Source: an uncultured Clostridia bacterium (GTDB lineage: Bacteria; Bacillota; Clostridia; Christensenellales; Borkfalkiaceae). From it: DNA of 47,068 nt. The position numbers and the translations under genes are program-made. Shown here piece after piece: positions 1 through 47,068 of the stretch. The notes under the pieces are model-generated. The model saw only the letters and a list, made by a program, of their open reading frames with translations. It had not been told where the DNA came from and made no database searches. Position 1 is the stretch's first letter, and the number at the start of each line of letters is the position of its first letter. The stretch covers positions 1 through 47,068 of the forward strand of contig CANQXA010000012.1 in assembly GCA_947627765.1 (NCBI GenBank), given 5' to 3'.

Positions 1-120
1 GTTATAATCGACAATATAGTCGTTATCTCCGACCTGTTCCAAGACGGTGATTTCCGCCTTTTTGGTAGAACACATTGCGCCTTGATTAAGCGAATAGATA
101 TAAGCCATTGCTTTGAACAT
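1..120 (-). CDS. Small conserved hypothetical protein (5' part only, runs off the window)
   Basis: The first 40 residues of a minus-strand gene are visible; the rest lies left of the window. The ATG at 118-120 follows the stop of the upstream gene at 124-126 by three bases and has a GGAGG-type ribosome site inside that gene's end, so the two are translationally linked. The visible protein begins MFKAMAYIYSLNQG and has no membrane segment. I recall similar small proteins from integrative conjugative elements of gut Clostridia, but cannot search to confirm. No function is assigned. The AT-rich composition differs from the chromosome to the right. Confidence 0.6.
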   Translation of the reverse strand, partial: MFKAMAYIYSLNQGAMCSTKKAEITVLEQVGDNDYIVDYN

Positions 121-123
121 TGT

Positions 124-384
124 TCAGTCCTCCTCGATTTCCTCAAATTCGTCCACGGGGATCTTGTTTTCATCAAAGATGCCGTACTCGAAGTAGAGCG
201 CGTCGTCCTCACCTTTCAGGTCGAACGTCTGAACGCTCAATCTTCCTTGATTGGAAATGTTCACGGTGATAAGCCGTCTTTCAAAATCAATTCCGATGAT
301 ATTGAAAGTGATGAAGTGGTCGGTATCATAGAGCTGAAACTCTCTCATGAAATACCTTTTGTTTTGAGAAACTCTGTTTTCCAT
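124..384 (-). CDS. Small acidic conserved hypothetical protein, probably from a mobile element
   Basis: An 86-residue soluble protein with an acidic tail (EFEEIEED) and no signal peptide or membrane segment. The ATG is preceded by a good GGAGG site about 8 bases upstream, and its stop lies just before the next small gene. The pair resembles accessory genes I have seen in conjugative elements of Firmicutes, often near relaxase genes; that is recollection, not a search result. A tRNA 3' fragment 400 bp to the right supports a mobile-element setting. Function unknown. Confidence 0.65.
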   Translation of the reverse strand: MENRVSQNKRYFMREFQLYDTDHFITFNIIGIDFERRLITVNISNQGRLSVQTFDLKGEDDALYFEYGIFDENKIPVDEFEEIEED

Positions 385-514
385 TCCGGAAACCTCCGAT
401 ATTTTATTTTGCCTTTCGGCAGGGCAGCAGTAGCACGGGTTCGATTGGGATGCAGAATAAGGTCAAAGGAAAGGGCTGGGAAATGCAACGAGAGAAAGAA
501 AAATTTTCGTAAAG

Positions 515-536
515 AAAAAACCGAGCTTTGCTCGGT
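515..536 (-). terminator. Rho-independent terminator, minus strand
   Basis: ACCGAGC (520-526), loop TTT, GCTCGGT (530-536). Read on the minus strand the hairpin is followed by a run of six T. It would stop transcription coming from the right before the small genes at 384-1. Confidence 0.6.
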
Positions 537-574
537 GGGAGTTCGGCTCGGTTAGAAAAATTTTCGCATCACCG

Positions 575-603
575 TTGCATTTGCCTCGAAACTGTGCTAC
601 AAT
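575..603 (+). promoter_or_regulatory. Putative sigma-A promoter, plus strand
   Basis: TTGCAT (575-580), 17-base spacer, TACAAT (598-603). It points toward the tRNA-Leu fragment. There is no obvious gene behind it, so it may be a leftover promoter or drive a short RNA. Confidence 0.4.
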
Positions 604-787
604 AGCCACGACGAAACGGCAAAATATCGGAAAGGGATTGATTTTACAATTTATTTTAGAAATCCCCGTATATTTCCGCTTTCGGAACTTTTGGGAACTC
701 GCCAAAATAGGCAATAAAAAGCGCAAAATGTTGTGATTTGAAACGATAAAAACACCATATATTGTGGTGCGCGAGGGACGCAGATGC

Positions 788-842
788 CTTAAAATCCCTC
801 GAACGCGAGTTCGTGTCGGTTCGAGCCCGACCACCGGCACCA
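788..842 (+). pseudogene. 3' half of tRNA-Leu(UAA); probable attachment-site scar of an integrative element
   Basis: From the anticodon loop (CTTAAAA, 788-794) onward the sequence is a good tRNA-Leu: 3' anticodon arm TCCCT, long class II variable arm (CGAAC/GTTCG, 800-813), T-arm GTCGG-TTCGAGC-CCGAC (815-831), acceptor CACCGGC, A and encoded CCA (832-842). Upstream of 788 the match fails. The 5' anticodon arm cannot pair, and no GCCGGTG acceptor strand precedes it. Tyrosine recombinases often cross over in tRNA anticodon loops and leave exactly such a 3' fragment at the distal end of the element. On this strand the element lies to the left, consistent with the mobile-type genes at 1-384. A decayed tRNA is the alternative. 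Confidence 0.7.
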
Positions 843-843
843 C

Positions 844-882
844 GACCAACCTAATTCGAACCGAGTTAGGTTGGTCTTTTTT
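844..882 (+). terminator. Terminator following the tRNA-Leu tail
   Basis: GACCAACCTAA (844-854) pairs with TTAGGTTGGTC (866-876), followed by six T. It sits two bases past the CCA end, so the fragment kept its native terminator, as expected for the chromosomal side of an att site. Confidence 0.85.
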
Positions 883-922
883 GTATTTGAAAGCGAGCGG
901 ACAGCGCAGAAAGTCTACCCCT

Positions 923-2311
923 CTAATTCATTAGTTTTACCTTTTTGCAGTATGCGTATTTTAATATGAAAATCGATATCGCAGCCGTTAAAACTTCAAC
1001 GATTGGGAAAGTCCACCACACCAAATAGACTACGCCGCTTGAAAACGTGAAGAGATAAGCCATGGGAAGTACGAGCGCACATAGCCGCAAAAAGGATATA
1101 AGGAGCGGAAATAGAGCGTATCGGAACGCCTGCAATACGCCCTGAACGGCAACACTTACCGCCATAAAGACATAACTGATACTTGCAATTCGGAGTGCAT
1201 ATACAACAACTCTTTGGATTTCATCGCTACCTTCGCCGCCTGCCATTGCAAAGAGTTTTGCAAGCGGTACGGCAAGGCTCTCAAACAATACGGTAATGAC
1301 AAGTGCAACCGTCACACTGTCGATAATACCGTATTTGATACACGATTTGACCCGCCCTTTATCTTTCATACCGTAATTGAACGAGAGAACGGAGATAATC
1401 GTATTCGATAACCCGAATGCGGCAAACAATGCAAACTGCATAATTTTATAGTAGATACCAAAACTGCCTTGCAAAAGTTCGGCGGTTTCAGTCACTTTGA
1501 CTGCGCCAAGTATCTTCGTCATCCCGAGCATCATAACCGATAAAAGTCCCTGCATAAGCGCGGCGGAAATGCCGATTTTATAGATTGCAAGGATGATAGA
1601 GCCGCTCGGTTTCAAAGCTTTAATGCTATTTTTGATTTCTTTATTCGCACAATAATGTAAAACCATAGCCACAATCAGGGAAAGGATTTGCCCAATGACG
1701 GTCGCCCAAGCCGCTCCCTCGATCCCCATACCGCAAGGATAGATGAAAACATAGTCCAAAACGATATTCGTGACTGCGCCCGAAATTTGCGCAATCGTGG
1801 AAAAGAGCGTCTTTCCTGTTGCCTGTAAGAACCGCTCATAGATTGTGAATCCGATAGAACCGAACGATAGAAGACAGCAAATTTTAAGATAATTTACACC
1901 CATTTCGGCGGCTTTTTCGTTGCCGCCCGCCTGCATGGAGATAAACCAATTACACCCGAAAAGACCGAACAGCAAGAATACAACGTAAATGCAAATGCCG
2001 ATAAAAATACCGTTTCCGACCGTATTCCGTGCACCCGTATTGTCCTTTTCTCCAAGCTGTTTGCTGAGTAGAGTGTTGATACCAACACCTGTTCCAACGC
2101 CGATAGCAATCATGAAAATCTGAATGGGGAAGGCATAAGTCAGCGCAAGGTTCCCTGCTATACCGTCCTCACCCATATTGATAACGAAAGCGGTATCGAC
2201 GATATTGTAAACCGATTGCAATATCATGGAAATAATCATAGGTAGTCCCATTACCCAAATAAGCTTGCGCATGGACATAGTTGCCATTTTGTTCTGCCCT
2301 ACTGTTTTCAT
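923..2311 (-). CDS. MATE family multidrug/cation antiporter
   Basis: A 462-residue integral membrane protein of the size and pattern of MATE (NorM/DinF-type) exporters, which use Na+ or H+ gradients to expel cationic drugs. Visible features are about 12 hydrophobic segments, an N-terminal helix with MGLPMIISMILQSVYNIVDT, and paired MATE halves. The ATG at 2309-2311 has a GAGG site at 2317-2320. It is monocistronic, with its own promoter (2391-2418) and a terminator-like hairpin in the leader (2323-2359). Base composition is clearly lower in GC than the genes at 2582 onward, suggesting recent acquisition. Substrate cannot be predicted. Confidence 0.9.
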   Translation of the reverse strand: MKTVGQNKMATMSMRKLIWVMGLPMIISMILQSVYNIVDTAFVINMGEDGIAGNLALTYAFPIQIFMIAIGVGTGVGINTLLSKQLGEKDNTGARNTVGNGIFIGICIYVVFLLFGLFGCNWFISMQAGGNEKAAEMGVNYLKICCLLSFGSIGFTIYERFLQATGKTLFSTIAQISGAVTNIVLDYVFIYPCGMGIEGAAWATVIGQILSLIVAMVLHYCANKEIKNSIKALKPSGSIILAIYKIGISAALMQGLLSVMMLGMTKILGAVKVTETAELLQGSFGIYYKIMQFALFAAFGLSNTIISVLSFNYGMKDKGRVKSCIKYGIIDSVTVALVITVLFESLAVPLAKLFAMAGGEGSDEIQRVVVYALRIASISYVFMAVSVAVQGVLQAFRYALFPLLISFLRLCALVLPMAYLFTFSSGVVYLVWWTFPIVEVLTAAISIFILKYAYCKKVKLMN

Positions 2312-2322
2312 TTTTACCTCAT

Positions 2323-2359
2323 AAAAAAATGCGTAAGCCCAATTAGTTGGACTTACGCA
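2323..2359 (-). terminator. Leader terminator/attenuator of the MATE gene
   Basis: In the 5' leader, TGCGTAAGTCCAA (complement of 2347-2359) pairs with TTGGGCTTACGCA (complement of 2330-2342) around a 4-base loop, followed by seven T on the minus strand (2323-2329). It lies between promoter and start codon, so it should stop most transcripts before the gene unless disrupted. This is the usual layout of drug-inducible attenuation. An 11-codon GTG frame (2378 to 2343) runs through the 5' arm, but its ribosome site is poor. Confidence 0.7.
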
Positions 2360-2390
2360 CCGTATTTGTGCAACTCACCTTGTATTATCT

Positions 2391-2418
2391 ATTATAGCAC
2401 ATTTTTCTAAAAAAGCAA
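2391..2418 (-). promoter_or_regulatory. Promoter of the MATE gene
   Basis: Minus strand: TTGCTT (complement of 2413-2418), 16-base spacer, TATAAT (complement of 2391-2396). The start site would fall near 2384, giving a ~70-base leader that contains the attenuator hairpin. Confidence 0.75.
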
Positions 2419-2452
2419 CCGATTTCGGCTTAGATTTATCGATTTTGCATTT

Positions 2453-2510
2453 AGGCGTGAGCTTGTCTATGACGAGCGGGGCGCTACGCGGCGCGGACAA
2501 GCTCATGCCT
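2453..2510. repeat. Long GC-rich stem-loop (REP-like)
   Basis: AGGCGTGAGCTTGTC (2453-2467) pairs with GACAAGCTCATGCCT (2496-2510) with a single G·T. The 28-base loop is very GC-rich. It has no T-tract, lies just past the end of the redox operon, and marks the border between AT-rich and GC-rich DNA. It may be an mRNA 3' stabiliser or a dispersed palindromic repeat. Confidence 0.45.
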
Positions 2511-2581
2511 GCAACCGAACGAAAAGGCGGGAAAACAGACATTGAGCGCCGCGAGAAGGCAGGCCGCGCGTTTGATGATTT

Positions 2582-2887
2582 TCATTGCGCGCCTCCCGCC
2601 GGTTCGATGAATTTCTGTACCCGCATTTTGAGATGATATTTCTCGCGGAGGGCGGTGATTTCGGACATCATGGAGCTTTTATGGTGGAAATCGAGGGCTT
2701 CCTCGTTTTCCCAAGCGTCGATAAGCAGGACGGTTTCGGGATCATCCATCGGCAGGAAATATTCATAGCGGAGATTCCCTTGTTCGGCGCGGACCCGATC
2801 CACAAGCCCGCTTGTTTTCATTTCTTCCGCAAATTTCCTTGCGCTACCGTCCGTTCCCGTGTAGTAGATGTTGACCGTAAACGCCAT
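2582..2887 (-). CDS. Antibiotic biosynthesis monooxygenase (ABM/YgiN-like) domain protein
   Basis: About 101 residues, a single ABM fold as in quinol monooxygenase YgiN and related small dimeric oxygenases. Typical features are the initial strand FTVNIYY, the central RYEYFLPMDDPETVLLIDAWENEEALDFHHKS region and a closing strand. The ATG at 2885-2887 is preferred because a GAGG site lies 6 bases upstream; a GTG at 2899 overlaps the previous stop but has no better site. It is the last gene of the MarR operon, 8 bases after the CMD-cupin gene. A role in handling quinones or other electrophiles is inferred from family and context; the exact substrate is unknown. Confidence 0.8.
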   Translation of the reverse strand: MAFTVNIYYTGTDGSARKFAEEMKTSGLVDRVRAEQGNLRYEYFLPMDDPETVLLIDAWENEEALDFHHKSSMMSEITALREKYHLKMRVQKFIEPAGGAQ

Positions 2888-2895
2888 GCCGCACC

Positions 2896-3648
2896 TCACG
2901 GGAGCTTGTCGTAGTCCTCATCCGAGACGGGTTCCAGCCACTCGTTGGATAAATTTTCGCCCGCGACTTCGACGGCGAGATGGGAGAACCAACCGTCTTT
3001 GGCGGCACCATGCCAATGTTTGACCCCCGCGGGGATGTTGATGACGTCTCCCGCCCTCATCTCCACGGCCTCTTTGCCCCATTCCTGATAATACCCTCTC
3101 CCCGCGACGCCGATGAGGATCTGACCGCCTCCCTTCGTCGCATGATGGATATGCCAATTATTACGGCATTTCGGCTCGAACGTAACGTTGAAAATGCCGA
3201 CCTGTTCCTTGGAGACGGGCGCAAGATAACTTCTTCCGCTGAAATACTGCTTAAATCCATCGTTGGGCGCGCCGATGGGGAAGATCATCGAATTTTCGTG
3301 CGCCGCTTTTTCCGTTTCGGCGCTCTCTTCCGCCCAAACGTCCTTTGCCATGTTGAATACCGCCCACGCCTTGGGCCAGCCCGCATAAAAGGCGACGTGG
3401 GTGACGGCGGCCGCGATCTCCCGTTTCGTCACGCCCGCTCTTTTGGCGTTTTCGAGGTGATATTTGAGGGACGAGTCGGTGACGCCCGAAGCCATCAGCG
3501 CGACGACGGTGATCATGCACCGCGTCTTGTGATCGAGGTCAGGGTTATTCCAATTCTCGCCGAAGAGAACGTCGTCGTTGTAGTGCGCGAAGTCGGGAGC
3601 GAACGTCCCGAGCGATTTCCTTCCCGCGTCCTGCGTGATCTTTTTCAT
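2896..3648 (-). CDS. Carboxymuconolactone decarboxylase-cupin fusion protein
   Basis: 250 residues. The first ~115 form a carboxymuconolactone decarboxylase/AhpD-like helical domain (TRCMITVVALMASGVTDSSL, then YHLENAKRAGVTKREI); there is no CxxC, so it is not an AhpD-type peroxidase. Residues ~130-235 form a cupin with HIHH and a later PAGVKHWHGA metal-site segment. The cupin Glu ligand position appears to be Gln (GGGQILIG), as I recall for this fusion family. Likely cytosolic. Co-transcription with flavodoxin, ABM protein and MarR suggests a redox or aromatic-electrophile role. The substrate is unproven. It starts 72 bp after the flavodoxin stop. Confidence 0.85.
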   Translation of the reverse strand: MKKITQDAGRKSLGTFAPDFAHYNDDVLFGENWNNPDLDHKTRCMITVVALMASGVTDSSLKYHLENAKRAGVTKREIAAAVTHVAFYAGWPKAWAVFNMAKDVWAEESAETEKAAHENSMIFPIGAPNDGFKQYFSGRSYLAPVSKEQVGIFNVTFEPKCRNNWHIHHATKGGGQILIGVAGRGYYQEWGKEAVEMRAGDVINIPAGVKHWHGAAKDGWFSHLAVEVAGENLSNEWLEPVSDEDYDKLP

Positions 3649-3720
3649 ACCGAAACTCCTTTTGATTTTTTAAGGGTTACGCCGCCCTGCCGAAGCGAAC
3701 GGCAGAATCGCCCGCGGCTA

Positions 3721-4200
3721 TTATAAGCCGAGGCTCTCCACCCAATTTTTCAGCGAAATTTCCGTCGCGCCGTTCAAAAGTTTTCCGCCCATCCATACGG
3801 CGTTCGGGGCGCAGGGCGAAAGTGCGCTTTCCGATTTTCCGAGCCCGCTCCCGCCGCTCGTCGCAAAGAGGACGATGCGCTTCCCCGAAAAATCGTAGGC
3901 TTCGAGGAAGGTTTTGATAATGGTCGGCGCGGTGTACCACCAGATGGGAAAGCCGAGAAAAATGACGTCGCAGACGGAAACGGGGGCACCCATGTCCGCA
4001 AGTGCAGGGCGGGAAGCGGGGTCTGTCATCTCCAAAGAAGAGCGGCTCTTTTTGTTCGTCCAGTCGAGGTCCGCCGCCGTATAGGGGATCTTCGGCGCGA
4101 TCTCATAGAGGTCGGCGTTTGCCGCCTTTGCGAGAAGGCTTGCGGTCCGCTTCGTCGCTCCGCTTGCCGAAAAATACGCCACCAAAATTTTCTTACTCAT
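3721..4200 (-). CDS. Flavodoxin
   Basis: 159 residues, the usual length for a short flavodoxin. The N-terminal FMN phosphate loop is visible as ILVAYFSASGATKRTA, followed by FLGFPIWWYTAPTIIKTFLEAYDFSGK (isoalloxazine side) and FATSGGSGLGKS. It carries electrons through FMN in the cytosol or acts as an NAD(P)H:quinone-type reductase. Its ATG overlaps the MarR stop by four bases (ATGA at 4197-4200), so the two are coupled. Placement beside CMD-cupin and ABM genes points to quinone or electrophile detoxification. Confidence 0.9.
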   Translation of the reverse strand: MSKKILVAYFSASGATKRTASLLAKAANADLYEIAPKIPYTAADLDWTNKKSRSSLEMTDPASRPALADMGAPVSVCDVIFLGFPIWWYTAPTIIKTFLEAYDFSGKRIVLFATSGGSGLGKSESALSPCAPNAVWMGGKLLNGATEISLKNWVESLGL

Positions 4201-4634
4201 TTTATCTCCTTTGCGGCGATCTTTTGCATCTTCGCCGCCAATTTTTGCAAGGAAAGCAGAAGCTCTTCGGGGTTTTCGATCTCGGGATAAATTTCCCTCT
4301 CCTTTCGGTAGAGGTCGGATAAAATTTCATCCGCGTATTCCTTGCCGCGCGGGGTGAGGGATACCGAAAGTTCCCGCCGTTTTCCTTTGATTTGAGAGAG
4401 CACGAGATAGTTTTTGCTCTCCAAATCTTTGATAATGGTATTCGCCGTGCTCCGCGGGATCGCCCACTCTTCACAGATCTCCTTTTGGCTGTGCCCCTCT
4501 CCGTCGTTCAAGGCGTATAAGATCCAAAGAAGATTGGGAGATGCGAGCCGATAGCCCTTCCCGTATTCCTCATAGACGCCGTCGATGCCGTATACGAGTT
4601 TGCCGAGTTTGTAAAAAAAGACGCGTTCATCCAT
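4197..4634 (-). CDS. MarR family transcriptional regulator
   Basis: About 145 residues from the ATG at 4632-4634 (MDERVFFYKLG), which has an AGGA site 7 bases upstream. A longer in-frame start at 4718 is rejected because it would place the promoter and operators inside the gene. The winged-helix is visible: NLLWILYALNDGEGHSQKEI, the recognition helix around IPRSTANTIIKDLESKNYL, and the wing KGKRRELSVSLTPRGKEY. It has one Cys, in the helix before the recognition helix (EICEEW), a possible redox sensor. It heads the operon with flavodoxin, CMD-cupin and ABM genes and probably represses it through the palindromes at 4649-4688. Confidence 0.9.
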   Translation of the reverse strand: MDERVFFYKLGKLVYGIDGVYEEYGKGYRLASPNLLWILYALNDGEGHSQKEICEEWAIPRSTANTIIKDLESKNYLVLSQIKGKRRELSVSLTPRGKEYADEILSDLYRKEREIYPEIENPEELLLSLQKLAAKMQKIAAKEIK

Positions 4635-4648
4635 AAAATTTCCTGTAA

Positions 4649-4696
4649 AATCCGAATTCGTATTTGAATTATAATCCGAATTCGGATTTTTGTCAA
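4649..4696 (-). promoter_or_regulatory. Promoter of the MarR operon with two palindromic operators
   Basis: Minus strand: TTGACA (complement of 4691-4696), 17-base spacer, TATAAT (complement of 4668-4673). The spacer is filled by a perfect 16-bp palindrome AATCCGAATTCGGATT (4673-4688). A second copy with one mismatch, AATCCGAATTCGTATT (4649-4664), covers the likely transcription start. This is the classic layout for autorepression by a MarR dimer. Confidence 0.85.
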
Positions 4697-4715
4697 GCGT
4701 TTCCCGCCTTTTTTT

Positions 4716-4753
4716 CAAAAAATACGGGACCCTCCGCCGTGGAGGATCCCGTA
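4716..4753 (-). terminator. Terminator of the MoxR/VWA operon
   Basis: TACGGGACCCTCC (4723-4735) pairs with GGAGGATCCCGTA (4741-4753) with one mismatch. On the minus strand it is followed by six T. It separates the VWA operon from the MarR promoter. Confidence 0.8.
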
Positions 4754-4816
4754 TGAAAGAAGGAACGGGGAAAGGACCGTCTTCGCCGCCCGCGGGAAGG
4801 GTACGCCGCGAACGAC

Positions 4817-7711
4817 TCAGGAGCGTTTCCGTTTGCGGAAGATCCCCGTCTTGCGCACCGCGATCCCCGCAAAGTAGATCACGATCGCACAGATGAGGAG
4901 GGTTTGCCTGTATTCGCGGCTGCGCCTGACGATTCCGTTTTCCGCGAAGACGGTTTCGGCGTCATAGACGAATTTGCTGTACGGGAGCCCGTTTTCCGCC
5001 CTTCTCGTCGAGAGCGCGGCGAGGAGATCCTGCCCTTCGGCGTAGGGATCGGCGGCGGCGTATTCCTTCGAATAGGAGAACGCGCGGTACAGCTCTTCGT
5101 ACTCTAAGATCTCCTCCTGCGGAATATCGGCGGCGGTGCGATAGGCGCTGTTTGAAACGTCGAACGACGCTCTCACTTTCAGAAGCTGTACGGTGTAGAC
5201 GCCCGCCTCGCGGTTTTCGAAGACGAAGCGGTTCCCGCCCAACGAGAGGGCGCTCAAATCAAACTTTTGGGGCTTCAAATCGTTCGGGGAGAGCACGAAC
5301 GCGACGAGCTTCGCGTCCTCCTTGGACGGGTCGAAGCCGTAGACGCTCACCTGCGTCGTGAAATTGCGCTCGGTGAGGGCGGCGTCGATGGCAGGCTTTC
5401 GGGCGGCTTCCACGTTTTTCATCAGGGAGACGACGATGTTCCCGATCAGTGTCAGCCCCGTCTCCTGCGCGAGGAGCTCTTCCGACCATACCCCCTCGAG
5501 ATCGACCAAAATGCTTCCCACTTTGCCCGCGCCCAACGTCCACTGCGCGTAGAGCGGCGACCCCTCCGCAAGGAGCGGGACGGTCACGTTCGGGTCGATC
5601 TTTCTCCTGCTCGGGAAATAGCCGCCGAGGGTGAGTTGTTCGAGGTCGAGATTGGTAATGCCGCCGAGGATCTCGGAGGAGCGTTCGCCGATCTGCGGGC
5701 TGTAACGATCATAGCCGATGTCGCCGAGTTCTTCGAGCCTGAGATCTTTGCGGAGGGCGTCTCCCCATCCCGGGAAGACGCGGGGGATGAGGCAGAGGCT
5801 CCCATGCCCGTACTCCGCGAGCTTTTCGAGGTTGCCCACGTTGATCTCATAGCCCTTGACATCGTACGAGTGGTTGAAATAGCAGAGCTCGCCGTCGATG
5901 ACGCGGGTTTTGAGGTAATAGCTGACTACGGTGAGGGTGATCCCCCGCTTTCCCGCCTCTTCGACGATCGGGCCGTAGTCGGCGAATTTATCGCCGGGGC
6001 CGCCGTCCGAGAGGAGGACGATATGCTTCCGCGCGACGTGGTCGGGCGCGAGGTCGAGCATCCCCACCGCCTGCCGCAGGGCGGGCGCATAGCGGGTGCA
6101 CGCGTCGAAGTCATAGAAGTCTTCCAAATCGTCGAGCGTGGCTTTGAGCGTCTCCTTTTGCGTGACGGGGCTGAGCGGATCGGTCTCGGCATAGGAATCC
6201 TGCAAGGTGACGATGCCCGCATAGTCCCGCGGGTCGAGGAGGTTGTCGAGGACCTCCCGCGTCTCTTGGAGCGCCAGACGGAGCGGACCGCTCGGCGACG
6301 CCATGGACGAGGAGATATCGATCACGAATACGACGGCGACGGCGGGTTTGTACTCTTCGAAGGTCACGGGGAGCATGGAGGCGAGGAGGGAATCTTTGAG
6401 GTCCTCCTCCCTGTAACTGTGCCGCACGGGGACCTCCACCGAGGGCTCGCGGAATTTCGGCTCCGTAATGACGCCCCCTTGTTCGTCCTTTTGGAATCCG
6501 CCGACGGTAAACAGCCCGCCGCCGTACGTATTGACATAGTCATAGAGCGCGCTCTCGAAACTCTCCGCCATGTCCTCTCGGGCGGCGTTGTATAGAAGGA
6601 CTTCACTGTATTTTGAAAGCTCTTCCGCGGTCATGCCCCCCGCGTCGGTGATGAGTTGGGTTTCGACGTCTACATTTTGCGCCGCCGTTTTTGCAAGGGC
6701 GGAGCGAAGGGAAGACGATTCGCCGCTGTACGTTTCGAGGATGAGAAGGCGGCCGGTCGCCGCCACTTCGAAGCAGGAGCAGTAGGTGTTGTTCTCCTCT
6801 CTCCCGTCCTCCTCCGTCTCCAAATGAAAGGTGAGTTCGTGGAAGCCCGCCTGCCCGAAGGAGTGTTGGAGAGAGATCTCCTGCGTGCCCGCTTTCAGCC
6901 CGATTGTGATCCGCCCCTCGCTCTCGTTTCCCTCGCCGTCCCTGTCGCGGTAGGAGAGGACGGCTTCCGCGGAGAAGGAGCTCTTCACGGTCACGGAAAT
7001 GGCGCATTCCCTGTTGGCGAAGACGGTCTGCGCGGGATAGCTTACGCCGAGAATGGAGGCGTCGGCGCGGGGACCGTCGGCAAAGAAGGAGGTCTCGATC
7101 TGTACGCCTTCGCGCGTCAGCGTCTTCATCGCGCCGATCGCGTCCCCGTCCGTCTCCAACCCGTCGCTGAGGATGAGGATCTTTGCGCGCGCGGGATCGG
7201 TGATGAGGCAGGCGGCGCCGGGCGCGGGATCCCATGCGAGCCTGAGGGCGGAAGCGATGTCCGTCGCATTGCCCGCGGGAGACTTCGAAACCTCCGCAAG
7301 ATAGCGGGTATACGCCTCGTCCGCGCCGTGATCGCCCATCGCGAGGACGACGTTTTGCCCGTACCCGAAGAGGACGACGGCGACGCGGCATCTTGCGCCG
7401 TTCGCCCCGAGCACATCGCGGACGAACCCGTCCATCGCCTCCCGCTGTCCTTGGGCGGTCGCCGAATTGTCTACCAAAATGACGAGCTCGGAGGGCGCAT
7501 TGGGCTCGTCGTATTCGGTGCGGATCCCCGCCAGCGCGAAGATACAGCAAGCCGCCGCCGCGCATTGGAAGAGGGCGGAGACGACGCGGTTGACCGTCAC
7601 GCGGGATCCACGTTTCCTCCCTATAAAGAGGGGAACGGCGATCGCAGCGAACGCGGGAAGGATGAGAAGGAGCAGCCACGGGCTGACCGAAAACGTCACG
7701 CTTGCGTTCAT
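4817..7711 (-). CDS. Large membrane protein with two von Willebrand factor A domains
   Basis: 964 residues. Two N-terminal membrane segments (~10-30 and ~45-62) are followed by a first VWA domain with a degenerate metal site (VDNSAT near 76-81). After a ~200-residue intermediate region comes a second VWA with a perfect MIDAS start DISSSM (~462), and a C-terminal membrane segment just before RKTGIFRKRKRS. Most of the protein should lie outside the membrane. It is the last gene of the MoxR operon, 10 bases after the BatA-like gene, and a terminator follows. In such operons VWA proteins act with the MoxR AAA+ ATPase in metal- or cofactor-dependent maturation or envelope stress, but the client is unknown. 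It is longer than a usual BatB and corresponds to the glutamine-amidotransferase-like/VWA membrane proteins of Clostridia. Confidence 0.8.
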   Translation of the reverse strand: MNASVTFSVSPWLLLLILPAFAAIAVPLFIGRKRGSRVTVNRVVSALFQCAAAACCIFALAGIRTEYDEPNAPSELVILVDNSATAQGQREAMDGFVRDVLGANGARCRVAVVLFGYGQNVVLAMGDHGADEAYTRYLAEVSKSPAGNATDIASALRLAWDPAPGAACLITDPARAKILILSDGLETDGDAIGAMKTLTREGVQIETSFFADGPRADASILGVSYPAQTVFANRECAISVTVKSSFSAEAVLSYRDRDGEGNESEGRITIGLKAGTQEISLQHSFGQAGFHELTFHLETEEDGREENNTYCSCFEVAATGRLLILETYSGESSSLRSALAKTAAQNVDVETQLITDAGGMTAEELSKYSEVLLYNAAREDMAESFESALYDYVNTYGGGLFTVGGFQKDEQGGVITEPKFREPSVEVPVRHSYREEDLKDSLLASMLPVTFEEYKPAVAVVFVIDISSSMASPSGPLRLALQETREVLDNLLDPRDYAGIVTLQDSYAETDPLSPVTQKETLKATLDDLEDFYDFDACTRYAPALRQAVGMLDLAPDHVARKHIVLLSDGGPGDKFADYGPIVEEAGKRGITLTVVSYYLKTRVIDGELCYFNHSYDVKGYEINVGNLEKLAEYGHGSLCLIPRVFPGWGDALRKDLRLEELGDIGYDRYSPQIGERSSEILGGITNLDLEQLTLGGYFPSRRKIDPNVTVPLLAEGSPLYAQWTLGAGKVGSILVDLEGVWSEELLAQETGLTLIGNIVVSLMKNVEAARKPAIDAALTERNFTTQVSVYGFDPSKEDAKLVAFVLSPNDLKPQKFDLSALSLGGNRFVFENREAGVYTVQLLKVRASFDVSNSAYRTAADIPQEEILEYEELYRAFSYSKEYAAADPYAEGQDLLAALSTRRAENGLPYSKFVYDAETVFAENGIVRRSREYRQTLLICAIVIYFAGIAVRKTGIFRKRKRS

Positions 7712-7721
7712 TTCTCCCTCC

Positions 7722-9692
7722 TTACAGAATGTAGCGGTAGTGGATCCACCACTCCGCCGCCATCAAGACGAGCGCCGCCGCCGCAAACCAGAGGAAGAGG
7801 TCGGTCCCGCTCTGCGCCGAGAGTTCGCGGTTGTCCAAAACGACGCGGAAGCCGGGCGCGGGAAAGAGCGCGCTCTCCGAGGCGGGCGCATGGACGTACG
7901 CCATGCGGATCTCGTCCTCCTTCGGAAGCCCGAAATGCGTCGTGAAGACGTAAGTCCCCGGGGAACGGAAGGGATATTCCGCGGGAAACTCCGAAAGCGT
8001 CTCCGACAATTCGCCGCAGGAGACTTCGATCGATTCCCCCTTGCAGGAGAGAGCCGCGCGCTCGCCGACGACGAAATCGTTCTTTTGGAGGGTGAGGGGC
8101 ATAAAACAGTCGAGAAGGTTGTATAAAAAGATCTGGAATTGGTCGCCGTAAAAATCGGACATATTGATGCTGAACGGCATCACGACGAGCTTGGCGGACG
8201 GAGTGTTCTTTACGAGGATCACGGGGTCGCCGTTTACGGAGAGGACGGTCTCGAAGAAAGGATCTTCGGATGCCGAGAGCCGCTTATACTCGGTGAGCCC
8301 GATCCGTTCGGGCTCCATATACCGCAAAAGGGGATGTCCGCTCCCCGTGCACGGCGTGAGTTTGCCGAGGGAGACGGTCTCTTTCACCGAGAGCCCGAGA
8401 GAAGTTTGGGAGAGGGTCTCGTCGGGATCGGCGAGGAGCACGACGCCGTCTTTGGGGAGCCCCGCCTCCAAGATCTCGGGCGGGACCGAGTGCTCGAAGA
8501 TGTAGAGGTCGTAGCCGTGATTTGCCGCCTGCATCGCTTGGTCGCGGTAGATCTCGCGAAAGGAGATCGCGCGCGTTGCGCCCATGTTGTTGGCGAGATT
8601 GTTGAAGCCGTACTGCCAGAAGATCTTGGGCTTCATGCTCCAATATTCCACGGCGACGGCGTCGCGCACCCCCCCATAGACGAAATAGCGGTCGTCTTCG
8701 GGGATGGAGTCGCCGAGATCGGGAATGGAGATCTCCATCCCCTCGTAAGTCTCGAAGAACCAATCCTCCTGCCCGCCGAACGCCTCGTCCGTCGCGAAGA
8801 CGGGAACGCGCACGATCTGCTCGTGGGCGGGATCGTTCTCATCGACCGCGAAGGTGACGGGGACCTCGAGATGGAGATCGCGCGGCCCCTGCCCGTTGTC
8901 CGCCCCCTTGATGTCCAAAGAGACGTTGCGCTTTACGGAGACATTCCCGTAGGCGCCGAAGATGAGTTCGAAGAGATATTGGTTGTCCTGCCTGCCCACG
9001 TTGCACCCGAGCACGGCGACGTTCTGCTCCCGCGCCGCGTCCGAGACGTCCACGACCTTCACCGCCGTGCCGAGATTGCCGTATGCCGTATCCGTGAAGA
9101 GGAAGATCTTCGCATAGGGATTGTCGTCGAGGCGCTTTCCCGCGAGCTCTGCCGCGCCTTTCAGATCGCACTCTTCGAGGGTGCAGGAGAGGGCGTCGAG
9201 CATTCCGAAGATCTCCGCGCGGTCCTCCTTTTTGAGGTCGGAGAAGAGATAAGCGGGGTCGCCGTCGGCGACGATGAGGGAGACGGTCCCCTCACTGCTC
9301 TCCGAAAACAGACCGTCGATCTCCTCCTTTGCGGCGTCTACCGCCCGTCCGAAGCGGGTCGTACCGTCGGTCAGCGATCTCGCCCGCATACTCGCGGAGA
9401 CGTCGAGCACGAGGATGTATTCGGCGTCCTCGAGGAGTACTTTGGGGGAATACAGGCGGGGCTGTGCGAGCCCTGCCGCGAAGATCGTAAGAACGAGCGC
9501 TTGCAGAAGGAAGAGAAAGATATGGTCGAACATCGGGCGCCGCTTTTTTTCGCGCAGAAGGACGCGCTTCCAGACGACGGTGCCCGAAATCACTCTCTTT
9601 TTATATTGCGGTCTGATGAGATAGACGGCAAACAGAGCCGCTATCGCGATGAGACCCAAAAAGCCCAAAGGTAAAAGCCACCGAAATACCAA
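7722..9692 (-). CDS. BatA-like membrane protein with VWA domain
   Basis: 656 residues. It starts with the BatA/aerotolerance-regulator N-terminal pattern: a membrane helix at 5-27, a basic loop with KKRVISGTVVWKRVLLREKKRRPMFD, and a second helix at ~58-76. A VWA domain follows with an intact MIDAS start DVSASM (Asp97, Ser99, Ser101). The rest is mostly extracytoplasmic beta-rich sequence, closing with a membrane helix near 632-648. It lies between the InlB-like membrane protein gene and the large VWA gene in one transcription unit led by moxR. The role is inferred from synteny; this family has been tied to aerotolerance and cell-envelope integrity elsewhere. Confidence 0.85.
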   Translation of the reverse strand: MVFRWLLPLGFLGLIAIAALFAVYLIRPQYKKRVISGTVVWKRVLLREKKRRPMFDHIFLFLLQALVLTIFAAGLAQPRLYSPKVLLEDAEYILVLDVSASMRARSLTDGTTRFGRAVDAAKEEIDGLFSESSEGTVSLIVADGDPAYLFSDLKKEDRAEIFGMLDALSCTLEECDLKGAAELAGKRLDDNPYAKIFLFTDTAYGNLGTAVKVVDVSDAAREQNVAVLGCNVGRQDNQYLFELIFGAYGNVSVKRNVSLDIKGADNGQGPRDLHLEVPVTFAVDENDPAHEQIVRVPVFATDEAFGGQEDWFFETYEGMEISIPDLGDSIPEDDRYFVYGGVRDAVAVEYWSMKPKIFWQYGFNNLANNMGATRAISFREIYRDQAMQAANHGYDLYIFEHSVPPEILEAGLPKDGVVLLADPDETLSQTSLGLSVKETVSLGKLTPCTGSGHPLLRYMEPERIGLTEYKRLSASEDPFFETVLSVNGDPVILVKNTPSAKLVVMPFSINMSDFYGDQFQIFLYNLLDCFMPLTLQKNDFVVGERAALSCKGESIEVSCGELSETLSEFPAEYPFRSPGTYVFTTHFGLPKEDEIRMAYVHAPASESALFPAPGFRVVLDNRELSAQSGTDLFLWFAAAALVLMAAEWWIHYRYIL

Positions 9693-9718
9693 AGCCGTTT
9701 TCCCTTCCGTCCGCCCGT

Positions 9719-10777
9719 TCAGGGCTTCAGAGTATCGTAATAATCGCCCAAAATGTCCTTTAAGTCGTCGGGGATCTCTTTGTCCGCGAGCTCCTTTTCG
9801 AGCGCTTCGCGGTCGAACTGTTCCTGATAGTCTTGCGTTCCGTCGATGACGCCGTTGTTGAGGGAGCCGCCGCCCCCCGTGCTTCCGCCGCCACCGCCCG
9901 CCTCATGGTGCCCGCCGCCTTCGCCTTCGGGCGGGTCGGTCTCGCCGCCCGGGTTGGGGTCCAAATCCCCGCCTTGTCCTTCGGAACCTCCGCCCTGTTC
10001 TTCGTCGGGAGGGGTTTGGTCCGCCTTTTCGAAGTAGGCGAACACGGTCATGTCCCCCCTTACGTTGGTCTCACTGCGCGGATTGTTCTGATTTGCCAAG
10101 GGAGACAAGTTTTCGTCCACCCATGCCACGAAGCGAAAGCCATTTGCGGGCATGGCTGCCACAGGTTCTGTGTATCCGCCCTTCTTCACGGTCTGCACCG
10201 TCTTCCCCGAGAGGGAGCCCGTTCCCTCCTCGTAGACGGCGTAAGTTACCGTAAAATACGCCGTGTCCTCGACGGGGTCGGGGGGAGACTGCGCGGCGCG
10301 GACGTCGTCCGCTTTGAGCACCGAAAACGCCGTTGCGCCCGCCGCAAACGCCGCGCCGAACACGAGAAGGAGGACGACGGGCAGGGCGAGCGAAAATTTC
10401 AAAAGTCCCTTCGGAAGGGCGGAGATCTTTTCCTCGGCGTCCTGCCGTTGGAGCGCCGCCATCGGGGAGGGATCGTCTCTGTGTTCGTACATCGTCACGG
10501 CGCGTTCGTCGAGCCCGAGCCCGTCGAGCTTTTCCGCGACCGTCTTCTCCGTGGGGCGGAACCGTCTGAAATAGAAAAGAAAGAGGAGGGCAAGAAAGAG
10601 CGCGATACCGATCCCCGCCGCAATGCCGCAGGTCATAGCGGGCTTTGCGCCTGCGGCCCATGCCGCAAGCGACGCGGCCCCGACCGCGAACAGGGAGAGG
10701 GCGAGCGCAGACGCGGCGGAACGGAACAGCCCGACGCATTTCAGTCTTCTCCGATATTTTGCAAAGATATCGTTCAT
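9719..10777 (-). CDS. Membrane protein with InlB B-repeat-like domain and Gly/Pro-rich linker
   Basis: 352 residues. Two membrane helices (~16-65) and a third (~130-155) flank a cytosolic loop. After the third come a B-repeat-like segment (~168-245; TVQTVKKGGYTEPV, FVAWVDENLSP, VFAYFEK), a low-complexity Gly/Pro/Glu linker (~246-305) and a helical tail ending DDLKDILGDYYDTLKP. It occupies the place of BatC/BatD-type accessory genes but is not recognisably either. It sits between the DUF58 and BatA-like genes with gaps of 27 and 26 bases, so it belongs to the operon. I do not recognise a precise family. It may tether or scaffold the VWA proteins. Confidence 0.75.
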   Translation of the reverse strand: MNDIFAKYRRRLKCVGLFRSAASALALSLFAVGAASLAAWAAGAKPAMTCGIAAGIGIALFLALLFLFYFRRFRPTEKTVAEKLDGLGLDERAVTMYEHRDDPSPMAALQRQDAEEKISALPKGLLKFSLALPVVLLLVFGAAFAAGATAFSVLKADDVRAAQSPPDPVEDTAYFTVTYAVYEEGTGSLSGKTVQTVKKGGYTEPVAAMPANGFRFVAWVDENLSPLANQNNPRSETNVRGDMTVFAYFEKADQTPPDEEQGGGSEGQGGDLDPNPGGETDPPEGEGGGHHEAGGGGGSTGGGGSLNNGVIDGTQDYQEQFDREALEKELADKEIPDDLKDILGDYYDTLKP

Positions 10778-10804
10778 GTCGTTCTCCCGAAGGCGGTTTT
10801 GCGG

Positions 10805-11697
10805 TCAGACGATCAGTCCGCACCGCGTAAGCCCGCCGAAAAGCGCCCGTTCGATGGGGAGATCGGTCCCCGCCGAGAGGAACGCCGCGCCCTTGGAGGC
10901 GCAGATCCCGCCGATCTCTTGGATGTAGGCGGCGATCTCCTGCCCGTAGCGGTCGAGCATGGGACGGCCGACGCGAAGGTTTAAGTTGCGCGCGTCCCCG
11001 GGGCCGTACCCCTCGCTGTCCACAAGTTCCAATCTTCCGCTGTAAGAAGGGCGAAGGTCCTCGCCGCCGAGGATCTGGCATACGAGCGTCTGCCGCTTTT
11101 TGAAGACGAGATAGTCCAGCGCCTTCTGCCAATCGTTCTCGTTGAGAAAGTCGGAGATGAGGGCGGAGAGCCCGTCGTTGGTCCCTTCGTCGGGGATCTT
11201 GGGGATGTTTTCCGCAAAGTCGGCTTCCCCTCCGAATGTGATCCTTTCAAACTCGCCGACGGCGCCGAAAAAGGCGTTTTTGCCCACGATCAGCCCGAAC
11301 GGATCGACGGCGATCCCGTTTTTCAGAAAATGGAAGGAGACCTTGTCGTTGTTCTGCACGGCGAGGAACCCGAGCGCCGCGGCAAACCCGAGCGCGTAGT
11401 CGGCTTTTTGCGGATCGATCCCCATCGAAGCGGAACAGTCGAGAAAGATGCGGACGTGCATCTGCCGCTCGTCGGTGTAGAGTTTCAAGAAGTACTTTCT
11501 AAGACGGGCGTACAAATTCCAGTCGATGCGGCGGATGTCGTCCCCGAGCTCATAGTTGCGGTAATCGGCGAATTCGATCGTCTGCCCATACTGCCTTATG
11601 GGATGCTTGCCGCCGTAGTAGCCCGTAAGCTCCCGCCGAAGATGGAGGGAGAGGGTCTCGAGACGGTCGAAAAATCCGCCGTTCAAAAAGGATACTT

Positions 11698-11701
<4 letters not shown>
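10805..11701 (-). CDS. DUF58 domain protein (VWA-like, MoxR partner)
   Basis: 298 residues. The DUF58 signature is clear: YGQTIEFADYRNYELGDD, IRRIDWNLYARLRKYFLKLY, then a VWA-like metal site FLDCSASM (Asp88, Ser90, Ser92). There is no signal peptide or membrane segment, so it is probably cytosolic. DUF58 genes nearly always follow moxR, and here the start overlaps the moxR stop by four bases (11698-11701). It probably bridges the MoxR ATPase to the membrane VWA proteins encoded next. Confidence 0.9.
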
Positions 11702-12756
<1,055 letters not shown>

Positions 12757-12826
12757 ATCCTTTCTCCTTCCGTACGGGAACGGCCCCCCGCTTTGTACGG
12801 CGCCGCCCGTCTTTGTTCGCCCAATG

Positions 12827-12856
12827 ATTATAACATATTCCCAAAAGTTATGGCAA
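12827..12856 (-). promoter_or_regulatory. Promoter of the MoxR operon
   Basis: Minus strand: TTGCCA (complement of 12851-12856), 18-base spacer, TATAAT (complement of 12827-12832), about 65 bases before the moxR start. I see no further structure in the rest of the 12757-13009 gap except the terminator at 12952-12977. Confidence 0.7.
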
Positions 12857-12951
12857 GCAAAATGACGGCGGCTTGCCCTGTCAAAATTTTGTAAACTATC
12901 TTCGCACACCCTTTTCCGCCTCAAAAACCCCAAATATTATGCGTTTTGCAG

Positions 12952-12977
12952 AGAAAAAGCGGTCCCAAAGGACCGCT
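12952..12977 (-). terminator. Terminator of the SGNH lipoprotein gene
   Basis: AGCGGTCC (12958-12965), loop CAAA, GGACCGCT (12970-12977). On the minus strand it ends in TTTTTCTC. Confidence 0.85.
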
Positions 12978-13009
12978 CTTTCGGAATAGGGGGGGAGGAA
13001 ATTGTATCG

Positions 13010-14155
13010 TCAAATCGTCATGCCGAAGAGATCGGCGATGGCGACGGCGAGTCGTCTGCCCGCCGCCTCGTGTTCCGGGGCGATGGGATGCCCGTACGTC
13101 GTGGGCAGGTATTCGATCGTTTGGAGGTTGGGGAACTCCTCCGAAAGATCGCTCTTGACGTTGCGGAGCGTGATGCCGAAGGACGACGCGGTCGTCATCA
13201 TGCCCGAGAGCAGGAAGATGGGAATGTCGTTGCCGTAATTTTCCCCGATCGCTTCGCGGATGAAGCGTACCATATACTCGCGGAAGCCCGCCGCGGTGAA
13301 GCCGGGGCCGTAGTCGTCGTTGGTGCCGAGATAGATGACGACGGCGTCCGCCATGAAATTGCCGTAATCCCAAACGTAATTGGGGAACGCCGACGCGGGG
13401 ACATCCATGTCCGCGGAGAGGTAGTTGTCGTAGATACAACAGTCGTTCGAGGTATATTTGAGCGCCGCGCCGCCGCGCCCGAGAATTTGAAGCTCGGCGT
13501 CGAGGAATTTCGCCGCATAGCCCGCATAGGAATGGAAGACGTTCTCGGTCAAGGCGTTATAGGAATCGATGAGAACGCCTTGGTCGTTGAAGACGCGGTC
13601 CGTCCCCTCGCCGCAGGTGATGGAATCGCCGTAGACGTCGAGCCTCAGCGCGGGGCGGGGCGGCGGCGGGAGGAAGTACCCGTCCGTCTCGGCGCTAATG
13701 AGCATGATGTTGTTCTTGCTCGACGCGTGGCGTTTGAGGATCTTTACGGTGTGATCGTCCTCGGGGAGGTCCTCGACGATCATCCGCCTGTGCGGGGAGA
13801 CGGTGCCGGCGAGATCCAAGACGAGCGACTCGCTGTCGGTATCGCCGTCCACGAAGACGGAAAAGACATTTTGGCGGTAGGAAGGGAATTCGGACTGCCA
13901 TACGACGGAGAGCGAAGTGCCGTGGAAGCTGAATTCGAAGCCCGAAGCGCTGTTGAAGAAGCGATAGCCCGTTTGCGTCGTATCGCCGCTCTCGATCTCG
14001 TCGTAGATGTATCTCCCGTAGAAATTGGCGTAGGAGGGCATCTCTTCGGAGGAAAGCTCGGCGGGACCCTTCTCTTCGGGCTTGCCGCAGGCCCCGAACG
14101 CGAGCATGGAAAGCGCCATCAGCGCCGCGATCCCTACCGCAACCGATTTTTTCAT
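13010..14155 (-). CDS. SGNH/CE2-like esterase lipoprotein
   Basis: 381 residues with a lipoprotein signal peptide; Cys23 follows a hydrophobic stretch ending in AFGA. Residues ~45-165 look like the jelly-roll domain of carbohydrate esterase family 2. The SGNH hydrolase follows with block I YGDSITCGEG (Ser178), a Gly block at ~226-231 (GRGGA), block III YLGTND (Asn279) and a C-terminal HPIAPEHEAAGRRLA carrying the catalytic His. It is predicted to sit on the outer face of the membrane and remove acetyl or similar esters from polysaccharide. It has its own promoter and terminator. Substrate is not determinable from sequence. Confidence 0.85.
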   Translation of the reverse strand: MKKSVAVGIAALMALSMLAFGACGKPEEKGPAELSSEEMPSYANFYGRYIYDEIESGDTTQTGYRFFNSASGFEFSFHGTSLSVVWQSEFPSYRQNVFSVFVDGDTDSESLVLDLAGTVSPHRRMIVEDLPEDDHTVKILKRHASSKNNIMLISAETDGYFLPPPPRPALRLDVYGDSITCGEGTDRVFNDQGVLIDSYNALTENVFHSYAGYAAKFLDAELQILGRGGAALKYTSNDCCIYDNYLSADMDVPASAFPNYVWDYGNFMADAVVIYLGTNDDYGPGFTAAGFREYMVRFIREAIGENYGNDIPIFLLSGMMTTASSFGITLRNVKSDLSEEFPNLQTIEYLPTTYGHPIAPEHEAAGRRLAVAIADLFGMTI

Positions 14156-14190
14156 AACGTCCTCCTTTGCGATCCGCCCTCGTTTTCTTC

Positions 14191-14219
14191 ATTGTACCAC
14201 AAAACCGCCCGCTTTGCAA
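14191..14219 (-). promoter_or_regulatory. Promoter of the SGNH lipoprotein gene
   Basis: Minus strand: TTGCAA (14214-14219), 17-base spacer, TACAAT (complement of 14191-14196). A GGAGG ribosome site precedes the ATG at 14153-14155. Confidence 0.75.
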
Positions 14220-14259
14220 ACATTAATTTTCATGGAGATTTTCGGGGCGGGTCAGGCGC

Positions 14260-14289
14260 AAAAAAACGCCCCCTCGCGGCGAGGGGGCG
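14260..14289 (-). terminator. Terminator of the TerB-methyltransferase operon
   Basis: CGCCCCCTCG (14267-14276) pairs with CGAGGGGGCG (14280-14289). On the minus strand a run of T follows. Confidence 0.85.
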
Positions 14290-14294
14290 GCGGG

Positions 14295-15458
14295 TCATAG
14301 GACGCGCAAAATGAAGAATTTCAAGTATCGGGTCTCCTCCGCGGAGAGAAGACACGGATGGTCGGGCGCCTGCGAGCGGGTCTCGACCACGCTCACGCGC
14401 CGCCCCGAGCGGCGGGCGGTCTCGGTCAGCATCTTTTCGAATGCCGCGAACGAGACGTAATGGGAACACGAGCAGGTCGCCAAAAATCCCCCGGGGGAGA
14501 CAAGTTTCATGCCGAGCAGGTTAATGTCGGCGTATCCTTTGAGCGCGTCGGGGATCTCGGCGGCGGATTTGCAAAACGCGGGCGGGTCCAAAACGACGAG
14601 ATCGAAGGTCTCTTTGCGGGCATGGTATGCCCGTAAGAGGTCAAACGCGTCCCCGCAGACGGTTTGGATGTTGCCGATCCCGTTCTGCGCGGCGCTCAGT
14701 TTTACGGTTTCGAGGGCGCGGGGGGAGATGTCGAGCGCGGTCACGCTCTTTGCGGAGAGGGCGGCGTTCAGGGAAAATCCCCCGCTGTTGCAGAAGCAGT
14801 CGAGCACGTTGCCGCGGGCGTAGCGGCGGATGGCGAAGCGGTTCTCCTTTTGGTCGAGAAAATACCCCGTCTTTTGCCCGCGCTTGATGTCCACCGCCAT
14901 TTTGAGCCCGTTTTCCTCGATGAAGACGGAATCGGGCACGTCCCCGTAGAGGACGCCCGTCTCCTCTTCCAGCCCCTCTTTTTTGCGGACGGCTACGTCC
15001 GACCGCTCGTAGATCCCCTTGGGCGCAAATTCTTCGACGAGCGCTTCGACGATCGTCTTCTTCCTGAGATAGACGCCGAGGGAGAGCAGTTGGACGGAGA
15101 GATAGTCGCCGAATTTATCGACGATGAGGGCGGGGAGGCCGTCGCTTTCGCCGAAGACGGCGCGGTACGAATTTTCGTAGCCGAGCGATTTTCGGTAGGA
15201 ATTGGCGGCATGGATGCGGGCATGGTATAGCTCTTTTCCGTCTTCCTCGTTTCCGCGCAGGAAAATGCGGACGAGGATCTTCGAGGCGTGGTTGAGATAT
15301 CCTCTGCCGAGATAGCGCCCGTCGAAGCTATGGACCGCCGCAAGACTGCCGTTTTTGTCCTTGCCTTCGATCCGTGCGACTTCGTTGGCGTACACCCACG
15401 GATGGCCCGCGGCGATCCGCCGTTCCTCCCCTCTTTTGAGAATGACTTTATACGGCAT
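14295..15458 (-). CDS. Class I SAM-dependent rRNA methyltransferase (RlmI-like)
   Basis: 387 residues, the length of the COG1092/RlmI family that makes 5-methylcytosine in 23S rRNA. An N-terminal PUA domain (~1-75; RGEERRIAAGHPWVYANEV) is followed by a linker and the Rossmann methyltransferase: KTGYFLDQKENR, motif I LDCFCNSGGFSL, and the catalytic-type motif VVLDPPAFCKS. A Cys near the C-terminus (ATCSCSHYVS) matches the conserved TCSCS loop. It follows the TerB-like gene by three bases and is followed at once by a terminator, so the two form an operon. The exact rRNA position is inferred from the family. Confidence 0.9.
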   Translation of the reverse strand: MPYKVILKRGEERRIAAGHPWVYANEVARIEGKDKNGSLAAVHSFDGRYLGRGYLNHASKILVRIFLRGNEEDGKELYHARIHAANSYRKSLGYENSYRAVFGESDGLPALIVDKFGDYLSVQLLSLGVYLRKKTIVEALVEEFAPKGIYERSDVAVRKKEGLEEETGVLYGDVPDSVFIEENGLKMAVDIKRGQKTGYFLDQKENRFAIRRYARGNVLDCFCNSGGFSLNAALSAKSVTALDISPRALETVKLSAAQNGIGNIQTVCGDAFDLLRAYHARKETFDLVVLDPPAFCKSAAEIPDALKGYADINLLGMKLVSPGGFLATCSCSHYVSFAAFEKMLTETARRSGRRVSVVETRSQAPDHPCLLSAEETRYLKFFILRVL

Positions 15459-15461
15459 CGC

Positions 15462-15917
15462 TTATTCGCGGATGAGCTGTTTGATCCACCGTTTTTCGGC
15501 GAGGGAGACTTTCCCGTCGATCGCGCAGATCATCAGGCAGACCAAAATGATGTCGTCTTTGAGCTCTTCGGAGAGCGTTCCGATGAGATCGACCAAGGCG
15601 TCCACGACCGATTTGAGCTCTGCCGCGTTTCCCCAAAGGCGCTTCGCTTCGCGCTTGCAGTCGGCATAGGCGGGCGCTTCGCCGAAGAAGACCTTGAAGA
15701 GGGGCGCGACGCAGGCATACTCGCCCTCCGAGAGCTTGCCGTCTGCGGCGACGGAGGCGATCAGAAAGGTCGAGAAGAGGTGGACGGCGTCGGACGCGCC
15801 GCCCGCAACGAGGGTGAGCGCGGGCAAAATTTCCGCCGATTTTTGGGTGAGGAGTTCATCGAACAGCGCGGGATCCATCTGTTCGAATTCTTTGCAGAGC
15901 TGGTTGAATTCTTTCAT
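15462..15917 (-). CDS. TerB-like helical protein
   Basis: 151 residues, all-helical, no signal peptide. It carries the TerB/DjlA-N pattern: a first repeat SVAADGKLSEGEYACVAPLF (~55-75) and a second CAIDGKVSLAEKRWIKQLI at the C-terminus. These acidic AxDGxxxxxE motifs are typical of the family, which binds metal in TerB. Function is unknown in most bacteria; links to stress response and membrane-associated chaperones are known only for relatives. It heads an operon with the rRNA methyltransferase. Confidence 0.75.
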   Translation of the reverse strand: MKEFNQLCKEFEQMDPALFDELLTQKSAEILPALTLVAGGASDAVHLFSTFLIASVAADGKLSEGEYACVAPLFKVFFGEAPAYADCKREAKRLWGNAAELKSVVDALVDLIGTLSEELKDDIILVCLMICAIDGKVSLAEKRWIKQLIRE

Positions 15918-15947
15918 TGCGGTTTCTCCATGGTATTTTTTTCGGAT

Positions 15948-15976
15948 ATTATATCACAGTAACGGGGCAGTGTCAA
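15948..15976 (-). promoter_or_regulatory. Promoter of the TerB-methyltransferase operon
   Basis: Minus strand: consensus TTGACA (complement of 15971-15976), exact 17-base spacer, TATAAT (complement of 15948-15953). Confidence 0.85.
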
Positions 15977-15984
15977 GACCTGTC

Positions 15985-16021
15985 AAAAAAGAAGCGCCCC
16001 AAGGATGAGACCTCGGGGCGC
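15985..16021 (-). terminator. Terminator of the EF-G-like gene
   Basis: GCGCCCCAAGG (15994-16004) pairs with CCTCGGGGCGC (16011-16021), 11 bp with G·T pairs. On the minus strand it is followed by TTCTTTTTTG. Confidence 0.85.
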
Positions 16022-16038
16022 GGAGCAAAGATGCGAAG

Positions 16039-18087
16039 TTATTTGACGAGGCTTTGCAGCACCGTGTCGGGCGCCTGTTCGTAGCGGACGAATTCCTGCG
16101 AGAACCTGCCTCTTCCCTGCGTCATGGAGCGGAGAGAGGTCGCGTAGGTGAGGAGTTCGCCCTCGGGCGCTTCGGCGGTGATGACTTGCAGTCCGTCCAC
16201 CGTATCCATGCCGATGATCCTGCCGCGGCGCTTGTTGAGATCGCCCATGATGTCGCCGACGTACTGTTCGGGCACGGTGATCTTCATGGAGCAGTAGGGC
16301 TCGAGGATGACGGGCCGTGCGCGGCGGATGCCGTCGTCGTACGCGAGCTTGGCGGCGGAAACGAAGGCGACTTCCTTACTGTCGACGGGGTGCGATTTTC
16401 CGTCGAACAGCGTCGCTTTGAGGTTGACCATGGGGAAGCCCGCGAGCACGCCCTTCTGGATGGCTTCGCGGAGACCCTTTTCGACGGCGGGGATGAACTG
16501 CTTGGGGACGGAGCCGCCGATGGTCGCGTCGACGAATTCGAACACGCCGTCTTCCGCGCCCGGCTCGAAGCGGATATTGACGACGCCGAACTGCCCTGCG
16601 CCGCCCGACTGCTTCTTGTGCTTACCCTCGGCTTCCGCCTTGCCCGTCACGGTCTCGCGGTAGGCGACCGTGGGGGTGGTGAATTCGGCGTCCGCGCCGA
16701 ACTTGGATTTCAGCTTGCGCTTGATGATCTCGAGCTGGATCTCGCCCTGCCCGCAGGCAAGGGTCTCGCCCGTCTCCGTGTTCTTGCGGATCTGGAAGCT
16801 CTTGTCCTCCTCGGCGAGACGGTAGAGCCCGCCGAAGACTTTATCTTCCGTGCCGCGCACGGTTGCGGAGACCGCCATCGAGAGCACGGGCTCGGGGAAT
16901 TCGATGGGCGCGAATTTTACGGGATGGTTTGCGTCGCAGAGCGTATCGCCCGTACCCGTGTTCGCGAGCTTGGCGACGACGCCGAGGTCGCCCGCGCAGA
17001 GGGACTGGACGGGTTCGAGCTTTTTGCCGCGTACCACATAGAGGGAGTTGATGCGCTCGGTCGTGCCCGTGTTGGGATTGAGTACGTCCACGCCCGTCTT
17101 CATCGTGCCGCGGTTGATGCGGATGTAGTTCATCTTGCCGACGAAGGGGTCCACGGCAGTCTTGAAGACTTGCGCCGCGAAGGGAGCGGTCTCGTCGCAG
17201 GTGACGGTGATCTGCCCGTCCGTCTTGAGGTCGGTCGCCTCGAGCCCGGCGCGTTCCGCCGCCTGCGGAAGATAATCCACGATCTCGTTCATCAGGTTGA
17301 TGACGCCCTTGTTTTGGAGGGCGCTGCCCGCGAGCACGGGGACGACGTTGATCGTAAGGATGCCCTTGCGGATCCCCGCGGCGGTTTCTTCTGCGGAGAG
17401 GGAACCCTCTTCGAAGTATTTATCGAGGAGCTCCTCGTCGTTTTCGGCGGCAGTCTCCTGAAGGAGCGCCTGCATCTCGGCGAGCTCGTCTTGGTAGGCG
17501 GCGGGGACGGCGCTCTCTTCCACGCCCTTGGCGCCGAACGTATACGCCTTGCCCGTGATGACGTTGATGTAACCCGTCATCTTATTGCCGTCCATCATCG
17601 GGATCTGGATGGGAGCGATCTTGCCCTTGTATTGGTTTTGGAGGGCGCGCACGGTGCTTTGGTAATCGGCGTTCTCCTTGTCCATCCCGTTGATGAAGAC
17701 GATGATGGGCTTTTTGGCTTTGAGGCAGGCGTTGATCGCCTTTTCTTCGCCGACCGTTACCGTGCCGTTCGCCCCCGCGACGACGAGCGCGGCGCCCGCC
17801 GCACGCATGGCGGAATTGAACTCGCCCTCGAAATCGTAGAAGCCGGGGACGTCGAGAAGGTTGAACTTGGTGTCGTTCCAATTAAGATAAGCGAGAGAGA
17901 GGGAGATCGAAGTCTTTCTCGCGATTTCCTGTTCGTCGAAGTCGGAGACGGTGGTGCCGTTTTCGATCTTACCCATGCGCTCGATGGCGCCCGCGTTGAA
18001 GAGCATCGCCTCGCAGAGGGTGGTTTTGCCCTCGCCGCTATGCCCGACGACCGCGATGTTGCGGATATTTTTGGAAGAAATTTCCAT
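16039..18087 (-). CDS. Elongation factor G-like translational GTPase
   Basis: 682 residues with the five-domain layout of EF-G: GTPase domain, EF-Tu-like domain 2, and domains III-V (SGGAGQFGVVNIRFEP and LNKRRGRIIGMD in the C-terminal part). The P-loop is GHSGEGKTT (15-23). Switch 2 reads DVPGF, so Phe83 stands where canonical EF-G has the GTPase-activating His. The guanine motif is NGMD (133-136) instead of NKMD. This matches a second EF-G-like family of Firmicutes in which the His is replaced by an aromatic residue, rather than the canonical fusA next to rpsL/rpsG. It may be a ribosome-associated factor with slow or altered GTP hydrolysis. It is monocistronic, with its own promoter and terminator. 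Confidence 0.85.
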   Translation of the reverse strand: MEISSKNIRNIAVVGHSGEGKTTLCEAMLFNAGAIERMGKIENGTTVSDFDEQEIARKTSISLSLAYLNWNDTKFNLLDVPGFYDFEGEFNSAMRAAGAALVVAGANGTVTVGEEKAINACLKAKKPIIVFINGMDKENADYQSTVRALQNQYKGKIAPIQIPMMDGNKMTGYINVITGKAYTFGAKGVEESAVPAAYQDELAEMQALLQETAAENDEELLDKYFEEGSLSAEETAAGIRKGILTINVVPVLAGSALQNKGVINLMNEIVDYLPQAAERAGLEATDLKTDGQITVTCDETAPFAAQVFKTAVDPFVGKMNYIRINRGTMKTGVDVLNPNTGTTERINSLYVVRGKKLEPVQSLCAGDLGVVAKLANTGTGDTLCDANHPVKFAPIEFPEPVLSMAVSATVRGTEDKVFGGLYRLAEEDKSFQIRKNTETGETLACGQGEIQLEIIKRKLKSKFGADAEFTTPTVAYRETVTGKAEAEGKHKKQSGGAGQFGVVNIRFEPGAEDGVFEFVDATIGGSVPKQFIPAVEKGLREAIQKGVLAGFPMVNLKATLFDGKSHPVDSKEVAFVSAAKLAYDDGIRRARPVILEPYCSMKITVPEQYVGDIMGDLNKRRGRIIGMDTVDGLQVITAEAPEGELLTYATSLRSMTQGRGRFSQEFVRYEQAPDTVLQSLVK

Positions 18088-18145
18088 GGCCGGTTACCCC
18101 TTGTCGGTATAGATTGCGGGGTCCCGAAAAAGACCCGCTATTTCC

Positions 18146-18173
18146 ATTATACAACAAATTAGCCGAAAATCAA
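18146..18173 (-). promoter_or_regulatory. Promoter of the EF-G-like gene
   Basis: Minus strand: TTGATT (complement of 18168-18173), 16-base spacer, TATAAT (complement of 18146-18151). Divergent to the promoter at 18287. Confidence 0.7.
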
Positions 18174-18286
18174 GAGGGAACGGAAAAATTGTTGGAAAAA
18201 ATGTGCGGAATTTTCGGAAAGTGGTGATTTTGATAGCCGTTACGGGCGGTTTCCGCTCCGGAAGAGGGTTGTATGCCCGTCTGCGC

Positions 18287-18316
18287 TTGACAAATCCCGC
18301 CGCCGCGGTGTATAAT
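18287..18316 (+). promoter_or_regulatory. Promoter of the collagen-like lipoprotein gene
   Basis: TTGACA (18287-18292), 18-base GC-rich spacer, TATAAT (18311-18316). CGGTG (18306-18310) and CACCG (18319-18323) flank the -10 as an inverted pair, a possible operator. An AGGGGG ribosome site precedes the ATG at 18346. Confidence 0.75.
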
Positions 18317-18345
18317 ATCACCGAAAGAATTTAGGGGGACCGTCT

Positions 18346-19812
18346 ATGAAAAGAATTTCAAGCCTGTTTCTCGCCGTACTGCTGCTCGGGGCGATCCCTC
18401 TTGCGGTAGCCGGTTGCAGTATCGACGGAGGGGGATCGTCCGACGTCCCGCCTCCGTGCACCGTACACCAAGACGGCGACGGCAACGGCAAATGCGACCG
18501 TTGCGGCGCCGCGATGAAGGAAGATCCCGAAGGTCCGAGCGGTCCCGAAGGCCCGAGCGGTCCCGAAAGCCCGAGCGGTCCGAGCGGGCCGAGCGGGCCG
18601 AATGATCCGACGCCCGATCCGCCCAAGACGGGCGATGTCGTGACCGACGGGGACACGGTCTCCGCGGTCTACGCCGCTCTCCGCGCTCCCTTTGCGGGGC
18701 TGGCGGCAAACGTCAAGGACGGCACGCTCGGCGTCAAGACGGCGGCAGAGGAGCATTCCTACCGCTATACGCTCGCCGCAAACGCCGTCCCGCGGACTTC
18801 GGAGGCGGACGTCTTGATCGATTACGACGAGGGATCCGCCGCGGAGGGGAAGTACTTCGTCGCCTACCTCAGGGACGATTGTCTCTTCGGCGCGGGGAGC
18901 CGGGAGGACGACAGCCGCGACTTCGGAACGTTGCTCGATTTCTATCGGAGCGGCGGCGGCTCGTTGTACGTCGCAGACGGGAACGCCGACCGGGAGCTCT
19001 TGCGCACAGGTCTCCCGTTGCTCGGAAAACTCGTGCGCAACGGGATCGTCTACGCGGGGGAGGACGTCGTCTATGAAGACAGCGGCTACTCCATGACGGT
19101 GGACATCTTAGAGACGCTCGACCGCGCGCTCGCGGGGATCGACGCCGCAGTCGCCCGCGCACGGGACAATCAGATCATCCCGCCGTTCACGACGGTCTAC
19201 GAATTCATGGAGATGCCCGAGATCGAGACCCTTCTCGATACCCTCCTCTACGGCGTCACGGGGAGCGAGCTGAGGACCCTTTTGCTCGTCTACGATCCCT
19301 CCCTTGAAACCGTTTTCCCGACCCCGACCGCGGACATGGGTGCCACGGATTACGTCGATCTATGCTTGGATTCGCCCGAAGTGACGAAGGCGCTCGCCGA
19401 CGCATACTTTGCCCGTACGGGGGAAGATATCTCGTTGGAAATGGGCGGGCTGACCCTCGGGCGCCTCTCGATGGGGCTCGTCTACCGCGCGATGTTCGGC
19501 AAGGGGACGCGCAAGGAAGACGTCCGCGAAAAGATCGCGGCGCTCCGCGAAGACCTTGCGGGCGCCTTGATCTCCCGTCTCTTCGGGGCGTACGGGATCG
19601 AGGCGACGGGATCCGCCGAACTCGTTGCGAAGGCGTATTTCGATGAGGACTGCGCGCTGACGTCGATCGCATTCGATTTTACGTTTGAGGCGGTTACGGA
19701 GGGGACGACGTATACGGCTTCGGGCGTCTGTACCCTCCGCTATATGGAGCAGGAGCCGCTCCTTTCCGATCTCACCGGCGTTCAGACCGTTCCCTACGCC
19801 CCCGCAGAATGA
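18346..19812 (+). CDS. Lipoprotein with Ca/Cys motif and collagen-like Gly-Pro repeat
   Basis: 488 residues. The signal peptide ends in a perfect lipobox VAGC (Cys25). Next comes CTVHQDGDGNGKCDRCGAAM, an Asp-rich loop with Cys pairs of a kind common in gut Firmicutes surface proteins and perhaps metal-binding. It is followed by about eight Gly-Pro-Ser/Glu triplets (~63-86) and a Pro-rich spacer that would push the rest through the cell wall. The ~370-residue remainder is an acidic alpha/beta domain that I do not recognise. At DNA level the triplets are 9-bp tandem repeats (~18535-18600), likely prone to length change. Surface-anchored; function unknown. Confidence 0.75.
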   Translation: MKRISSLFLAVLLLGAIPLAVAGCSIDGGGSSDVPPPCTVHQDGDGNGKCDRCGAAMKEDPEGPSGPEGPSGPESPSGPSGPSGPNDPTPDPPKTGDVVTDGDTVSAVYAALRAPFAGLAANVKDGTLGVKTAAEEHSYRYTLAANAVPRTSEADVLIDYDEGSAAEGKYFVAYLRDDCLFGAGSREDDSRDFGTLLDFYRSGGGSLYVADGNADRELLRTGLPLLGKLVRNGIVYAGEDVVYEDSGYSMTVDILETLDRALAGIDAAVARARDNQIIPPFTTVYEFMEMPEIETLLDTLLYGVTGSELRTLLLVYDPSLETVFPTPTADMGATDYVDLCLDSPEVTKALADAYFARTGEDISLEMGGLTLGRLSMGLVYRAMFGKGTRKEDVREKIAALREDLAGALISRLFGAYGIEATGSAELVAKAYFDEDCALTSIAFDFTFEAVTEGTTYTASGVCTLRYMEQEPLLSDLTGVQTVPYAPAE

Positions 19813-19903
19813 CGCGCGTGAGGGGGTCCGCTCCCTCACCCCCTCAAACAGCGCTCCCGCCGCGTGACGTGGGCGATTCGCCGTCATTCCCTTTTCCTTT
19901 TCC

Positions 19904-19992
19904 GTCATCCTGAGGCGAAGCCGAAGGATCCCGAAGTACGAAGTCCGACATCGACCAACGGGATTCTTCGGTCGCTCCGCTCCCTCAGAATG
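19904..19992. repeat. Dispersed imperfect-palindrome intergenic repeat
   Basis: The arm starting GTCATCCTGAGGCGAAGCCG is matched by an inverted arm ending CTCCGCTCCCTCAGAATG, so the ~89-bp unit folds on itself. This GTCATCCTGAG... type of element is common between genes in many bacterial genomes. It lies between the lipoprotein gene and tRNA-Arg. The frames through it on both strands are not real genes. Confidence 0.6.
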
Positions 19993-20042
19993 CCGTGGGG
20001 GGGCGGGTTCTTTTGCCCTGTTCGCCGCCCCACCCCCTTGAT

Positions 20043-20091
20043 CCCCCTCCCACGGAGGGGGTACAACAAACACCCCCTCCTGCGGAGGGGG
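20043..20091. repeat. Two tandem CCCCCTCC/GGAGGGGG hairpins
   Basis: CCCCCTCC (20043-20050) with GGAGGGGG (20054-20061), and CCCCCTCC (20073-20080) with GGAGGGGG (20084-20091), each around a 3-base loop and 30 bp apart. The type is common among intergenic repeats; it may act in transcription stop or RNA end protection. Confidence 0.55.
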
Positions 20092-20098
20092 GTAGGGG

Positions 20099-20175
20099 GG
20101 TGGGTTCTCATCCCTGCCGAATGCAAAAAGAGCGGAACAAAATCGTTCCGCTCTTTTGGTGCACCCGGCGGGGAT
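20099..20175 (-). repeat. Duplicated tRNA-Arg tail and terminator, copy 1
   Basis: 77 bp matching 20241-20317 with one mismatch (T at 20111, C at 20253). On the minus strand it contains the last 19 bases of tRNA-Arg including CCA, the tRNA terminator hairpin and ~30 bp of downstream flank. The rest of the tRNA is absent. It is 142 bp from the intact copy, with 65 unrelated bases between. Confidence 0.85.
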
Positions 20176-20240
20176 ACTTCGCCGCAGAGCGGCTCGTGCC
20201 GACCTTAGAATCACAAATAGAAACTTCGGTCGGGGCGAAC

Positions 20241-20317
20241 GGTGGGTTCTCACCCCTGCCGAATGCAAAAAGAGCGGAACAAAATCGTTCCGCTCTTTTG
20301 GTGCACCCGGCGGGGAT
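20241..20317 (-). repeat. Duplicated tRNA-Arg tail and terminator, copy 2 (joined to the intact tRNA)
   Basis: The partner of 20099-20175; its right 19 bases are the 3' end of the intact tRNA-Arg. See the other copy. Confidence 0.85.
20266..20299 (-). terminator. Terminator of tRNA-Arg
   Basis: AAAAGAGCGGAAC (20268-20280), loop AAAATC, GTTCCGCTCTTTT (20287-20299). On the minus strand it starts at the CCA end and finishes with a T-run. Confidence 0.85.
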
Positions 20318-20375
20318 CGAACCCACAACCTTCAGCGTCGGAGGCTGACACGCTATCCAATTGCGCTACGAGTGC
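20299..20375 (-). tRNA. tRNA-Arg(CCG)
   Basis: A complete 77-nt cloverleaf on the minus strand: acceptor GCACTCG/CGGGTGC, D-arm GCGC/GCGT, anticodon arm TCAGC-CTCCGAC-GCTGA with anticodon CCG, T-arm GTGGG-TTCGATC-CCCGC, and encoded CCA. A TATAAT box lies upstream (complement of 20389-20394) with no clear -35. A terminator hairpin begins at the CCA end. Confidence 0.95.
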
Positions 20376-20416
20376 TTCCAACAGGACCATTATAGCATAT
20401 TCTTCGGAAAAATGCT

Positions 20417-20444
20417 TTGTATTTTCGTCTGTTTGTGGTAAAAT
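20417..20444 (+). promoter_or_regulatory. Promoter of mnmA
   Basis: TTGTAT (20417-20422), 16-base spacer, TAAAAT (20439-20444), 30 bases before the GTG start. It is divergent to the tRNA-Arg promoter. Confidence 0.6.
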
Positions 20445-20473
20445 AGAGAAAAAATTTTTCGGGCAGGTGCATC

Positions 20474-21577
20474 GTGGAGAGAAAAAGAGTCGCCGTCGGG
20501 CTCTCCGGCGGCGTGGACAGCGCGGTCGCGGCGCTCCTCCTCAAACGGGAAGGGTACGACGTCATCGGGCTCTTCATGCGGAATTGGGAGGAGACGGACG
20601 GGAACGGCGTCTGCGCGGCGGACGACGATTTCGAAGACGTCAAGCGCGTCGCCGACCATATCGGGATCCCCTACTATTCGGTCAATTTCTCCAAGGAGTA
20701 CATGGACCGCGTATTTTCTTATTTTTTGAGAGAATATGCCGCGGGGCGCACGCCCAATCCCGACGTCCTCTGCAACCGCGAGATCAAGTTCGGACCTTTC
20801 AGAGCTTACGCAAAATCGCTCGGCGCCGACCTCGTGGCGACAGGTCATTACTGCGGGATCTCCCACGAAAACGGCGTCCACCGTCTGCTGAAAGCGAGGG
20901 ACGGGGGCAAAGATCAGACCTATTTCCTTTGCCAACTCACACAGCCGCAACTCGAAGACGTCCTGTTCCCGCTTGCAAAACTTACGAAAACCGAAGTCCG
21001 AGAAATTGCCGCGCGGGAACATCTTCCGACGGCGGAGAAGAAGGATTCCACGGGGATCTGCTTTATCGGCGAGCGGAATTTCCGTAATTTTTTGAAGACA
21101 TATTTTCCCGCCTGCCCCGGGGAGATCCGCACCCTCTCGGGGGAGAAGGTGGGCGAGCACATCGGGCTCATGTACTATACCCTCGGCCAGCGGCGCGGGC
21201 TGGAACTCGGCGGAAGGCAGGGGGGCGATGGCAGGTGGTTCGTGGTCGAAAAGGACCTGAAAAACAACGTTCTCTACGTTTCCCAAGGCGACGAGACCCC
21301 CCTCTATTCCACGGGCTGTATTTTGGAGGAGACCAATTATATCCCTACCATGCCCGAGGTCAACCCCTTCAAATGCCGCGTCAAGCTCCGCTACCGCCAA
21401 TCCGAGCAGGGTGCTACTCTCTTTTGGGAGGAGGGCGGCAGGGCGCGGCTCCTCTTCGACGAACCCCAGCGCGCCGTGACCGAAGGGCAGTTCGCGGTAT
21501 TTTACGACGAGACCGCCTGCCTCGGCGGGGGCGTCGTCGTAGAGACATTCGGCGGGATCGCGAAAAAATTGTCATAA
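20474..21577 (+). CDS. mnmA: tRNA 2-thiouridine(34) synthase MnmA
   Basis: 367 residues, usual length. MnmA adenylates and thiolates U34 of Lys, Glu and Gln tRNAs in the cytosol, taking sulfur from a cysteine desulfurase relay. Motifs: PP-loop GLSGGVDSAV (9-18), catalytic Cys100 in PDVLCNREIKF, and catalytic Cys196 in DSTGICFIG. A C-terminal beta-barrel domain follows (YYTLGQRRGLELGG). The start is GTG at 20474 after a CAGGTG-type ribosome site. Monocistronic. Confidence 0.96.
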   Translation: MERKRVAVGLSGGVDSAVAALLLKREGYDVIGLFMRNWEETDGNGVCAADDDFEDVKRVADHIGIPYYSVNFSKEYMDRVFSYFLREYAAGRTPNPDVLCNREIKFGPFRAYAKSLGADLVATGHYCGISHENGVHRLLKARDGGKDQTYFLCQLTQPQLEDVLFPLAKLTKTEVREIAAREHLPTAEKKDSTGICFIGERNFRNFLKTYFPACPGEIRTLSGEKVGEHIGLMYYTLGQRRGLELGGRQGGDGRWFVVEKDLKNNVLYVSQGDETPLYSTGCILEETNYIPTMPEVNPFKCRVKLRYRQSEQGATLFWEEGGRARLLFDEPQRAVTEGQFAVFYDETACLGGGVVVETFGGIAKKLS

Positions 21578-21592
21578 CAAAGCATTACGAAG

Positions 21593-21622
21593 TTGACAAA
21601 GAATCATAGAGTATTGTATAAT
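21593..21622 (+). promoter_or_regulatory. Promoter of the SDR/EFR1 operon
   Basis: TTGACA (21593-21598), 18-base spacer, TATAAT (21617-21622). Confidence 0.8.
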
Positions 21623-21672
21623 GTCTTTATCGTTGCCGCACTGCGGCGATACAAAAGAGAATTGAGGTCGTT

Positions 21673-23214
21673 ATGAAAATTGCAATGACGGGCGTCAGCG
21701 GGAATATGGGCAGGGAGGCTCTCGCCCAAACCATGGAGCTTGAAAGCGCAGAGTTCGTCCGTATTCTGCTCACCGATAAAAAGAAAAACGATCGTCTTGC
21801 GCGCAAACTCAAAAAGAAGTACGGCGCGCGCATCGGGATCGTCCGCGGCACGGTCGCCGACGCGAACGTCTGCAAGACCCTCGTCGAGGGCATGGATTAC
21901 GTCATTCACATGGCGGCAGTCATTCCGCCCGCGTCCGACGCCTCTCCCGCCCGCAGTGAAGAGTGCAACCGCCGCGGCGCGGAGACGTTGGTGTGCGCCG
22001 TCAAAGCGGCGGTCCCCCAGCCCAAATACGTCCATATCTCCACGGTCGCCCTCTACGGCAACCGCAACGAGAAGCATCCCTTCGGAAGGGTGGGCGACCC
22101 GTTGCTCGTCAGCCCCTTCGACCACTACGCCATGGATAAGCTCTACGGCGAACGCTCTGTTCTCGACGCCGGGCTCGACTGTTGGGTCGTTCTCCGCCAG
22201 ACGGCGATGCTCCATCCCAATATGCTCAACGACAACATCTCGGACGGGCTGATGTTCCACACCGCGCTCAACGCTCCCCTCGAATGGGTGAGCTCGCGGG
22301 ACAGCGGCTACCTCATCAAGCGCATTTTGGAGCGGGACGGCAAGGGGGAAGTCCCCGGCTTTTGGAAGAAGATCTACAACATCGGCGCAGGGTTCAAGGG
22401 CATGGAGACGGGCTACGATACCTTCAACGACGGATTCGCGATGATCGGCGGGTCGGCGGAGAAGTTCTTCAAACCCCATTGGCTCGCCTCCCGCAATTTC
22501 CACGGGCTGTGGTTTGCGGACGGCAACGAACTCGAAGAGCTCTTCGGCTACCAGCGGGACGGCGTACACGAATATTGGAAGTGGATCGCCTCTCAGCATA
22601 AGGTCTTCGCGCTCGGGAAGCTCGTCCCGAAGGGGCTCATCGACCTCTTCCTCTTCCGCAGGCTCCGCAATCATCCCAATTCGCCCTATCGTTGGGTGAA
22701 AAACGGCGACATCCCGCGCGTGACCGCAACATTCGGAAGCCTTGCCGAGGCGGAGGCCCTCTCCCACGATTGGAAGGACTACCGCCTGATCGCAAAGGGC
22801 GACTTCGGCGATTACGACGCAATGCGCGACGTGAAGAACGCCGCTCTCCTCTCGCACGGTTACGACGAATCGCTCCCCATGGAGGATTGGACCGTTCAGA
22901 CGATGCGCGACGCGGCTTCGTTCCGCGGGGGAGAGCTCGTCTCGGAGGAGATCGGGGATCCCTACACCAAGATCCTTTGGAAATGTCACGACGGGCACAC
23001 CTTCGAAGCGAGCCCGTATACAATTCTCCGCGGCGGACATTGGTGCCCCGTCTGCTGTCAGCCTACGCCGTGGGATTTCGACCGTCTCGCAAAAAATAAT
23101 CCCTTCTTTGCGCAGGTGTGGTACGATTCTCACGAACAGAACGAGGACCGCGTTTACGATCTCGATGAAACGGGTGCGCCCGTGATCCGTCCTCTTACGG
23201 AGGAAAACGAATGA
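21673..23214 (+). CDS. NAD(P)-dependent oxidoreductase/epimerase (extended SDR) with C-terminal zinc-finger-like segment
   Basis: 513 residues. The N-terminal Rossmann fold starts TGVSGNMG and has the SDR catalytic pattern (STVALYGNR and YAMDK near 158-162). The family is normally ~300 residues; this one continues another ~200. The added part ends in a Cys/His cluster at ~436-462 (WKCHDGHTF, then GGHWCPVCCQ) of treble-clef/zinc-ribbon type. Its stop overlaps the start of the EFR1 ferredoxin gene by four bases. The pair is probably a redox module in which the ferredoxin supplies or accepts electrons. Substrate unknown; NAD(P) binding is inferred from the fold. Confidence 0.8.
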   Translation: MKIAMTGVSGNMGREALAQTMELESAEFVRILLTDKKKNDRLARKLKKKYGARIGIVRGTVADANVCKTLVEGMDYVIHMAAVIPPASDASPARSEECNRRGAETLVCAVKAAVPQPKYVHISTVALYGNRNEKHPFGRVGDPLLVSPFDHYAMDKLYGERSVLDAGLDCWVVLRQTAMLHPNMLNDNISDGLMFHTALNAPLEWVSSRDSGYLIKRILERDGKGEVPGFWKKIYNIGAGFKGMETGYDTFNDGFAMIGGSAEKFFKPHWLASRNFHGLWFADGNELEELFGYQRDGVHEYWKWIASQHKVFALGKLVPKGLIDLFLFRRLRNHPNSPYRWVKNGDIPRVTATFGSLAEAEALSHDWKDYRLIAKGDFGDYDAMRDVKNAALLSHGYDESLPMEDWTVQTMRDAASFRGGELVSEEIGDPYTKILWKCHDGHTFEASPYTILRGGHWCPVCCQPTPWDFDRLAKNNPFFAQVWYDSHEQNEDRVYDLDETGAPVIRPLTEENE

Positions 23215-24059
23215 AAGTTTTGCTTTGCCTCTTCAGCGGCACGGGAAATACGCGGCGCGTTGGCGAGCGTTTTCGGGACGAGCTCATCGCAAAGGGCGTC
23301 GAGGCGGAAGTCTATTCCATCAAAAAGGGGGCACCCATGCCCGCGACGGAGGGGCTCGACGCGCTCGTCGTGGGCTATCCGATCCATGCTTTCAACGCGC
23401 CCCGCGGCGCGCTCGCGTTCATGAAGCGTCTTCCCGCTTCCGACGGGCTTCCCGTGTGGCTTCTGCGTACTTCGGGCGAACCTTCTAAGCTCAACGACGC
23501 GGCGGGCATCACGCCCAAGCGCATTTTGAAGAAAAAGGGTTACCGCGTGTCGGGGGAATTCTCCTACGTCATGCCCTACAACATCATGTTCCGTCATTCC
23601 GACGGGATGGCGGCGCGGATGTGGAAGTCCGCCGAATTGCGCATCCCGGGCGACGCGGAGACCTTGATCGCGGGCATGGGTACCCTGTGTAAGGTCAACG
23701 CCCTCCGCCGCTTGGTCGCTTTCACCCTCAGAATCGAGCACAGCGCGATGCCCCTCGTCGGGCGGCATTTCCGTCCCACCGAGAAATGCGTGGGCTGCGG
23801 CAAGTGCGCGCGCGTCTGCCCGCAGAATAACATCAAAATGGTCGACGACCGCCCCGTCTTCGGCAAGAACTGCACGGGCTGCATGGCGTGCGCTTTCTGC
23901 TGTCCCGAGGACGCGGTGAAGATCTCCATCTTCAACAGCTGGCGGGTGAACGGCGGCTATGCGTTCGACGGCGAGCCCGCTTCCGACGACGAGGTCTGCC
24001 GTTATTGCCATAAGATGTATTTGAGGTACTTCCACGCAGGAGAGCAGGCGAAAAAGTAA
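23211..24059 (+). CDS. EFR1 family ferredoxin (flavodoxin plus 2[4Fe-4S])
   Basis: 282 residues. The N-terminal flavodoxin-like half begins KVLLCLFSGTGNTRRV. The C-terminal half has two ferredoxin clusters, CVGCGKCARVCPQ and CTGCMACAFCCPE, each with the CxxCxxCxxxCP spacing. It is an intracellular electron carrier or oxidoreductase of the EFRO/EFR1 type found in anaerobes. It is translationally coupled to the preceding SDR-like gene (ATGA overlap, 23211-23214) and followed by a strong terminator, so they act as a pair. Confidence 0.9.
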   Translation: MKVLLCLFSGTGNTRRVGERFRDELIAKGVEAEVYSIKKGAPMPATEGLDALVVGYPIHAFNAPRGALAFMKRLPASDGLPVWLLRTSGEPSKLNDAAGITPKRILKKKGYRVSGEFSYVMPYNIMFRHSDGMAARMWKSAELRIPGDAETLIAGMGTLCKVNALRRLVAFTLRIEHSAMPLVGRHFRPTEKCVGCGKCARVCPQNNIKMVDDRPVFGKNCTGCMACAFCCPEDAVKISIFNSWRVNGGYAFDGEPASDDEVCRYCHKMYLRYFHAGEQAKK

Positions 24060-24089
24060 AGAGAGGTCGGAAAAAAAAGTATTTAGGTG

Positions 24090-24120
24090 GACCGTTTCAC
24101 TGTTGTGAAGCGGTCTTTTT
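24090..24120 (+). terminator. Terminator of the SDR/EFR1 operon
   Basis: GACCGTTTCAC (24090-24100), loop TGTT, GTGAAGCGGTC (24105-24115), then TTTTT. Confidence 0.9.
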
Positions 24121-24195
24121 AACTCAGTTGGGTTAGGATGGGCATCGCAGGTTGTGATATAATATCCCCACTATTTTTACAGGAGGATATGAAAA

Positions 24196-24645
24196 ATGGC
24201 CAAAATCCAGAAGCCCACGACGAAAGGCATTGTTGCGATCGCGTTGGGCGGCGTCGGTTTCCTTCTGGCATTGATCGGGCTTTGCCTCGACTTTGTCACG
24301 TTCAAGGGAGCGGGCGGGTTAGGAGCCGGCGTTCTCGACCTCGGCGGTTCGGGCGCCAAGATCCCCGGAGAGCTGATCTCCGCGTTCGCGTTCCTTACCT
24401 TCTTCGCCGCCACCGCCGCTTGCGTTCTCGCAGTGCTCCGCGCGCTCGGCATCGGACTGCCCAAGAAGCTGGTGCTTGCGATCGCGATCGTTGTGATCGT
24501 CTTCGCGGCGCTTACCGTGATCTTCGACGGCGCGTTCATCGCTTCGTTCAACGGCGGGACTTCCGTTCTGACGATCGGCGCAGCGCCTTTCTTGGTACTG
24601 ATCGGCGGCGTCATGACGGGCGTAGGTTGCATTCTCGTCAAGTAA
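24196..24645 (+). CDS. Small four-helix membrane protein
   Basis: 149 residues with four hydrophobic segments (~12-32, ~60-82, ~90-110, ~122-147) and Gly-rich turns, and no recognisable domain. The ATG at 24196 lies ~10 bases after AGGAGG; an earlier ATG at 24189 is in another frame and too close. A TATAAT box is at 24158-24163 with a weak -35. It stands alone between two terminators. Function unknown. Confidence 0.75.
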   Translation: MAKIQKPTTKGIVAIALGGVGFLLALIGLCLDFVTFKGAGGLGAGVLDLGGSGAKIPGELISAFAFLTFFAATAACVLAVLRALGIGLPKKLVLAIAIVVIVFAALTVIFDGAFIASFNGGTSVLTIGAAPFLVLIGGVMTGVGCILVK

Positions 24646-24677
24646 GCGCGAAGAAAGCTCCAACCAAACAAAAGCGG

Positions 24678-24706
24678 GACAGGCATGAAAATGCCTGTCT
24701 TTCTTT
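24678..24706 (+). terminator. Terminator of the four-helix membrane protein gene
   Basis: GACAGGCAT (24678-24686), loop GAAA, ATGCCTGTC (24691-24699), then TTTCTTT. Confidence 0.9.
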
Positions 24707-24724
24707 ATGCGGACGGGGAAAGAG

Positions 24725-24753
24725 TTGCCAAACGCGTTCTGATCTGCTATACT
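24725..24753 (+). promoter_or_regulatory. Promoter of the trypsin-like lipoprotein gene
   Basis: TTGCCA (24725-24730), 17-base spacer, TATACT (24748-24753), 42 bases before the ATG at 24795. Confidence 0.7.
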
Positions 24754-24794
24754 ATATGGAAGCGGGCATACGATCCGCCGAAGGGGGCTATCCG

Positions 24795-26138
24795 ATGAAA
24801 AAGAAGTTGGCTGTGGTCGCGGCGGTCTTTGCCGCCCTCGTCCTGTTTGCGGGATGCAGTTGGATCTCCGCGGGCGAAGCGCCCGAAGTGTATCCCTCCG
24901 AAGTCGCAGAGGAGCGCGGGGACGACGGTTCCGCCGGGAGCTGGCTCTCCTCGCAGTCCTTTCCCACGACCGAGGCGCGCCGTGCCTTCGAGGAAGCGCG
25001 TGCCGACGGTTACACGGGCGATTTTATCCGCTTTTTGCAGGAGACCGACCATTGGGACGGCGGCGCGGGCGCGCAGACGGCGCTCCGTTCGGTCGTCTCG
25101 GTCTATTGTCTGTTCCGCCGCGCCAATTCGTCGCAGGGATTTTACGGCATCGGCTCGGGCGTGATCTATTCCCTCGGCACGGCGGCGGGCGACGCCTATA
25201 TCGTGACCAATTACCACGTCGTCTACAATGCGGACAGCGCGGGCAACGAGCGGATCTCCCACGTCAGCGACAGCATCGTCTGCTATCTCTACGGCGCCTC
25301 CCGCTCCTCCGAAAACGAGATCGAGGCGACCTATCTCGGCGGCGTGATGGAGTACGACATCGCCGTACTGCAAGTGCGTAGCTCCACCCTTTTGAGAGGA
25401 AACGGGGATACCATGTCCGCGGCGGAGGTCGTCGCGGCGGATTCGGACAGCGTCTCCGCAGGCGACCGCGCGTTCGCCGTCGGCAATGCGGAGGGGAGCG
25501 GGATCTCGGTCACCGAGGGCGTTGTCTCCGTGCCCTTGGAATACGTCGGGCTCAAGGCGGCGGACGACGTCAACACCGTCACCCTGCCCGAGATCCGCAC
25601 GGACGCGGCGATCAACCACGGCAATTCGGGCGGCGGGCTCTTCAACGAAAAGGGCGAACTGATCGGGATCACCAACGCGCGCCTCGAAAAGACGGGCTAT
25701 CTCGGCTTCGGGTACGCCATTCCCGCCAACTTTGCCCTCGCCGTAGCGCAGAATATCATCGATACCTGTGCGGTGAACGCCGCCGCGCACGGAGCCGCCA
25801 AAGCGGAACCCGGCATCAGCGTGATCCGTTCGGGTTCGCACTCCGTCTACGACGCCCAAACGGGGAAATTTTACTATGAGGAACGGCTCTCGGTCTCGGG
25901 CGTCTCGGCGGAGGGGAGATCGCACGGTTTTCATGCGGGCGACGTGCTCGTCTCGGCGACCCTTCTAAGCCACGGGAAGACGAGGAGCTACCCGCTGACC
26001 ACGACCGTGCGCTTCGAGCGCCTTCTGCTCGAGGCGCGGATGGACGATTCCATCCTGTTCGAGATCTACCGCGGGAGCGCGTCGGTGACGCTCACCGTCC
26101 CGCTCTCTTCCAATACCGATTTTCTCTTGCTGACCTGA
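24795..26138 (+). CDS. Trypsin-like serine protease lipoprotein (HtrA-like)
   Basis: 447 residues from the ATG at 24795, which follows AAGGGGG by 7 bases. The signal peptide ends in the lipobox FAGC (Cys20). The S1C-type protease domain has an intact triad: His141 in TNYHVV, Asp188 in EYDIAVL, Ser278 in GNSGGGLF. The C-terminal ~120 residues resemble a degenerate PDZ (GFHAGDVLVSATL). It is anchored on the outer face of the membrane and probably handles damaged or specific surface proteins. Relatives are DegP/HtrA, although here lipid anchoring replaces the usual membrane helix. Monocistronic. Confidence 0.88.
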   Translation: MKKKLAVVAAVFAALVLFAGCSWISAGEAPEVYPSEVAEERGDDGSAGSWLSSQSFPTTEARRAFEEARADGYTGDFIRFLQETDHWDGGAGAQTALRSVVSVYCLFRRANSSQGFYGIGSGVIYSLGTAAGDAYIVTNYHVVYNADSAGNERISHVSDSIVCYLYGASRSSENEIEATYLGGVMEYDIAVLQVRSSTLLRGNGDTMSAAEVVAADSDSVSAGDRAFAVGNAEGSGISVTEGVVSVPLEYVGLKAADDVNTVTLPEIRTDAAINHGNSGGGLFNEKGELIGITNARLEKTGYLGFGYAIPANFALAVAQNIIDTCAVNAAAHGAAKAEPGISVIRSGSHSVYDAQTGKFYYEERLSVSGVSAEGRSHGFHAGDVLVSATLLSHGKTRSYPLTTTVRFERLLLEARMDDSILFEIYRGSASVTLTVPLSSNTDFLLLT

Positions 26139-26153
26139 GGCCCGCATCACAGC

Positions 26154-26178
26154 AAACCCCTCCTTTGGAGGGGTTTTT
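26154..26178 (+). terminator. Terminator of the protease gene
   Basis: AAACCCCTCC (26154-26163), loop TTT, GGAGGGGTTT (26167-26176), continuing in T. Confidence 0.9.
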
Positions 26179-26215
26179 ACTTTATTTATCAAATCGAAAG
26201 CAACCGAAAAAAGTT

Positions 26216-26260
26216 ACATTAAACTTAATGTTTGCGGAATTGAAAAATTTGTGCTATAAT
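26216..26260 (+). promoter_or_regulatory. Promoter and palindromic operator of the glycan locus
   Basis: TTGCGG (26232-26237), 17-base spacer, TATAAT (26255-26260). Directly upstream, abutting the -35, lies ACATTAAACTTAATGT (26216-26231), 7-bp arms around AC. It is a good candidate for the LacI-family regulator encoded in the same locus (39316), though the centre is not the usual CG. Confidence 0.65.
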
Positions 26261-26353
26261 AACACCAAGATGAGCGCAGATAACTGTTTCGCCCGTTAAA
26301 TTCTTTCAAAAATGTGGGATATTTGTTCGTTTTTGGCAAAAGCTGACCATAAA

Positions 26354-26412
26354 GCGAACAAAATCGTTCCGCAAGCGGGGGTACCCCCGCTCTGTTTGGC
26401 AACGCCAAACAG
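26354..26412 (+). promoter_or_regulatory. Structured 5' leader of the glycan locus
   Basis: Within a ~260-base leader, three consecutive structures are visible: GCGAACAAAATCGTTCCGC (26354-26372, an imperfect hairpin shared with the tRNA-Arg terminator), the perfect 18-bp palindrome AGCGGGGGTACCCCCGCT (26374-26391), and CTGTTTGGC-AAC-GCCAAACAG (26392-26412). An A-run, not a T-run, follows, so it is not a terminator on this strand. The rest of 26261-26497 shows no gene. Confidence 0.55.
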
Positions 26413-26497
26413 AAAAAAAGATTTATAGGGCGGCGTCGAATGGGCTCAAACGCACCACAATCCCGTGCGGAAAAATAAAACGGAGGAAGCGTATGCG

Positions 26498-26530
26498 ATG
26501 GGGATTGTATCGTATGCGGAAATCGTATGA
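26498..26530 (+). CDS. Possible 10-codon upstream ORF
   Basis: ATG at 26498, 11 bases after GGAGG (26482-26486), encodes MGIVSYAEIV and ends in a TGA that overlaps the ATG of the large lipoprotein gene (ATGA, 26527-26530). The large gene has only a weak ribosome site of its own, so re-initiation after this ORF could set its expression. A second out-of-frame ATG at 26493 is nearer the GGAGG site. No known peptide. Confidence 0.35.
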   Translation: MGIVSYAEIV

Positions 26531-29500
26531 TAAGAGGATTAGGAAAGAAATGGAAGCGCGTAATGCTTGTTCTTGTCCTCGCGATCGTCGGCTGTCTCAC
26601 GTTCGGGATCGCTGCCTGCGGAGGCGGCGGGAAGGACGGCCTCAAATCCGTAACGATCACGAATAAGACCGAACTTACCGCAGAGTGGAAGGTAGGCGAC
26701 GCCGACAGAACGGTCAACGTCTCCCTTTCGCCCGATACCTTCACCACGGAGAATACCACCGTCACGATCACATCGAACAAGACGGCGGTCGTGCAGGTAG
26801 ACGGCATGAAGCTCAAAGCGGTCGGCGCAGGCGAAGCGACCATTACGGCGAAAGCGGAAGGCAAGACCGATACGGTCAAGATCACCGTCAAAGCCAAGGG
26901 CAATACGCCCGCGCTCGAATCCGTGACGATCACGAATAAGACCGCGCTCACCGAGGCGTGGAAGGTCGGCGACGCCGATAGAACGGTCACCGTCGCTCTC
27001 GCGCCCGATACCTTCACCACGGACAATACCACCGTCACGATCACGTCCAGCCAGCCCACCGTCGTGAAAGCGGAAGGCATGACGCTCAAAGCGGTCGGCG
27101 CAGGCGAAGCGATCATTACGGCGACGGCAGGGGAAAAGACCGACACGGTGACGATCACCGTCACGGCGGCTTCGGCTCCTCTCACCGCTCCCACCATCAC
27201 GCTCGAGGACGAGACCCTCACGATGCCCACCGATCTTCTGATCGGCACCAATCCCGGCACGGCGATCCCCAACTACACGGCGGCCGCGAGCGACGGGACC
27301 AATCTCACCGCCAAAGTCGTCGTGTCTTGCGAGAATGAGGCGCTTGTCGTCAACACCGAGGACGGCATTCTCGAATGCACCACGCCCGGCACCTACACGT
27401 TGAAGTTCACGGTCGAGGACGACCGCGGCGAAGGCCTCACCGCAGAGGAGACCATGGAGGTCACCGTCTACCGCAGAGTGCTCGCTTGGCAGGATAACAC
27501 CTGGGCGGTCGCGAACGAAACGGGCGACGCCGCGGAGCAGACCATTTCCACGAACAACGACGGGTTCCAGACCAATGCTTTCAACCTCACCCCCGGCAAG
27601 TACTACTACGCCGAAGCGACCATGAAGGCGAATGCGGGAGCCATTATAGGCGGCAGTACGCAACCCGGGTTTGCACATATGGTCTTCGACGAAGAGGGTT
27701 CCCGCAACACCTCGAGATGGATCGTCATGATGATTGACCGCGGAGACCGCAATTTCTATATGCAGGACTTCGCCGTCCCCGCAGGTTCGTGGCAGGTCGG
27801 ATCCGAGACCGGTCCCTACATCTTCCGTCTGAAGGATTATATCGGGCTCAACGATCCCGATCCCACCACCGTGAAGATCGCGACGGCGCGCGTAGGCGAC
27901 TTCTTCTACTTCTTCCTTAACGGCCAATACGTCGGCGGAAGCGATTTCGAGTTCTACCGCGACAAGGACACCGTCCCCGGGATCTTCAATGTCAACTTGA
28001 ATAACGGTATCTACAAGGATATCGACTTTGTGAGCGGCGAAGAAGCGGTCAAAGCGAAGCTCGACGCGATCTTTGAGACGGACGGCGCACAGCTCAATCC
28101 CTACGTTCCCAACACGGAGTATTGGCAGAACCCCGCGCAGTACATGACCGATGGAGAGACCACCGAAAACGGCGTCAACCTGAAGTTTACGGGCAACGCC
28201 TGCGGCGAAAACGGCGGGATCATCAGCCCCTACATTTGGTTTACGGGCAGCTTCACCTTCGAGTGGGATTATAAGAACACTTCCGCCTCCGGAAATGATC
28301 AGAGAAGAATGGTTCTCGAAATGCGCGATTGGAAGTACGGCCCCGAAGTCGTTCAGTTCGGTATGGATATGGGCACGAACAAGATTCTGCTCAACGCTCC
28401 GCTTTTCAATGACGCAGACGGTCCTTGGGACGAGCATGAATTCGACAACACCGAGGGCGCGCACTTCAAGTTCACCCGTATCATGAACGAAGATCATGCG
28501 CTCATCATCATGGAAGCGAATTCTATCGCCAATCCCGAGCAATACTTTATCCGTACCTTCAAGTATGCTCCGACCTATCTTCCCCAGACCCTGCGCAGTG
28601 GTTATACGCAGTTGGCAGAGGCAGATCGTTGGAAGATGCCCGTTCTCATCTCCCTTAAGAATAAGTTTGCGGCAGGCGAGTACTTCAACATCAAGTGGTC
28701 CACCGAAGTGACCGATCCCTCCACCCTCACGAATCCCACCATCGAGATCGCGGGCGAGTCGAAAGAGTTCGATCTCTACACCACCAACGTCAACGGCGCT
28801 CCCGAGGCAGTCCCCGCGGCGACCGTGAAGGCGAGCGACGGGCTCGATCTCTCCACCTTCCTCACGTTTAAGAGCAAGGAAGAGGGCATCACCTTCGAGA
28901 ACGGCACCTTCCTTTGCACCAAGTCCGGGACTTATCATGTGACCTACTCCGTCACCGATCCCCGCAACACCGCGTGCAAGACGGAAATCGAAGTCACGTT
29001 CAAAATCTACCGCAGACTTCTCAGCTGGAAAGACAACACCATTAACACCGACGACAAGAAAGCCGACGCAGAGCAGACCGTTACGACCACCAACGACGGT
29101 TGGGCTACCGCGATCCTTAACGTCGCTCCGAGCAAGCTCTACTACGCCGAAGTGACCTACGAATTCCCCGCAGGCACCGCGCTCACCAACGGCAACCGCA
29201 CAGGGCTTCAGCACAGACCGACCACCGACGATAGCGGCGATAAGTGGGTCGCGGGCGTTGTTGACCGCGGAAACGGCGACGCCTACAATCAGGAATGCGC
29301 TTGGGGCACTTCCAACGCCAACGGGCCTTTCTCCTATCAGATCGGCCACAACCGCGGCTTGAAGTTCACTTCCGAGAAGGTGACCATTGCGATCGCGCGT
29401 TCGGGGATTGAATTCTATCTCTTCTCCGACGGGCAGTATGTCAGCACCGTGATCTATCCCGAGTACGCCGAAAAGGACACCGTCCCCACGATCTTCTGCC

Positions 29501-30216
29501 ACAACTGCATCGCCGCGACGATCAAGAACATCGTCGTGCTCGAAGGCGAAGATGCGACCGAGAAGCTCGATACGCTTCTTCAAGGCGGCAAGGCTTACGT
29601 CAACGCATACATTCCCGATTCCCAGTGGTGGAGCAGCGGGCTTGCATACGTCCAAGACGTGACTTCGACCGATGAGGGCATCAGCTTCAAGTTCACCTCC
29701 TCCGAATGCGGTCAGAACGGCGGTATCATCAGCCCTTACGTCTATTTCGGCGGCGACTTTACGGTGGAATGGACGTACAAGAACACGGGCATCAATCAAG
29801 CCACCGAAGACCAGTGCAGAATGTTCCTCGAAGTCCGTGACTTCGGCGCAGGGAACGAAGTCGTCCAGTTCGGCGAAGACGCCAAGAACCACAAGCTCAT
29901 GCTCAACACGCCCGGCCTCAACGACGGATCGCAATGGTTTGAGTATGACTTCGACAACTCGCAGGGCGCGCACTATAAACTGACCCGCAAGCTCGAAGCG
30001 GACAAGGCTGTGTATACCCTCACCGCGACGTCGATCGCAAATCCTCAGCAGACCCATACGAGAACGTTTGATTGGGCGGATACCACGGGCAACGTGCAGG
30101 ATGGGTACATGAACGCCGCGAAGCTCTGGAACAAACCCGTCAACATTACGTTCACCAACAAGTTCGTCGCGGGTGAGTACACCAACATCACCTGGAAGAC
30201 GAGCGTCACCGACTAA
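26527..30216 (+). CDS. Giant lipoprotein: two Big_2 domains and two tandem ~500-residue modules
   Basis: 1229 residues. The signal peptide ends in IAAC (Cys31) followed by GGGGK, so it is lipid-anchored outside. Two near-identical Big_2 Ig-like domains (~39-122 and ~130-213; SVTITNKT, WKVGDADRTV, LKAVGAGEA) lead into two homologous modules, ~218-729 and ~730-1229. Shared landmarks are YRRVLAWQDNT/YRRLLSWKDNT, YYYAE/YYAEV, NGGIISPYIWF/NGGIISPYVYF, EVVQFG, ANSIANPEQ/ATSIANPQQ, and an ending STEVTD/KTSVTD. The beta-rich, aromatic modules resemble carbohydrate-binding jelly rolls, but I recognise no named family. As first gene of the glycan locus it probably captures the polysaccharide at the cell surface. 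Confidence 0.85.
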   Translation: MIRGLGKKWKRVMLVLVLAIVGCLTFGIAACGGGGKDGLKSVTITNKTELTAEWKVGDADRTVNVSLSPDTFTTENTTVTITSNKTAVVQVDGMKLKAVGAGEATITAKAEGKTDTVKITVKAKGNTPALESVTITNKTALTEAWKVGDADRTVTVALAPDTFTTDNTTVTITSSQPTVVKAEGMTLKAVGAGEAIITATAGEKTDTVTITVTAASAPLTAPTITLEDETLTMPTDLLIGTNPGTAIPNYTAAASDGTNLTAKVVVSCENEALVVNTEDGILECTTPGTYTLKFTVEDDRGEGLTAEETMEVTVYRRVLAWQDNTWAVANETGDAAEQTISTNNDGFQTNAFNLTPGKYYYAEATMKANAGAIIGGSTQPGFAHMVFDEEGSRNTSRWIVMMIDRGDRNFYMQDFAVPAGSWQVGSETGPYIFRLKDYIGLNDPDPTTVKIATARVGDFFYFFLNGQYVGGSDFEFYRDKDTVPGIFNVNLNNGIYKDIDFVSGEEAVKAKLDAIFETDGAQLNPYVPNTEYWQNPAQYMTDGETTENGVNLKFTGNACGENGGIISPYIWFTGSFTFEWDYKNTSASGNDQRRMVLEMRDWKYGPEVVQFGMDMGTNKILLNAPLFNDADGPWDEHEFDNTEGAHFKFTRIMNEDHALIIMEANSIANPEQYFIRTFKYAPTYLPQTLRSGYTQLAEADRWKMPVLISLKNKFAAGEYFNIKWSTEVTDPSTLTNPTIEIAGESKEFDLYTTNVNGAPEAVPAATVKASDGLDLSTFLTFKSKEEGITFENGTFLCTKSGTYHVTYSVTDPRNTACKTEIEVTFKIYRRLLSWKDNTINTDDKKADAEQTVTTTNDGWATAILNVAPSKLYYAEVTYEFPAGTALTNGNRTGLQHRPTTDDSGDKWVAGVVDRGNGDAYNQECAWGTSNANGPFSYQIGHNRGLKFTSEKVTIAIARSGIEFYLFSDGQYVSTVIYPEYAEKDTVPTIFCHNCIAATIKNIVVLEGEDATEKLDTLLQGGKAYVNAYIPDSQWWSSGLAYVQDVTSTDEGISFKFTSSECGQNGGIISPYVYFGGDFTVEWTYKNTGINQATEDQCRMFLEVRDFGAGNEVVQFGEDAKNHKLMLNTPGLNDGSQWFEYDFDNSQGAHYKLTRKLEADKAVYTLTATSIANPQQTHTRTFDWADTTGNVQDGYMNAAKLWNKPVNITFTNKFVAGEYTNITWKTSVTD

Positions 30217-30243
30217 GCATACCCCCCCTCCAACCCCACCCTC

Positions 30244-30320
30244 AGTCCCCTTCGGGGGACTGCGGGCGGGGTCCCTTTGAACCCGTTCGCCCGATGGGGC
30301 GTTTGTCCCCATCGGGCGAA
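30244..30320 (+). promoter_or_regulatory. Intercistronic hairpins between the giant lipoprotein and the transporter genes
   Basis: AGTCCCC-TTCG-GGGGACT (30244-30261) and a perfect 14-bp stem TTCGCCCGATGGGG/CCCCATCGGGCGAA (30286-30299, 30307-30320). No T-tract follows and no promoter is seen before 30371. It may protect the 3' end of the first message or give partial termination, so the surface protein is made in excess over the transporter. Confidence 0.55.
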
Positions 30321-30370
30321 ATAAAATGTTTCCCCCCCATATCCCGATCCCAATATCCAAAGGAGTATCT

Positions 30371-32215
30371 ATGAAAAAGTTTTTGAAGTATTTTACGACG
30401 GTCTGCCTCGCCTTCATTTTGACCTTCGGCGCCATGCTGACGGGTTGCGGAGGCGGCGGCAAAGATCCCGAAAAGGATGAGTATACCGTCACCTACAACC
30501 TCAATTACGACGGCGCACCCGACGCGAGAGTGGTCACCGTCAAGGCGAACACCCGTACCTCCAACTGGCGTGCGACCCGCAAGGGCTACACCCTCGAAGG
30601 TTGGTACACCGAAAAGTCCACCCAAAACAAGTACGACTTCATGGAGTACGTCAACTCCGATCTTCAGCTGTGGGCGAAGTGGAATAAGGACGCGGAGAAG
30701 CGCTCCGTCTCCTTCGACTTCAACTATGAGGGCGGCGGCGAACCCGCGGTCGTCAGCGTAGACGAGGGAAGCCTCATCAGCGAGAGCCTCATTCCCGCTT
30801 GCCCCCGTCTCGGAATGGAATTCGAGGGTTGGTACCGCGACGTCGCTTGCAGCGCCGACCAAAAGTGGAACTTTGCGACCGATACGGTCGGCGATTCCGC
30901 GCTCACCCTCTATGCGAAGTATCAAGTCAACTCCTCCATCGACCGCAACGACGACGGCTCGATCAAATACGACAACGTGCAGGTCACCGTTTGGACGGCA
31001 GTCGATTTCGGCTTCAAGTCGAAGCTCGATATCCTCGCAAGAAAGTTCAACCAACAGCACAAGGGCGAGATCACCATCAATCTGACGAGCGGCACGCTCA
31101 CCAACGCGATGCAATCGTCCACGGCGATCCGTATCCAGCAGAACCCCAACATCCTCGCCACCTACTCGACGTATTACAGCGCGATAGACGTGATGGATTT
31201 CGCGGGCGTTACCCATACCGACACCGACTATTACGAGGGCGCCGTGCGGGACGCTTACGTCAACGGCAAGCTCTATTCGCTCACCTTCCTCACCGGCGTT
31301 CCCTACCTCGTCTACAACAAAGCGCTCATGACGAAGTACAATACCGAGCAGACCATGCCCGCGAGCTACTCTGAGTTTAAGGAGCTCCTGCTCAAAGTCT
31401 ATGCGGGTGAATCGGTGACGAATCCCTCCTTCAATACCATTCTCACCTCTCCCGAGTGGACCTTCAAAGAGGGTACCCTGATGAGCGCCTTCATGCAGAA
31501 CGGCGCCGACTACACGACCCTCGAAAACGGCAACGTGATCAACAAGTGGGGCAAGGAAGACAACGATCCCACCTTCCTCAAAGCGGTGACGGCGTTCAAG
31601 AACACCTATAACCTGTTCGGCGCTTCGAGCGAACTTCACGGCGCGCTCACCGTTGCCGAGTACGGCGACGGGACGACGCTCTCGAGAGTGGGCGACGGCA
31701 CGGCGTTCATGGGGATCGTCAACTTCCCCGCGGCGTCTTCGAGCGTCGCTTCGAGCAGTACGCTCGGGTATATGCCCATTGCCGGTCTCTTCTCGGACGA
31801 CGAGGCGACCCGCAATCTCATCTCTGCCGACAATATCGGCTTCCAGTTCTACAAGGCGGCGGACGTCTCCCTGACCCAGCTTGCGGCGGGCGCTCTCTTT
31901 GCGGACTATGTGCGGCAGAACAGCGCGGACTTCGCCGACAACGGTTGGATGCCCTCTTACCGTCCCGCCCTTGCATCGGACACCTATCAGAATCTCACCT
32001 CCGCTGTTTCCAAACTCGTCAAGGCAGTCTGCCCTCATCCCGAGAACCTTCGCACCTTCGACGGTTGCCAGTCCCTCAAAGAGGTCTTCAATAAGATCGC
32101 GGCGGAGGGTGTGGTCGTTCCCGTTCTCAGTTATCCGAGCGTGAGCGACGAAGATTTCTTGCTCTATGCAGAATCCCTTCGCGACCAGATCCAAAGTCAG
32201 CTCGGCATGGTTTAA
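30371..32215 (+). CDS. Solute-binding lipoprotein with two N-terminal InlB-type B-repeats
   Basis: 614 residues from the ATG after AAAGGAG. Lipobox LTGC (Cys26), then GGGGK. Residues ~37-106 and ~110-186 are two Listeria-Bacteroides (Flg_new/InlB B) repeats, each with the GYTLEGWY or GMEFEGWY core and a closing LWAKW or LYAKY. From ~202 an ABC sugar-binding fold of the MalE type follows (FGFKSKLDILARKFNQQHKG, LTFLTGVPYLVYNKALM, PASYSEFKELLLKV). Ordinary solute-binding proteins are ~420 residues, so the added repeats are the oddity. They may hold the binding domain away from the membrane or contact wall or glycan. It belongs to the ABC importer encoded downstream; the sugar is unknown. Confidence 0.85.
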   Translation: MKKFLKYFTTVCLAFILTFGAMLTGCGGGGKDPEKDEYTVTYNLNYDGAPDARVVTVKANTRTSNWRATRKGYTLEGWYTEKSTQNKYDFMEYVNSDLQLWAKWNKDAEKRSVSFDFNYEGGGEPAVVSVDEGSLISESLIPACPRLGMEFEGWYRDVACSADQKWNFATDTVGDSALTLYAKYQVNSSIDRNDDGSIKYDNVQVTVWTAVDFGFKSKLDILARKFNQQHKGEITINLTSGTLTNAMQSSTAIRIQQNPNILATYSTYYSAIDVMDFAGVTHTDTDYYEGAVRDAYVNGKLYSLTFLTGVPYLVYNKALMTKYNTEQTMPASYSEFKELLLKVYAGESVTNPSFNTILTSPEWTFKEGTLMSAFMQNGADYTTLENGNVINKWGKEDNDPTFLKAVTAFKNTYNLFGASSELHGALTVAEYGDGTTLSRVGDGTAFMGIVNFPAASSSVASSSTLGYMPIAGLFSDDEATRNLISADNIGFQFYKAADVSLTQLAAGALFADYVRQNSADFADNGWMPSYRPALASDTYQNLTSAVSKLVKAVCPHPENLRTFDGCQSLKEVFNKIAAEGVVVPVLSYPSVSDEDFLLYAESLRDQIQSQLGMV

Positions 32216-32227
32216 CGGGAGGCGGCG

Positions 32228-34219
32228 ATGAAAGCAAAGTATTTTCTTCCCATGCTGCTCGCGGTGCCGCTGTGTTTGGGCGTCGCCGCGTGCGGGGGCG
32301 GGAAAAACCCCCAAAAGCCCATTGACGGAACGGCGTGGGAATTGAAGTCCCCCGACCAGTCCCTCAAGATGCAGATCGTGCTCGATAACTTCGGCTCCCT
32401 CACGTATACCGTCGTCAAGGACAAGACACCCGTCGTGGAGACCTCCTCGCTCGGCTTCGAGCTCGCCGAGGACAACCTTTCCGAGATGCTCGTCTTCGAC
32501 AGCGTGGAAACGCAGGAGATCGATTTCAGCTATCAGAACATCTCGGGCAAGCACGCTACGGTAGACGTTACGGGCAGTGAGACCAAGCTCACCTTCAAGG
32601 GCTCCTCCTTCTATCTCGACGTCACGGCGCGCATCTACGACGACGGCTATGCCTTCCGCTACGGCATCCGCGCCATGGACGACAGCGAAGGGACGATGCA
32701 GGTGATCGCCGAGCGGTCGGAGTTTGCCCTTCCCTCCGACTCTACGACCTATATCCAACCCTATAAGACCAACACCTCCAAGCTGAGCTGCTTCTCCTAC
32801 GAGGAGGCTTACACCCGCAAGAAGGCGAAATCCCTCGCGGGCAGAAAGATCTCCATGCCCATGCTCTATCAGGCGGGCGATACGGACGTTTGGTCGCTCA
32901 TCACCGAGTCCGAACTCATCGGAAGCGGATTCTACGGCTCTTTCCTCGAAGAACAGCCCGAGAACGAGGGGATGGGGATCCTTCAAACCGTTCCCTCCCC
33001 CGCGGGCGTCCAACAGGACAACGACATGATCGCCTATCCCTTCGAATCGCCGTGGAGAGTTGCCTCCGTCGGCTCGATGGCGGACGTCATCGAGAGCGAG
33101 ATCGTCGAAAAGGTGTACGGCGACGTGGAGTATTGGAAACCCGATAACTACGCCGACCTCTCCCCCGAAGAGCAGGAGACGTACAACTACGATTGGGTCG
33201 AACCGGGCGTGGTCGCATGGAACTGGCTCAAAAATCCCGGCAGACAGACCGACTTCACGCTTCACCGCGAGTACGTCGATCTCGCCGCCGACATGGGCTG
33301 GACATACATGATCCTCGACGGCGGCTGGAATAGCGGTCTCAACGTGGAAAACTTCAAGCAGTTCACCGCCTACGCGCACAGCAAGGGCGTGAAGGTCATC
33401 GCTTGGTGCAACGCGCTCACCGATTTCTCCAACGGCTCCGCCTCCGCGCTTGAGCTCAAACTCGGGAATTGGAAGAGCTGGGGCATCGACGGCATCAAGA
33501 TCGACTTCTTCGACGGGCAGAACGCCACCAATCCCACCCATCAGGGCGAGGACGTCAACACCATCAAATGGTACGAGACCATCTATCAGGTGACTGCGCG
33601 TCTTCGCATGATCGTCAACTGCCACGGCGCCAACAAGCCCACGGGCGAGCGCAGGATCTATCCCCACGTCATGAACCGCGAGGCGATCCGCGGCAACGAG
33701 TTCACGAGCGTCGACAGCACCATCATCGTCAACTCTTTGTTCGTGCGCATGACGGTCGGCCCCACCGACTTCACGCCCGTCGTCAAGCCCTATACCAAGG
33801 GTACGACGATGGCGCATCAGATGGCGCTTGCCGTGCTCTACGAGTCGGGCACGCCCTCCATGGCGGACCTTCCCGTCACCTATGCCGACGGGAAGATCAA
33901 CGACTTCTACAAGGCGGTCCCCTGCTCGGCATGGGATGAGATCAAGTACCTCGGCGGCGAGCTCGATGGTTACTTCATGGCGGCGATCCGCGTCGGAGAC
34001 GATTGGTTCGTCGCGGGCGTGAATACCATCACCGAACGCACCGTGGACATCGATTTCTCCTTCCTCGGAGACGGCAACTATACCGCGACGCTCTTCACCG
34101 ACGACGCTTCGAGCAATACGCAAGTCACGCGCGAGGATACGACGCTCACGAAGAGCGACAGCCGCTCGGTCCGTCTTGCGCCCAACGGCGGATTCGCATT
34201 CCATTTGGTCAAAAATTAA
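32228..34219 (+). CDS. Glycoside hydrolase family 97 lipoprotein
   Basis: 663 residues with signal peptide and Cys22 (VAAC, then GGGK), so surface-anchored. The N-terminal beta-sandwich (~35-290) and the central TIM barrel (YMILDGGWN, VIAWCNALTDFSN, GIDGIKIDFFDG, RMIVNCHGANKPTGERR, NREAIRGNEF) and C-terminal beta domain are typical of GH97. GH97 contains inverting alpha-glucosidases and retaining alpha-galactosidases; Asp426 in IKIDFF is where the retaining clade has its nucleophile, so the alpha-galactosidase type is more likely. It sits 12 bases after the B-repeat binding protein, between the two solute-binding lipoproteins, and probably trims the glycan before import. Confidence 0.88.
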   Translation: MKAKYFLPMLLAVPLCLGVAACGGGKNPQKPIDGTAWELKSPDQSLKMQIVLDNFGSLTYTVVKDKTPVVETSSLGFELAEDNLSEMLVFDSVETQEIDFSYQNISGKHATVDVTGSETKLTFKGSSFYLDVTARIYDDGYAFRYGIRAMDDSEGTMQVIAERSEFALPSDSTTYIQPYKTNTSKLSCFSYEEAYTRKKAKSLAGRKISMPMLYQAGDTDVWSLITESELIGSGFYGSFLEEQPENEGMGILQTVPSPAGVQQDNDMIAYPFESPWRVASVGSMADVIESEIVEKVYGDVEYWKPDNYADLSPEEQETYNYDWVEPGVVAWNWLKNPGRQTDFTLHREYVDLAADMGWTYMILDGGWNSGLNVENFKQFTAYAHSKGVKVIAWCNALTDFSNGSASALELKLGNWKSWGIDGIKIDFFDGQNATNPTHQGEDVNTIKWYETIYQVTARLRMIVNCHGANKPTGERRIYPHVMNREAIRGNEFTSVDSTIIVNSLFVRMTVGPTDFTPVVKPYTKGTTMAHQMALAVLYESGTPSMADLPVTYADGKINDFYKAVPCSAWDEIKYLGGELDGYFMAAIRVGDDWFVAGVNTITERTVDIDFSFLGDGNYTATLFTDDASSNTQVTREDTTLTKSDSRSVRLAPNGGFAFHLVKN

Positions 34220-34237
34220 AAATAAGGCAGGTAAACT

Positions 34238-35692
34238 ATGAAAAAAACAATCTTTTGCGCGATCGCGCTCGCTTCCGCGATGACGCTCGCATTTGCGGGT
34301 TGCGGCGGAGGCAAGGATCCCGGCCCCGGCCCCGGTCCCAAGCCGGGAGATACCATCTCCAACCCGTGGTGGACGACGACGGGCGAGCTCGACATGGACG
34401 GCGATAGCCCCGTATTCGAGGACGTCGAGATCACGCTGAGCACGATCGTCAACGGCGAAGACCTCGCGGGCTTCAACCAGATCATCGCCCAGTTCAACAA
34501 CGCGTACAGGGGCAAGATCAGCATCGAAGTCAACAGCGTCAACCAAAACGATTACGAGAGCACGGTGATGAGCCAGATCACGCAGAACAACAATCCGCCC
34601 GATCTCATCATGACCCACCAAAAGATGCTCAAATCGTTCGTGGAGCAGAAGACCATCCAGCCCTTCGACGAAGCGATGGAGCAATCGGGGATCGAGATCA
34701 GCCTTTCCGACTACGCCGCCGATCTCGCCAAGTATGCTTCCCTCGGCTACGATGGGTATACGTTCAGCGTTCCCATCGACGCGCAGTGCCAGGTCATCTA
34801 CTACAACAAGCAGATCCTTGCAAAGTACGGCGGAGAGCTTCCCACGAACCATGAGGAGCTCGTCGAACTCTGCAACACCGTTGCCGCGGGCGAGAACATC
34901 GTCCCCATCGCGTGGAATACCTCCCTCGAATTCTTCCCGATGTACACCTTCCTCACGGCGGTCATCCAAAACGGCGGCGACCTCTATGACGAATCCGATT
35001 ACACGGTGCATTGGAGCGAGGGCGACAACCTCACGGCGTTCACGAACGCGATCAAGTCCATCCGCGACCTCGTGAAGCACACGCCTCAGCTCGCCCGTTG
35101 GGACGCGGGCGCGGGCGCGCTCAGCGACTTCCTCGCCCAAAAGGCGCTCTTCTTCCTCGGAATGCCTTGGAACTTCAATTCCATCGTCGAGTCCTTCGGC
35201 GCGCAGAACGGGAATCTCTCCAAAGACGCGGTGCTCAGCGGCTACATCGGCGGCACTTCCATCTCCAACTGGTTCGCCCTCGAGGAGAACGAGAATTCCG
35301 ATAAGATCTTCGGCGATGCCCACTTCTTCGCGATCTCCAAGTCGGTGCGCGACATCAACAAGAAGGCGGCGATCTGCGAGTTCGTGAAGTGGTTCACCCA
35401 AACGGCGTCCGTGGGCGCGCTGTGGGCGGAAGCGGGGCACATCAGCGGCTCCACCGTCGTCACCAACAGCGACGAGTATATCGAGAACGAGTTCGTCAAC
35501 GACTATATCACCCACTTCTATCCCGACATCAACCGCTTCGAGTGCATCGGGAACACCCCTTACCATGCCGACCTGATCAGCTCCATCACCAAGATCTTCG
35601 CGACCACCAAGAACAATACCACCGCCGAACAGGATAAGAGCGCGATCACCGCGGCGCAGACCGAACTCAACGGAATCATTACATTCTTCTGA
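34238..35692 (+). CDS. ABC sugar transporter solute-binding lipoprotein
   Basis: 484 residues. Lipobox AFAGC (Cys22) is followed by a short Gly-Pro linker and a MalE-type binding fold: ITLSTIVNGEDLAGFNQIIAQFNNAYRGKI, NNNPPDLIMTHQKMLKSF, YTFSVPIDAQCQVIYYNKQILAKY, and a helical C-terminal domain. It lies 5 bases before the first permease gene. It is the second binding protein in the locus and more conventional than the B-repeat one, so the single permease pair may be fed by two receptors of different specificity. Confidence 0.92.
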   Translation: MKKTIFCAIALASAMTLAFAGCGGGKDPGPGPGPKPGDTISNPWWTTTGELDMDGDSPVFEDVEITLSTIVNGEDLAGFNQIIAQFNNAYRGKISIEVNSVNQNDYESTVMSQITQNNNPPDLIMTHQKMLKSFVEQKTIQPFDEAMEQSGIEISLSDYAADLAKYASLGYDGYTFSVPIDAQCQVIYYNKQILAKYGGELPTNHEELVELCNTVAAGENIVPIAWNTSLEFFPMYTFLTAVIQNGGDLYDESDYTVHWSEGDNLTAFTNAIKSIRDLVKHTPQLARWDAGAGALSDFLAQKALFFLGMPWNFNSIVESFGAQNGNLSKDAVLSGYIGGTSISNWFALEENENSDKIFGDAHFFAISKSVRDINKKAAICEFVKWFTQTASVGALWAEAGHISGSTVVTNSDEYIENEFVNDYITHFYPDINRFECIGNTPYHADLISSITKIFATTKNNTTAEQDKSAITAAQTELNGIITFF

Positions 35693-35696
35693 TCAT

Positions 35697-36746
35697 ATGG
35701 AAATCGAAGAAACAAGAAGAAAACGTGAACGGGCAAAGAGCAAGAGAAGGCAGAATCTGCTCTCTCTTGCTCTTCTGAGCCCTTATCTCATCATCTTTGT
35801 GCTGTTTACCCTGATCCCCGTGGTCATGGGCTTTGCTTTCTCGTTCATGAAGTACAACCCGTACAACGGGGAAACAAACGCCTTCATAGGGCTGAAGAAC
35901 TATCTCAACATCTTCGACTTCAACAATCCCGTGACGAAATCGTTCTGGAATTCGTTCGGTACGATGCTCGTCTTCGACATCGTCGCGGTGCCCTGCCTCA
36001 TGATCATACCGATGGTGCTTGCGTATTTCATCAATATGCATCCGCCGGGATACAAGATCTTCCGCGCGATCATCTACCTTCCGAGCGTCGTATCGATCAC
36101 CATCGTCGGTATCATCTTCGGGAATATGTTCGCGGGAACGAAGACGGGGCTCATCAACTCATGGCTCGGCACAGAGATCCACTGGCTCGCGGGGCAGCCC
36201 TTCCACGGGGATACGCTCCGCTGGCTCGTCATGCTCATCGCAAGTATTTGGTGGCAGACGGGCACCAACTTCATCATCTTCTCGGGCGCGCTCAGGGATA
36301 TTCCCAAGTCCCTCTATGAGGCGTGCGAAATGGACGGCGGAAAGCGCCGCCATCTCATCCGCTTCGTCACGCTTCCCAACATGAAGTCGGCGATCTCCAT
36401 CTGTCTCTTCAATACGCTGATCGGCTATCTCAATCTCTACGGCCAGCCCGTCGTCTTAAACGAACTCGACAACGCAGGCGTTCTGGTCTCGCCCATGATG
36501 TTTATCCAAAAGTACATCTCGGGCGTCGCCTACGCCTCGCAGACGGGCTACATTTGCGCCTGCGCGATCATCTTCGGGCTGTTCGTGATGCTCCTCAGTA
36601 CCATCGAACGCCGCGTGATGGGCGAACGCCGCAGAAGCAGACGGCGCACCGTTGCCGCCAAGCGCTATCTTGCGGACAGAGATTTCTTGAAGACGGGATC
36701 CCTGCGCGAACCCGACTTCGAAGGAGGCACCCATGACAGCGACTAA
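35697..36746 (+). CDS. ABC sugar transporter permease (MalF/UgpA type)
   Basis: 349 residues, about six membrane helices. The start (MEIEETRRKRERAKSKRRQN) has the usual basic cytosolic tail, and the EAA loop is at ~207-228 (EACEMDGGKRRHLIRFVTLPN). It makes the translocation pore with the next gene's product. Its ATG lies four bases after the previous stop with no good ribosome site, which suggests coupled re-initiation. Its end overlaps the next gene by 14 bp. Confidence 0.92.
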   Translation: MEIEETRRKRERAKSKRRQNLLSLALLSPYLIIFVLFTLIPVVMGFAFSFMKYNPYNGETNAFIGLKNYLNIFDFNNPVTKSFWNSFGTMLVFDIVAVPCLMIIPMVLAYFINMHPPGYKIFRAIIYLPSVVSITIVGIIFGNMFAGTKTGLINSWLGTEIHWLAGQPFHGDTLRWLVMLIASIWWQTGTNFIIFSGALRDIPKSLYEACEMDGGKRRHLIRFVTLPNMKSAISICLFNTLIGYLNLYGQPVVLNELDNAGVLVSPMMFIQKYISGVAYASQTGYICACAIIFGLFVMLLSTIERRVMGERRRSRRRTVAAKRYLADRDFLKTGSLREPDFEGGTHDSD

Positions 36747-37650
36747 GCGCCGCAGAACCAAATCCGAGCGCACGCGGATCCGTGAAAAGACGGTCTCCTT
36801 CATCGTACTGCTCATCATCACGATCCTGTGGGCGTTCCCCTTGGTCTATATGCTCGGGACGTCCTTCAAGTCCGATCTCGATCTTCAGCTCCATCCCGAC
36901 CGTCTCTTCCCTTCCAGCTGGAGCGAATGGACCCTCGACCACTACGAGGGCTTTATCGTCCGCGACGGCGCGATCGACAATATGCCCCTCTGGATGCTCA
37001 ACTCCCTTTGGTCCACCCTTGCGACGGTGGCGCTCACCGTCATTTTGGACCTCATCACGGCGTACGCCGTCGTGTTCGTGGAATTCAAGGGGAAGAAGAT
37101 CTTCATGAAATTCCTTCTCCTTTGGATGGCGGTGCCGGGCGTCATCGGAACGGCTCCTTCCTTCGCCCTCTTTGCGACGATCCGCAATTCCCTCCGCATC
37201 ACGGGGCTCGGGAATTACTTCTACATCTATATGTGGATCATATTGCCGGGCACGACGGGCATCTTCAATATGCTTCTGATGCGCAACTTCTTCGCGTCCA
37301 TCCCGCAGGACATTGTAGACAGCGCCAAGAGCGACGGCGCGGGCAACGCGAAGATCTTCTTCAAGATCGTCTGCCCGCTCGCCAAGTCTACGATGATGCT
37401 CATCGTCCTCTTCACCTTCACGGGAAGCTGGAACAACCTCATCTGGCCGCAACTTTTGTTGGGGTCGGAGAGCAGTTATTGGAACACCATCACCGTTGCG
37501 CTCACGGGTTACACGGGCGGCAGTGCATGGAGCTATTTGGGCATCGCGATGGCGACGAGCGTGTTCGCGCTTCTGCCCATCATCATAATCTTTATCATCA
37601 CCCAAAATAAGATGATCGACGGTCTCGCGACGACCGGTATCAAGGGATAA
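36733..37650 (+). CDS. ABC sugar transporter permease (MalG/UgpE type)
   Basis: 305 residues, about six membrane helices and an EAA-like loop at ~195-220 (DSAKSDGAGNAKIFFKIVCPLAKS). A strong GGAGG site lies inside the end of the preceding permease gene. It pairs with that permease; the ATPase follows after four bases. Confidence 0.92.
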   Translation: MTATKRRRTKSERTRIREKTVSFIVLLIITILWAFPLVYMLGTSFKSDLDLQLHPDRLFPSSWSEWTLDHYEGFIVRDGAIDNMPLWMLNSLWSTLATVALTVILDLITAYAVVFVEFKGKKIFMKFLLLWMAVPGVIGTAPSFALFATIRNSLRITGLGNYFYIYMWIILPGTTGIFNMLLMRNFFASIPQDIVDSAKSDGAGNAKIFFKIVCPLAKSTMMLIVLFTFTGSWNNLIWPQLLLGSESSYWNTITVALTGYTGGSAWSYLGIAMATSVFALLPIIIIFIITQNKMIDGLATTGIKG

Positions 37651-37654
37651 CATT

Positions 37655-39319
37655 ATGAGTGAAAATACCTTCCTCTCCCTCAGGCACCTCGAAAAGGTGT
37701 ATTCGAACGGAGAAAAAGCAGTTTACAACTTCGATCTCGACATCGACCGCAACGAGTTCATCGTCATCGTGGGTCCCTCGGGTTGCGGAAAATCCACGAC
37801 CCTCCGCATGATCGCGGGGCTCGAAGACATCACCTCGGGCGACATCTATCTCGAGAACGAGCTCCTCAATTTCAAGCCCTGCAAAGACAGGAAGATGGCG
37901 ATCGTCTTCCAGAGCTATGCGCTCTATCCGCAGATGACCGTCTACGACAACATCGCCTTCCCGCTCACGATCAACACCTATCCCTTCCCCGCCGTTGCAG
38001 GGAAGTTGAAGGCGTGCGCAGAAGTGCGGGAGATCCTCCAAAAAGAGGAGGCGTCCGCCGCGCTCGAAAACCTTCCCAAAAAGAGCAAGGACCGCGCCGA
38101 AGCCGTTGCCGACCGCCTCGAAATTTCTCTCGCCGCCGCCAAGCTCTATCTCTCTTTGATTGCGGAAGAGGCACCCATGTCCAAGCTCGAGGCTCTCGAA
38201 AGCGCCGCAAAGGAGGAAGCCGCGGCGAAGAAACTCGTCTACAACGAGAAGTTCGAACTGCTCGATCAGGACGGGAACGTCAAGATGGAAGACCGTAAGA
38301 TGACTTCCTACGAGATCCGCAGAAAAGTCTATGATACGGCGGAGATCCTCGATCTCGTTCCCTATCTCGACAAACTGCCCAAGGAACTTTCGGGCGGGCA
38401 GATGCAACGCGTCGCCCTCGGCAGGGCGATCGTGAAGAACGTGCCCGTCTTCCTCATGGACGAGCCCCTCTCCAACCTCGACGCCAAGCTCCGCCTCACG
38501 ATGAGGAGCGAGATCGTCAAGCTCCACAACCGCATCAATGCGACGACCATCTACGTCACCCACGACCAGACCGAGGCGATGACGATGGCGACCAAGATCG
38601 TGGTCATGTCCAAGGGATTCATCCAGCAGATCGGAACGCCCGAGGAGGTATATTCCCGTCCCGCCAACATCTTTGTGGCGAAGTTCGTCGGCTCTCCCTC
38701 GATGAACATCTTCGAGGCGACCTACTGCCGCGAGACGGGCGAGCTCGTCTACGGCGATTTCCGCATTCCGCTCTCCGAAGATTTCCGCGCCAAGCACGAC
38801 GAATTCTACCGCGCCAAGGCGGAGGAATTGGGCGGCGCGCTCGAAAACTTCGGCGATCCCGCCCGCGAGATGATCAAGAAGATCCTCTCCGCGACGGGGG
38901 AAAAGTTCGAGACGACCAAGAAAGTCAAGAAAAAGGGCTTCAAGCGGATCATCGGGCTCTTCAAGCGGGACAAAGAGGAGGAGAGCGCGGCGGAGAGGCC
39001 GATCGCCGAGGAAATGGTGAAAAAGCTCAACGCCTGCCTCGAAGGGGACCATATCCTTCTCGCCGGCGTGCGCCCCGAGCGCATCCGCGTGGAGAAGTAC
39101 GACCCTTCCAAGACCTATGAAAACTGCATTATCGTAAAGCCCACCGTCTGCGAACTGCTCGGCTCGGAGTACAACGTCCACATCGAGTACTGCAACAAGA
39201 GCATCGTCGGGCAGGTGGACGCCAAGGAAAAGATCACGACGAAGGACGACCTCGCCGTCACGTTCTCGGGCGAAGACGTCCACCTGTTCGATCCTATCAC
39301 GGGGGAGGTATTGAAATGA
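37655..39319 (+). CDS. Sugar ABC transporter ATPase (MsmX/UgpC-like) with two large insertions
   Basis: 554 residues where the family usually has ~370. Walker A GPSGCGKST (40-48), Q-loop Gln86, signature LSGGQ (245-249), Walker B FLMDEP (266-271) and H-loop His303 are all intact. Between Q-loop and signature is an insertion of ~110 residues (~108-225), highly charged and helical (PKKSKDRAEA, SAAKEEAAAKK). A second of ~75-85 residues (~375-460) with a Lys-rich core (TKKVKKKGFKR) interrupts the C-terminal OB/TOBE region before GVRPERI. The first insertion lies in the helical subdomain that touches the permeases. It energises the importer of this locus and is probably dedicated to it. Stop overlaps the regulator start by four bases. 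Confidence 0.9.
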   Translation: MSENTFLSLRHLEKVYSNGEKAVYNFDLDIDRNEFIVIVGPSGCGKSTTLRMIAGLEDITSGDIYLENELLNFKPCKDRKMAIVFQSYALYPQMTVYDNIAFPLTINTYPFPAVAGKLKACAEVREILQKEEASAALENLPKKSKDRAEAVADRLEISLAAAKLYLSLIAEEAPMSKLEALESAAKEEAAAKKLVYNEKFELLDQDGNVKMEDRKMTSYEIRRKVYDTAEILDLVPYLDKLPKELSGGQMQRVALGRAIVKNVPVFLMDEPLSNLDAKLRLTMRSEIVKLHNRINATTIYVTHDQTEAMTMATKIVVMSKGFIQQIGTPEEVYSRPANIFVAKFVGSPSMNIFEATYCRETGELVYGDFRIPLSEDFRAKHDEFYRAKAEELGGALENFGDPAREMIKKILSATGEKFETTKKVKKKGFKRIIGLFKRDKEEESAAERPIAEEMVKKLNACLEGDHILLAGVRPERIRVEKYDPSKTYENCIIVKPTVCELLGSEYNVHIEYCNKSIVGQVDAKEKITTKDDLAVTFSGEDVHLFDPITGEVLK

Positions 39320-40299
39320 GTAAGAAAGACGTCAGCATGAAGACCATAGCGTCCGAGCTCGGAGTCTCCATCAACACCGTCTCACACGCACTGCGGGATA
39401 AGGACGACATTTCCATCGAGTTGAAGAGCAAGATCCGCCAAAAGGCGATCGAGCTCGGGTATATGCCCAACCGCGTCTCCCGTTCGATGAAAAAGGAGGA
39501 GCGGAGCGCCGTCGCGATCGTGATCAACTCCTTCAACAATCTCTATTTCAACACCCTCTGCAACTATTTGATGGAGATCTTCAACGAGCGGGACGAATTC
39601 GATTTTCTGCTTCTCTTTACGCCTGCCGCGATCACGGGGAGGGACATCGTCAAGCGCTGTCTCCTCCAACGGGTGGATTTTCTGATCACCCACCTTCCCA
39701 TGGATAAAGACGCATGGGAGCTCGCCCAGCTCAACAACCTTCAAGTCGTGATGGTGGGAAGCGCTTCCGCCTATTCGTCGGACTGCATCGTCGTAGACGA
39801 GGCGCAGGGCTGTGCGCTCGCGGCGCGCTATCTTTCCCTCTTCCATCCCGCGAGCAAGTTCCTGTATGTGGGGATCGACTACCCCGTCTCGGACTACCGT
39901 TTCAATCTCTACAAGCAGGAGATCGAGTCGGTCAACGGGGAGGGCGTGGTGCAGTTCAACATCGATAAGGAGAACATCGAGCGCCTCTACAACTATATCC
40001 GCAACGGGTACCGCCGCATCTTCTGCTATAACGACGCCGTCGCCTACGACGCGCTCTATAAGTTAGACCGTCTCGCGGTGGACATCCGCAAGCTCTATCC
40101 CGATCTCCATATCGTCGGGTTCGACGGGCTCTGCGAGATCATTTGCGGGCTCAAACCCATCACGACCGTGCAGATCAACTTCCCCGAGCTCGCCCGCGAG
40201 ACGTACGATCTCATCAAACAGCGGATCGACGATCCCTCCGCGCCCCCGCAGAGGAAGGTCGTTCCCGTAACCCTTCACCAACGTTCTCCCAAGGAGTAA
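39316..40299 (+). CDS. LacI family transcriptional regulator
   Basis: 327 residues. The N-terminal helix-turn-helix (VSMKTIASELGVSINTVSHALRD, ~6-28) is followed by a hinge and the periplasmic-binding-like effector domain (SAVAIVINSFNNLYFNTL, DCIVVDEAQGCALAARYL, IVGFDGL). It is expected to bind a sugar released from the glycan and control the locus, most likely through ACATTAAACTTAATGT at 26216. It is coupled to the ATPase gene (ATGA) and preceded by a GGGGGAGG site. Confidence 0.92.
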   Translation: MSKKDVSMKTIASELGVSINTVSHALRDKDDISIELKSKIRQKAIELGYMPNRVSRSMKKEERSAVAIVINSFNNLYFNTLCNYLMEIFNERDEFDFLLLFTPAAITGRDIVKRCLLQRVDFLITHLPMDKDAWELAQLNNLQVVMVGSASAYSSDCIVVDEAQGCALAARYLSLFHPASKFLYVGIDYPVSDYRFNLYKQEIESVNGEGVVQFNIDKENIERLYNYIRNGYRRIFCYNDAVAYDALYKLDRLAVDIRKLYPDLHIVGFDGLCEIICGLKPITTVQINFPELARETYDLIKQRIDDPSAPPQRKVVPVTLHQRSPKE

Positions 40300-40300
40300 T

Positions 40301-42229
40301 ATGAAACACACCCCGAAAGATTTCACGCTCGAAGAGAAGTTCCGCCTGCTCGCGGGAAAGGACGCGTGGCACACCGAAGACTTGGGCGGAAAGCTCTATG
40401 AAGTCACCGTCTCGGACGGGCCGCTCGGCGTGCGCAAGCCTGCCGAAAAAGACGGCAAAGAGTACGATCTTCCCTCCATCGCTTACCCCTCCGCAGAGGT
40501 CCTATCGCAGACATGGTCCCCCTCTCTTGCCTATACGGTGGGGGAATGTCTCTCCGACGACTGCATCGAAAAGGACGTGGATATCCTGTTGGCGCCCGGC
40601 GTCAACATCAAGCGGACGCCGATGTGCGGGCGCAACTTCGAATACTTTTCGGAGGACCCTTATCTTGCGGGCGTCTTTGCGCGGGAATACATCCGCGGCG
40701 TGCAGAGCGGGCACGTCGGCACGTCGCTCAAACACTTCTGCGCCAACAACCGCGAATACGGAAGACTTTGGGTGAGCAGTGAAGTGGACGAGAGGACGCT
40801 TCGGGAGATCTATTTGAAGCCCTTCGAGATCGCCTGTGAAGCCGATCCTGCAACGGTGATGTGCAGTTACAATTTGGTCAACGGAATGCGGATGGCGGAG
40901 CACGCCCCCCTCTTCAAGCTCCTGCGCGGGGAATTTTGGCGGGAGGACGGCGTGATCATCTCCGATTGGGGCGCCGTGCGCGACCGCGCCGCCTCCGTCC
41001 GCGCGGGATTGGACCTCGAAATGCCCTTCTCGCAGAGCGGGCTTGAAAATCTCCGCGCCGCCTATGCGCGGGGAGAGATCACCGAGGAAGAGATCGACCG
41101 CTGTGTGGAGCGCGTGCTCGCCCTCATCGAACGCTGTGAGCGGGAAAAACCGCTAAGGGCAGTCCGCCGCTCCAAAGAGGAGCGCCTTGCCGCCGCCCAA
41201 CGGGTCGCGGAAGAGGGGATCGTCCTCTTGAAGAACAACGGGATCCTGCCCTTGAAGGACGGCTGTTCCGTCTCGATCGGCGCCGAACACGCCTTCCGCT
41301 ATTACAGCGGCGGCGGATCTTCCCGCGTACAGACAGAGACGACGCCCCGTACGCTTTGCGAGACGCTGAAAGCGGAGCTTCCGCACAGCGACATATCGGC
41401 GGCGGGCGTTTGGGACGGGGATACCTTCCGCGACGCCTACCGAAACGCCCGCTTCCGGGACGCGGCGATTGTCGTATGCGGCTATGAGGACAGCGAGGGG
41501 GACGACCGCGCCTCCATGCGTCTCCGCGAAAACGAGGAGCGCCTCATTCTCGAGACGGCGCGGTGCAATCCCAATACGATCGTCGTTCTGCACTACGGAG
41601 CGGCGGTGGACGCCGGCCCGTGGATCGATCAAGTTGCCGCGGTCGTCTCTGCGGGATATGCGGGCGAGCGGGGAAACGAAGCGCTTGCGGGCGTTCTCTC
41701 GGGGAGGGTCAACCCGAGCGGAAAACTCACCGAGACCTTCGCCCTCTCGCGCGAGAGCTATGCCTCCGAACACGCCTACCGCAGTTACCGCGTCTCCCTC
41801 TATGAGGAGGGGCTCAAAGTCGGCTACCGCGATTTCGACCGCCGCAAAGAGGCGGTCCGCTTCCCCTTCGGATTCGGGCTCAGTTACTCGAAATTTGAAT
41901 TTTCCGACCTCAAGATCCAGACATGGGGTGGGGTAACGCTGTCATTTAAGATCAAAAACGTTTCAGGGCGCGCGGGTGCGGAGGTCGCCCAGATCTACCT
42001 CCGCGAGACGGACAGCCCCGTCTTCCGCCCCGAAAAAGAGCTCAAAGCGTTCGAGAAAGTAACGCTTGCGGCGGGCGAGGAGAAGACCGTGACGGTCGAG
42101 CTCAGCCGCGACGCATTCGCCTATTACTCCGTCTCCGAAGGCGGTTGGCGGGTCCGCGGCGGTGCGTACGAGATCCTCGTCGGCGCCGACGCAGAGGACA
42201 TCCGTCTTCGCGGCGTAGCCACGCTATGA
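40301..42229 (+). CDS. Glycoside hydrolase family 3 enzyme (beta-glucosidase type)
   Basis: 642 residues, no signal peptide, so cytosolic. GH3 N-terminal barrel: SDGPLGVRKP, GVNIKRTPMCGRNFEYFSEDP, SLKHFCANNRE, and nucleophile Asp222 in IISDWGAV. The GH3-C domain follows (GIVLLKNNGILPLKD, ALAGVLSGRVNPSGKLTETF), then a fibronectin-III-like tail (VSGRAGAEVAQIYLRE). It likely cleaves beta-linked sugars from imported oligosaccharides; glucose, xylose and others are all possible. It starts two bases after the LacI stop with AAGGAG just upstream. Confidence 0.92.
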   Translation: MKHTPKDFTLEEKFRLLAGKDAWHTEDLGGKLYEVTVSDGPLGVRKPAEKDGKEYDLPSIAYPSAEVLSQTWSPSLAYTVGECLSDDCIEKDVDILLAPGVNIKRTPMCGRNFEYFSEDPYLAGVFAREYIRGVQSGHVGTSLKHFCANNREYGRLWVSSEVDERTLREIYLKPFEIACEADPATVMCSYNLVNGMRMAEHAPLFKLLRGEFWREDGVIISDWGAVRDRAASVRAGLDLEMPFSQSGLENLRAAYARGEITEEEIDRCVERVLALIERCEREKPLRAVRRSKEERLAAAQRVAEEGIVLLKNNGILPLKDGCSVSIGAEHAFRYYSGGGSSRVQTETTPRTLCETLKAELPHSDISAAGVWDGDTFRDAYRNARFRDAAIVVCGYEDSEGDDRASMRLRENEERLILETARCNPNTIVVLHYGAAVDAGPWIDQVAAVVSAGYAGERGNEALAGVLSGRVNPSGKLTETFALSRESYASEHAYRSYRVSLYEEGLKVGYRDFDRRKEAVRFPFGFGLSYSKFEFSDLKIQTWGGVTLSFKIKNVSGRAGAEVAQIYLRETDSPVFRPEKELKAFEKVTLAAGEEKTVTVELSRDAFAYYSVSEGGWRVRGGAYEILVGADAEDIRLRGVATL

Positions 42230-42253
42230 CTTCAGATTGGACTTCCGAAACTT

Positions 42254-43168
42254 ATGCGCATTATCTTTGAAAAAGAGGGCCAGCCGAAATCTCAGCCCGA
42301 CCCTTTCATCTTCGCCTACGGCGGAAAATATTACATCTATTCGACGGGTGCAGACGGCGTCTGCGCTTACCGTGCCGAACGTCTCGACGGCGATTGGGAA
42401 TACCTCGGCGTCATCTATGCGCGGGCGGGGCGGAAGCAGTATTGGGCGCCCTGCGTCTTGACGGAGGGAGACGCCGTCTACCTCTATGTCTCCACCATGC
42501 CCGAAGAGACGGAGGATGACCACACGCAGTGTTTGGAAGTGGCGTCCGCCCCCTCCCCCGAGGCTCCCTTCCGCTATCTCCGCACCTTGCTTCCCCCTTT
42601 CAGCATCGATTCCCATGTGGTACGGAGCGGGGGCAAGCTCTATATGTTTTACTCCGTCAACGACTACGACGCGGAGCGCAGCGGGACGTATATCGTCGTC
42701 CAGAAGATGCGTTCTCCCACCGAGATGGAGGGCGAACCCGTTGCGGTGATCCGTCCCACGCTCGACGAGGAGATCTTCCTGCGCGACCGCTTCCAAAAGG
42801 GCAAGCATTGGCATACCGTCGAGGGCCCCTGCTATTTCCGCGACGGGGACGACCACTACCTCATTTACAGTGCGGGCTGCTATGAGAGCGCGCAGTATTT
42901 CCTCGGCTATGCCGCCGCCCATGCAAAGGAGGACGATCTGACCAAGATCGTATTCGAAAAGAAGCCGTCCGATACCGTTTACGCCCCCCTCATCGCCAAA
43001 AACGAGGAAGAGGACGGAACGGGGCACAACAGCGTCATCAAGATCGGCGGCGACTATTGGTGCGTCTACCACGGAAGGGACGTCAACGAGATCAAAAATT
43101 ACGATAACCGCAGTGCGCGCATCTGCCGTCTTGTCCCCAAGGGCGGAGAGCTCGTCGCCCTGCGGTGA
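42254..43168 (+). CDS. Glycoside hydrolase family 43-like enzyme
   Basis: 304 residues, no signal peptide. It has the five-bladed propeller pattern of GH43 with the three expected acids: general base Asp16 (QPDPF), pKa-modulating Asp119 (SIDSHVV) and general acid Glu190 (VEGPCYF). GH43 enzymes act on arabinose and xylose linkages, and some on galactan. There is no accessory domain. It lies 24 bases after the GH3 gene with a weak ribosome site and is followed directly by the DUF4965 gene. With GH3 it suggests a pentose- or mixed-linkage glycan, which is not certain. Confidence 0.82.
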   Translation: MRIIFEKEGQPKSQPDPFIFAYGGKYYIYSTGADGVCAYRAERLDGDWEYLGVIYARAGRKQYWAPCVLTEGDAVYLYVSTMPEETEDDHTQCLEVASAPSPEAPFRYLRTLLPPFSIDSHVVRSGGKLYMFYSVNDYDAERSGTYIVVQKMRSPTEMEGEPVAVIRPTLDEEIFLRDRFQKGKHWHTVEGPCYFRDGDDHYLIYSAGCYESAQYFLGYAAAHAKEDDLTKIVFEKKPSDTVYAPLIAKNEEEDGTGHNSVIKIGGDYWCVYHGRDVNEIKNYDNRSARICRLVPKGGELVALR

Positions 43169-43179
43169 TAGGAGGCTCT

Positions 43180-45153
43180 ATGGAGAGAATTTTGCCCGCA
43201 TACCCGCTCTTTGTCAAGGACCCCAATTTTTCCTTTTGGAGCGCTTCGGACCTTATCGCAGAGAGCGAAGTCCAGAGCTGGTGGGGCGCCGAAAAGAGGA
43301 TCTTGGGCTACATCAGGACGGGCGGGAAGACCTACCGCTTCCTCGGCAAGGGCTTCGGCGAAGCCGCCGCGGTGCAGACCGCGCTCGGCGTCACGGCGTT
43401 CTCCACCGATTATACTTTCGAGGCGGGCGGCGCGACCGTAAAACTCCGCTTTGTCTCCCCCCTTCCCCCCGACGACTTCGGGCTTCTTTCGATGCCCGTC
43501 TGCTATTTGGACTATGAGATCGCGGGCGCGGACGCCGAGATCGCCCTCTTCTTCCACCGCGGGATCGCCTACAACGACCTTCCCGACAACGGCGTCAAAG
43601 AGGTGCGCGGCGACGTCGTGCCCCGCGCGGGCTACGAATGCGCCTTCTTCGGCAGAAAGCGCCAGCTCCCGCTCTCCAACCACGACGACTTTGCGGGTGC
43701 CGATTGGGGATATTTCTATGCGGCGGGCGAGCGGGCGCGCCTTTTGGGTGCGGAAGACGTCGGCCGCTGGATCGGCGGCGGCAGTGCGGAGGGCTGTGGG
43801 GAAGACTACCTCGCCTGCTTTGCTTCGTCGCCCCGCGGCGTCCTGCTCTTCGGCTACGACGACCTCGTCTCCATCGATTATTTCGGCGATCACCGCAAGG
43901 GATATTATCTCGAAGATCACACGATTTTCGAGGCGCTTGACCACGTATGGGCACACCATGTCTTGATCGACGCCCAACTTTCCGCGTTTGACGCAGATCT
44001 TCGGGAGCGCGCAAAACCGTACGGGGAGGAGTATCTCCGTATCCTCTATGCCTCCCTGCGCCAGAGCGTCGCGAGCCACAAACTCATCCGTGACCGCGCG
44101 GGCGACGCCGTCTTTTTATCCAAGGAGTGCGGCTCCAACGGGTGCATTGCGACGGTGGACGTCAGCTATCCCTCCATGCCCCTCTATCTCCTCTATGCGC
44201 CCGAGCTCGTCAAGGGCATGATGCGCCCCATCTTCGCCTTTGCGCGGACGCCTGCGTGGAAGTTCCCCTTCGCCCCGCACGACGCGGGCACCTATCCCGC
44301 CTGTTGCGGGCAGGTCTACGGCTTCACGCGGAAAGAGGGGACGGGCAATCTCCGCAAGACGAAGTTTTTCGAGACCCATTTCCCCATCTATATGCTTCCC
44401 GGGGAGCTCGGGCTCTACGATCCCGCCTGCCAGATGCCCGTCGAGGAGTGCGCCAACCTGCTCGTCATGCTTCTCGCCTGCTACCGCGCGGACGGCGACC
44501 TCACGTTCTTTACGCAGAACCGCGATCTGGCGGCGCAGTACGCCGATTATCTCGTCCGCAACGGGCTGTATCCCGAAAACCAGCTTTGTACGGACGATTT
44601 CGCGGGGCATCTCGCCAACAATTTGAACCTTGCCGTGAAAGCGACGGTCGGCGTCGCCGCGTACGCCGAGCTCGTCTCCAAGAGCGACGAAGAGGAGGGA
44701 AAGAGGTACCGCGGGATCGCGCTCTCCTTTGCCGCCGAGATCGCAAAGACCGCCCAAGGCCGCGCCCATATGCCTCTCACATGGGAGGGTGACGGGTCCA
44801 CCTATTCGCTCAAATACAATCTCGTCTTCGATAAACTGCTCGGACTGGGGCTCTTCCCCGCGGAACTCTTCGAAAAGGAGACCGACTGCTATCTCGAAAA
44901 ACTCGCCCCTTACGGCACTCCGCTCGACCACCGCGCAAGCTACACCAAGAGCGATTGGCTGATGTGGTCGGCTTGCCTCACGGACGATGACGCCAAGCGG
45001 CACAAACTGATCGCCGCGCTCGACCGCTTCCTCAGGGAATCTCCCGACAGGATCCCGTTCGGCGATTGGTACGATACGGTCACGGGAGAACATCTTCACT
45101 TCCGCGCGCGCACCGTACAAGGGGGCTGTTTCATCTTACTGCTCCGTCACTGA
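43180..45153 (+). CDS. DUF5127/DUF4965/DUF1793 protein (GtaA-like, possible glycosidase)
   Basis: 657 residues from the ATG at 43180, which follows AGGAGG by five bases; a GTG at 43165 overlaps the previous stop but has no site. The order is an N-terminal beta domain (DUF5127-like), then DUF4965/DUF1793 with SKECGSNGCIATVDVSYPSMPLYLLY, HDAGTYPACCGQVYG and MPVEECANLLVM, an alpha/alpha barrel. Fungal GtaA gave the family its glutaminase label, but a location among GH3, GH43 and GH97 genes fits a glycosidase better. It lacks a signal peptide, so it is cytosolic. A terminator follows. Confidence 0.8.
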   Translation: MERILPAYPLFVKDPNFSFWSASDLIAESEVQSWWGAEKRILGYIRTGGKTYRFLGKGFGEAAAVQTALGVTAFSTDYTFEAGGATVKLRFVSPLPPDDFGLLSMPVCYLDYEIAGADAEIALFFHRGIAYNDLPDNGVKEVRGDVVPRAGYECAFFGRKRQLPLSNHDDFAGADWGYFYAAGERARLLGAEDVGRWIGGGSAEGCGEDYLACFASSPRGVLLFGYDDLVSIDYFGDHRKGYYLEDHTIFEALDHVWAHHVLIDAQLSAFDADLRERAKPYGEEYLRILYASLRQSVASHKLIRDRAGDAVFLSKECGSNGCIATVDVSYPSMPLYLLYAPELVKGMMRPIFAFARTPAWKFPFAPHDAGTYPACCGQVYGFTRKEGTGNLRKTKFFETHFPIYMLPGELGLYDPACQMPVEECANLLVMLLACYRADGDLTFFTQNRDLAAQYADYLVRNGLYPENQLCTDDFAGHLANNLNLAVKATVGVAAYAELVSKSDEEEGKRYRGIALSFAAEIAKTAQGRAHMPLTWEGDGSTYSLKYNLVFDKLLGLGLFPAELFEKETDCYLEKLAPYGTPLDHRASYTKSDWLMWSACLTDDDAKRHKLIAALDRFLRESPDRIPFGDWYDTVTGEHLHFRARTVQGGCFILLLRH

Positions 45154-45159
45154 CTGTCC

Positions 45160-45189
45160 CCCCCTTCCGGCGGGAAGGGGGATCTTTTT
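45160..45189 (+). terminator. Terminator after the DUF4965 gene
   Basis: CCCCCTTCC (45160-45168), loop GGCG, GGAAGGGGG (45173-45181), then ATCTTTTT. It ends only ~10 bases before the start of the transporter gene, so that gene depends on read-through or an internal promoter. Confidence 0.85.
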
Positions 45190-45199
45190 GTGAATTTTT

Positions 45200-46441
45200 A
45201 TGAAAAACCATGGATCCCGCGCGGAAAACTTCCTCATTTTCCTCTGTTTTTGCGCCTATGCCGCTTCCTATGTCGGCAGGATGAGTTACAACGCCAACAT
45301 CTCGCAGATCGAGGCGGGGCTCGGCGTCTCCCATTCGCAGTCGGGGCTCGTCACGACTTTTTTCTTCCTCGCTTACGGCACGGGCCAGCTCGTCAACGCC
45401 TTCTTTTGCAAGAGATACAACCGCAGGTTCGTGATCGCGGGCGCGCTCGCCGTCTCGGGCGGGGCGAATCTTGCGATCTTCGCGGGCGTGCCGTTTTCCG
45501 CCTATAAATATCTCTGGCTCGCCAACGGCGCCGCCCTCTCCGTGCTCTATTCCTCCATCATCACCGCCTTCGGAAAACATTTGGGGGAGCGCGCGCAGAA
45601 GCGCGGCGTGCTCGCGATGAGCTTCTCGACGAGCGCGGGGATCTTGGTCGCCTACGCTTTCAGTTCCCTCTTCGCCCTGTGGGGGCTCTACCGCTGGATG
45701 TTCTTTACGGCGGCGGCAGTCCTCTTTGCCGCCTGCCTCTTGTGGTTCTTCTCGTATGCCCCCGCGGTGGGACGGCTCGGCGCAAACGGCGAAGGTTCGG
45801 AGCTTCCCGCCCGCGGGAAGAAGTCTTGGAATTGGGGTTTTGCGCTCTATCTCGCCCCGTTCGCGCTCTATGCGGTCTTCAACAACGTCGTAAAGGACGG
45901 GCTCACGATGTGGACGCCCTCCGTCCTCATCGAACGGTATTCGCTCTCGGGAAGCGTCTCGATCATTCTGACGCTCACCCTTCCGATGGTCGCCGTGTTG
46001 GGCACGGAGCTCGCCTACCGTCTCAACGATCTCTTCAAACGGAGACACCTTCTCACGGCGGGCGCGCTGTTTTTCGTCGGAGCGGTCTCGGCGTTGGGCG
46101 TCTATTTCATCTTCGGCGTGGGACATTGGGCGTTCCTCGTCGTCCTCTTTGCGGTGGTGTATTGCTGTATGGCGGGGGTCAACAGCCTGCTCGGGAGCAT
46201 CATGCCGCTCGATCTCCGCGCCCGTGCGACGCCGGGGTTCATTTCGGGACTTTTCGACGCCTTCTGCTACGTCGGTTCGGCGGTCAGTTCGTTCGGCTTG
46301 GGATCGGTCGCCGACGCGTACGGTTGGAGCACCGTATTTCTGATCTACCTTTCGGTGTTGGCGGTCCCCGTGGTGTGCGCCGTCGTCTCCCTGTTCTTTC
46401 TGCGCCGCAAAAAACCGCCGCAACAGGACGATAAACGGTAA
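45200..46441 (+). CDS. MFS transporter (GlpT/OPA-like)
   Basis: 413 residues with 12 predicted membrane helices. The N-terminal YVGRMSYNANI and GTGQLVNAFFCKRYNRR segments resemble the organophosphate:phosphate antiporter branch. It may export or import a sugar or sugar phosphate from the locus. The ATG at 45200 has no ribosome site; the nearest purine run is in the terminator stem 18 bases away. The next in-frame ATG would remove helix 1. No terminator follows. Confidence 0.85.
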   Translation: MKNHGSRAENFLIFLCFCAYAASYVGRMSYNANISQIEAGLGVSHSQSGLVTTFFFLAYGTGQLVNAFFCKRYNRRFVIAGALAVSGGANLAIFAGVPFSAYKYLWLANGAALSVLYSSIITAFGKHLGERAQKRGVLAMSFSTSAGILVAYAFSSLFALWGLYRWMFFTAAAVLFAACLLWFFSYAPAVGRLGANGEGSELPARGKKSWNWGFALYLAPFALYAVFNNVVKDGLTMWTPSVLIERYSLSGSVSIILTLTLPMVAVLGTELAYRLNDLFKRRHLLTAGALFFVGAVSALGVYFIFGVGHWAFLVVLFAVVYCCMAGVNSLLGSIMPLDLRARATPGFISGLFDAFCYVGSAVSSFGLGSVADAYGWSTVFLIYLSVLAVPVVCAVVSLFFLRRKKPPQQDDKR

Positions 46442-46498
46442 ATAACGTACCTTCCGCCGATCATTTTGACTTCTGTCCAAAAAGACGAGGACAACCCG

Positions 46499-46545
46499 CC
46501 CTCGCCTCCCGTTCCTCTCCTACGCATATATAAAATAATAACTGC
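46499..46545. repeat. 47-bp direct repeat, copy 1
   Basis: Matches 46923-46969 with one mismatch (T at 46527, C at 46951). It includes ATATATAAAATAATAACTGC, the flank and left arm of the tRNA-Gly terminator. Confidence 0.85.
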
Positions 46546-46684
46546 CCTGTTAGGGCAGTTATCTAAGAGGGGTCCCAAAAAAGATTTGCGAAGGAAAGAT
46601 TTTTTGGGAAGAGGAGCAACCGATGTAAACAGCAAAGCCCTTGCCGTTTGGCAAGGGCTTGCATCATGCGTCGTGTTGCGACGA

Positions 46685-46707
46685 TATGGAGCAGGAAACG
46701 GGAGTCG
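46685..46707 (-). repeat. tRNA-Gly tail copy
   Basis: 23 bp identical to 46991-47013: the last ~21 bases of tRNA-Gly including CCA plus two flank bases. The rest of the tRNA is missing. It lies 306 bp downstream of the intact gene on the minus strand. Confidence 0.8.
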
Positions 46708-46922
46708 TGACATTGGCGTCACGCTCGTCGCTGCACGGGCGCTTTTTTCGCTTTTCTCGCGAAAAGCTCTTTTGGCTCCCGGCAGCTCCTCTTCCCATAA
46801 AAATACTGCGTCTTTTTATGGGAGCCCAAAGGGAGCACACTGTGCTGTGCAGTTTGCGGGCAGGAACCCGCAAACCTCGGACTTCGCCGTGCGTGGAAGG
46901 GCACGGCTCGTCCTCGCCTCCA

Positions 46923-46969
46923 CCCTCGCCTCCCGTTCCTCTCCTACGCACATATAAAATAATAACTGC
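46923..46969. repeat. 47-bp direct repeat, copy 2
   Basis: The partner of 46499-46545, directly downstream of tRNA-Gly. Confidence 0.85.
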
Positions 46970-46993
46970 TCCAAAGAGCAGTTATTATTTTAT
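46954..46993 (-). terminator. Terminator of tRNA-Gly
   Basis: A perfect 18-bp stem ATAAAATAATAACTGCTC (46954-46971), loop CAAA, and its complement (46976-46993), touching the CCA end. The A/T outer part gives a T-run in either direction. Confidence 0.85.
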
Positions 46994-47067
46994 GGAGCAG
47001 GAAACGGGAGTCGAACCCGCCGGAACCAGCTTGGGAAGCTGGCGCCATACCGCTAGGCGATTCCTGC
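46993..47067 (-). tRNA. tRNA-Gly(CCC)
   Basis: A complete cloverleaf on the minus strand: acceptor GCAGGAA/TTCCTGC, anticodon arm CCAGC-TTCCCAA-GCTGG with anticodon CCC, T-arm GCGGG-TTCGACT-CCCGT, and encoded CCA. The promoter would lie beyond the window. Confidence 0.95.
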
Positions 47068-47068
47068 A

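Follow-up and report, generated by a model that had tools for sequence, protein, structure and literature searches.

A putative glycan-import locus of a Borkfalkiaceae bacterium with a conserved seven-gene core and an insert-bearing ABC ATPase

The Sus system of Bacteroides combines surface capture, a GH97 enzyme and oligosaccharide import. In Firmicutes the Gram-positive PUL (gpPUL), an importer (ABC, MFS or PTS) clustered with glycosidases, is an established concept in the parts of PMC8990778 available. Gram-positive bacteria often drive several sugar ABC importers with one shared ATPase, and R104 in the alpha3-alpha4 loop of the ATPase MsmX is discussed among the charged residues of a region for which a role in the sharing of one ATPase by several permeases has been proposed (excerpts of PMC7658222). 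The Mycoplasma SNase-ABC operon MAG_5030-5070 encodes a surface lipoprotein hydrolase together with a solute-binding protein (SBP), an ATPase and two permeases, according to the accessible portion of PMC3585158.

The window analysed is a stretch of 47,068 nucleotides from an uncultured Clostridia bacterium (contig CANQXA010000012.1). Gene calls gave 12 tightly packed genes, all on the + strand, at 26527-46441, and every gene of the one-directional set of about 20 kb described in the initial annotation was found. The right end of the span given there (26216..46441) agrees with the gene calls; the left end does not, as the first gene begins at 26527 and the preceding 388 bases are non-coding. 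The distance from the giant lipoprotein gene to SBP1 is 109 bases and all later gaps are between -14 and 46; co-transcription is presumed. The left edge of the locus is taken as a terminator-like stem downstream of a trypsin-like gene, such stems being present in a chance-level number across the scanned region. The leader with its inverted repeats is a possible regulatory region, and a promoter search of the region gave three promoter-like sites, fewer than the mean of 5.7 in shuffled sequence. A Pfam family above cut-off was assigned to 11 of the 12 proteins (Table 1).

Table 1. Positions in the window of the genes and other features of the locus
Feature	Position	Strand	Characteristics
Terminator-like stem	26154..26176	+	10-bp stem, T-rich tail, 3' of upstream trypsin-like gene
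Leader, 388 bases, non-coding	26139..26526	+	four further inverted repeats
Giant lipoprotein, 1229 aa	26527..30216	+	lipobox, two Ig-like repeats, two copies of [Ig-like + two lectin/CBM-like beta-sandwiches]
SBP1, lipoprotein	30326..32215	+	two InlB-type B-repeats + solute-binding-protein fold
GH97 glycosidase, lipoprotein	32228..34219	+	N, catalytic and C domains; D426, E491
SBP2, lipoprotein sugar-binding protein	34238..35692	+	SBP_bac_8
ABC permease 1	35697..36746	+	BPD_transp_1; in 14/14 other loci whose sequence extends this far (partial in one)
ABC permease 2	36733..37650	+	BPD_transp_1; in 13/13 other loci
MalK/MsmX-type ATPase, 554 aa	37655..39319	+	ABC_tran; enlarged in two places
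ATPase insert, 109 aa, residues 108-216	37976..38302	+	helical subdomain, at MsmX 103-110 loop
LacI-family regulator	39316..40299	+	Pfam; directly 3' of ATPase in 5/13 other loci
GH3	40301..42229	+	Pfam; no signal sequence by eye
GH43	42254..43168	+	Pfam; no signal sequence by eye
DUF4965/GtaA six-hairpin protein	43165..45153	+	GtaA_6_Hairpin/DUF5127/DUF4964 (formerly DUF4965 family)
MFS transporter	45200..46441	+	Pfam; weak organophosphate-antiporter-like matches

The best explanation, to which we give a probability of about 0.6, is that we have here a gpPUL-like, portable machine for glycan import, with surface capture, surface trimming, two receptors and a dedicated importer. The giant lectin-like lipoprotein and SBP1 would hold a polysaccharide or glycan on the cell surface, where the membrane-anchored GH97, a predicted retaining enzyme, would cut off terminal alpha-galactosyl or beta-L-arabinopyranosyl residues. 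The product would go by way of SBP2, and perhaps SBP1 too, to the single permease pair with its own ATPase, and the cytosolic GH3, GH43 and DUF4965 protein would complete the breakdown under LacI control.

The comparison set comprised 14 loci from public genomes, a further copy carried by one of these, and a single genome from the window's genus; the 14 loci were picked through their GH97, which biases towards seeing GH97 in them, and the core counts leave out the GH97 matches in G527 and G628. Searching related genomes, as the initial annotation had proposed, showed a core of seven genes in fixed order: lectin-like lipoprotein, SBP1, lipoprotein GH97, SBP2, two permeases and ATPase. The order from GH97 through SBP2 and the permeases to the ATPase is intact in all 13 other loci with a long enough contig, and the recurrence of the four genes after GH97 exceeds chance. 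The lectin-like lipoprotein is found 5' of SBP1 in 8 of 10 loci. The proposal of a coherent ABC locus with surface capture, a surface GH97 and its own ATPase is supported. The unit is, however, smaller than the 20 kb and ends at the ATPase; LacI, GH3, GH43 and DUF4965 differ from locus to locus, the enzymes flanking the core being GH20, GH42 or GH2 elsewhere.

The three surface lipoproteins with an assigned Pfam family, SBP1, GH97 and SBP2, keep the lipobox cysteine in 12/12 aligned rows each (for GH97, the rows having the N-terminus). The giant lipoprotein gave sub-threshold Pfam matches only (two Ig-like, one C1q). In its predicted model, made for the first copy only, there is one Ig-like domain and two beta-sandwiches with lectin/CBM-like folds, which may be CBM66-like lectin domains; the 22 homologues of the giant lipoprotein supplied only two rows of one alignment. 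The Pfam match of SBP1 is Flg_new (1.5e-22). The B-repeats and the repeated Ig/lectin-like domains are also what would be expected if the giant lipoprotein and SBP1 were adhesins or stalks gripping mucus or food particles, the importer then consisting of SBP2, the permeases and the ATPase only. SBP1 is missing from the core in G033, whereas SBP2 is found in 14/14 loci with sequence there. Against adhesins, SBP1 has kept the SBP fold (hhalign with SBP2: 99.9%, E 6e-31, 363 columns) and lies immediately 5' of GH97 in 13 of 14 loci, and this explanation is considered improbable. Because SBP1 is absent in G033 and the giant lipoprotein does not adjoin the core in L037 and L041, surface capture by both proteins is not obligatory in the proposed glycan-import machine. 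An attempt to deduce the substrate from the relatives of SBP2 was dropped, since many sugar SBPs match it equally.

The predicted nucleophile of the GH97, D426 on beta-4, and its partner E491 align with the nucleophile and acid/base of BT1871, residues 415 and 470, which were mapped onto the alignment by counting; Asp and Glu are present at these positions in 13/13 GH97 rows. By the rule separating retaining from inverting GH97 enzymes (PMC10086023, as far as its text was available), the predicted active site is of the retaining alpha-galactosidase/beta-L-arabinopyranosidase type. The NCBIfam model for the retaining alpha-galactosidase gave 208 bits, under the cut-off of 800. A SusB-like starch enzyme was rejected on the retaining-type residues (D426, 13/13).

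The GH3 and GH43 are probably cytosolic. The best NCBIfam model for the GH3 is exo-alpha-1,6-L-arabinopyranosidase (527 bits, cut-off 1300), an enzyme whose substrates are plant glycosides. This match and the GH43 of the window speak against a host glycan (mucin- or blood-group-like, capped with alpha-galactosyl) as the target in place of plant arabinogalactan or galactomannan. Such a target is possible, with the odds against it, and would fit the GH20C hexosaminidases that adjoin the core in L029, L031 and L042, the GH42 beta-galactosidases beside it in L037 and L041 and the chickens or poultry-named species in the titles of several records. As the finishing enzymes differ between lineages, a single substrate is not deducible. 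The DUF4965 protein had no match among PDB sequences and is possibly a glycosidase; the family has been proposed as a glycoside hydrolase (PMC9668830, available text).

A strong GH97 match was found in 2 of 103 genomes of the window's genus, and two more had weak N-terminal matches only. The core is also present in a Bacilli MAG, and because of this and its rarity in the genus it probably moves between lineages. In neither tree does the same-genus copy fall within the group of the window, and its branch in the GH97 tree is very long. Against vertical inheritance within the genus patchiness alone is claimed, given the long branch. No other core gene adjoins the GH97 in five loci of the order that are more distant (L045, L046, L100, L101 and L102), or at L104, where the L035 genome has its second GH97. 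Matches near these six GH97s were limited to weak ones with unrelated ABC ATPases and a single GH3.

The ATPase has Walker A, Q-loop, signature and a MalK-type C-terminal domain. Its enlargement, noted in the initial annotation, could be measured: the spacing from Walker A to the signature is 205 residues, and 205-239 in the 13 core ATPases including that of the window, whereas the 21 other distinct MalK-type ATPases compared (repeated loci removed; mostly from the same genus and order) have 98-124, so that the helical subdomain is not of canonical length. The insert domain, about 110-140 residues long in the core ATPases, is found in 13/13 of these and in L103, and in 0/21 of the others. In the AlphaFold model, pLDDT taken by blocks over residues 111-220 is mostly 84-90 with dips to 63-72, while the core of the ATPase is poorly modelled (pLDDT below 50 at residues 1-108 and 240-283). 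The sequence of the insert is poorly conserved, since the window insert as a lone query matched three proteins, one of them from the window itself. It could not be assigned to a known Pfam domain (scattered, inconsistent sub-threshold matches to 17 families, of which 16 matched just one of the 12 members), and comparison with PDB sequences gave nothing better than E 1. The insert probably commits the ATPase to the permeases of its own locus, in contrast to the MsmX type, which several importers share.

This locus is not alone in having an enlarged ATPase; searches with the insert and the contexts of the matches showed homologous inserts in other ABC importers, and the insert is therefore no marker of glycan uptake. 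Its presence in several other importers, the low identity of the other inserts to that of the window (22-33%) and the gpPULs with ABC importers already described (PMC8990778, in the parts available) agree with the locus being an ordinary gpPUL that spreads as a useful sugar importer, the insert and the double receptors being neutral lineage baggage and the mechanism nothing new. This alternative is regarded as rather unlikely, as the insert is kept in every core ATPase and absent from the 21 others, and the core inserts are homologous to those of Bacilli importers (hhalign 98.8%, E 5e-17), a Glu and a Gly each being conserved in 90% or more of 22 inserts.

In 12 of 27 Bacilli loci a nuclease-like lipoprotein (Pfam SNase confirmed in four of the 12, BLAST for the others) adjoins an SBP that is encoded together with two permeases and an insert-bearing ATPase; no such lipoprotein was found at the fused-permease loci of this set. 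The rule that the insert goes with a surface hydrolase is thus only partly supported, in a set made up of loci with insert-bearing ATPases. It is conceivable, but doubtful, that ABC importers with this insert form a class of their own, in which a hydrolase anchored at the surface as a lipoprotein (GH97, GH43 or nuclease) works with a receptor, permeases and a dedicated ATPase locked in to them. One docking domain would then serve the import of glycans in Borkfalkia-like Clostridia and of nucleic acids in small-genome Bacilli. If true, one "cut at the surface and import" design would be common to the uptake of glycans and nucleic acids. With a transferable core that brings its own ATPase along with surface capture and an exo-enzyme at the surface, poorly studied small-genome bacteria would be able to keep what they cut, and the core makes testable how a sugar importer becomes tied to its own ATPase.

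The gene types of the Mycoplasma operon MAG_5030-5070, as described in the accessible part of its source, resemble the core, but its hydrolase is a nuclease and that of the window a glycosidase. In its ABC motifs and its C-terminal domain of MalK type the window ATPase is like the MsmX/MalK ATPases, but its alpha3-alpha4 loop holds the 109-aa insert and its C-terminal domain is longer by about 80 residues. BT1871 and BT3661/BT3664, GH97 enzymes of B. thetaiotaomicron, are like the window GH97 in the retaining Asp and Glu and in the N, barrel and C domains, while the window enzyme is distant in sequence and lies in a Gram-positive ABC locus. The description as a Sus-type system rebuilt from ABC parts holds only as an analogy, in the proposed surface capture, the GH97 and the oligosaccharide import, and fails as an identity: no SusC/SusD family was found by Pfam among the 12 proteins, and the GH97 is lipoprotein-anchored and of the retaining type (SusB is inverting). 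One Foldseek search gave query TM values of 0.13-0.23 among the 50 matches listed, too weak for use. The gene set had also been thought new, and among the matches listed from the open-access PMC literature no paper describes it; the general kind is known, as gpPULs are established (PMC8990778, in part). By the definition given in the available parts of that source, a transporter clustered with CAZymes in a Gram-positive lineage, the locus can be classed as a gpPUL, and its ABC importer, lipoprotein SBPs and sugar-type regulator are gpPUL-like; the LacI gene and the short gaps would fit co-regulation by the glycan. It differs from the gpPULs described there in the fixed seven-gene core, the two SBPs flanking a lipoprotein GH97, the giant lectin-like lipoprotein and an insert-bearing ATPase of its own.

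Twelve genes, all on the plus strand, form the locus, which lies in the window, contig C12 of an assembly of 46 contigs (1.46 Mb, 93% complete). The families were assigned with Pfam. The first intergenic spacing, ahead of SBP1 (a B-repeat lipoprotein with a solute-binding fold), is 109 bases, while the later genes as far as MFS are separated by only -14 to 46 bases; these short gaps suggest an operon. Directly upstream, in the same orientation, lies a trypsin-like protease gene (24138-26138), and a terminator-like stem comes after it. A tRNA-Gly (46993-47067) at the contig end, just past the locus, is a possible integration site; no integrase was found in a Pfam scan of 17 proteins of the window, which covered the part beyond the first 18 kb.

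Genes of the locus (26527-46441)
Gene	Position	Strand
Giant lipoprotein	26527-30216	+
SBP1	30326-32215	+
GH97	32228-34219	+
SBP2	34238-35692	+
Permease 1	35697-36746	+
Permease 2	36733-37650	+
ATPase	37655-39319	+
LacI	39316-40299	+
GH3	40301-42229	+
GH43	42254-43168	+
DUF4965 (now GtaA_6_Hairpin)	43165-45153	+
MFS	45200-46441	+

Searching genome contigs with the GH97 protein yielded 14 loci, all in MAGs judging by titles or isolate names, and titled Firmicutes, Clostridia, Bacilli (L042), Sellimonas (L036), 'bacterium' (L035) or Candidatus Borkfalkia (two). With L103, the second copy in the L031 genome, and G033, a genome of the window's genus, 16 loci beyond the window were compared by mapping its proteins onto them. 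GH97 was left out as evidence of conservation because it had served to find the 14 loci. Where sequence was available, SBP2 (an SBP_bac_8 lipoprotein) followed GH97 in 14/14 loci, permease 1 was present in 14/14 (one partial) and permease 2 and the ATPase each in 13/13. SBP1 is immediately upstream of GH97 in 13/14, being absent in G033, and a giant-lipoprotein relative comes before SBP1 in 8/10, its place being taken by GH3 in L037 and L041. The surrounding genes vary. LacI immediately follows the ATPase in 5/13 loci, and near the core are found GH43 (L029, L031, L033), GH3 (L037, L041, L042, G033), DUF4965 (L037, G033), GH20C (L029, L031, L042), GH42 (L037, L041) and GH2 (L042). Gene comparison therefore identifies the seven genes from the giant lipoprotein to the ATPase as the conserved unit, and not the whole 20 kb, as the initial annotation had it.

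None of the other core genes was found beside GH97 in five more distant loci of the order (L045, L046, L100-L102) or beside the second GH97 (L104) of the L035 genome, apart from weak matches to unrelated ABC ATPases and one GH3, which speaks against a general link between GH97 and the core. Two diverged core copies, L031 and L103, occur in one Ca. Borkfalkia genome (G145). Downstream of the core, proteins with a lipoprotein-like start are encoded in L037 (16752-19387, 878 aa, no Pfam match) and L041 (17380-21705, 1441 aa, divergent InlB B-repeats, PF18998).

A profile of 13 GH97 sequences matched 4/103 genomes of the window's genus, two strongly (the window's and G033) and two weakly and N-terminally, and 22/396 genomes of the order, five at E = 0, of which four are those of L033, L037, L039 and L040 (identical contig coordinates). 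It matched 4/147 genomes in the order of L042. The window GH97 is 57-58% identical to L029-L031, 54% to L033 and L037 (another family), 43% to L039 and L040 (a third family) and only 38% to G033 of the same genus. G033 falls outside the window's group in both the GH97 (96/98) and ATPase (100/98) trees, on a very long branch in the former. These counts, identities and trees show a patchy distribution, probably due to horizontal spread. L036 is a core fragment in a MAG remote by name from the other hosts, which it may have reached by transfer or through mis-binning.

The solved structures closest to the GH97 are 3a24, the BT1871 alpha-galactosidase (E 1.3e-43), 5e1q, a variant of that enzyme, and 5xfm; SusB (2d73) is a far weaker match (E 1e-18). 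D426 and E491, with equivalents in 13/13 GH97 sequences, correspond by residue counting to the BT1871 nucleophile and acid/base, residues 415 and 470.

The Walker A-signature spacing is 205 residues in the window ATPase, 205-239 in 13 core ATPases including it, 217 in L103 and 98-124 in a comparison set of 21 distinct MalK-type ATPases from elsewhere, chosen by similarity to the window's and mostly from its genus and order. Residues 7-113 align with MsmX 4-110 and 213-355 with MsmX 103-245, so the unmatched residues 114-212 are extra. According to PMC7658222, MsmX R104 is in the alpha3-alpha4 loop of the helical domain; the paper treats it together with other charged residues for which a role in serving more than one permease is proposed. 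In a structure model the confidence of the insert is good (blocks mostly 84-90, dips 63-72) and that of the ATPase core poor, owing to a shallow alignment. The C-terminal regulatory domain carries ~80 further residues with a lysine-rich stretch (approximately 38720-39055). No Pfam family matched the insert consistently, and a protein search with it returned three proteins, one being the window's own.

A profile of 12 inserts (E <= 0.01) matched at least 15/396 genomes of the order, at least ten at E < 1e-5, five of these core-bearing; the counts are lower bounds because G033 is missed. The only match in the window's genome is its own ATPase. Outside the core, insert-bearing ATPases adjoin GH43 proteins (G204, L093); in L093:2415-11138, of genome G204, a 767-aa ATPase is followed by three GH43 and a SASA-type esterase, a further glycan locus with such an ATPase. 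A second importer type (L094-L099, L120, L151, L155, L162) combines the ATPase with an SBP and one long permease of ~610-640 aa (~610-630 in L094-L099), split in L155; in L097 it has two Pfam permease domains and adjoins GH2. Matches extend to at least 34/147 genomes in the order to which the Bacilli genome belongs, and a wider profile matched at least 19/247 genomes of its class; the inserts of the core and those of Bacilli are homologous to each other (hhalign 98.8%, E 5e-17). In the 27 Bacilli loci read (L117-L123, L145-L164; 25/34 matching genomes), the insert-bearing ATPases of these small-genome Bacilli are mostly in RDD-ATPase-permease-permease-SBP clusters. In 12/27, a count covering insert-bearing loci alone, a staphylococcal-nuclease-like lipoprotein (Pfam for four) adjoins the SBP, an arrangement similar to that of the mycoplasma SNase-ABC operon (PMC3585158).

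The analysis establishes which genes are present, their order and conservation, the lipid anchors, the catalytic residues, and where the insert sits and what it is homologous to. In the proposed mechanism the giant lipoprotein and SBP1 would hold the glycan back, GH97 would cut off terminal galactose or arabinopyranose, and SBP2 would pass the remaining glycan to the permeases, while the insert would tie the ATPase to the permeases of its own system. GH3, GH43 and DUF4965, a type proposed as glycosidases in PMC9668830, may finish degradation in the cytosol under LacI control.

The 'Sus-type system' of the initial annotation holds in outline, in that the locus would work alike, but the locus is not a member, since no SusC or SusD family is found among its genes and its GH97 is of a different type. 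The claim that no system with this set is described stands for the core in the open-access literature searched. The locus belongs to the gpPULs (PMC8990778); its kind is known, and the core itself is a new variant.
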